From assembly GCA_015065295.1 (NCBI GenBank), contig SVQN01000030.1, positions 1 to 32,082 on the forward strand: a stretch of 32,082 nucleotides of DNA, read 5' to 3'. This stretch comes from Oscillospiraceae bacterium. Lineage in GTDB: Bacteria; Bacillota; Clostridia; Oscillospirales; CAG-272. The notes below the pieces were generated by a model that saw nothing but the letters and a program-made list of their open reading frames with translations, made no database searches and had not been told where the DNA came from. This document shows, one piece after another, positions 1 through 32,082 of this stretch. The position numbers were made by a program, and so were the translations under genes. The stretch's first letter is position 1. Each line of letters opens with the position of its first letter.

Positions 1-374
1 TTGATAAATATCTGACTGCCGTGGGGATCGAGCGGGACGACGTGTATATTGCGAATATCCTGAAATGCCGTCCGCCGAACAACCGCGACCCGCTGCCGGA
101 GGAAGGAGACGCCTGCATCGGGCATCTGCGGAATCAGGTGAAGCTCATCCGCCCGAAGGTGATCGTCTGCCTCGGACGAATCGCGGCGGCGCGGCTGATT
201 CATCCGGATTATAAGATTACCAAGGAACACGGGCAGATCGTCGTGAAGGGAAGTTTCGCCATGACGGCGGTGTACCATCCGGCGGCACTCCTGCGCGATG
301 CGTCCAAAAAAGAGGATATGCTGCGAGATATGAAGAAAATCAAGGCGTACCTTGATGGAATGAAAGAAAACTGA
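1..374 (+). CDS. Uracil-DNA glycosylase, family 4, C-terminal part (5' end outside the window)
   Basis: This is the C-terminal two thirds of a family 4 (iron-sulfur) uracil-DNA glycosylase, which removes uracil from DNA in base excision repair. The reading frame is open from the first bases (DKYLTAVGIERDDVYIAN), so the gene begins before the window; the GTG at 21 is an internal valine, not a start. The family motif ILKCRPPNNRDP is present, with a second cysteine in GDACIGHL; in this family these two are ligands of the 4Fe-4S cluster, and the other two lie in the missing N-terminus. VYHPAALLR is the C-terminal motif that contacts DNA. The stop at 372-374 is followed after 30 bases by the next gene, which has its own ribosome site (AAAGGAG). 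Confidence 0.9.
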   Translation, partial: DKYLTAVGIERDDVYIANILKCRPPNNRDPLPEEGDACIGHLRNQVKLIRPKVIVCLGRIAAARLIHPDYKITKEHGQIVVKGSFAMTAVYHPAALLRDASKKEDMLRDMKKIKAYLDGMKEN

Positions 375-404
375 ATCTATTATGAATCGGAAAGGAGAAT
401 TTCT

Positions 405-1262
405 ATGACCAGCACTGTTATCCGCGTGACCTGCGGTATTATGTCCGCGATGATGTTTTACCACCTCCACGGAACCGCCGGTTTTCCGGGGAGAAACGCG
501 AAAATCGAAGAAGAACCCGTTCTTCCGGAAACCGAAATTGCGGAAATTGAACCGGTGACCCTTGACGGCTTCATGCACGAGGATTTCCTCGGGGAAGCAA
601 CCGCTATTTTTCCGTGGACGGACGGGGTCGAATGGCTGCCCATGCCGGAGAACTATATGCCCCTGTTTATCAACGGTTCGATTACCGACTGTACAAGTGT
701 TTATATGCAGGACGGTGTGCCGATGCTTCCCGTAGAGTATGTCTGTGAGGCACTCGGGGAAGCTCCCGTATCGGAGGATGAATATCTTCCCGCCGATGTT
801 CTTGCGGAACTGCTCGGCGCGGAATATTATTACTATAACGATGCGGAACGTCAGGAAAAAAGCCTGAAGATAAGTCCCAGACCGCACATGATGTACAATG
901 CCGATCATGTCATGATCGGGAAATATCCGGACACTGCCGCTGCAAAAACTTCCGAACAGACGATTGAATTCCTGTACGAACAGCTGATCGTTTCCTACAA
1001 AGCCCTTTACGAAACCGAATTTGTACCGCTGTACGAAAAGCCGGAAGAGCCTTACGGACAGGACTGGGACCGCTGGCTCATCAGCACGCTGAGTGTGGAT
1101 GACATTCTCTGCGAAACCGACCGGTTTTATGTGGTTCCGATTATATGGGAACTCTATATTGACAAGTACACCAGTGAGGTTTTCCTGATGTACAACGGTC
1201 TTGCGAATACAATCACCCGCTTCGATTTCACCGACAAAAATGCGTTGGTTCCTGCGGGATGA
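405..1262 (+). CDS. Probable secreted protein with a copper-amine-oxidase-type stalk domain
   Basis: A 285-residue acidic protein whose function I do not recognise. AAAGGAG lies 9 bases before the ATG. The first 25 residues contain a short hydrophobic stretch (VIRVTCGIMSAMMF) that could be a weak signal peptide. Residues 85-120 (LFINGSITDC to LPVEYVCEALGE) resemble the stalk domain repeated in many Clostridia surface proteins (typically INGK...V..g.t.lPlr.iaealGa). This suggests an exported, cell-surface or peptidoglycan-associated role. The rest is rich in Glu and Tyr, with no catalytic motif I can name. The next gene starts 29 bases downstream, so it may be the first gene of a 405-3697 operon. 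Confidence is high that the gene is real and moderate for the domain. Confidence 0.7.
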   Translation: MTSTVIRVTCGIMSAMMFYHLHGTAGFPGRNAKIEEEPVLPETEIAEIEPVTLDGFMHEDFLGEATAIFPWTDGVEWLPMPENYMPLFINGSITDCTSVYMQDGVPMLPVEYVCEALGEAPVSEDEYLPADVLAELLGAEYYYYNDAERQEKSLKISPRPHMMYNADHVMIGKYPDTAAAKTSEQTIEFLYEQLIVSYKALYETEFVPLYEKPEEPYGQDWDRWLISTLSVDDILCETDRFYVVPIIWELYIDKYTSEVFLMYNGLANTITRFDFTDKNALVPAG

Positions 1263-1291
1263 ACCAATAGAATGAAAGAAGGAATTCCATC

Positions 1292-2317
1292 ATGATCTCA
1301 TTTGAAAGCGACTATACCACCGGCGCACACCCGACCGTTCTGCGCCGTCTCATCGAAACCAATCTCGAACCCCTCTCCGGCTACGGTACCGATCCGTACT
1401 GCGAAAGCGCACGCCGGAAAATCCGCGAAGCCTGTGAATGTCCCGATGCCGACGTTCACTTCCTTGTCGGCGGAACCCAGACCAACTCTACGGTGATCGC
1501 CGCGCTTCTGCGGGATTACGAAGGCGTTGTCGCCGCGAAAACCGGTCACGTCAGCCTGCACGAAGCCGGTGCGGTCGAATATACCGGTCACAAAGTTCTC
1601 GAACTGCCGCAGGAAAACGGCAAGATTCAGGCGGACGTGCTGGCGGATTACCTGCGCGGATTCTACGGCGACGAGGCTTACGAACATATGGTTTTCCCGG
1701 GCATGGTCTATATTTCCCATCCGACCGAATACGGGACGCTCTACACCAAAGCCGAACTGACCGCCCTTGCGGAGGTCTGCCGTCAGTATGAACTGCCGCT
1801 GTTCCTCGACGGTGCGCGGCTCGGCTACGGACTGATGAGCTACCAGACCGACCTCACCCTGCCGGATATCGCGCGGCTGTGCGACGTATTCTACATCGGC
1901 GGGACAAAGGTCGGCGCACTCTGCGGGGAAGCGGTCGTCTTCACGAAAAACAACGCGCCGCGTCACTTTTTCACGATCACCAAGCAGCACGGCGCGCTTC
2001 TGGCGAAGGGACGTCTGCTCGGCGTACAGTTTGACGCGCTGTTCACGGACAACCTGTATTTTGAAATCGGCCGCCATGCGATTGATATGTCGGAAAAGCT
2101 GAAGCGGATGTTTGCGGAGAAGGGGTACGAATTCTTCATGGATTCCCCGACGAATCAGCAGTTTGTGATTCTGACCAACGAAAAATACGAAGAACTGAAA
2201 AAACACGTCGTCATGACGTGGTGGGAACCGTACGGCGAAGACCGCTCGGTTGTCCGTTTTGCGGCAAGCTGGTCCACCACCGACGACGATCTTGCGGCTT
2301 TGGAAAAGCTGCTGTAA
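1292..2317 (+). CDS. ltaE: Low-specificity L-threonine aldolase (PLP-dependent beta-eliminating lyase family)
   Basis: This 341-residue protein is expected to cleave L-threonine or L-allo-threonine to glycine and acetaldehyde in the cytosol, using pyridoxal phosphate. It starts with the family N-terminus MISFESDYTTGAHP. The PLP-contacting Asp is in FLDGARLGYG (about residue 173) and the Schiff-base lysine is in YIGGTKVGALCGE (Lys206). GGTQTN near residue 61 is the phosphate-binding turn. The length is normal for the family. GAAGGAA lies about 8 bases before the ATG. It is followed by the flavoprotein gene after 21 bases, so the two are probably cotranscribed. The aldolase family is secure; the exact stereospecificity cannot be read from the sequence. 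Confidence 0.92.
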   Translation: MISFESDYTTGAHPTVLRRLIETNLEPLSGYGTDPYCESARRKIREACECPDADVHFLVGGTQTNSTVIAALLRDYEGVVAAKTGHVSLHEAGAVEYTGHKVLELPQENGKIQADVLADYLRGFYGDEAYEHMVFPGMVYISHPTEYGTLYTKAELTALAEVCRQYELPLFLDGARLGYGLMSYQTDLTLPDIARLCDVFYIGGTKVGALCGEAVVFTKNNAPRHFFTITKQHGALLAKGRLLGVQFDALFTDNLYFEIGRHAIDMSEKLKRMFAEKGYEFFMDSPTNQQFVILTNEKYEELKKHVVMTWWEPYGEDRSVVRFAASWSTTDDDLAALEKLL

Positions 2318-2338
2318 TACGAAAAAAGGAAAATTATC

Positions 2339-3697
2339 ATGCGAATCTGTATCATTTCCGGAAGTCCGAAGGGGAAGAACAGCATCACTTTCCAGACTGT
2401 CCGGTATATTGCGAAAAATTTCCCCGACTGTGAATTTGCGACCCTCCATGTCGGGCAGAAAATCCGTTCCTACGAACGCGACATGACCGCCGCGCTTGAA
2501 ACCATCGGGAAAGCCGACCTGCTTCTGTTCTGCTATCCCGTCTACACCTTCCTTGTACCGAGCCAGCTTCACCGGTTCATCGAATTGATGAAGGAATCCG
2601 GCATTGATCTGTCCGGCAAGTGCGCCGCGCAGATTTCGACCTCCAAGCATTTCTACGACACCACCGCGCACAATTTCATCCGTGAAAACTGTGCGGACAT
2701 GGGACTGCGCTACCTCGGCGGTCTGTCGGCGGATATGGATGATCTGACCAAGGCGAAGGGGCAGAAGGAAGCGATTGACTTCTGGAACCTCGTCCTCTGG
2801 CGCGAAAAGAACGGGTATTCCGATATCACCATGCCATGTGCCCATGTGGAAATCCCTCCGTACACGCGGGTTTTTGCGAATATTCCGAAAACGGAAGGCA
2901 GAGAAATCGTGATCGTGGCGAATATGGAAGAATCCGACGGGAACCTCGCCGCGATGATCGAGGATTTCCGCGCACGCTGTCCGTATGCGACCCGCGTGGT
3001 CAACGTGATGGAGTATCCGTTCTCCGGCGGATGCCTCGGCTGTTTCGGATGCGCGGCGGACGGCAGGTGTATCTATAAGGACGGATTCGACGAATTCCTG
3101 CGGAACGAAATCCAGACCGCCGACGCGATTGTGTATGCCTTTACGGTGAAGGATCACTCGATGGGCGCGCGGATGAAGATGTTCGACGACCGTCAGTTCT
3201 GCAACGGTCACCGTACCGTGACCATCGGAATGCCGGTCGGTTATCTGGTGAACGGCGACCTTGCGAACGAGCCGAATCTGCGGACGGTCATCGAAGGCCG
3301 CGCGGATGTGGGACAGAATTTCCTCGCCGGAATCGCCGTGAACGCGGACGGAATCGCGGAACTGGCGGATACGCTGGTGTACGCGCTGGATGAAAAGATT
3401 GTTCTGCCGCAGATGTTCCTCGGCGTGGGCGGGATGAAGATTTTCCGCGACCTGATCTGGGTCATGCAGGGGATGATGAAAGCCGACCACGAATTCTACA
3501 AGGAACACGGAATGTACGACTTCCCGCAGAAGGAAATCGGGCGGATTCTGATGATGAAGGGCGTCGGCGCGATGATCTCGAACCCGAAGATCAAGGCGAA
3601 AATGGGGAATAAGATGACCGAAGGAATGCTGATGCCGTATGAAAAAGTATTGAAGAAGAGTGAAAAGAGAAAAGAGAAGAGTGAAGAGAAAAGGTAA
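2339..3697 (+). CDS. Two-domain NAD(P)H-dependent flavodoxin-like oxidoreductase with an iron-sulfur Cys motif
   Basis: A 452-residue fusion of two flavodoxin-fold modules. Module 1 (residues 1-165) begins MRICIISGSPKGKNS, the FMN-phosphate loop, and has FCYPVYTFLVP, a flavin-contact segment. Module 2 (about 188-350) begins REIVIVANM and contains CLGCFGCAADGRC (Cys232, 235, 238, 244). The C-x2-C-x2-C-x5-C spacing matches the compact 4Fe-4S motif of archaeal and clostridial iron-sulfur flavoproteins (Isf). It probably shuttles electrons between NAD(P)H or ferredoxin and an unknown acceptor in the cytosol. The C-terminal tail KKSEKRKEKSEEKR is low complexity and is encoded by a 40-base purine-rich repeat that recurs near 26.4 kb. 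The stop codon lies in the first bases of a bidirectional terminator. The substrate is unknown. Confidence 0.85.
   Translation: MRICIISGSPKGKNSITFQTVRYIAKNFPDCEFATLHVGQKIRSYERDMTAALETIGKADLLLFCYPVYTFLVPSQLHRFIELMKESGIDLSGKCAAQISTSKHFYDTTAHNFIRENCADMGLRYLGGLSADMDDLTKAKGQKEAIDFWNLVLWREKNGYSDITMPCAHVEIPPYTRVFANIPKTEGREIVIVANMEESDGNLAAMIEDFRARCPYATRVVNVMEYPFSGGCLGCFGCAADGRCIYKDGFDEFLRNEIQTADAIVYAFTVKDHSMGARMKMFDDRQFCNGHRTVTIGMPVGYLVNGDLANEPNLRTVIEGRADVGQNFLAGIAVNADGIAELADTLVYALDEKIVLPQMFLGVGGMKIFRDLIWVMQGMMKADHEFYKEHGMYDFPQKEIGRILMMKGVGAMISNPKIKAKMGNKMTEGMLMPYEKVLKKSEKRKEKSEEKR
3656..3696 (+). repeat. Purine-rich repeat, copy 1 (inside the flavoprotein 3' end)
   Basis: About 40 bases made only of A and G apart from a few T. 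The core AAAGAGAAGAGTGAAGAG is nearly the same as at 26399-26437 (about four mismatches in 41). Here it encodes the charged tail of the flavoprotein and leads directly into a perfect palindrome. Confidence 0.75.
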
Positions 3698-3726
3698 AAA
3701 TCAGCACCCCGCGGGGTGCTGATTTT
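3697..3726. terminator. Bidirectional terminator between convergent genes
   Basis: A perfect stem: AAAATCAGCACCCC pairs with GGGGTGCTGATTTT around a GC centre. It overlaps both the TAA of the flavoprotein (3695-3697) and the TAA (TTA on +, 3725-3727) of the convergent membrane protein, so it serves both strands. Confidence 0.93.
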
Positions 3727-4978
3727 AATAAGAATTTGTTTCGGTTTCCTTTTGTTCTGCCTGCAATTCGCGGATGTGCCGCGTGAGACATTTGCGGAAC
3801 ATACGGAGGAGGAGATATTCCTGGAGGGCGAATCCGGAGAGGTAAATCAGCAGAAAGACTGCGATATCCGGGATTCCGGGGGTATTGTTTACGAGAATCT
3901 GCTCATATTTTCCGGCGGGAAGGATGTACAGCAGTTCGTACAGGAGCGCGGTGATGGGCGATGTGACCGTACCGTAGCGGAGAAGCGGAGAGGGGAGAAG
4001 TCCCAATATAAACCGCACGATTTCGCCGGGCAGCATCAGGGAGAACGCTTTTTTGTGCCAGAGAGAACTGTTGTCCGCGAGAGAATACAGGCGCGGAATG
4101 ACGGAATTGAGATATGTTTTCATCCAGACCAGGGGGAGGACGGCATAAAGGACTGCCCGCAGCGGATATTGGGCAGCCATGGGAAGCATTCCGAGAAGGA
4201 CGGAAAAGAACAGGCTTGCAAGTATATACGCCGCAACCTGTACCCCGAGAGATACTGCGCCGAAGGTCAGCCGTTCTTCCCAGTTTACCTGTGTCTGGTA
4301 GTAGAATTCCTGCTCGTTCCGAATGCGGGACAGTGATACACCTTCGGAATCCATGTGCAGCTTGTTCTGCTCATAGTGTGCTCGCTGATGCTCCTGCTTT
4401 CGCCAGAGATGCCGGAAAAGAAAATACAGGGCAGCGCAGGTGACGAGAAAATAACCGAGATAATACAGGAAAAACGTCAGCGTATCGCCGGAGGAAAAGC
4501 CGTTTGTGCGGATGCTTTCCAGACGGTTGTGTGGGGTCAGATACAGCTGATCGTGCAGAAAACTCGGAAGGAACGTGAAGAAACCGTCAAAAAAGCGGTA
4601 TCCGAACAGGGAACCGGGCTTGGTGGAAATCATGCAAAGAAGAAACCGGAGAAGCTCGGCGGGCAGTACCAGAACGGCGAAGTTGATCCGCAGGGATTCC
4701 GGTGAAAACGAAGGTTTCGTCCATTTCTCCATGTTTGCGCGGAAAAACAGAAAATCGGCAAGGAGAACGACCGCAAAGGCAGCCGCTGTGTCGAGAACAA
4801 GGATAGGGATTGCCTGGGAAAGATCGGAAACGGGAGCGTTTATCCCGATCAGTTTTCCGAGAAGATTGAACGAGAGAATCGCTGTGTAGGAACTGACAAA
4901 ATTTGCCGCGAACATCAGCAGACCGTAGAGGATGGCATCCGGGAAAGTGACCGTCCGGCGGCGGAAGGGATTGTTCAT
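3725..4978 (-). CDS. Polytopic membrane protein of unknown function
   Basis: A 417-residue integral membrane protein that I do not recognise. GAAAGGAG lies 9 bases before the ATG. Hydrophobic segments are seen at about residues 14-45 (ILYGLLMFAANFVSS), 57-80, 98-118, 165-188 (LTFFLYYLGYFLVTCAALYF), 240-265, 270-290, 325-345 and 370-395, giving roughly eight membrane spans. A hydrophilic, charged loop (about 188-235, KQEHQRAHYEQNKLHMDSEG) probably faces the cytosol. There is no transporter signature or catalytic motif. It stands alone on the minus strand, convergent with the flavoprotein and separated from the MerR gene by 30 bases, so it could be read from the MerR promoter and be its target. 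That link is inference only. Confidence 0.8.
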   Translation of the reverse strand: MNNPFRRRTVTFPDAILYGLLMFAANFVSSYTAILSFNLLGKLIGINAPVSDLSQAIPILVLDTAAAFAVVLLADFLFFRANMEKWTKPSFSPESLRINFAVLVLPAELLRFLLCMISTKPGSLFGYRFFDGFFTFLPSFLHDQLYLTPHNRLESIRTNGFSSGDTLTFFLYYLGYFLVTCAALYFLFRHLWRKQEHQRAHYEQNKLHMDSEGVSLSRIRNEQEFYYQTQVNWEERLTFGAVSLGVQVAAYILASLFFSVLLGMLPMAAQYPLRAVLYAVLPLVWMKTYLNSVIPRLYSLADNSSLWHKKAFSLMLPGEIVRFILGLLPSPLLRYGTVTSPITALLYELLYILPAGKYEQILVNNTPGIPDIAVFLLIYLSGFALQEYLLLRMFRKCLTRHIRELQAEQKETETNSY

Positions 4979-5008
4979 GGAAAAGCTCCTTTCACACGCT
5001 CATTGGAA

Positions 5009-6298
5009 TCAGGTTTCCCGCACAAAGGCAATATATCCCGTCCGATAGCCGCCGTAGATATAATCGCCGTTTTTCCATTCCACGATGAGATACTCCGTAC
5101 CGCCAACGTTTGTTACTTCGTAGGCGCAGTCCAGCCGTTCGCGGAGGTCGAGCAGATGCCCGTTTGTCCATCGTCCGGGAATACTGCGCCGGTCAAACCA
5201 GCGGATGAGCTCGCCGTTTTCGCGGAATTCCACGCCGTTCCAGAACAGGCCGATCTGCGGTTTGTCCGGATCAAAGGCGTTCCGGTCGCGGAACATACTG
5301 TGCGCGCACCATTTGCCGTGAACCCGTTCATCGTTCGCAAACGGCAGGTTCACGTTGTCGCGGCGGGCGATCTCTTCGATGGTGTAGGCTTTCCGGTCGG
5401 TCTGCCGCAGAACGAGTGTCATCGGTTCGCCGCCGCGCCGGTATTCCTGCGATTTTTTCCGGATAAACAGGTAGCGGTTCCCGTCGTATTCCTCGATTTC
5501 GTACGGATTGGCGGTGCATCCGTCTCCGTTGCGGGTGTACAGGACGCCTTTGCTCCATTGATAAATCCAGTAATGTCCGCCGTTCGGGAGGAAATACAGT
5601 TCCTTCAGATGATCGCCGTACCAGTCGCCGTACCGGGGATATCCGGTGAAAAAGTCGTCCTTCACGCGGTACAGTCCGACGACCTGCCATTTTCCGATCA
5701 CGTCCGGATCATCCTCGAATGCTTCGGGCAGGGGATCGTTCAGCGGAACGGTGTAGGTATCCGTCAGACGGACGACGGCACATCCGACCGCGACTTCGTC
5801 GGAATGCGGGCTGCCGTAGGTACGGAAGCCGGAAATGCGCTGATAATTTTCGGATGTGACCGCTTTGTCCAAGGCTGTACAGACGGAGAGAAAGTCGGTG
5901 TTGATGACATCCGGCGGGAGAGGGGCGGTTTTGGCCAGAATTTCATCCGGCGTGGGGAGGATTTCGATTTTCATGCGGGTGACTCCTTTCAGGATTTTCT
6001 TTCGTGCGTTTCTCAGATTTTCGAGAGTTTCCAGAAGTTCCCGTTCCTTTGCGTCAAACCGTTCCAGAACCTCGTCGTCGCTGTTCATGCGTCCGAGGAT
6101 GTCACGGATTTCCGCGAGGGAAAATCCCGCCTGCTTGAGCGCGCCGATCCGGAAGAAAACCGCTGCCTGATCGCCGGAATAATAGCGGTAGCCGGTGGCG
6201 GGATCGATACGGGAAGGCGTGAGCAGACCGAGCTTGTCGTAATGGCGCAGGACGGAAATTCTGGTATTGCAGATTTTTGCGAATTCGCCGATTTGCAT
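5009..6298 (-). CDS. MerR-family regulator with two C-terminal lipocalin-like repeats
   Basis: A 429-residue regulator. Residues 1-70 are a canonical MerR DNA-binding domain (IGEFAKICNTRISVLRHYDKLGLL, then GYRYYSGDQ), followed by a dimerising helix (70-108). The C-terminal part is unusual. Two beta-rich repeats, about 200-297 (IGKW...LYFLPNGG...QWSKG...PYEIEEYDGNRYLFI) and 327-427 (VHGKW...VEFRENGE...RWTNG...AYEV...EYLIVEWKNGDY), look like the lipocalin-like modules found at the C-terminus of some Clostridia M56/BlaR-type proteins. They are a likely ligand or stress sensor. AGGAGG lies 8 bases before the ATG. The promoter has a 19-bp spacer typical of MerR targets, so autoregulation is likely. 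It is divergent from the sigma-like gene. The DNA-binding family is secure; the ligand is unknown. Confidence 0.88.
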   Translation of the reverse strand: MQIGEFAKICNTRISVLRHYDKLGLLTPSRIDPATGYRYYSGDQAAVFFRIGALKQAGFSLAEIRDILGRMNSDDEVLERFDAKERELLETLENLRNARKKILKGVTRMKIEILPTPDEILAKTAPLPPDVINTDFLSVCTALDKAVTSENYQRISGFRTYGSPHSDEVAVGCAVVRLTDTYTVPLNDPLPEAFEDDPDVIGKWQVVGLYRVKDDFFTGYPRYGDWYGDHLKELYFLPNGGHYWIYQWSKGVLYTRNGDGCTANPYEIEEYDGNRYLFIRKKSQEYRRGGEPMTLVLRQTDRKAYTIEEIARRDNVNLPFANDERVHGKWCAHSMFRDRNAFDPDKPQIGLFWNGVEFRENGELIRWFDRRSIPGRWTNGHLLDLRERLDCAYEVTNVGGTEYLIVEWKNGDYIYGGYRTGYIAFVRET

Positions 6299-6340
6299 GG
6301 GAGAGCCTCCTGTGGATGATGAATGGTACCTTACGCTTAC

Positions 6341-6371
6341 AGTATAAACCCGAAGTATAGGTGAGAGTCAA
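6341..6371 (-). promoter_or_regulatory. MerR-type promoter with a 19-bp spacer, for the MerR gene
   Basis: On the minus strand, TTGACT (6366-6371) and TATACT (6341-6346) are separated by 19 bp rather than 17. The spacer contains an imperfect dyad, ACC-N9-GGT, near its centre. A long spacer carrying a dyad is the hallmark of promoters that MerR proteins untwist. It sits 43 bases before the MerR start codon, consistent with autoregulation. Confidence 0.8.
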
Positions 6372-6464
6372 GAGATTTTTCAAAAAAATTTTTCCGGAAC
6401 CGTGAACTTTTTCCGTCCGATTCCGACTGTATTCATGAAAGTGCTTTCAAAGGAATTCAAAACA

Positions 6465-8099
6465 ATGGAACATGAACTTGCCAAATATACCGATCCCCTG
6501 TATTACGCCGCGCTCCGTCTGACCGGAAATGCGGACACCGCCGCCGATCTCGCGCAGGAGACCTTTCTTGCCGCATGGCAGAGTCTCTCGCGCGGGTACC
6601 GTCCGGACAATCTTTGGGCATGGCTGAACCGGATTTTATCGAACAAGCACTGCGACCTCCTCCGCGAGAAATACCGCCGCCCGACGATCCGCTGGGACGA
6701 CTGGGTCATGGACGAAGCGTTCCGCGAACCGTTCGAGGAAGCCGGTACCGAAGACGAAACGGACGGTCAGCTTGAAGCCATCCGGCGCGAGATCGGTTAT
6801 CTTGCACGGACGCACAGGGAAGTGTTTATCCGGTTTTATCTTCACGGCGAGACCATCGAAACGATTGCCGCCGCGATGGGGATTCCGGCGGGAACGGTCA
6901 AAAGTCGGCTGAACAAGGGACGGCAGCAGGTCAGAAAAGGAGTGGAAACCATGGAAACTTACGCAAAACAGAGCTATGAACCCGAAATTTTACGGATATC
7001 CTGTTCCGGCGGAGCCGGTCTGGACGGCGAACCGTTTTCGCTGGTCGGGTATGACGACGCGCTCACGCAGAACATCCTCATCGTCGCCTACGAAAAGCCG
7101 CTGACGGAGGTGGAGATTGCCAAAGTTCTCGGTACACCGGCGGCGTTCATTGAACCGATCGTGAAGCGGCTGGTGGACGGTGAACTGATGGCGCGCACGG
7201 ACGGCGGGAAGGTCTACAGCGACTTTATCCAGTTCACGAGAGAGGATCACTACGCTAATTTCCGCGAACAGCTCCGGTACGCGGACGAACATTATGCCGA
7301 CATCCGGGACGATCTCCGCGCCGCGCTGGACACTCTCCGTGGAACAGATTATTATCAGCGTCAGGACGAATCCTGCCGCCGGAAGCTGGAACTGCATTAT
7401 GCCATTTCCGTGATGCTGTGCGCTGTGCTTGACATTGCGGGGACGGTACATAAAGTAATTTCGTATGACGAATACCCGTACCGGAAGAACGGCGGACGGT
7501 GGCTGGCGATGGGGAACCATTATCCCGCCGGTTACGACTGGTCGATGGACGAGGAATACTGGCGTTACGGCATGGATGGCGAATTCGGGGAGGACGTGCT
7601 TGATCTGTACGACACCAAGCGGATATGGTTCCGTGGATTTTCGACAAAACTCGGACAGATTCCGTACGATCACACCCGTAAGGAACACATCAAGTGGATG
7701 TACGAGCTGCACAGCGGGATTCACTCCGGGACGATTGAAGCGGGAGTACTGGAAAGCGCGGATGTGCTGATCGAGCATGGTCTGCTGAAAAAGGACAGCG
7801 CGGTTTCGCTGAACATTCCCGTTCTGACGGAAGAGGAATATTATTCGGAGAAGGCTCTGGCGAATCAGATGGGCAGACCGATTGTGGACAGGCTCGGCGG
7901 AAGTATGGCGGACATGATTCGGCGCACCCGCGTGAAGCTGCCGCCGCACCTGACGGGTGTACCGGAATGGCAGCAGTATTTTCTCAGCCGCGAAAGTCTG
8001 ACGATGGCGTTCCTGTTTCATGCCATCGAGGACGGACTGCTTTTGGCGGAAGAGAAGGAGCCGGTTCCGGCGGTGCTGCTGGTAATTACAAAAAAATAA
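6465..8099 (+). CDS. Sigma-70-family sigma factor with a large C-terminal extension
   Basis: The start is set at ATG 6465 (MEHELAKYTDPLYYAAL) because AAAGGAA lies about 10 bases upstream; the frame is open from 6402, but no ribosome site supports an earlier start. The protein is 544 residues. Sigma region 2 covers about 8-75 (AALRLTGNADTAADLAQETFLAAW, LWAWLNRILSNKHCDLLREK). Region 4 is about 115-165 (THREVFIRFYLHGETIETIAAAMGIPAGTVKSRL). The remaining 370 residues are not part of a standard ECF factor. They open with a winged-helix-like stretch (ILIVAYEKPLTEVEIAKVLGTPAAFIEPIVKRL) followed by an unrecognised alpha-rich domain with many Tyr and Trp. The extension may sense a signal or control sigma activity. 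It is divergent from the MerR gene. No clear promoter was found upstream. Confidence 0.85.
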   Translation: MEHELAKYTDPLYYAALRLTGNADTAADLAQETFLAAWQSLSRGYRPDNLWAWLNRILSNKHCDLLREKYRRPTIRWDDWVMDEAFREPFEEAGTEDETDGQLEAIRREIGYLARTHREVFIRFYLHGETIETIAAAMGIPAGTVKSRLNKGRQQVRKGVETMETYAKQSYEPEILRISCSGGAGLDGEPFSLVGYDDALTQNILIVAYEKPLTEVEIAKVLGTPAAFIEPIVKRLVDGELMARTDGGKVYSDFIQFTREDHYANFREQLRYADEHYADIRDDLRAALDTLRGTDYYQRQDESCRRKLELHYAISVMLCAVLDIAGTVHKVISYDEYPYRKNGGRWLAMGNHYPAGYDWSMDEEYWRYGMDGEFGEDVLDLYDTKRIWFRGFSTKLGQIPYDHTRKEHIKWMYELHSGIHSGTIEAGVLESADVLIEHGLLKKDSAVSLNIPVLTEEEYYSEKALANQMGRPIVDRLGGSMADMIRRTRVKLPPHLTGVPEWQQYFLSRESLTMAFLFHAIEDGLLLAEEKEPVPAVLLVITKK

Positions 8100-8105
8100 A
8101 AAATG

Positions 8106-8136
8106 AAAAAGTCATCGGGAAATCCGATGGCTTTTT
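8106..8136 (+). terminator. Rho-independent terminator after the sigma-like gene
   Basis: AAAAAGTCATCGG pairs with CCGATGGCTTTTT across a five-base loop (one G-T pair), ending in a T run. It begins 7 bases after the stop of the sigma-like gene. Confidence 0.9.
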
Positions 8137-8174
8137 TGCTGTCCGGCGGCAGATATCACGCCGGAGAGGGGGAC

Positions 8175-8203
8175 TTGACAAAATGGAGGGAGTGTGTTAT
8201 AAT
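8175..8203 (+). promoter_or_regulatory. Consensus sigma-A promoter of the lysis cassette
   Basis: TTGACA (8175-8180), 17-bp spacer, TATAAT (8198-8203), with an extended -10 (TGTGTTATAAT): a perfect consensus promoter. The 32 bases are strikingly similar to the tRNA-Leu promoter at 10103-10131, including part of the spacer. Confidence 0.92.
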
Positions 8204-8208
8204 ACGCG

Positions 8209-8241
8209 CCCAACATAATACGAATGTTCGAGTGTGTTGGG
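8209..8241 (+). promoter_or_regulatory. Leader hairpin before the lysis cassette
   Basis: CCCAACA (8209-8215) pairs with TGTTGGG (8235-8241), and an inner CGAA-TG-TTCG can also fold. It lies at the very 5' end of the expected transcript, 37 bases before the first start codon, where it could stabilise the message. Its role is inferred. Confidence 0.5.
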
Positions 8242-8277
8242 TGAGGAAAGAAACGAAAAAACGAAAGGAGAACGCAC

Positions 8278-8445
8278 ATGATTACAGGACAGATTGTTCG
8301 TCAGCATCTGAAGCTGAACGACACACACGTTGTCGCGGACACCATCGACTATCTGGAGGCGAAGTTCATTTTCCGGACCGATGACTGGGATGGACTTGGA
8401 AAATGGGTACATTTTGCCGGTTCCGACGGTACCATGATGGAATAA
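8278..8445 (+). CDS. Truncated phage tail/baseplate-associated protein, 55 aa
   Basis: A short gene starting MITGQIVRQHLKLN and ending GSDGTMME, with GAAAGGAG 7 bases before the ATG. It matches from memory the N-terminus of a protein found upstream of holin and endolysin genes in Clostridia prophages (pattern MIT.qIv.q.L......vADTidYl.a.F.F.T.dW.GL.KW.hF). Those proteins usually run to well over 100 residues. This copy stops right after the KWVHF motif and runs into the next ribosome site, so it is probably a truncated remnant that keeps its start signals. It is the first gene after the consensus promoter; the next gene begins 12 bases later. Family recognition is from memory and moderate. 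Confidence 0.65.
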   Translation: MITGQIVRQHLKLNDTHVVADTIDYLEAKFIFRTDDWDGLGKWVHFAGSDGTMME

Positions 8446-8457
8446 CGGAGGAACAGG

Positions 8458-8718
8458 ATGAGCATTGACATTACCATCCTGATCGCTGTCCTTGGCTTTG
8501 CGCTGTCCGTGGGGACGTTTTTTGTCGGACGGATGACGGCAGCGAAGAACAGCGGACAGCAGACCGGACAGGTTCTGACGGAACTCGGCTATATCAAGAA
8601 AGGGATCGACGGACTGGAACGGGACATCAAGGAAATCAAGCGGCAGTACACCGATCTGGATGTGCGGGTGTCCAAACTGGAGGAAGCGATCCGGATTTAT
8701 CACAAGGAGGGCGTATGA
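8458..8718 (+). CDS. Small phage membrane protein with coiled coil (holin-associated type)
   Basis: An 86-residue protein. Residues 5-24 (ITILIAVLGFALSVGTFFVG) form one membrane span, and residues 38-80 (VLTELGYIKKGIDGLERDIKEIKRQYTDLDVRVSKLEEAI) form a heptad-like coiled coil. Proteins of this layout (one N-terminal span plus coiled coil) sit beside endolysins in many Firmicutes prophages, where they resemble XhlA-type lysis accessories. The ribosome site is CGGAGGAACAGG before the ATG. Its last codons overlap the first bases of the endolysin gene by 4 bases, a sign of translational coupling. Confidence 0.75.
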   Translation: MSIDITILIAVLGFALSVGTFFVGRMTAAKNSGQQTGQVLTELGYIKKGIDGLERDIKEIKRQYTDLDVRVSKLEEAIRIYHKEGV

Positions 8719-9245
8719 TCTACAGCGGAAAATACAGGGTAACGTCCCCGTTCGGGCGGCGTGTGCTGAACGGAAAACCGGACGATCACAAGGGGATTGA
8801 CGTCGTCGGGATCACAGACAAACACGTCTGCGCGGTTGTCGGCGGACGGGTGGCGGCATCCACGATTATCACGGATAAGTCCGACCGGACGTGGGAATGG
8901 GGCAATTACGTCCGCGTGGATGGCGATGACGGGCGGATGTACTACTACTGCCACCTGAGCAAACGTCTGGTATCGGTCGGACGGCGCGTGGAGGCAGGTC
9001 GGCACATCGGAATTGAGGGGAATACGGGATATTCCTTCGGCAGCCATTGTCACTTTGAGGTGCGCGAGAACGGCGTGAGCATTGATCCTGCGCCGTTCCT
9101 CGGGATTCCGAACAAGGCGGGTATATACGGGACGGACTGGCGCGCGGAAGTGCAGAAGAAGTTCGGCCTGTCGAAGGATACGATGACGTACATGGATGGG
9201 TACAGGTATGCGGCGGATCTGTACCGGAAGCTGGGAAGAAAGTAA
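8715..9245 (+). CDS. Phage-type endolysin, M23 (LytM-like) metallopeptidase
   Basis: A 176-residue peptidoglycan endopeptidase. Residues 10-115 form the M23 domain: SPFGRR near the start, the zinc motif HKGIDVV (H-x3-D), then YYYCHLSK, GNTGYSFGSHCHFEVRENG with the catalytic and zinc-binding H-x-H, and DPAPFL at the end. There is no signal peptide, as expected for an enzyme released through holin pores. The C-terminal 45 residues (WRAEVQKKFGLSKDTMTYMDGYRYAADLYRKLG) look like a small helical wall-binding or N-acetylmuramidase-associated tail. The start overlaps the upstream gene by 4 bases, with AAGGAGG ahead of the ATG. It is part of the lysis cassette. Confidence 0.9.
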   Translation: MIYSGKYRVTSPFGRRVLNGKPDDHKGIDVVGITDKHVCAVVGGRVAASTIITDKSDRTWEWGNYVRVDGDDGRMYYYCHLSKRLVSVGRRVEAGRHIGIEGNTGYSFGSHCHFEVRENGVSIDPAPFLGIPNKAGIYGTDWRAEVQKKFGLSKDTMTYMDGYRYAADLYRKLGRK

Positions 9246-9249
9246 ATTT

Positions 9250-9393
9250 GTGCAAAAAGAAAAACAGCAGGGTTGCGAATCCTGCTGTTTGCGGAGGTGG
9301 ATGAATGACGGGCATTTCATGTTATCATTCATGTGTTCGCCGGTCGCCGAACCTGACGAACGTTTTGGAAGGAATGTGCTTTTGGAATTCCAC
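9250..9393 (-). ncRNA. Candidate minus-strand small RNA of about 140 nt
   Basis: A minus-strand promoter with consensus spacing (9400-9428) is followed about 110 bases later by a strong minus-strand terminator (9262-9290, tail TTTTTCTTTTT). The transcript would be about 140 nt, antisense to nothing but the tail of the endolysin transcript. It folds into three stems: GTTCG with CGAAC (9335-9361), ATGAATGA with TCATTCAT (9301-9332, perfect), and the terminator. Between stems 2 and 3 lies CCACCTCCGC, complementary to GGAGGTGG-type ribosome sites. No known RNA family was recognised. The transcript ends are inferred. Confidence 0.55.
9262..9290 (-). terminator. Minus-strand rho-independent terminator
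   Basis: AAACAGCAGG and CCTGCTGTTT form a 10-bp stem with a 9-base loop. Only on the minus strand is it followed by a T-rich tail (TTTTTCTTTTT); on the plus strand GCGG follows. It therefore fits a minus-strand transcript, though it may also trim the endolysin message. Confidence 0.8.
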
Positions 9394-9399
9394 AGTTTC

Positions 9400-9428
9400 A
9401 TTATACAGCATATCTGACGGAAAGTCAA
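9400..9428 (-). promoter_or_regulatory. Promoter of the candidate small RNA (P1)
   Basis: On the minus strand, TTGACT (9423-9428), 17-bp spacer, TATAAT (9400-9405). The first transcribed bases read about ACTGTGGAATTCC. Confidence 0.75.
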
Positions 9429-9715
9429 GAATGATTTTACAGGAAAGTGAGCAAAAACGGCGTGTCGTATTGTCTCACTGCAAATAATTTGACCGTTTCG
9501 CGGACGGTCGGCGGTACAAGCGATCGGCGTCACCCATCAACAATTCCACACGCCGCTTGTGGATGCTCATTCCGGATTACTTATGATTCTTCCGATATGT
9601 TGCGAGGCTTATCAGGGCAGAGAGGAGAGCAGATAACGCTCGGATTGCCTGACAAACAGTATTTACAATGTCGTGGAATTCCATTGCTGTTCCTTCCCGC
9701 AGGTACCACAGACTT

Positions 9716-9744
9716 ATTATAACACAGAAAAAAACATAAATCAA
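9716..9744 (-). promoter_or_regulatory. Second minus-strand promoter (P2)
   Basis: On the minus strand, TTGATT (9739-9744), 17-bp spacer, TATAAT (9716-9721) with an extended -10 (TGTGTTATAAT). The sequence after it (TCTGTGGTACC) resembles that after P1 (ACTGTGGAATTCC), suggesting a duplicated start region. It fires away from the holin gene, towards P1. Confidence 0.7.
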
Positions 9745-9764
9745 CAAAAACGGAGGGCAAACGT

Positions 9765-9971
9765 ATGAAGCTCAGAAAGAAACTCTCGTCCCGCAAATTA
9801 TGGACGGCACTGATCGGCGTGATCGTCGGACTTGCGGCGGCGTTTGGAATTGAAGAAAACGATTACGCACAGATTGTAGGCGTGGTTGGCTCGGTGGTGT
9901 CCGTGGTGAGCTACATCTTCGGCGAAGCATCCGTGGACGCGGCAAAAAAGGATACCGGCGGCGAACCGTAA
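9765..9971 (+). CDS. Small phage holin
   Basis: A 68-residue protein. The basic start MKLRKKLSSRKLW is followed by two membrane spans (about 14-30, LIGVIVGLAAAFG, and 36-53, IVGVVGSVVSVVSYIFG), and it ends with a charged tail (VDAAKKDTGGEP). This layout is typical of small Firmicutes phage holins with two spans and both ends inside, which let the endolysin reach the wall. CGGAGG lies about 9 bases before the ATG. Unusually it is separated from the endolysin by 519 bases, and a terminator follows directly. No plus-strand promoter of its own was found in the last 50 bases of the gap. Confidence 0.8.
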   Translation: MKLRKKLSSRKLWTALIGVIVGLAAAFGIEENDYAQIVGVVGSVVSVVSYIFGEASVDAAKKDTGGEP

Positions 9972-9975
9972 AATG

Positions 9976-10004
9976 AAAAATCCTCGACATAGTCGAGGAT
10001 TTTT
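9976..10004 (+). terminator. Terminator after the holin gene
   Basis: AAAAATCCTCGAC and GTCGAGGATTTTT form a 13-bp perfect stem with an ATA loop. It is symmetrical, so it can also end the minus-strand tRNA-Leu transcript. Confidence 0.92.
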
Positions 10005-10014
10005 GTAAGAAAAC

Positions 10015-10094
10015 TGCGGGTAACAGGACTTGAACCTGCACGGTTGCCCAACGGATCCTAAATCCGTCGCGTCTGCCAGTTCCGCCATACCCGC
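10015..10094 (-). tRNA. tRNA-Leu, anticodon UAG
   Basis: The minus strand gives an 80-base tRNA: acceptor arm GCGGGTA with TACCCGC plus discriminator A; D arm GGCGGAACTGGCAGACGC; anticodon stem ACGGA with TCCGT around the loop TTTAGGA (anticodon TAG); a short class II variable arm; and T arm CAGG-TTCAAGT-CCTG. CCA is not encoded (GTT follows). Its 3' end faces the phage-derived lysis cassette, and tRNA 3' ends are common phage integration sites. Confidence 0.96.
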
Positions 10095-10102
10095 ATGGCG
10101 GT

Positions 10103-10131
10103 ATTATAACACACCTCCGCCGGTTTGTCAA
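10103..10131 (-). promoter_or_regulatory. Consensus promoter of tRNA-Leu
   Basis: On the minus strand, TTGACA (10126-10131), 17-bp spacer, TATAAT (10103-10108), with the extended -10 TGTGTTATAAT. It lies only 8 bases before the mature tRNA, allowing a very short leader. Confidence 0.9.
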
Positions 10132-10173
10132 GCCTGCGGAAATCCGTTTTTTGCCGGAACCTCCCCGAAACGA

Positions 10174-10202
10174 TTGACAAACCGGCACGAATGTGATACA
10201 AT
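10174..10202 (+). promoter_or_regulatory. Promoter of the Gfo/Idh/MocA gene
   Basis: TTGACA (10174-10179), 17-bp spacer, TACAAT (10197-10202), again with TGTG ahead of the -10. The first 13 bases (TTGACAAACCGGC) are identical to the divergent tRNA-Leu promoter, making a perfect 13-bp inverted repeat (10119-10131 and 10174-10186). Confidence 0.88.
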
Positions 10203-10245
10203 CCTTAATAATAAATCTGAATTTTATATAAAAACGGAGGTTTTT

Positions 10246-11310
10246 ATGGAAAAGATCAAGGTTGGTATTATCGGTACCGGCGGCATCAGCAATGCACACA
10301 TGGGCGGCTACAAGGCTCTTTCCGACCGCGTGGAAGTCGTTGCGGCCTGCGATATCGACGAGGCGAAGCTGAAGCGGTATGCAGAACGCTACAACATCCC
10401 GCACATCTATACGGACTACAACGAAATGATGGCGAAGGAAGACCTCGACTGCGTGAGCGTTACCACATGGAACTCTGCGCACAAGGGTGCGACCATTGCG
10501 GCTCTGCGCGGCGGCGCGAACGTTATCTGTGAAAAGCCGATGGCGATGAACGCCGAAGAAGCGGAAGAAATGCTCGCGGTATCGAAGGAAACGGGCAAGC
10601 TCCTCCAGATCGGTTTCGTCCGTCGGTTCGGCGGCGACGCAGACACCATCCGCAAGCTCACCGCGGCAGGCACGATGGGCGACATTTACTACGCAAAGGC
10701 GACCTATCTCCGCAGAAACGGCTGCCCGGGCGGCTGGTTCGGCGACAAGTCGTATTCCGGCGGCGGTCCGCTGATCGACCTCGGCGTACACGTCATTGAC
10801 CTGTCCCGTTATCTCGCGGGCAATCCGAAGCCGGTATCCGCGTTCGGCGTAACCTACAACAACCTCGGCTGCAACCGTGCGGCAGGTGCGGAAATGGCAT
10901 GGGAAATGTCCAGCAAGAAGACCGGTTACGAATACACCGTTGAAGACTTCGCGTCCGCGATGGTTCGTTTCGACAACGGCTTCACCCTTCAGGTGGAAGC
11001 GAGCTTCAACCTGAACATCCCGCACGACCTCGGCAAGATCGAACTGTTCGGCACCAAGGCCGGCGCGAAGATCGATCCGGGCGTAGAACTCTACTCCGAC
11101 ATGGCGGGAATGTTCGTGAACATCCAGCCGCAGGGCAACACGACGTTTGACGCAACCAATCCGTTCAACGCGGAAATCCGCGGCTTCATCGACGCAGCCA
11201 TGAACGGCGGCGAATGCCGTGCAACCGCCGAAGACGGCGTCCAGCTGATGAAGATTCTCGACGCAATCTACAAATCCGCCGAAACCGGCAAGTCTGTGGA
11301 TATTCAGTGA
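10246..11310 (+). CDS. Gfo/Idh/MocA-family NAD(P)-dependent oxidoreductase
   Basis: The start is set at ATG 10246 (MEKIKVGIIGTGGISNAH), where GGAGG lies 6 bases upstream; the frame is open further back but runs through the tRNA. The protein is 354 residues. Residues 1-120 form the Rossmann domain with GIIGTGG and the family motif ICEKPMAMN (EKP lysine near residue 97). The C-terminal alpha/beta domain includes GGGPLIDLGVHVIDLSRYL, which holds the catalytic His/Asp region. It probably oxidises or reduces a sugar or inositol-like polyol; the substrate cannot be told from the sequence. It has its own promoter and is followed by hairpin-repeat copy a, so it is likely monocistronic. Confidence 0.92.
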   Translation: MEKIKVGIIGTGGISNAHMGGYKALSDRVEVVAACDIDEAKLKRYAERYNIPHIYTDYNEMMAKEDLDCVSVTTWNSAHKGATIAALRGGANVICEKPMAMNAEEAEEMLAVSKETGKLLQIGFVRRFGGDADTIRKLTAAGTMGDIYYAKATYLRRNGCPGGWFGDKSYSGGGPLIDLGVHVIDLSRYLAGNPKPVSAFGVTYNNLGCNRAAGAEMAWEMSSKKTGYEYTVEDFASAMVRFDNGFTLQVEASFNLNIPHDLGKIELFGTKAGAKIDPGVELYSDMAGMFVNIQPQGNTTFDATNPFNAEIRGFIDAAMNGGECRATAEDGVQLMKILDAIYKSAETGKSVDIQ

Positions 11311-11324
11311 GATAAAGTGGATGT

Positions 11325-11433
11325 GGGGAAGAAACTTTTTGGAAAAAGTTTCTTCCCCTGTAGTTCCGCTTGCGGAACTACGCCCATCTTCAAAAACTTT
11401 TAAACTGGGAAACGAGGACAAAGTTTGTACAGA
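11325..11433 (+). repeat. Hairpin-repeat family, copy a
   Basis: The stem GGGGAAGAAACTTTTT (11325-11340) with AAAAAGTTTCTTCCCC (11343-11358) is perfect over 16 bp. A nested palindrome TAGTTCCGC-TT-GCGGAACTA (11361-11380) follows, then CATCTTCAAAAACTTTT and the family tail (TCTGTACAAACTTTGTCC read on -). It starts 14 bases after the Gfo stop; its far end supplies the NUDIX C-terminal codons. Confidence 0.85.
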
Positions 11434-11861
11434 CTTTGTCTTTTTTTGTTTAGAAATTCCATCGTTTTTTCATACAGCGCGGGCTGGATGAGCGGATAGG
11501 TGAGGGATTCCGGGAGACATTCGGAAATCATGATTTCGCCGATTTCCATTTCCGGCGGAAGGGTTCCGAGTTCCCGTACATCCGCATAATACAGCATCCC
11601 GTAAGTGATTTCATCTCCGGAACACACGCCGTACGCGCCGATTTTGTTCAGATCAAACGCGGCCGCTCCGGTTTCTTCGTACAGTTCCCGTCGCGCGGTA
11701 TCGTCGATGGCTTCGCCGGGTTCACGGTGACCGCCGGGGATTTCCCATGTGGTACGCTGTTTATGGCGGCAGAACAGCCAGCCGTTCCCGTACCGTGCCA
11801 TGATGACAGCGAATTTCAGCAGGCTGTCGTCCACGGTATCGAAAAATTTCACGTCAAGCAT
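11400..11861 (-). CDS. NUDIX hydrolase
   Basis: A 153-residue hydrolase of a nucleoside diphosphate linked to another group. The start is set at 11861 ([13 protein letters not shown]) because GGGAG lies 8 bases before it; an ATG five codons earlier has no ribosome site. The NUDIX box is complete: [24 protein letters not shown] (G-x5-E-x7-REL-x-EE-x-G). The first codons overlap the end of the kinase fusion gene by 13 bases, implying translational coupling within the minus-strand operon. The last ten residues ([10 protein letters not shown]) are encoded by the tail of hairpin-repeat copy a, so the C-terminus has been replaced or extended by the repeat. The substrate is not predictable; an oxidised-nucleotide or sugar-nucleotide role is possible. 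Confidence 0.9.
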
Positions 11862-13548
11862 AGTGCGTTCTCCCATTCATCGATCAGATTCACAATTGTC
11901 TGCTGTCGTTCGGAACGTTCATCGCTGACTGCGCGTCTGGCGACATGATAAGATTCATCGTTCAGCAGCCATGCCTCCTGCGTTCTCTGATAATTGCCGA
12001 ACAGGGCAAACGCCATGGCTCCTGCTGTGTATACGTTGGTGACTTCATCAAGGGTATCGCCGAGACGATATTCTTCGGGTGACTGGAACCGTGAACTGCC
12101 CCACATCCGTCCCATATCGTTGACTGTCGGCATTTTCCGGAAAAAGTCGATATCGCAGACGGTGGTTTTTCCGCTTGCTTCGTCGTACATGACACTGCCA
12201 TCATAGAAATCCACGGCAAAATATCCGTTTTCTGCGGTATGATGAAGGAAGCCGAGAAGATCGCGGTATAGCCCGAGTTTTTTCTCGAGCGGAAGGTTCA
12301 TAATCCGCTGATGCGATGCCGGATACATTCGTCCCATACAGTCTCCGTCCGCCCACCGGAATACGACCGCGTACCCGCCGCCGATTTCCATAGCATCTAT
12401 GAGTTCGACAAGATTCGGGTGACGGAGTGCATGGTAAACAGGAACGGTCGCACGCAGACGTTCCACGGCATCCATAGGAATTCCGTTATATTGTTCAGTC
12501 GGCGCACCGGCGAATTTTATGAAGTACCGTTCGCCGTCTTTCTCCGTTCCGAAGCAGATATTTCCGGAATCCTGATCGTCAAATACTTTAAAGACCCGTC
12601 CGAAACGTCTCAGAAAGCCGAAATCAAACGGAGCTTTCAGTTTATACGGAATGCCGTCAAGTTCCTGTAAATAATATCCCTCAAAATACCACGTCGGTAC
12701 CGGATTCCGCATATTGTCGTACCATTCCAGCACTTCCCGCGCCTGATTCATCATCGTGTCGATTTCATCCTGCCCGAACGGGATCGCCCAGTAGACCGAC
12801 GACAGCGTGTTGCTCGAAATGTACAGCGCGAGCAGCCGCCAGAAGTCCATCGGCACGTTTCCGTCAAAGTACCCGTTCACCATGCCGGACGCAAACAGCG
12901 GCGACACCTGCGCGCACCACACGATCCGGTTGAATTCCTCCCACGGGTCGCCGTAGTCGAAGCGGTTGAAGTCGATCACGGTGAGGGTGCCGCTTTGGTC
13001 AATCATCATGTTGCCGATATGGTAGTCGCCGTGCTGGAAGCTCTGCGGACGGTCATGCAGGAGATGCCGGTTTTCGTCAATGTACCGGATCATGTCCTCC
13101 GCGCCGTCGAACTTCAGCGGGCAGTCGCGGTAGCCTTTGATTTTCCGGTCGATTTTTTTGTTGAAGCGGGATTCCCATTCCTCCTGCGAATCCGGCGCGG
13201 GGATGGTGTGGATTTTGGCAAGAATCCGTCCGGCGGTGAGTCCGAAGGCATATTGTTCGGCATCGGAATACGAAGCGATCGTTTCTTCCGCGTCCGTACC
13301 GTCGATCCATGTCTGGACAGAGTATACGAATTCATCCGTTTTTCCGAACGTCAGCGGCGGCACATCGGGATTCCGAGCGTGTCCACTGCCTGCATGACTT
13401 CGAATTCGGCTTTTTTCTTTTCGTATGAGCCGGGTTCCGAGGTGCGGAGAAGATATTTTGTCCCGTCAGCGGTTTCCGCACAGTATTTTTTGTCTCCCGA
13501 CCAGCCTTTGTCAACGGGAGTTCGTTTGACAAGATTCGATAATTCCAT
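11849..13548 (-). pseudogene. Double-kinase fusion (APH-like plus Ser/Thr-kinase-like) interrupted by a frameshift
   Basis: Translation would begin at 13548 (MELSNLVKRT, GGAGGTG 5 bases upstream) and stops at TGA 13351-13353 after IPMCRR. The same protein continues at once in another frame (PPLTFGKTDEFVYS...) to 11849. Restoring one base in the CCGCCG run near 13355 rejoins them (MCR-PLTF). The joined protein of about 568 residues has two kinase folds. The first, about 300 residues, is APH-like, with HGDYHIGN (catalytic loop) and VIDFNRFDYGDPW (metal loop). The second, about 270 residues, starts at KLKAPFDFGFLRRFG and has YFIKFAG (the ATP lysine), HPNLVELIDA, AVDFYDGSV and CDIDFF in place of HRD and DFG. 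Both kinase cores look intact, so the frameshift is recent or an assembly error. It is the middle gene of an operon with the P-loop kinase and NUDIX genes. Confidence 0.8.
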
Positions 13549-13562
13549 GAAAATCACCTCCG

Positions 13563-14339
13563 TCAGAGAAGGAATGTCCGGATCTGTTCCCGCACGGAAT
13601 CCCAGTTTCCGGCGGACACGTCATAGATTCGGATATCCTCTGCGATGTGTTCCAGAACGATCCGGTCATTTTTGTGGCGGGTTTCCCAGAACGCGATATC
13701 CTCCGCAGACGGCGGATTCTGTCCCCGGTCGGCGTGTGCGCGGGTGAGCTGTGCGGCAATGTCGGCGGTTTCCAGATAGAAAATGCGCCGCTTCCGTCCG
13801 CCGAGGGATTCGAGCAGGGTACGGACGTGAGGAACCGCCTGTTCGCCGGTGATGTGATAATTCCGCATCATGTCGTTGATCGGATGATGGAGCAGGGAAC
13901 CGTCGAACAGGAGAAAATCGAACGTATCGTCGATGGATTCCGCGAAATCCGTCCAGACGTACCGGTAGGCTTCCGTATATTCGTCCATGGAAACGAGGTG
14001 CGCCGGATGGTAACAGAATTCCTTATTCCGCAGTTCGGCAAGAAGTACAGGTGCAAACAGCGGCGTATCTTCATCGAAATAGCGCACCAGACGCACTTCA
14101 CCCGCCGGGACTGCATATTTCCGGAGGGCATCCCGTTCGTCCGGGAACCGTTCGCAGAGATTCCGGTATTCGCCGGCGGTCAGGTAAGCGGTGCAGTAGA
14201 AGTCGATCGGGTTGGTAAAGTCGAATTCAAGATACGCGCGCACGCGGCATCCCGCCGCTGTCAGTTCGTCCGCCAGCATCCGCGCCATCGTGGATTTTCC
14301 GATGCCGGAGACCCCTTCGAGAAAAATCAGTTCGGTCAT
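13563..14339 (-). CDS. P-loop nucleoside/nucleotide-kinase-like protein
   Basis: The start is set at 14339 (MTELIFLEGVSGIGKST), where AAGGAGGG lies 4 bases upstream; the frame is open earlier without a ribosome site. The protein is 258 residues. The Walker A motif GVSGIGKST is at residues 9-17; FDFLLFDGSLLHHPINDMM (about 135-155) contains the Asp expected in Walker B, as in thymidylate-kinase-like proteins; GGRKRRIFYLET could be a lid or base-binding region. It probably phosphorylates a small molecule in the cytosol; the substrate is unknown. The downstream kinase fusion starts 14 bases after its stop, so it is the first gene of the minus-strand operon ending with the NUDIX gene. Confidence 0.8.
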   Translation of the reverse strand: MTELIFLEGVSGIGKSTMARMLADELTAAGCRVRAYLEFDFTNPIDFYCTAYLTAGEYRNLCERFPDERDALRKYAVPAGEVRLVRYFDEDTPLFAPVLLAELRNKEFCYHPAHLVSMDEYTEAYRYVWTDFAESIDDTFDFLLFDGSLLHHPINDMMRNYHITGEQAVPHVRTLLESLGGRKRRIFYLETADIAAQLTRAHADRGQNPPSAEDIAFWETRHKNDRIVLEHIAEDIRIYDVSAGNWDSVREQIRTFLL

Positions 14340-14385
14340 ACGTCCCTCCTTATTGCCTTGTTTAAAGTTTTTTCCCAAGAAATTC

Positions 14386-15768
14386 TCATCCCCCGAACAC
14401 CGACACGCCGGTCAGATTCGCCATGCTCAGTTCCGCTACGCATACCTTTTCACCGCCCTGCGGCGCATGAATGATTGTGTGTCTGCCATCCCGTTTGCCG
14501 AGATAGAGCATGACATGCCCCGGACGATACACCGCCGCCGGCTGATTCACCGTGTCCAGTACCCCGGACGGATCGTTTGCCAGCGATACCACCATCCCCG
14601 CGTACTTGCTCTGTTCGCCCGTATTGCGCGGCAGATACAGCCCGAACGTCCGGAAAACCGCGCAGACGAAGCCCGAGCAGTCCACCCCGCCGGACGATCC
14701 GCCCCAGCCGTAATCCGTGCCGAGATATAAAAACGCCTGACGGTAGTAATTTTTGATCGTATAATCCAGCGAACCGCGAATCGCATCTTCCTTGGAAATT
14801 TCCGTGTTCTCCAGCGTCAGCATTCCCGTTTCCGGATGCCTCTTCGGAACCTGCACCGTGTACGAATCCGCCGTTTCGCCGACGTACGGCAGAACCGCGC
14901 CCATGTCAAACCGGACGCCGCCGCATTCAATCACCCTGGCAAGCACCGTCACATAATCCTCCGGTGCCGCAAACAGACGGTATTCGTCGGCCGTACAGTG
15001 CGCCACATTCCCCGAAGGAATCCAGCCGCTGTAAAAATAGGAGAGGACAAACGCAAACTGTCCGTCCGAACTGGTGTGCAGAACGGCGGTGGGAAATCCC
15101 GAAATCAGTTCGGTCTCCTGAATTCCGTCGTAATGCGGCTCACCCTGCCGATGGAACGTCTTGTCGGTCGGGAACCGCTTGAGGTCGGAACGCGCCGTTA
15201 TGACCGCCCGTTTGGGTTCCACGATGTCCGGAATCCCGTCAAGGTTCCGGTTGTGACGGACATCCTCCCGCATATCGTGCGAAATCAGCGTGTTCCCATC
15301 CACATAGCGTTCGTCGGCGGGAAGCTCATAGTGTTCGATCATCGCCCGCACCTCCGCACCGGACATTTCCGCCGGAAGAGCGGTCATATCGCGCATCGTC
15401 GGCGTATCGGCGGTCATCTGCCGGTTCCAGCGGAGGATGTTCTCCCGATCCAGCAGAATCTTATCCGCCGTTCCGCTGCCGTAAGTGCCTTCGTACCAGT
15501 TCACCCAGTCCAACGCTTCCGCAGAAATCGTACGCTCATATTCCGGATAGCCTTCCGGTTCCGGCTCTTCCATCTCCGTTTCCGGCGGCGAAAAATCATG
15601 CACAGGCGCAGATATTTCCGGCGGCTCCTGTACGGGACGGTTTTCATGAGGCAAGGCATCCGCATCCCGCAGCGTAACACAGGAGGTCATACAAAACAAA
15701 AGCCCCACAGCAAGCGCAGACAACCCCAATTTTGTCCGTTTTCCCGTAAGGTCAAAAAAATATCGCAT
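14386..15768 (-). CDS. Lipoprotein NlpC/P60 (C40) endopeptidase with SH3-like domains
   Basis: The start is set at 15768 (MRYFFDLTGKRTKLGL); the frame is open as far as argF but the extra residues are encoded by a repeat. The protein is 460 residues. A lipoprotein signal peptide ends at the lipobox LFCMTSC, so it is anchored outside the cell membrane. A Pro/Glu-rich linker follows, then SH3-like regions (for example FAFVLSYFYSGWIPSGNVAHC). The NlpC/P60 domain fills the C-terminal 140 residues: GWGGSSGGVDCSGFVCAVFRTFG with the catalytic Cys, PGHVMLYLG with the catalytic His, and IIHAPQGG. It probably cuts gamma-D-Glu-diamino-acid bonds in cell-wall peptides. GGAG lies 12 bases before the start. 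Confidence 0.9.
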   Translation of the reverse strand: MRYFFDLTGKRTKLGLSALAVGLLFCMTSCVTLRDADALPHENRPVQEPPEISAPVHDFSPPETEMEEPEPEGYPEYERTISAEALDWVNWYEGTYGSGTADKILLDRENILRWNRQMTADTPTMRDMTALPAEMSGAEVRAMIEHYELPADERYVDGNTLISHDMREDVRHNRNLDGIPDIVEPKRAVITARSDLKRFPTDKTFHRQGEPHYDGIQETELISGFPTAVLHTSSDGQFAFVLSYFYSGWIPSGNVAHCTADEYRLFAAPEDYVTVLARVIECGGVRFDMGAVLPYVGETADSYTVQVPKRHPETGMLTLENTEISKEDAIRGSLDYTIKNYYRQAFLYLGTDYGWGGSSGGVDCSGFVCAVFRTFGLYLPRNTGEQSKYAGMVVSLANDPSGVLDTVNQPAAVYRPGHVMLYLGKRDGRHTIIHAPQGGEKVCVAELSMANLTGVSVFGG

Positions 15769-15814
15769 AAAAAAGAATAACTCCGTCCAAAAATTCCAAG
15801 AAAATCCATCCGAT

Positions 15815-15951
15815 TTCAACCGTACTCTGTCAATCCCTTTTATTTGAAAAGGTTTTTGGAAGGGGTTCGGACGAGATTCGCGGTGACTACTTTGTAGCCC
15901 CCGCGAACTCGAAACCTTTTTCCTCAAAAAAGGTTTCCCCGAGAAACTCCC
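15815..15951 (-). repeat. Hairpin-repeat family, copy b
   Basis: On the minus strand it begins 8 bases after the argF stop: GAAACCTTTTT (pair 15927-15937 with 15911-15921), a nested hairpin of the GAG-TTCGCGG type (15873-15910), then CCGAACCCCTTCC-AAAAACCTTTT and the family tail (GACAGAGTACGG). The stem has two extra C-G pairs compared with copies d and f, and the third segment has changed in step. Confidence 0.85.
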
Positions 15952-15956
15952 CTCAA

Positions 15957-16865
15957 TCACTTTGCCATCAGCTTGACCATGATGGCTTTCTGGGCGTGGA
16001 GACGGTTTTCGGCTTCCTCGAAAATTTCGTCGGCGTGCGCTTCAAAGACGTCGGCGGTGATTTCTTCGCCGCGGTGCGCGGGGAGACAGTGCTGAACCAT
16101 CGCGTTCTTTGCCGCGACGGATAGAACCTCCGCGTTGATCTGGTAGCCGGTGAAGACCTTGCGGCGTTCCGCAGCTTCTTCTTCCTGACCCATGGAGGCC
16201 CATACGTCGGTGAAGAGAACGTCTGCGTCCGCAGCCGCTTCGAGGATATTCTCGGTCATTGTATACATATTACCATATTTTTTCGTAAAGTCAAGAACTT
16301 TTTCGTCCGGCTGGTATGCGTTCGGGCAGGCAATCGCTACCTTCATGCCGACGGTCAGACCGCCGACGATGAGGGAGTTCGCCATGTTGTTGCCGTCGCC
16401 GATGTAGCACATCTTCAGACCGTCGAATCCGCCCTTGATTTCGCGGATCGTCATGAGGTCCGCCATGACCTGACAGGGGTGGCAGTAGTCCGTCAGACCG
16501 TTGATGACCGGGCAGGAACAGTAGTCCGCGAGGTCTTCGACTTCCTTCTGCGCGAAGGTACGGATCATAATGCCGTCGAGGTAGCGGGACAGAACGCGCG
16601 CAGTGTCTTCGAGCGGTTCGCCGCGGCCGATCTGGAGGTCACGGGGAGAGAGGAACAGCGGCTGACCGCCGAGCTGGTAAATCCCGGTTTCAAAGGATAC
16701 GCGGGTTCTGGTGGACGACTTCTGGAAAATCATGCCAAGGGACTGGCCCTTGAGGATGTGGTGTTCGATGCCGTGCTTGCGTTCATACTTCAGCTTGTCC
16801 GCGATGTCGAGCAGTTCGATGATGTCGTTCTTCGACAGATCGGACATTTTGAGAAAATCTTTCAT
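15957..16865 (-). CDS. argF: Ornithine carbamoyltransferase
   Basis: This 302-residue enzyme makes citrulline from ornithine and carbamoyl phosphate, a late step in arginine biosynthesis. The carbamoyl-phosphate motif STRTR is at residues 51-55, HPCQ at 129-132, DVWASMGQE near 225-233 and the ornithine-binding HCLPAHRGEE near 260. The length is typical for the anabolic enzyme. It is the last gene of the arginine cluster. The 5' leader is hairpin-repeat copy c, and no ribosome site is visible within 20 bases of the ATG (CCCAAGAATCACACATC), unlike argB or argG. Its stop is followed at once by copy b. Confidence 0.97.
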   Translation of the reverse strand: MKDFLKMSDLSKNDIIELLDIADKLKYERKHGIEHHILKGQSLGMIFQKSSTRTRVSFETGIYQLGGQPLFLSPRDLQIGRGEPLEDTARVLSRYLDGIMIRTFAQKEVEDLADYCSCPVINGLTDYCHPCQVMADLMTIREIKGGFDGLKMCYIGDGNNMANSLIVGGLTVGMKVAIACPNAYQPDEKVLDFTKKYGNMYTMTENILEAAADADVLFTDVWASMGQEEEAAERRKVFTGYQINAEVLSVAAKNAMVQHCLPAHRGEEITADVFEAHADEIFEEAENRLHAQKAIMVKLMAK

Positions 16866-16877
16866 GATGTGTGATTC

Positions 16878-16970
16878 TTGGGGAAAAACTTTTTTGAGAA
16901 AAAGTTTTTCCCCAAACCCCTTTTCAAAAAACTTTATACTGTATATTTTAATGGAGTTTGGTGCAGATTT
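16878..16970 (+). repeat. Hairpin-repeat family, copy c (argD-argF gap)
   Basis: TTGGGGAAAAACTTTTT (16878-16894) pairs with AAAAAGTTTTTCCCCAA (16899-16915), a perfect 17-bp stem, followed by ACCCCTTTTC-AAAAAACTTTA and the family tail (TCTGCACCAAACTC on -). It fills the whole gap between the argD stop and the argF start. Confidence 0.85.
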
Positions 16971-18141
16971 ACAGAACTTTTGCGAGGATTTCGATGCCGC
17001 GGTCGATTTCTTCGTAGGAGATCGTCAGCGGGGGGAGGAGGCGGACAACATCCGTGCCTGCCGTGAGAACGAGGAGTCCGTTGTCGAATGCGTCGTGCAG
17101 GACATCCTTCGGGGAAACGGTGACGGCAATCCCGGTCATCATGCCGATGCCGCGCACTTCCTTCACCTTATCGGAGCCGAGTGACGCGATTTTTTCGCGC
17201 ATATACGCACCCTTCGCGTTCACTTCGTCGAGGAATTCGTCCGTGATGCGTGAAACGACATTGCAAGCCGCCGCGCAGGAGACGGGGTTTGCGCCGAATG
17301 TGGAGCCGTGCATACTTGCGCCGAGGGTCTTTGCGCACTTTTCACCGGCGATGAACGTACCGATCGGCAGACCGCCGCCGAGACCCTTCGCCGTGGTGAC
17401 GATGTCGGGGGTGATGCCCGCGTTCATGTAGCCGAAGAACTTGCCGCAGCGTCCGATGCCGGTCTGGACTTCGTCCACGATCAGCAGGATGTCGCGGTCA
17501 CGGCAGAGGGCTTCGACCGCCTTCAGATAATCGGCGGAGAGAATGTTCACGCCGCCTTCGCCCTGTACGACTTCGAGCATCACCGCGCACACGTCGTCCG
17601 TGCAGGCAGCGGTCAGTGCGTCCATGTCGCCCGCGTCGCAGTACTTGAAGCCTTCCGTGAAGGGGAAGAAATACTGGTGGAACACGTCCTGACCGGTCGC
17701 CTTCAGTGTGGTGATCGTACGGCCGTGGAAGGACTTGTTCAGCGTGACGATGGTCGAGCGTCCTTCGCCGTATTTGTCAAAGCTGTACTTTCTCGCCAGT
17801 TTGATGGCACCTTCATTCGCTTCCGCGCCAGAGTTGCCGAAGAACATATTGCAGAGTCCGGTCTTTTCCGCGATCATGGAAGCGAGTTCGGATGCCTTGT
17901 CGCAGTAGAAATAGTTGGAAACGTGCTGGAAGCGGTTCACCTGTTCGATAACCGCGTTCTTCCAGCCTTCGTCGTTCCAGCCGAAGATGTTGACGCCGAT
18001 GCCGCTGGTGAAATCGACGAATTCTTTGCCGTTTTTGTCGGTCAGCACCGCACCGTGTCCCTCTTCGGGAACGAGGTCGAGCTTGCCGTAAGTCGCCATG
18101 ATGTTTTCATGGTCGAACGAGATTACATTTTCACGAATCAT
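16969..18141 (-). CDS. argD: Acetylornithine aminotransferase
   Basis: A 390-residue class III PLP aminotransferase that converts N-acetylglutamate semialdehyde to N-acetylornithine using glutamate. MFFGNSGAEANEGAIKLAR is the phosphate-binding region, LLIVDEVQTGIGR holds the cofactor Asp, and the PLP lysine is in TTAKGLGGGLPIG. SMHGSTFGANPVSCAA is the C-terminal family motif. It starts 10 bases after the argB stop with GAGG before the ATG, so it is translated as part of the same message. Its stop codon touches hairpin-repeat copy c. Confidence 0.97.
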   Translation of the reverse strand: MIRENVISFDHENIMATYGKLDLVPEEGHGAVLTDKNGKEFVDFTSGIGVNIFGWNDEGWKNAVIEQVNRFQHVSNYFYCDKASELASMIAEKTGLCNMFFGNSGAEANEGAIKLARKYSFDKYGEGRSTIVTLNKSFHGRTITTLKATGQDVFHQYFFPFTEGFKYCDAGDMDALTAACTDDVCAVMLEVVQGEGGVNILSADYLKAVEALCRDRDILLIVDEVQTGIGRCGKFFGYMNAGITPDIVTTAKGLGGGLPIGTFIAGEKCAKTLGASMHGSTFGANPVSCAAACNVVSRITDEFLDEVNAKGAYMREKIASLGSDKVKEVRGIGMMTGIAVTVSPKDVLHDAFDNGLLVLTAGTDVVRLLPPLTISYEEIDRGIEILAKVL

Positions 18142-18151
18142 AGTGGATACC

Positions 18152-19021
18152 TCAGCCTTTGGTAAACATGGTGCCGATCCCTTCTTCGGACAGCATTTCG
18201 ATGAGGATCGAATGCTTGATGCGTCCGTCGATGATGAACGTCTTGACGCCGCCGTTGACCGCGGAAACGCAGCATTCGACCTTCGGGATCATGCCGCCGG
18301 AGATGATGCCTTCTGCACGGAGTCCGTCCACTTCGTCGGTGCGGATCACGGAAATCAGCGTTTCGGGATCCTTCGGGTCACGGAGTACGCCGACCGTATC
18401 GGTCAGGAGAATCAGGTTTTCCGCGTTCAGCGCAATGGCGATTTCCGCAGCCGCCGTGTCGGCGTTGATGTTGTAAACGCCTTCCGCGTCTTCCGCGTGT
18501 GCGACGGTCGAGATGACCGGGATGTAGCCGCGCTTGATAACGTCCTGAATAACTTCCGCGTTGATGGAAACGATGTCGCCGACGAAGCCGTAGTCGGTTC
18601 CTTCCGCGTCGGTGTGACGGGTTGCCTTGATGAGGCCGCCGTCGAGACCGCAGAGACCGATGGCACGGCCGCCGGTACGTCCGATTTTGTCAACGAGCTG
18701 CTTGTTGGTCTTGCCCGCGAGAACCATCAGCGCAACTTCGGCGGTTTCCTCGTCGGTGTAGCGCAGACCGTTGATGAACTCGGACTTCTTGCCGATCTTT
18801 TTCAGCAGATCATTCATATCGGGACCGCCGCCGTGAACGAGAACGACGTTGATGCCGGTCAGGGACAGCAGAACGATGTCGCTGATAACCGCGTCGCGCA
18901 GTTCTTCGGACAGCATGGCATTTCCGCCGTACTTGATGACAACGGTCTTGCCGGTATATTTCTGGATATAAGGCAGAGCTTCAATCAGAATACTCGCCTT
19001 GTCTTCGTTTCTGATGGACAT
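18152..19021 (-). CDS. argB: Acetylglutamate kinase
   Basis: A 289-residue amino-acid kinase that phosphorylates N-acetylglutamate. TVVIKYGGNAM is the ATP lysine and glycine loop, VLVHGGGPDMNDLLKKIG the substrate loop, and LILLTDTVGVL the nucleotide-binding part. An N-terminal helix of about 20 residues (NEDKASILIEALPYIQKYTG) is present, as in hexameric arginine-inhibited enzymes, so feedback inhibition is possible. GGAGG lies 9 bases before the ATG, and it starts 17 bases after the argJ stop. Confidence 0.97.
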   Translation of the reverse strand: MSIRNEDKASILIEALPYIQKYTGKTVVIKYGGNAMLSEELRDAVISDIVLLSLTGINVVLVHGGGPDMNDLLKKIGKKSEFINGLRYTDEETAEVALMVLAGKTNKQLVDKIGRTGGRAIGLCGLDGGLIKATRHTDAEGTDYGFVGDIVSINAEVIQDVIKRGYIPVISTVAHAEDAEGVYNINADTAAAEIAIALNAENLILLTDTVGVLRDPKDPETLISVIRTDEVDGLRAEGIISGGMIPKVECCVSAVNGGVKTFIIDGRIKHSILIEMLSEEGIGTMFTKG

Positions 19022-19038
19022 AGTCGGTTTCCTCCGGA

Positions 19039-20277
19039 TCAGCTTCTGTAGTCGCCGTTGATGCGGACGTATTCGTAGCTCAGGTCACAGCCGTAGGCTT
19101 CGGCGGATGCGTCGCCGTCGTTCATGTCGCAGTGGATCACGATGTCCTTTTCGGTGAGGACTTTCTTGGCGAATTCTTCGCTGAATTCGTAGCTGCCGCC
19201 GTTCTTGCAGACAGGAAGCATACCCTTTGCGGAAGAGAAGGAAATGTCAACCTTCTTTGTATCAAAGTCCACGCCGGAGTAACCGAGCGCACAGATAATA
19301 CGTCCCCAGTTTGCGTCCGCGCCGAACATCGCCGCCTTGACGAGGGAGGACGCGATCACGGATTTTGCGAGAACACGCGCGTCTTCGGTGTTCTTCGCGC
19401 CGTCCACCTTGCAGATGAGGAACTTGGTTGCACCTTCGCCGTCCGCCGCAATCGCGGTCGCCAGCTTGTAGCAGAGGAGCTTCAGCGCACCGGCAAACGC
19501 TTCGTAATCCGCGCCGGATGCCGAGGTGATTTCGTCGTTGCCCGCTTTGCCGGACGCGAGAACCGTCACAGTGTCGTTGGTGCTGGTGTCGCCGTCCACG
19601 GAAACCATGTTGAAGGTGTCGTCAATCGCCGCACGGAGAGCCGTGTCGAGAACATCGGACGCAACCGCGCAGTCGGTAGTGATGAAGCAGAGCATTGTGC
19701 CCATGTTCGGGTGAATCATACCGGAACCCTTGCAGATGCCGCCGATGTGAACGGTTTTGCCGCCGCATTCAAAGGAAAGAGCGAATTCTTTCTTCTTGGT
19801 GTCGGTGGTCATGATCGCCAGAGCCGCCTTGTCGGAGCCTTCCGCCGTACCTTCGAGCTTTTCGAGCAGAACGGGGATGCCTTTCATGATCGGCTCGGTG
19901 TTCAGGGAAACGCCGATCACGCCCGTGGAGCAGACGATTACGTCGTTTTCGTCAATGTTCAGAGCTTCGGCAACCGCCTTGCAGGTCGCGGATGCGGTTT
20001 CGTATCCGTCGGGAGTGCAGGCATTCGCGTTGCCGGAGTTGCAGATTGCCGCCTGTGCCTTGCCGTTTGCGAGATGTGCGCGGGTTACGCCGACCGGAGC
20101 CGCGAACACCTTGTTTCTCGTGTAAACGCCTGCCGCATTGCAGAGATCGTCCGCAACGATCATGGCAAGGTCGAGCTTTGCGGCGTTTTTCCGCATACCG
20201 GCGTGAATGCCGTACGCCTTGAAGCCTTCGGCAGCACAAACGCCGCCGGAAATTTCGGTATAAATGGAAGTATTCAT
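19039..20277 (-). CDS. argJ: Glutamate N-acetyltransferase / amino-acid acetyltransferase (bifunctional type possible)
   Basis: The start is set at ATG 20277 (MNTSIYTEISGGVCAAEGF), with GAGG about 10 bases upstream; an in-frame TTG three codons earlier lies too close to that site. The protein is 412 residues. ArgJ moves the acetyl group from N-acetylornithine to glutamate, closing the cyclic pathway. The self-cleavage site is in IHPNMGTML: the nucleophile is Thr194, and the residue before it is Gly rather than the more usual Ala. GDTSTNDTV is the other conserved segment. No argA is in the cluster, so this enzyme may also use acetyl-CoA. It is separated from argC by hairpin-repeat copy d. Confidence 0.96.
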   Translation of the reverse strand: MNTSIYTEISGGVCAAEGFKAYGIHAGMRKNAAKLDLAMIVADDLCNAAGVYTRNKVFAAPVGVTRAHLANGKAQAAICNSGNANACTPDGYETASATCKAVAEALNIDENDVIVCSTGVIGVSLNTEPIMKGIPVLLEKLEGTAEGSDKAALAIMTTDTKKKEFALSFECGGKTVHIGGICKGSGMIHPNMGTMLCFITTDCAVASDVLDTALRAAIDDTFNMVSVDGDTSTNDTVTVLASGKAGNDEITSASGADYEAFAGALKLLCYKLATAIAADGEGATKFLICKVDGAKNTEDARVLAKSVIASSLVKAAMFGADANWGRIICALGYSGVDFDTKKVDISFSSAKGMLPVCKNGGSYEFSEEFAKKVLTEKDIVIHCDMNDGDASAEAYGCDLSYEYVRINGDYRS

Positions 20278-20304
20278 GGTAAACAAACCTCAAATTCAAT
20301 CTGT

Positions 20305-20415
20305 CAGTCTGCACCCAACTTCGTCAATTCCTTTGCCGGAAAGTTTTTGAAGATGGGGTTCGGGTGAGATTCGCTGCGCGAACTCAAAAACTTTTTCCAA
20401 AAAGTTTCTTCCCCG
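20305..20415 (-). repeat. Hairpin-repeat family, copy d (argC-argJ gap)
   Basis: On the minus strand, 15 bases after the argC stop: GGGGAAG-AAACTTTTT-GG-AAAAAGTTT (stem 20388-20407, 9 bp), a nested palindrome GAGATTCGC-TGC-GCGAACTC (20366-20385), then CCCGAACCCCATCTTC-AAAAACTTT and the family tail (GGGTGCAGAC). The 9-bp stem is the shortest in the family. Confidence 0.82.
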
Positions 20416-20429
20416 GTTATTCAATTTCC

Positions 20430-21470
20430 TCAGAACCCTGCGGGGAGCATATCGATGCCGCAGGATTCGTCAAAGCCGAAGTGGATGTTCATGTTCTGGA
20501 TGGCCTGACCTGCTGCACCCTTGACCATGTTGTCGATGCAGGAGCAGAGGATCAGCGTGCCGGTACGGGGATCACCGTGAACGGAGATGTCGCAGTAGTT
20601 CGAGCGGGTGACGTTGCGGATCTGTGCGGACGTGCCCTTCGCTTCGATGCGGACGAACTGTTCGTTTTCGTAGAACTTGACGTAGGCTTCGCGGACTTCG
20701 TCAACGGTTACACCATCCTTGAGCTTCGCGTAGATGGTTTCTTCGATGCCGCGGTTGACGGGGAGCAGATGCGGAACGAACAGCACCTTCATCGGATGAC
20801 CGACCGCGTAGGAGAGGGACTGTTCGATCTCGGGCGTGTGGCGGTGTTCGCCGACCTTGTACGCGGAAATGGATTCGTTTGCTTCCGGATAGTGCGTGTT
20901 CTGGGTCAGGCTTCTGCCCGCGCCGGTCACGCCGGATTTTGCGTCAATGATGATGCCGTCGGATTCAATGAAGCCGAGCTTGAGCGCGGGGAACAGCGCG
21001 AGTGCCGCAGCCGTCGGATAACAGCCGGGGTTGGCGATGATCTTCGCGTCCTTGATGTTTTCGCGGAACAGTTCCGGCTGTGCATAGACCGCGCCGTCAT
21101 GGAGTTCCGGCTTGTCGAACGGCTTTTTGTACCATTCCTTGTATTCGTCTTCGGATTCGAGACGGAAATCCGCGCCGAGGTCAATGAGAAGTGCGCCGGA
21201 AGCGAGACACTGTTCGGCAAGCGGTTCGGACAGACCGTGCGGCACGGAGGCAAATACAACATCCGCACCGGCGATGACGTCTTCGACGTTGGCAAGCTTC
21301 GGGAGATTCATTTTCTTGAAGTTCGGATAAACTTCTTCGATTCCCTTGCCTTCAAAGGAAACGGAGGCGAGACCGGAAATTTCCACATGGGGATGCAGGG
21401 CAAGGAGACGGACGAGTTCCGCACCCGCATAGCCGGTTGCACCGATGATGGCAGCTTTGATTTTGTTCAT
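20430..21470 (-). CDS. argC: N-acetyl-gamma-glutamyl-phosphate reductase
   Basis: A 346-residue NADPH-dependent enzyme that reduces N-acetylglutamyl phosphate to the semialdehyde. The Rossmann start is AAIIGATGYAGAELVRLL. The active-site cysteine is Cys150 in IANPGCYPTAAALAL; HRHTPEIEQ supplies the catalytic His. The length fits the long-form ArgC. No ribosome site is visible before the ATG (CCCGAGAAACACCATTTT), because hairpin-repeat copy e occupies the leader. Its stop is followed by copy d. Confidence 0.97.
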   Translation of the reverse strand: MNKIKAAIIGATGYAGAELVRLLALHPHVEISGLASVSFEGKGIEEVYPNFKKMNLPKLANVEDVIAGADVVFASVPHGLSEPLAEQCLASGALLIDLGADFRLESEDEYKEWYKKPFDKPELHDGAVYAQPELFRENIKDAKIIANPGCYPTAAALALFPALKLGFIESDGIIIDAKSGVTGAGRSLTQNTHYPEANESISAYKVGEHRHTPEIEQSLSYAVGHPMKVLFVPHLLPVNRGIEETIYAKLKDGVTVDEVREAYVKFYENEQFVRIEAKGTSAQIRNVTRSNYCDISVHGDPRTGTLILCSCIDNMVKGAAGQAIQNMNIHFGFDESCGIDMLPAGF

Positions 21471-21484
21471 AAAATGGTGTTTCT

Positions 21485-21545
21485 CGGGGGAATCTTTTTT
21501 CAGGAAAAAGATTCCCCCGAACCCCTTTCAAAAACCTTTTTAATA
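21485..21545 (+). repeat. Hairpin-repeat family, copy e (argH-argC gap)
   Basis: CGGGGGAATCTTTTT (21485-21499) pairs with AAAAAGATTCCCCCG (21505-21519), a perfect 15-bp stem. The AAT/ATT pair replaces AAA/TTT of the other copies with both strands changed. CCCCTTTC-AAAAACCTTTTT follows. It fills the 80-base gap from the argH stop to the argC start. Confidence 0.85.
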
Positions 21546-21550
21546 TATAT

Positions 21551-22927
21551 TTATTTTTCGATGTAATTTTTTACGATTTCGATCTGGTGCAGGACGGATT
21601 CCTTGGAGGGACCGCCGTAGACCTTGCGTTCGTTTACGCAGTTTTCGAGATTGACCGCTTCGTATACGCCTTCGTCGAACAGGGGAGAGAAGGTCTTGTA
21701 GGTATCGAGCGTGAGCGATTCGAGGTCGGTCTTGTTTTCGATGCAGTACGCAACGAGACGTCCGCTGACACGGTATGCGTCACGGAAGGGAAGTCCTTTC
21801 TTGACGAGGTAGTCCGCGCAGTCGGTCGCGTTGATGAAGCCGCCGGAGGCTGCCTGACGGAGCTTTTCCTTCTTGACGGTCATCGTGGCGATCATGGAAG
21901 TGAACAGTTCGATGCAGAGCTTTGCGTTGTCGATCGCGTCGAATGCGGCTTCCTTGTCTTCCTGCATATCCTTGTTGTACGCCAGCGGGATGCCCTTCAT
22001 CATCGTGAGAACGGTGGTGAGGTCGCCGTAGACACGGCCGGTTTTACCGCGGACGAGTTCGGCGATGTCGGGATTCTTCTTCTGCGGCATGATGGATGAG
22101 CCGGTCGAGAACGCATCGTCGAGTTCCACGAAGGAGAATTCACTGGTGCACCACAGGATCACTTCTTCGGAGAAGCGGGAGAGGTGCATCATGATGAGGG
22201 ACAGCGCGAAGACGAGTTCGATCAGGAAATCGCGGTCGGATACGCCGTCCATGGAGTTTTCGGTAACGCCGCCCATGCCGAGCAGTTCGGCGACCATGTG
22301 ACGGTCGATGGGGTACGTCGTGGAAGCGAGCGCACCGGAGCCGAGCGGGGAGAAATTGGTGCGGTCATACACATCCGCCAGACGGAGATCGTCGCGGATG
22401 AACATCTGCGCGTACGCGAGAACATAGTGCGCGAACGTGACCGGCTGTGCCCGCTGGAGATGCGTATAGCCCGCCATAACGGTATCGACGTTTTCCTCCG
22501 CGATGGTGACGATCGCACCGAGAAGACCCTTCACAAGAGAACGGATTTCGGTAATTTCCTTTTTCAGATACAGGCGGATGTCCAGAGCGACCTGGTCGTT
22601 CCGGCTTCTTGCGGTGTGCAGCCGCTTCCCGGTGTCGCCGATGCGCGCGGTCAGCACTTCTTCGACGAACATGTGAATGTCTTCCGCTTCCGGATCAATC
22701 GCCAGCGCGCCGGATTCGATATCGCGCTTGATTTCCGCCAGCGCGGTCACAATCTTCGCGGACTCATCCAGCGAAATAATTCCGCACTTTCCGAGCATGG
22801 TCGCGTGCGCCATCGACCCTTCAATATCCTCCCGGAACATCCGGCTGTCAAACGAAATCGACGAATTGAAATCATTGACTCTGCTGTTCTCCGCCTTCGA
22901 GAACCGCGCGTCCCACATTTTTGCCAT
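21551..22927 (-). CDS. argH: Argininosuccinate lyase
   Basis: A 458-residue enzyme that splits argininosuccinate into arginine and fumarate. The superfamily signature GSSIMPQKKNPDIAEL (mobile loop with the catalytic Ser) is near residues 275-290; TARSRNDQVALDIRLYL and AGYTHLQRAQPVTFAHY are the other two conserved blocks. The length is typical. No clear ribosome site lies before the ATG; hairpin-repeat copy f comes to within about 20 bases of the start. It is separated from argG by 275 bases holding two repeat copies. Confidence 0.97.
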   Translation of the reverse strand: MAKMWDARFSKAENSRVNDFNSSISFDSRMFREDIEGSMAHATMLGKCGIISLDESAKIVTALAEIKRDIESGALAIDPEAEDIHMFVEEVLTARIGDTGKRLHTARSRNDQVALDIRLYLKKEITEIRSLVKGLLGAIVTIAEENVDTVMAGYTHLQRAQPVTFAHYVLAYAQMFIRDDLRLADVYDRTNFSPLGSGALASTTYPIDRHMVAELLGMGGVTENSMDGVSDRDFLIELVFALSLIMMHLSRFSEEVILWCTSEFSFVELDDAFSTGSSIMPQKKNPDIAELVRGKTGRVYGDLTTVLTMMKGIPLAYNKDMQEDKEAAFDAIDNAKLCIELFTSMIATMTVKKEKLRQAASGGFINATDCADYLVKKGLPFRDAYRVSGRLVAYCIENKTDLESLTLDTYKTFSPLFDEGVYEAVNLENCVNERKVYGGPSKESVLHQIEIVKNYIEK

Positions 22928-22945
22928 GATGAATTATGTTTTTCT

Positions 22946-23030
22946 CGGGGGAAACTTTTTTGAGGAAAAAGTTTCCGAGTTCGCATCGCGAACCTCGCCC
23001 GAACCCCTTTCAAAAACCTTTTTAATAAAA
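22946..23030 (+). repeat. Hairpin-repeat family, copy f
   Basis: GGAAACTTTTT (22950-22960) pairs with AAAAAGTTTCC (22966-22976), followed by the nested palindrome GAGTTCGC-ATC-GCGAACCTC (22977-22996) and CCCGAACCCCTTTC-AAAAACCTTTTT. It points away from argH and faces copy g. Confidence 0.83.
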
Positions 23031-23038
23031 ATAAAAAC

Positions 23039-23102
23039 ATAGTTCAGCTTAAATTTGAAGATACTATGGTGTGAGTTAAACTTACAAAATAAGCCGAACT
23101 AT
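23039..23102. repeat. Inverted repeat between copies f and g
   Basis: ATAGTTCAGCTTA (23039-23051) and TAAGCCGAACTAT (23090-23102) pair over 13 positions with one G-T-type mismatch. The spacer is 38 bases. The two hairpin-repeat copies on either side are in opposite orientation, so the whole gap is a compound inverted repeat. Confidence 0.7.
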
Positions 23103-23124
23103 AAAAATTGCAATACCCCTTCAC

Positions 23125-23196
23125 AAATCCCGGATGAAAAGTTTTTGAAAAGGGGTTCGGGGAGAAACTTTTTCTCAAAAAGTTTCTCCCCGAGAA
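23125..23196 (-). repeat. Hairpin-repeat family, copy g
   Basis: On the minus strand about 10 bases after the argG stop: CGGGGAGAAACTTTTT with AAAAAGTTTCTCCCCG (23158-23192), a perfect 16-bp stem with a three-base loop, then AACCCCTTTTC-AAAAACTTTTC. No nested palindrome is present in this copy. It could act as the argG terminator. Confidence 0.85.
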
Positions 23197-23202
23197 AAAA
23201 TC

Positions 23203-24426
23203 TTACTTATCCCAGCCAGCTTCTGCCTGAGCCTTGACCTTGATCGGGAGACCGAAGAGGTTGATGAAGCCGTTGGCGTCCTTCTGGTTGTAGTCTTCGT
23301 CTACGCCGAAGGATGCGGTCTGTTCGTTGTAGAGGGAGTACGGAGAGGTTACGCCTGCGTTAATCATGTTGCCTTTGTAGAGCTTGAGGGTAACGTCGCC
23401 GGTAACGTGCTTCTGGGTGTCGTCCACGAATGCGCCGATGGATTCGCGGAGGGGAGTGAACCACTGACCGTTGTAAACGAGTTCGCCGAGCTTCTGAGCG
23501 ACCATCGTCTTGAAGTGCATGGTTTCCTTGTCGAGAGTGATGGTTTCGAGAACGTCGTGTGCCTTGTAGAGGATGGTGCCTGCGGGAGTTTCGTATACGC
23601 CGCGGCTCTTCATACCGACGAGACGGTTTTCAACGATGTCGAGAAGACCGATGCCGTTCGCGCCGCCGATCTTGTTCAGCGTGTCAACGAGGGTGATGCA
23701 GTCCATTTCTTCGCCGTTGACAGCGGTCGGGATACCCTTTTCAAAGTGGATGGTAACGTAGGTGGGGGTATCGGGAGCCTGTTCGGGGGATACGCTCAGT
23801 TCAAGGAAGCCCTTCTTGTTGTACTGGGGTTCGTTTGCGGGGCTTTCGAGGTCGAGACCTTCGTGGCTGAGGTGCCAGAGGTTCTTGTCCTTGGAGTAGT
23901 TGGTTTCGCGGTTGATCTTGAGCGGGATGTTGTGCGCTTCCGCGTAGTCGATTTCTTCGTCGCGGGACTGGATATCCCAGATTCTCCACGGAGCGATGAT
24001 GGTCATGTCGGGAGCAAACGCCTTGATGGTCAGTTCAAAACGAACCTGGTCGTTGCCCTTGCCGGTGCAGCCGTGGCAGATCGCGTCTGCGCCTTCCGCG
24101 AGAGCGATTTCAACCAGACGCTTTGCGATGCAGGGACGTGCGTGGGAGGTGCCGAGGAGGTAGTCTTCGTACTTTGCGTCCGCCTTGAGGCAGGGCCAGA
24201 TGTATTCTTCGATGTATTCCTTGCGGAGGTCTTCGATGTAAAGCTTGGAAGCACCGGTCTTCAGTGCCTTTTCTTCGAGACCTTCGAGTTCGTCTGCCTG
24301 ACCGACGTTGCCGGAAACCGCGATAACTTCGCAGCCTTCGTAGTTTTCCTTCAGCCACGGAATGATGATGGACGTATCAAGACCGCCGGAGTAAGCGAGA
24401 ACGATTTTTTTGATTTCTTTTTTCAT
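23203..24426 (-). CDS. argG: Argininosuccinate synthase
   Basis: A 407-residue enzyme that condenses citrulline and aspartate with ATP to argininosuccinate. The N-type ATP pyrophosphatase loop AYSGGLDTS is at residues 11-19. [13 protein letters not shown] and SRDEEIDYA are conserved substrate-binding blocks. It is the promoter-proximal gene of the arginine cluster. GAGG precedes the ATG by about 9 bases, a good ribosome site in contrast to argH, argC and argF. The cluster order is argG, H, C, J, B, D, F, giving every step from N-acetylglutamate to arginine in one place. Confidence 0.98.
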
Positions 24427-24485
24427 TTCTATATACCTCTTTGATTATTTTTGATTTTTTGTGGGGTTTGTTTTTGTGTGAGCAT

Positions 24486-24514
24486 ATTATACCTCTCCTC
24501 TGTCGAAAATGCAA
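24486..24514 (-). promoter_or_regulatory. Promoter of the arginine cluster
   Basis: On the minus strand, TATAAT (24486-24491) is perfect, 17 bp from TTGCAT (24509-24514), a weak -35. The start codon lies about 60 bases downstream. A weak -35 fits a regulated promoter. Confidence 0.75.
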
Positions 24515-24533
24515 TAGGCAGGTTGACCAAATC

Positions 24534-24568
24534 GGAATAAATATGCAATAAATATTTATAAAAATACA
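24534..24568. promoter_or_regulatory. Two ArgR-like boxes
   Basis: Against TGAATAWWWATTCA, 24534-24547 (GGAATAAATATGCA) matches 12 of 14 and 24555-24568 (TTTATAAAAATACA) 11 of 14. Their starts are exactly 21 bp apart, the spacing used by ArgR hexamers. They lie just upstream of the argG -35. The region is AT-rich, so chance matches are possible. Confidence 0.5.
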
Positions 24569-24726
24569 CAATTTACCCGCATATATGCAGGGTTTATACA
24601 TTTTCTGTACGCTGTTCAGGAAACAATTCCGCCGGAAAATTGCGTAAAAGGCATAAATTTACGCGGTTATTTGCCGCATGGACGGTTAGAATAAACAACG
24701 AATCTCGGAGAGAAAGGAGATTCTAT

Positions 24727-25656
24727 ATGAAATTCACAAAGCATACACTTCCGCTTTTGCTGGCGGCGGTCATGATTGTCCCGCCCGTACTTGCGGAACG
24801 TGCGTCTGCGGAGATGCCGGCCGGACTGTTTGACTTTTTCCGTAAAGAGGAAGCCCCCGAAACCGAGCCTCTTCCGGAAGATGTTCCGCCGAAACGCGGA
24901 AACAGGAGTCCGTGCAAAGAAAAAGAAAAGGACTGTGCCGCATCCGCAGAAGCGTCAAACTGGTACTGCAAGCACATGGAGGGCGGGAAACGTCCGCCGA
25001 TGCCGGGAGAGATGACGTTCATTGACAAGCACGGCGGCTATTTCCTCGGAGAGGACGACAAAGTTCTCTACCTGACCTTTGACGCCGGCTACGAAAACGG
25101 CAATGTCGCCCGCATTCTCGATACGCTGAAGGCGGAGGAGGTTCCCGCCGCGTTCTTCATCCTTGAAAATCTCGTCACGCGGAATACCGATCTGGTGAAG
25201 CGCATGAACGATGAGGGACATCTCGTCTGCAATCACACCGCGAAGCATCCCGACATGACAACAAAATCCCAGACGGAATTCACCGACGAACTGGCGGCAA
25301 TGGAAAAAATCTATAAGGATACAATGGGGACGGACATCGCAAAATATTATCGTCCGCCGGAAGGAAAGTTCACGGAAGCAAATCTTGAGTGGGCGAATTC
25401 GCTCGGCTACAAGACGATTTTCTGGAGCTACGCCTACGCCGACTGGGACAACGATCACCAGATGCCGGCGGACAAAGCCGTGAAGAAAGTCCTTGACGGG
25501 ACGCACAACGGCGCGGTGATCCTGCTTCACCCGACCTCCGCGACCAATGCCGATATTCTGCCGGAGCTGATCCGGGAGTGGAAGGCGATGGGCTACCGCT
25601 TCGGTACGCTCGACGAACTGACTGCGAACGGCGATCTTACCAAAAATCAAACGTAA
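24727..25656 (+). CDS. pdaA: PdaA-type delta-lactam-biosynthetic polysaccharide deacetylase
   Basis: The start is set at ATG 24727 (MKFTKHTLPLLLAAVMIV), where AAAGGAG lies 8 bases upstream; the earlier in-frame TTG has none. The protein is 309 residues. A signal peptide (cut near AERASA) sends it across the membrane; a Pro/Glu/Lys-rich linker follows. The NodB domain has YLTFDAGYENGN in place of TFDDGP, the metal motif HTAKHPDM, RPPEGKF, and FWSYAYADWDNDHQ, all as in PdaA of Bacillus, which removes acetyl groups from muramic acid to form the muramic delta-lactam of the spore cortex. It supports a sporulating host. The next deacetylase gene follows after 12 bases. Confidence 0.9.
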   Translation: MKFTKHTLPLLLAAVMIVPPVLAERASAEMPAGLFDFFRKEEAPETEPLPEDVPPKRGNRSPCKEKEKDCAASAEASNWYCKHMEGGKRPPMPGEMTFIDKHGGYFLGEDDKVLYLTFDAGYENGNVARILDTLKAEEVPAAFFILENLVTRNTDLVKRMNDEGHLVCNHTAKHPDMTTKSQTEFTDELAAMEKIYKDTMGTDIAKYYRPPEGKFTEANLEWANSLGYKTIFWSYAYADWDNDHQMPADKAVKKVLDGTHNGAVILLHPTSATNADILPELIREWKAMGYRFGTLDELTANGDLTKNQT

Positions 25657-25668
25657 AGCTGGGATGAA

Positions 25669-26361
25669 ATGCGTCGGAACCGAATTCTGAAATCCGTCCT
25701 GTGCGCCGGTATTGTTCTGATGTTCGGAGGAACGGCCGTTTTTCCCGTGTCGTCGGCAGAGGTGGTCTATTCGTGGCATACCAACGACAAGACGATTGCC
25801 CTGACGTTTGACGACGGACCGCATCCGGTCTATACGCCCGAAATCCTCGATATTCTCGGAGAATACGGCGTGAAAGCGACTTTTTTCACCATCGGGCAGA
25901 ACGTGGAATGGTATAACGATGTGTTCCGGATGGAATATGCCGCCGGTCATGAGATCGGGAACCACACCTATTCCCATCAGAATCTGCGGAAACTTCCGTA
26001 TAAATCGGTCTGCCGGGAGATCGAGCAGGCGGAAGAACTGGTGTATGAGGCAACCGAATACCGGACAAGGCTGCTGCGTCCGCCGGAGGGAGCGTTCGGA
26101 CACGATCTGTGCAAAGCGGCGGCGGAACTGGATTATACGGTGATCTGCTGGTCGGTGGATACTCTCGACTGGGCGCACACACCGAGCGACGAGATCGTGA
26201 CCAACGTGCTGGAAAACGTCAAGGGCGGGGACATCATCCTGTTTCACGATTATATCGCCGGAGATTCCCCGACACCGGATGCGCTGCGGGTGATTATTCC
26301 GGCCTTGCTGGACGAAGGATACCGGTTTGTCACGGTGTCGGAATTATTGAACGGAAAATAA
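25669..26361 (+). CDS. Secreted polysaccharide deacetylase (NodB/PdaB-like)
   Basis: A 230-residue protein. Residues 1-30 are a signal peptide (VLCAGIVLMFGGTAVFPVSSAE). The NodB domain is classical: ALTFDDGPHPVYTPEIL with the catalytic Asp, HTYSH with the metal-binding His residues, RPPEGAFG, CWSVDTLDW and DIILFHDY with the last conserved His. It probably deacetylates N-acetylglucosamine or N-acetylmuramic acid in the wall or cortex. It starts 12 bases after the pdaA-like gene, so the two form an operon; the ribosome site is weak (GGGATG). The exact polysaccharide is uncertain. Confidence 0.9.
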   Translation: MRRNRILKSVLCAGIVLMFGGTAVFPVSSAEVVYSWHTNDKTIALTFDDGPHPVYTPEILDILGEYGVKATFFTIGQNVEWYNDVFRMEYAAGHEIGNHTYSHQNLRKLPYKSVCREIEQAEELVYEATEYRTRLLRPPEGAFGHDLCKAAAELDYTVICWSVDTLDWAHTPSDEIVTNVLENVKGGDIILFHDYIAGDSPTPDALRVIIPALLDEGYRFVTVSELLNGK

Positions 26362-26363
26362 AG

Positions 26364-26397
26364 AAAAACTGCTGTTCCCATGGGAACGGCAGTTTTT
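26364..26397 (+). terminator. Terminator after the deacetylase operon
   Basis: AAAAACTGCTGTTCCC with GGGAACGGCAGTTTTT: a 16-bp stem with a two-base loop and one wobble pair, ending in a T run, 3 bases after the stop. Confidence 0.93.
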
Positions 26398-26398
26398 C

Positions 26399-26437
26399 AG
26401 TGAAGAGAGAAAAGAGAAGAGTGAAAAGAAAAGGAAA
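26399..26437 (+). repeat. Purine-rich repeat, copy 2
   Basis: About 40 purine-rich bases (core AAAGAGAAGAGTGAAAAG) matching 3656-3696 with about four differences. As at copy 1, it lies between a plus-strand gene end and a perfect-palindrome terminator of a convergent gene. Confidence 0.75.
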
Positions 26438-26464
26438 AAAACCGATGCTGCAGCATCGGTTTTT
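26437..26464. terminator. Perfect palindrome terminator of the DUF624-like gene
   Basis: AAAAACCGATGCTG and CAGCATCGGTTTTT are exact reverse complements with no loop bases. It lies 4 bases after the minus-strand stop. Confidence 0.9.
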
Positions 26465-26467
26465 GAA

Positions 26468-27592
26468 TTATTCTTCGGTGCCCATTTCTTCGTAGAACGG
26501 GTCGATCATGTACTGCTTGATCTTCGGATAAGCGGCGTAAACGCTCATCGTGACGATCATCGCGGGGATGATGACGAACGGCATGATGACGGCGAGCGGG
26601 AAGTACGCGTACATCAGGACGTATTCGAGCAGGAGAAGGACGAGCGTTCCGAGAAGGAACATGAAGTTCCGCTTGACGCCGAGGACGGTGAAGCGGATCG
26701 CGTTCTTGAACATCTTGAAGATGGACAGGTCGAACGTGACGATCATCAGGTAGATGTACGGACGCATGAAGTAATAGAGAAGCGCAAGGCACCAGACCAT
26801 GAACAGCATGGTGTCCAGAACGAAGTTCATGCCGTAGTTGAGGTTGAAGAAGATGATGTCGAAAATCAGGAGGAAGATGATGCCGAGGTCGAGGATGCCG
26901 TAAATCATCGCCTGACGGAAGTTGCGCTTGATGGTGTCAAAGAAGTCCTGCATGACGAAGACCGGCTTCCCGCGGAACAGGTTGCGGACGATGTAAGTCA
27001 CGCCGACGCGGACGGGGCCGAAGGTGAGGATCACCAGCGCGGAGAGGGCGAACAGGACATAGTCCGTGGTGGTCAGCACCGGCACTTCCATCTGACGGGA
27101 GAAGATCGTCCAGAGCGCGGAGGTGGCGGGGGAGTGGTCATACAGCATTGCGCCGCGCAGAGGTGCGAACACGAGATAATACGGTGTGGTGGTGTGGATG
27201 GAGAAGTAGCCGCTCATGGCGAGGAAGAAGAAGAAAATGGGGAAGTTTCCGAGAACGAGCAGCATATTCACCGAGAGAATCGGATTGAGCTTGCGGCCGA
27301 GGAATTTGAAGAAATTGACGAGCGTCGGATTTTCGGCGATCTGTTCTTCTTCCTTGTCCACGCCGCGTCCGTCGGCGTACATCGAACTGAAGATGTTGTG
27401 CTTTTTCTTTTCCGCCTGCTTGGCACGTTTTTTCTCCGCCTGTTCGCGGGCTTCAATTTCGTCAAGGGAGAGATTTTCTTCCTCCCGCTGACTCGAACTT
27501 TTCCAGTTGTTCCGGCCGTAATTGGTCGGATGCGGTTCGCCGCCGCCGGGAATACCGTTCCGGCTGTTCCGGTTATTGCTATCGTTGGCCAT
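26468..27592 (-). CDS. DUF624 (YesL)-like membrane protein with a long charged N-terminus
   Basis: A 374-residue protein. Residues 1-105 are hydrophilic (Asn/Gly-rich start, then KKRAKQAEKKKHNIF). About six membrane spans follow, such as ILSVNMLLVLGNFPIFFFFLAMSGYF (about 127-152), YVLFALSALVILTFGPV, DLGIIFLLIFDIIFF, LFMVWCLALLYYFMRPYIYL, FMFLLGTLVLLLLEYVLMYAYFPLAVIMPFVIIP. The segment FGPVRVGVTYIVRNLFRGKPVFVMQDFFDTIKRNFRQA resembles the core of DUF624/YesL proteins, often found with carbohydrate uptake genes, but no such genes are nearby. AAAGGTG precedes the ATG by 7 bases. The function is unknown; a lone gene. Confidence 0.8.
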   Translation of the reverse strand: MANDSNNRNSRNGIPGGGEPHPTNYGRNNWKSSSQREEENLSLDEIEAREQAEKKRAKQAEKKKHNIFSSMYADGRGVDKEEEQIAENPTLVNFFKFLGRKLNPILSVNMLLVLGNFPIFFFFLAMSGYFSIHTTTPYYLVFAPLRGAMLYDHSPATSALWTIFSRQMEVPVLTTTDYVLFALSALVILTFGPVRVGVTYIVRNLFRGKPVFVMQDFFDTIKRNFRQAMIYGILDLGIIFLLIFDIIFFNLNYGMNFVLDTMLFMVWCLALLYYFMRPYIYLMIVTFDLSIFKMFKNAIRFTVLGVKRNFMFLLGTLVLLLLEYVLMYAYFPLAVIMPFVIIPAMIVTMSVYAAYPKIKQYMIDPFYEEMGTEE

Positions 27593-27666
27593 GTTGATTC
27601 ACCTTTGTTTTGTATTTCATGTTATTTACAGCAATTCTCCAAAAATATGCAATACAGAACGAATAT

Positions 27667-27811
27667 TTCGTAGGGACACGGCGCGCCGTGTCCGCTAAAA
27701 AATTTGAACAGAGTATATTTTGTAAATAAAATATCCGATTTGGATGGATTTCCGACAAAACATCGTTTATCCAAATTGATTGCCGGACACGGCACGCCGT
27801 GTCCCTACGAA
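27667..27811. mobile_element. MITE-like element with hairpin ends, about 145 bp
   Basis: The ends are near-perfect inverted repeats of 28 bases (27667-27694 and 27784-27811) starting TTCGTAGGGACACGG; they differ at one base. Each end carries its own palindrome: the left GGACACGGCGCGCCGTGTCC is perfect over 20 bases, and the right has one change. The middle is AT-rich without an open frame and has an 8-bp inverted repeat (ATTTGGAT, ATCCAAAT). It occupies the gap between two convergent-neighbour membrane genes. No clear target-site duplication is visible. Confidence 0.75.
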
Positions 27812-27861
27812 TCGAGCTTTTTGAGTTTGTATTCTTTTTTTGGAAGCTGTAATAATTTGCT

Positions 27862-28482
27862 TTATAAACTCCCCTGCATCAGCAGAACTGCCGCCGTTCC
27901 CAGCACAAAAATGCCGCCGGAAATCAGCAGAAACAGAATCAGCCAGTCTGCCGCCGCCGTCCGGAACCGCCGGATATCTCCGTCCGCGTAGGTGCGGCAC
28001 AGATACCGCGACACAGAACAGGAACAGGAAGCGAGCAGAATCATCAGGACGGACGCCGCAAAATAGAGGATCAGCGCGGGAACCCAGTGCCGTCCGATGC
28101 TGACGACCGAGCCGTTTTTCATGAGGACGCCCGCGCATCCGAGACAGAGTCCCCGCCAGACGATGACCGTTCCCGAAACTGCGGATGACCACGGCGTGTG
28201 CGCGGCGGCGTAAATACCGAAAAGCGCGATTGCCGATGGAAACAGGCATCGGAGAACGGACAGAACAACCACAGCGGGACATCCGCCCGTTACGGGAGAA
28301 ACCGCAAGAAAAACGCCGCCGTGCGGCCGCATCAGGATCGGAGCCAGAAGAAATCCGCACAGAAAAGCGAGCGCGAACAGAAGAAGACCGGCAAGAAAAC
28401 GGATCGCCAGTCTCCGGGAAGGCTGTCCTGTCCCGGCGGATGATTCGCGGGAATGCAGGAAAGAGGAGAGGGTATCGTTCAT
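27862..28482 (-). CDS. Small multi-span membrane protein, possibly SpoIIM-like
   Basis: The start is set at 28482 (MNDTLSSFLHSRESSAGTG), where GGAGG lies 6 bases upstream; the frame is open earlier but lacks a ribosome site and crosses the divergent promoter region. The protein is 206 residues. Spans are at about 26-48 (FLAGLLLFALAFLCGFLLAPIL), 70-90, 100-118, 130-150 (ALILYFAASVLMILLASC) and 180-203. The central VIVWRGLCLGCAGVLM, followed by a short loop and a long span, recalls the SpoIIM/UPF0114-type layout, but the match is weak. It could be a sporulation membrane protein or simply an unknown one. It is divergent from the GNAT gene. Confidence 0.65.
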   Translation of the reverse strand: MNDTLSSFLHSRESSAGTGQPSRRLAIRFLAGLLLFALAFLCGFLLAPILMRPHGGVFLAVSPVTGGCPAVVVLSVLRCLFPSAIALFGIYAAAHTPWSSAVSGTVIVWRGLCLGCAGVLMKNGSVVSIGRHWVPALILYFAASVLMILLASCSCSVSRYLCRTYADGDIRRFRTAAADWLILFLLISGGIFVLGTAAVLLMQGSL

Positions 28483-28639
28483 GGTGCCTCCGCATGAAAA
28501 GAATGAGGATGTTACCCCAATGTATGCGGGAAGACGCGGAACGATACCGGAATTTCTATGAAGTGTACCACAGGTTCCTGCGGAATACAATACATGAAAT
28601 GTAAATTTAATAAAAATTGAAGAATATCCCGGGAGGTTC

Positions 28640-28668
28640 TTGAAAAAACAGGAGTCATGGCTTATAAT
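28640..28668 (+). promoter_or_regulatory. Promoter of the GNAT gene
   Basis: TTGAAA (28640-28645), 17-bp spacer, TATAAT (28663-28668). The start codon is 35 bases downstream. Confidence 0.87.
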
Positions 28669-28703
28669 GATAGCAACAATTGGATGGGACAGGAGACTTC
28701 GGA

Positions 28704-29291
28704 ATGACACACGACGAGATCACCCATATTTTCCGCGAACCGCCGGTGCTGGAAACGCGCCGTCTGGTGCTGCGGAAGATGCAGAAGCGCGACAGCCACG
28801 ATATGTACGAATACGCCAGCCGCCGCGACGTGACGGAATACCTCCTCTGGGAGCCGCACGAAAGCGAATATTATACCTACCGGTATCTGGCGTATATCCA
28901 GTCCCGTTACCGTGCCGGCGATTTCCACGACTGGGCGGTGACGCTCCGGGACAGCGGCAAGATGATCGGCACCTGCGGCTTCACGCGGTTCAATTATGAC
29001 GCGAATTCCGCCGAAGTGGGGTATGTCCTGAATCCCGCATACTGGGGATACGGCATCGCACCGGAAGCAGTGTCCGCCGTGATGCGGTTCGGATTCGTGA
29101 ATCTGCGGGTGAACCGGATCGAAGCACGGTATATGGTCGGCAACGACCGGAGCCGCCGCGTGATGGAGAAAGTCGGCATGACGTTCGAGGGAATCGCAAG
29201 AGAATCCATGCACGTCAAGGGACGGTATGTCTCGGTGGGAACGTGCGCGATTCTGAGAAGGGAATTTCAGGAAAAGTTCGGCGTGATATAA
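28704..29291 (+). CDS. GNAT-family N-acetyltransferase (RimJ/RimL-like)
   Basis: The start is set at ATG 28704 (MTHDEITHIFREPPVLETRRLVLR) with AGGAG 10 bases upstream. The protein is 195 residues. The acetyl-CoA site is seen in EVGYVLNPAYWGYGIAPEAVSAVMRFGF, the core Q/R-x-x-G-x-G/A-like loop, with NRIEARYMVGNDRSRRVMEKVGMTFEG after it: the typical signature of the RimJ/RimL subfamily, which acetylates protein N-termini or small amines. It begins with ETRRLVLRKMQKRD, the usual first strand. It has its own promoter and stands alone. The substrate is unknown. Confidence 0.92.
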   Translation: MTHDEITHIFREPPVLETRRLVLRKMQKRDSHDMYEYASRRDVTEYLLWEPHESEYYTYRYLAYIQSRYRAGDFHDWAVTLRDSGKMIGTCGFTRFNYDANSAEVGYVLNPAYWGYGIAPEAVSAVMRFGFVNLRVNRIEARYMVGNDRSRRVMEKVGMTFEGIARESMHVKGRYVSVGTCAILRREFQEKFGVI

Positions 29292-29307
29292 AGAAAAAAG
29301 TAAAATC

Positions 29308-29391
29308 ACCTGTAGTGATAGTTGAACGAGCGACTTTTGCCTCCCTCGCTGAGGGAGGCAATGACTGTTTATTTAACTGGCACTATGAGGT
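29308..29391. repeat. 84-bp nested palindromic element
   Basis: Outer arms ACCT-n-TAGTG and CACTA-n-AGGT, inner AGTT and AACT, and a central 10-bp hairpin TGCCTCCCTC-GCT-GAGGGAGGCA (29338-29360) fold into one long cruciform-like structure. There is no open frame. It lies between the GNAT stop and the terminator of the convergent kinase gene. Confidence 0.6.
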
Positions 29392-29397
29392 AAACTC

Positions 29398-29426
29398 AAA
29401 AGGAGATACCCGCCGTATCTCCTTTT
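29398..29426. terminator. Terminator of the APH-like kinase gene (bidirectional)
   Basis: AAAAGGAGATAC and GTATCTCCTTTT form a 12-bp stem with a 5-base loop. It lies 5 bases after the minus-strand stop and has A-rich and T-rich flanks, so it can serve both convergent genes. Confidence 0.9.
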
Positions 29427-29431
29427 TTGAC

Positions 29432-30400
29432 TTATTTTTTCAGCTTTTCCCAGAATTCCAGCATCCGCGCACGGTTGCGGCGGTAGTCTTCCTCGGTGTC
29501 ATATTTCCGCGTGAAATGCTCGCCCATGAACGCCAGATTGATCCAGATGTTATACCACGTCAGCCGACGCTGTTCGCTTTCGCTGAATTCCGTCTGACCG
29601 AATCCTTCCAGAAAATCCGGATTCATCCCGTAGGAACGGAACCGGTCTTCCATCAGCGGTTCCGCCCACAACGCGCGTTCCCAGTCGATGATCCCGGTAA
29701 TTTCATCCCCCTGGATGAGAATATTGTTCTCCCATATATCAAAATGCACCAGCGACGCTTCCGTTACTTCATCGAAATACGGCTTGTCCGCGAGAAGCTG
29801 CGCGAGAATTTCGTCCCGCGTCACGCCCATATCCGCGCCGCACCGTTCCATGTCGCCCGTGACATTTCCGATGAGCTGGTTCACCACCCCATACAGCGAA
29901 TCAAATTCAATCCCGCTGTTCACGATGCCGAAGAAACCGTTTTTGATCTTCCCGATGTCCCGTACCGCGCGTCCCATCGCCGTGTACAGGGCTTTCGACT
30001 GCTCCTTCGTGAACGTCTTCCGCAGAGGTGCCATCAGATCGCCTTCCACGAATTCCATGAAGAAATATTTTCCGCTGCACCGCGTCATGTTGTCGTCGTA
30101 AAACAAAACCTTCGGCGCGGGAACCTCCGGCGCACGTTCTGCGATCAGACGCATCGCTGCCGTTTCCGATTCGATCAGCCACTGTTCGTTGGAAGCTTTC
30201 CCGACCATTCCGGGAGACGAAACCTTCAGCACGGTTCTGAAGCCGTCCGTCATCGTCACAACATACAACGCGTTGCACATCCCTGCCGTCAATTCTTCGA
30301 TTTCCGAAACTTCCCGTTCCGGAAATGCAATGTTGAACAACTCCCGGATTTTTTCTTCACTCAGTTTGTTTTTCGAAGCCGAATCCGCAGTTGAAATCAT
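29432..30400 (-). CDS. Aminoglycoside-phosphotransferase-like small-molecule kinase
   Basis: The start is set at 30400 (MISTADSASKNKLSEEKIREL), where GGAGGG lies 7 bases upstream; the frame is open earlier but runs into hairpin-repeat copy h. The protein is 322 residues. The kinase fold is complete: AGMCNALYVVTM and TVLKVSSP in the N-lobe (ATP lysine), FFMEFVEGD in the hinge, VHFDIWENNILI as the catalytic H-x-D-x4-N loop and TGIIDWERALWAEPL as the metal-binding Asp loop. It probably phosphorylates a hydroxylated small molecule or antibiotic; the family alone does not show resistance. It is convergent with the GNAT gene. Confidence 0.9.
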   Translation of the reverse strand: MISTADSASKNKLSEEKIRELFNIAFPEREVSEIEELTAGMCNALYVVTMTDGFRTVLKVSSPGMVGKASNEQWLIESETAAMRLIAERAPEVPAPKVLFYDDNMTRCSGKYFFMEFVEGDLMAPLRKTFTKEQSKALYTAMGRAVRDIGKIKNGFFGIVNSGIEFDSLYGVVNQLIGNVTGDMERCGADMGVTRDEILAQLLADKPYFDEVTEASLVHFDIWENNILIQGDEITGIIDWERALWAEPLMEDRFRSYGMNPDFLEGFGQTEFSESEQRRLTWYNIWINLAFMGEHFTRKYDTEEDYRRNRARMLEFWEKLKK

Positions 30401-30411
30401 ATAGAATCCCT

Positions 30412-30527
30412 CCAAATCTGCACAAACTCTGTCCAATCCCCTTATTAAATGTTTTTGAAGAGAGGCAGAGTATTTGCTGCACAAAAACTCCGGGGAGGGG
30501 CTTTTTCAAAAAAGTCCCTCCCCGAGA
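30412..30527 (-). repeat. Hairpin-repeat family, copy h
   Basis: On the minus strand 6 bases after the YchF stop: CGGGGAGGGACTTTTT with AAAAAGCCCCTCCCCG (30491-30524), 16 positions with one wobble, G-C-rich where other copies have A-T. A different inner hairpin (GCAG with CTGC, near 30465-30480) replaces the usual palindrome. The family tail (GACAGAGTTTGTGCAGA) is very clear. Confidence 0.83.
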
Positions 30528-30530
30528 ATC

Positions 30531-31625
30531 TCACACATTAAACCGGAACAGAACTACGTCGCCGTCCTGCATGACATATTCCTTGCCTTCGCTGCGGACG
30601 AGACCGCGTTCCTTGGCGACGGTCATGGAACCGCATTCCATCAGGGCATCGTACGCCACAACTTCCGCACGGATGAAGCCGCGTTCGAAGTCGCTGTGGA
30701 TTTTGCCGGCAGCCTGAGGCGCACGGGTTCCGTTGACGATCGTCCATGCACGGACTTCCTTCGGACCAGCGGTCAGGTAGCTGATGTAGCCGAGAAGGGC
30801 ATAGCTTGCCTTGATGAGACGGTCGAGACCGCTTTCTTCGATGCCGAGGTCGGCGAGGAAGACTTCCTTTTCTTCCGCGTCAAGCTCCGCGATTTCCGCT
30901 TCGATGCCCGCGCAGACCGTGATGACCTCCGCTCCTTCTTCGTCGGCAGCCGCCTTGATCGCCTTGTACATTTCGTTGTCGTCGGATACGCCCGCCGCTT
31001 CGTCTTCGCTGACGTTTGCAACATAGATGATCGGCTTCAGCGTGAGAAGATTCAGGTCTTCCAGAAGCGCGCGTTCGTCGTCGGTCAGTTCACAGCTCCG
31101 GGCGGTCTTGCCTTCGTTCATGACGGCAAGCAGCTTGTTGTACACGTCAAGGGATTCCTGAAGGGTCTTGTCCCCCTTGAGGAGCTTCTGCGTGCGTTCG
31201 ATGCGGCGTTCGAGCTGTTCGATGTCGGAGTAAATCAACTCAAGGTTGATCGTTTCGAGGTCGCGGGTCGGGTCAACGTTGCCGTCTACATGGATGATGT
31301 CGCTGTCTTCGAAGCAGCGGAGAACGTGAACGACTGCGTCAACGTCGCGGATGTGGGAGAGGAACTTGTTGCCGAGACCTTCGCCCTTGGACGCGCCGCG
31401 AACCAGACCGGCGATGTCCACGAATTCCACAGTCGCGGGAGTGTAGAGTTCGGGATTGTACATTTCCGCCAGCTTGTCGAGACGGTAGTCGGGAACCTGT
31501 ACGATGCCCACGTTCGGGTCGATGGTACAGAAGGGGTAGTTTGCGCTGGGTGCGCCTGCGCCGGTCAGCGCGTTGAAGAGGGTGCTTTTGCCGACGTTCG
31601 GCAAACCGATGATACCGAGTTTCAT
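30531..31625 (-). CDS. ychF: Ribosome-binding ATPase YchF
   Basis: A 364-residue Obg-family P-loop protein of the YchF/OLA1 group. G1 is [16 protein letters not shown]3 is [16 protein letters not shown], and the G4 position reads NVSEDE rather than NKxD; loss of the Lys/Asp pair explains why this group prefers ATP to GTP. A coiled-coil insertion is seen at about 125-190 ([22 protein letters not shown]), and the C-terminal TGS domain starts near 280 ([18 protein letters not shown]-like, here [21 protein letters not shown]). It binds ribosomes and takes part in the oxidative-stress response. AGGAA lies about 9 bases before the ATG. It appears to be a single gene followed by copy h. Confidence 0.97.
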
Positions 31626-32082
31626 GATCTATATTCCTGCCTTTGCTTTATTTTTTATGTTTGGGTTACAGACGGTTTGATAGTGCAGACTTTTTCTTGT
31701 CCTGCGCGGACGGCGCACAAATGGAGTTCACGAAGTGAACTCCGTCAGACGCCGCCCCTTTGTGAATTTCCGGCTGGAAATCATTCGGGGGACTCGGTCT
31801 TGAGACCTCAAACAGACAGCGGTTTGCCCGCATTCAGGGCGTTAGGAAGAGACAAGGTTGGGTGCAAATCTGTCCAAAACGTTCGTTCAGTAGAAATAGC
31901 CGTGAGGGAAAACTGAAAATAAAAGTTCCACCTTTGGTTGAACAAAACCGCTGTTCTTCCGTGCAATCTGCTGAGTGCAGACTGCTGTATGTCTGAGCCC
32001 TCAAGGGCGAGTCCCACGAACGCAGGGCGGGGTGATTCACAAGAGGGTGCCGCCCTGGGCATCCTCTTGTGCGCCGTCCGCG
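31626..32082. other. Gene-free right end
   Basis: 457 bases upstream of ychF without a supported gene. Most of it is the inverted-repeat element at 31705-32082. Short frames exist on the minus strand (for example 31808-32062) but have no ribosome site and cross the repeat arms. No ychF promoter with a good -35 and -10 was found. Confidence 0.6.
31705..32082. mobile_element. Inverted-repeat element with hairpin ends (reaches the window edge)
   Basis: CGCGGACGGCGCACAA (31705-31720) and TTGTGCGCCGTCCGCG (32067-32082) are perfect 16-base inverted repeats. Just inside each is a hairpin: left GGAGTTCAC-GAA-GTGAACTCC (31723-31743) within CACAAA...TTTGTG; right CACAAGAGG with CCTCTTGTG (32038-32071). 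The inside has several further small stem-loops (GGTCT-TG-AGACC, GCCCT-CA-AGGGC) and no convincing gene. The arm may continue past the window. Confidence 0.6.

Follow-up and report, generated by a model that had tools for sequence, protein, structure and literature searches.

By analogy, the closest known system to the repeat family described here is that of the intrastrand triplex repeats of E. coli (BoxC/PIT/TM_ECO). These are dispersed intergenic repeats with a hairpin, a 3-nt linker and a third strand that mirrors the purine arm (PMC4666352). Their published consensus is CCCTCNCCC N3-6 GGGNGAGGG N3 GGGNGAGGG, and in five cases a type A copy is paired with a type B copy in inverted orientation. 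The reported evidence consists of folding in vitro, sequence conservation and a link with variable loci; the E. coli motif formed a stable triplex in vitro in the work of Holder et al., while in vivo footprinting was unsupportive (PMC4666352).

The present family follows a similar plan but differs in several respects from BoxC. Its copies do not fit the BoxC consensus and read GGGGAAAAC..GTTTTCCCC RAA CCCCTTTC. BoxC belongs to class II, with a single homopurine stem, whereas here the third strand lies 5′ on its strand (the class I order) and passes from one purine strand to the other halfway, and the hairpin loop contains a further T/A stem. Moreover, the copies keep close to gene borders, and there are about 190 of them, compared to 23 for BoxC. 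The published finder of triplex repeats allows loops of 1–6 nt (PMC4666352), so that the plan found here should be missing from its database.

Other systems share single features. Like REP/BIME elements, these are short intergenic palindromes that often lie close to stop codons. The likeness to MITEs such as ERIC, RUP and Correia is that of a nearly palindromic, non-coding, intergenic, multi-copy unit of about 220 bp; from MITEs as generally understood the family is set apart by its triplex-coded ends, and by the fact that neither a cognate transposase nor a clean target duplication was found. A design with a purine–pyrimidine switch is used in synthetic alternate-strand triplex oligonucleotides, which have the triads and the switch in common with this family. 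Alternate-strand triplexes are known as designed ligands, whereas here a natural element would fold on itself. Parallel G*GC and T*AT triplets are discussed in PMC4807104.

A repeat family at gene borders

Eight copies are present in the window, i.e., the whole 32,082-nt stretch of DNA that was analysed (Table 1). All were found where the preliminary description had placed them, with the third segment following the hairpin on its own strand. Copies c, e and f turn their hairpin side to a start codon, the other five (a, b, d, g, h) to a stop codon. Six of them are located among argG-H-C-J-B-D-F. Other parts of that description had to be modified. The third segment was said to be shared, but a, d and h carry CCCATCTTC, CCCCATCTTC and CCTCTCTTC, respectively, instead of CGAACCCCTTTC; judged by eye, these deviations track the hairpin arm, completely in copies a and d but only partly in h, which is thus an exception to the code discussed below. 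The nested palindrome occurs in some copies as an optional extra of the plan, and what had been called a tail forms part of a longer palindrome at the junction of two units in tail-to-tail arrangement, as exemplified by f and g. In single-strand DNA folding of five of the eight copies, z ranged from -2.6 to -7.7.

Table 1. Copies of the repeat family in the window.
Feature	Position	Strand	Hairpin	Third segment	Remarks
Copy a	11325..11401	+	11325-11358	11383-11401	optional second hairpin; stop codon at hairpin side
Copy b	15847..15940	-	15912-15940	15847-15865	nested palindrome after hairpin; behind argF stop
Copy c	16880..16937	+	16880-16913	16917-16937	argF start at hairpin side; G022 site empty
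Copy d	20338..20414	-	20386-20414	20338-20358	nested palindrome; behind argC stop; G012 and G022 sites empty
Copy e	21486..21545	+	21486-21518	21522-21545	argC start at hairpin side; G022 and G008 sites empty
Copy f	22947..23029	+	22947-22976	23004-23029	nested palindrome; argH start at hairpin side; one f/g end
Copy g	23134..23191	-	23159-23191	23134-23155	behind argG stop; opposite f/g end
f+g composite	22947..23191	.			tail-to-tail pair of units; 245 bp with nested insert
Copy h	30445..30523	-	30492-30523	30445-30465	behind ychF stop

A genome-wide search showed that the copies are not confined to the window. The 70.8%-complete clostridial genome (G000) holds about 190 core matches, and a 17-nt core with at most two mismatches occurs 173 times in it, far above chance, with eight occurrences for a reversed control. 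The concentration in the arginine cluster is real in this window, but the family is spread throughout the genome. Among 25 genomes of the genus, three have 193, 208 and 62 pattern matches and the other 22 have 0–3. A second pattern with a different inner stem, searched class-wide, was found in only 5 of 391 genomes, one string (in G100) being element-like. As to names, the family had been said to belong to no named one. None was found in Rfam or in the searches of an open-access library of papers, an Rfam scan of the window at gathering score yielding only a tRNA, although the resemblance to BoxC/PIT had gone unmentioned.

In G000, the hairpin side of 83 of 100 copies is no more than 30 nt away from a gene border, compared to 64 of 401 random positions. 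In other genera this placement is weaker: 11 of 29 at the hairpin side, 4 of 29 at the tail side and 12 of 101 at random positions. The border nearest to the hairpin side is a stop codon in 66 of the 100 copies, 61 of these at 5–23 nt, as would suit transcription terminators or 3′-end processing sites that are moved as a kit to gene ends. Yet it is a start codon in 32, the stem has no U-tract but is followed by RAACCCC or the nested palindrome, and the copies within the arg operon correspond to gaps of 14–22 nt in a close relative, G022. In copy a, a terminator-like hairpin appears only further down the tail, and a listing of terminators in the window included none of the eight family hairpins. 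We regard this explanation as quite improbable. The earlier suggestion that the copies could end or process transcripts is likewise unsupported, given the missing U-tract, the two orientations and the intra-operon sites.

Correspondence between the third segment and the hairpin arm

Read along the sequences, the third segment repeats the purine arm of the hairpin in mirror order and in keeping with the rules for triplex base triads, all of them canonical. Where a search pattern fixes the base classes, its score bears on lengths alone. The unbiased test uses an order-wide set picked by the inner stem alone, in which 96 different arm/third pairs come from as many as 23 genomes. In this set 503 of 552 third-segment positions agree with the outer arm, a value reached by none of 5000 length-matched shuffles (maximum 413), whereas the unmirrored reading gives a z of -1.2. 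These base tables place the skipped base at its best position, a freedom that was given to the shuffles as well; with the position fixed the signal stays (455, compared to a shuffle mean of 320.9 and a maximum of 361). In a noisier set that includes wrong-strand hairpins, the parallel fit is 461 of 560 and none of 2000 shuffles reaches it, while the 41 odd purine tracts of this set, wrong-strand noise included, give a weak result, as 30 of 2000 length-matched shuffles reach the observed value.

The individual rules can be read from 145 uninterrupted copies. G at X′ goes with C at Y in 85/85 cases, GG with CC or CCC in 58/59, loop AAGG or GAGG with CC in 28/28 and CGAG with GC in 11/11. A purine tract of n is matched by n-1 in the third segment in 139/145, the remaining 6/145 breaking the rule. 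Both the X′–Y and the loop–Z pairs are found in many combinations, which argues against subfamily mixing by single crossover, as this would be expected to break them.

Since the copies are homologous and many belong to one of a few subtypes, the couplings could be linked diagnostic changes of subfamilies derived from a few masters, the triplex match being incidental. However, the nested feature pairs are seen in many combinations, the fit is perfect in 60 of the 96 distinct order-wide pairs compared to a shuffle mean of 13.8 (both order-wide fit statistics treating the pairs as independent), none of 3000 within-genome shuffles reaches the observed fit, and outer and inner base preferences differ as the triads predict. 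A few-masters origin of the couplings is accordingly considered improbable. Watson–Crick pairing of the third segment with the hairpin arm or loop was also worked out by hand per subtype, and accounts for single subtypes only.

The base preferences are informative about strand. At outer A-T pairs of the order-wide set the top third base is T in 163/232 and A in 56/232, while at inner T-A pairs of the locus set it is A in 519/559 and T in 4/559. The antiparallel motif permits A*AT and T*AT (PMC4666352), and the difference is expected if this motif takes both and the parallel motif T*AT only. These preferences match what an alternate-strand triplex on one specific strand would predict, and they disfavour a pyrimidine-motif triplex in the top strand or in RNA. 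An RNA triple helix with a downstream third segment, protecting mRNA 3′ ends, would fit the outer third CCCCTTT, which runs alongside GGGGAAA in the parallel orientation required for U*AU and C+*GC; purine-motif triplexes are moreover stated to be impossible in RNA and pyrimidine-motif ones possible (PMC4666352). Nevertheless, the A at 56/232 outer positions is disallowed in the pyrimidine motif, the inner part matches no RNA motif, C+ requires acid and the start-codon copies are oppositely oriented, which makes a role in RNA most improbable.

Orthologous copies show the same correspondence in part. Hairpin and third segment changed in step in 6 of 12 ortholog pairs (L042/L148, L047/L157, L048/L139, L057/L008, L108/L142 and L109/L171), and in 3 of 12 one arm changed and the third segment did not (L049/L024, L085/L011 and L126/L141). 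Gene conversion between copies could be a source of the concerted changes.

Empty sites, paired units and candidate movers

In G022, four arg junctions lack copies where G000 or G012 is filled, the gaps being 14–22 nt long, so that the copies look like insertions rather than required terminators. The arg cluster of G022 has only the argG–argH pair, plus an apparently decayed copy after argF. The filled and empty junctions in close relatives, together with the high copy number in three of the genus's 25 genomes, lend support to the earlier proposal that the family could be mobile. A possible short target duplication, TTGAAT, is seen at argC–argJ in G000 and none is clear elsewhere; neither a transposase, a clear target-site duplication nor recent movement of the family was demonstrated.

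The fuller form of the element is a tail-to-tail pair. The 113 units detected include 18 such pairs and no head-to-head pair, and 77 units had no partner detected within 400 nt in the stretches examined. The pairs measure 212–225 bp in 12 of 18 cases and have the inverted terminal repeats of a MITE. By eye, 16 of the 18 combine a short-tract with a long-tract unit, to be compared with the five inverted type A/B pairs of BoxC (PMC4666352).

A RAYT/IS200 enzyme was considered as the mover. The RAYT-like gene of G000 (C113) carries two copies of a different repeat, CGTAGGGACACGGCGTGCCGTGTCC, within its reading frame, and no family unit was found in the G000 stretches at the RAYT-like gene (L215 and L234). 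RAYT-like genes also occur in congeners without the family, and Y1_Tnp matches, present in 26 of the 59 genomes searched, have no evident correlation with it. Among 39 stretches around Y1/RAYT-like genes, some of them overlapping, an element-like unit lies beside the gene in one, L211 of G034, so that such an enzyme may still be involved. Phage-borne spread is disfavoured, as the exact family pattern had no match in the viral contigs scanned.

A proposed element with triplex-coded ends

We consider it probable, with some reserve, that the family is a non-autonomous MITE-like insertion element with triplex-coded ends, the code being kept via enzyme recognition or copying. In its fuller, nearly palindromic form of about 220 bp, each end consists of a hairpin in which a purine block precedes a pyrimidine block, and a third segment that could occupy the major groove of that hairpin. 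The third-first strand (minus for + copies) reads 5′-AAAGG TTTTT GG AA GGGG-TTC-GGGG AAA CC TTTTT-loop-AAAAA GG TTT CCCC-3′. The third strand is predicted to pair antiparallel with the outer purine block via G*GC and A*AT or T*AT, to skip one base at the purine–pyrimidine junction and then to run parallel to the purines of the other arm (G*GC, T*AT), giving an intrastrand alternate-strand triplex. In alternate-strand triplexes the third strand is expected to drop one base at a 5′-purine–pyrimidine-3′ junction. Single-stranded DNA of the third-first strand may fold in this way in the cell, and the code may be retained because a trans-acting enzyme recognizes the ends in their folded state, or because the fold favours copying. 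The copies would survive just beyond coding sequences, the place of least harm.

The triplex code could also be real with polymerase stalling and local instability as its consequence, as proposed for BoxC; the fold would then go unread by any enzyme, and the copies would be parasites that the host tolerates. BoxC/TM_ECO is reported to stop DNA polymerase in vitro and to be a marker of variable loci (PMC4666352), and the orthologous copies in the present family are strongly divergent between species. Such tolerated parasitism leaves unexplained, however, why the family multiplied in three of the 25 genomes in the genus and why the code is kept up so precisely, and we find it doubtful.

What the element with triplex-coded ends would mean is best seen against the old open question of whether cells make selected use of triple-helical DNA. 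Stem and third strand covary across many sequences, and alignments reveal which strand is involved, the register with its n-1 at the junction and the triads, so that mutants that break and restore the code can be designed from the rules. Through a large family of inserted, triplex-coded repeats, the in vivo question of the triple helix would become directly testable. The element would also account for hairpins of a kind that lies at gene borders in uncultured gut Clostridia and could be mistaken for terminators. The balance tips slightly towards a natural element that is maintained by base-triad covariation, whose strand-switching intrastrand triplex is a selected working fold at the ends of mobile repeats in many genera of one clostridial order. 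If true, triplex DNA would be a working, selected fold of a mobile element.

Extent of the family

All eight hairpins that the preliminary description had located (copies a to h) were recovered in the window sequence; the genes around them are argG, H, C, J, B, D and F as well as ychF (NCBIfam; Pfam for other genes). The window is one contig (C116) of the source genome, G000 (2.9 Mb, 135 contigs, 70.8% complete). With at most two mismatches allowed, this genome holds 173 matches to the core CGAACCCCTTTCAAAAA (control, 8); CCCCRAACCCCTTYCAAAAA gives 193 with at most one (control, 4). Among 25 genomes of the genus, including G000, three are rich in the family (193, 208 and 62 matches) and 22 have 0–3. 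A scan of named genomes matched at least 96 stretches. Of those listed, 90 carry Clostridia titles (Clostridia, Clostridiales, Ruminococcus, Ruminiclostridium, Oscillospiraceae), many of them from a single goat-caecum MAG, RGIG1778; the other six of the 96 (Verrucomicrobia, Kiritimatiellae and one further bacterium) lack the hairpin.

Covariation of the hairpin and its third segment

The third segment, a mirror copy of a hairpin arm, covaries with the stem in 145 uninterrupted copies, 69 of them from G000: X' goes with Y (G with C), a purine tract of length n with a third-segment tract of n-1, and the loop with Z (AAGG or GAGG with CC, CGAG with GC). These couplings are nested and numerous combinations are seen. 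At the stem base, 141 of the 145 have a C-G or T-A pair. Interrupted purine tracts are tracked position by position between arm and third segment, i.e., GGGGAAGAAA/CCCCATCTT, GAGAGGAA/CTCTCCT, GGAGGAAA/CCACCTT and GGGGAGGAA/CCCCTCTT.

For an unbiased, order-wide test the inner stem alone was fixed (CTTTTTN{1,4}AAAAAGN{11,24}CAAAAACTTT). Within the order, 52 genomes out of 394 carry this pattern, representing 27 of 169 genera; its reversed control had no matches among the results listed. Among the matches listed were 127 strings, of which 121 are distinct within genomes; removal of three G303 strings, which are a different repeat, left 118, corresponding to 96 distinct arm/third-segment pairs and 552 positions. 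Read as a mirror with one skipped base, 503 positions fit, against a mean of 380.7 (sd 9.6, maximum 413) in 5000 length-matched shuffles, and the fit is perfect in 60 pairs (shuffle mean 13.8, maximum 27). None of 3000 within-genome shuffles reached the observed fit. The signal stays when the skip is fixed at the junction (455; shuffle mean 320.9, maximum 361), and the direct, unmirrored reading gives 347 positions versus 357.5 in shuffles. Widely different third segments, such as CTCTCTCTT, CTCCCTCCC and CCCTTCCC, match their own arms.

Change in step was followed in 15 stretches aligned between two species, G000 and G012, 12 of which contain the element in both. Hairpin and third segment changed jointly in six, with flanks 83–90% identical: L042/L148 (C/CGAG with C/GC versus CC/GAGG with CC/CC), L047/L157 (CCC with CCC versus CC with CC), L048/L139, L057/L008, L108/L142 and L109/L171. 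In three (L049/L024, L085/L011, L126/L141) a single arm changed and the third segment did not, and three (L043/L029, L093/L022, L114/L025) hold no clean code-testing change. Gene conversion could have moved whole subtypes between copies, but it leaves the code itself unexplained.

The base preferences bear on which strand would fold into an alternate-strand intrastrand triplex. On the top strand, which carries the hairpin before the third segment, outer arm2 C lies opposite C in 255 of 284 cases in the order-wide set, T opposite T in 163 and opposite A in 56 of 232, and G opposite C in 29 of 30; for six A in arm2 the code offers no fitting partner. In 108 distinct hairpins from the loci examined, selected by perfect outer fit alone, inner C is opposite C in 139 of 144 cases and inner T opposite A in 519 of 559 (opposite T in 4). 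Hairpins with a non-fitting outer third segment have inner T opposite T 533 times and opposite A 420 times. A top-strand fold is disfavoured: it would require C+*GC and would leave no place for outer A, which is seen (56/232). The bottom strand fits the antiparallel purine motif (G*GC plus A*AT or T*AT) and then parallel G*GC and T*AT. Since the antiparallel motif permits A and T and the parallel motif T only, this accounts for the asymmetry between outer A or T and inner T only. Hence the strand that fits is the one on which the third segment lies 5′ to the hairpin.

Gene borders and probable insertion between arginine genes

Gene borders were taken as either end of open frames of 100 codons or more. 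Of 100 G000 copies with sufficient flank, 83 have such a border no further than 30 nt from the hairpin side and 14 from the tail side; the same holds for 64 of 401 random points. In 66 copies the closest border is a stop codon and in 32 a start codon; two have none within 200 nt. The stop lies 5–23 nt away in 61 of the 66 stop-facing copies. TTTCTC precedes the G run in stop-facing and start-facing copies alike, and is therefore probably part of the element. Start-facing copies at argF and argC lie 11–20 nt from the start codon and occupy the Shine–Dalgarno place of a relative (AGAAGG in argF of G022). The element end CCCCGAGAAA may substitute for the Shine–Dalgarno sequence at these starts.

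The gene order argG-H-C-J-B-D-F is common to the genomes wherever contigs extend. Between argC and argJ the family is present in G000 only (143 nt; G012 15 nt, G022 14 nt), between argJ and argB in G012 only (290 nt, holding a tail-to-tail pair of units; 17 nt in G000 and 18 nt in G022). argH-argC and argD-argF are filled in G000 and G012, with G022 gaps of 16 and 22 nt, and argG-argH has a pair in both G000 and G022. In G008, G017, G007 and G014 the gaps at the inner junctions are short wherever sequence covers them. The family thus most likely entered tight operon gaps, in line with the mobility proposed earlier; its proposed role in ending transcripts is not supported, and it cannot be a required terminator at these junctions. 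The junctions seem to attract inserts, as other congeners (G015, G013) carry different, unrelated repeats at some of them (L239 and L243, respectively, among the loci examined).

Paired units, other repeats and known relatives

In the G000 stretches examined, 113 units were picked up by an ad hoc detector; 36 of them form 18 tail-to-tail pairs and none a head-to-head pair. Third segments are 149–154 bp apart in 12 of the 18. By eye, 16 pairs combine a short-tract unit of the GGGGAAAAC type with a long-tract one of the GGGGAGGAAC type, whose inner tails are inverted repeats too, and L020 and L160 are pairs of two short-tract units. The tail TCTGCACAAACTCTGTC noted in the preliminary description exists, as part of the inner palindrome of such pairs rather than as a separate tail. 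A longer outer arm, ACGTGAGTTCGATRGAATTCTC or a near variant, precedes the G run in some copies (L012, L096, L130; genomes G000 and RGIG8808), and L012 has the inverse of this arm past the opposite end. Palindromes of the GAGATTCGC..GCGAACTC type occur in the loop or stem foot of copies b, d and f and of L006, L025, L027, L029, L175 and L181. They may be later separate inserts or hairpin growth, because two G012 orthologs lack them (L043/L029, L114/L025). Other features are listed in the table; an element-like unit beside a RAYT-like gene was seen in one of 39 stretches (L211 alone).

Coordinates of individual copies and other repeats
Sequence	Position	Feature
Window	16865, 21470	argF and argC starts, faced by copies
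Window	27667-27811	CGTAGGGACACGGCGTGCCGTGTCC REP-like repeat, inverted pair
Window	about 31642-31900	Further high-copy repeat, tens of matches in G022 and G012
Window	3659-3700, 26399-26440	AGTGAAAAGAGAAAAGAGAAG repeat, two copies, 93% alike
L215 (G000:C113)	1620-2228	RAYT/Y1-transposase-like gene; two REP-like repeat copies (CGTAGGGACACGGCGTGCCGTGTCC and inverse) inside the open frame
L211 (G034:C14)	2663-2736	Element-like unit (GTGGGGGGACTTTTTC hairpin and matching third segment) adjoining RAYT-like gene, another genus

No earlier description of the gene-border family was found in the open-access literature searched. According to its published description, BoxC/PIT/TM_ECO has 23 intergenic copies in MG1655, forms a stable triplex in vitro, is without promoter or terminator activity, lies at variable loci, and includes inverted type A and type B pairs (Holder et al., 2015; PMC4666352). 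Compared with that description, the gene-border family is alike in geometry but unlike in sequence, and adds to it a strand switch, the gene-border habit and covariation.
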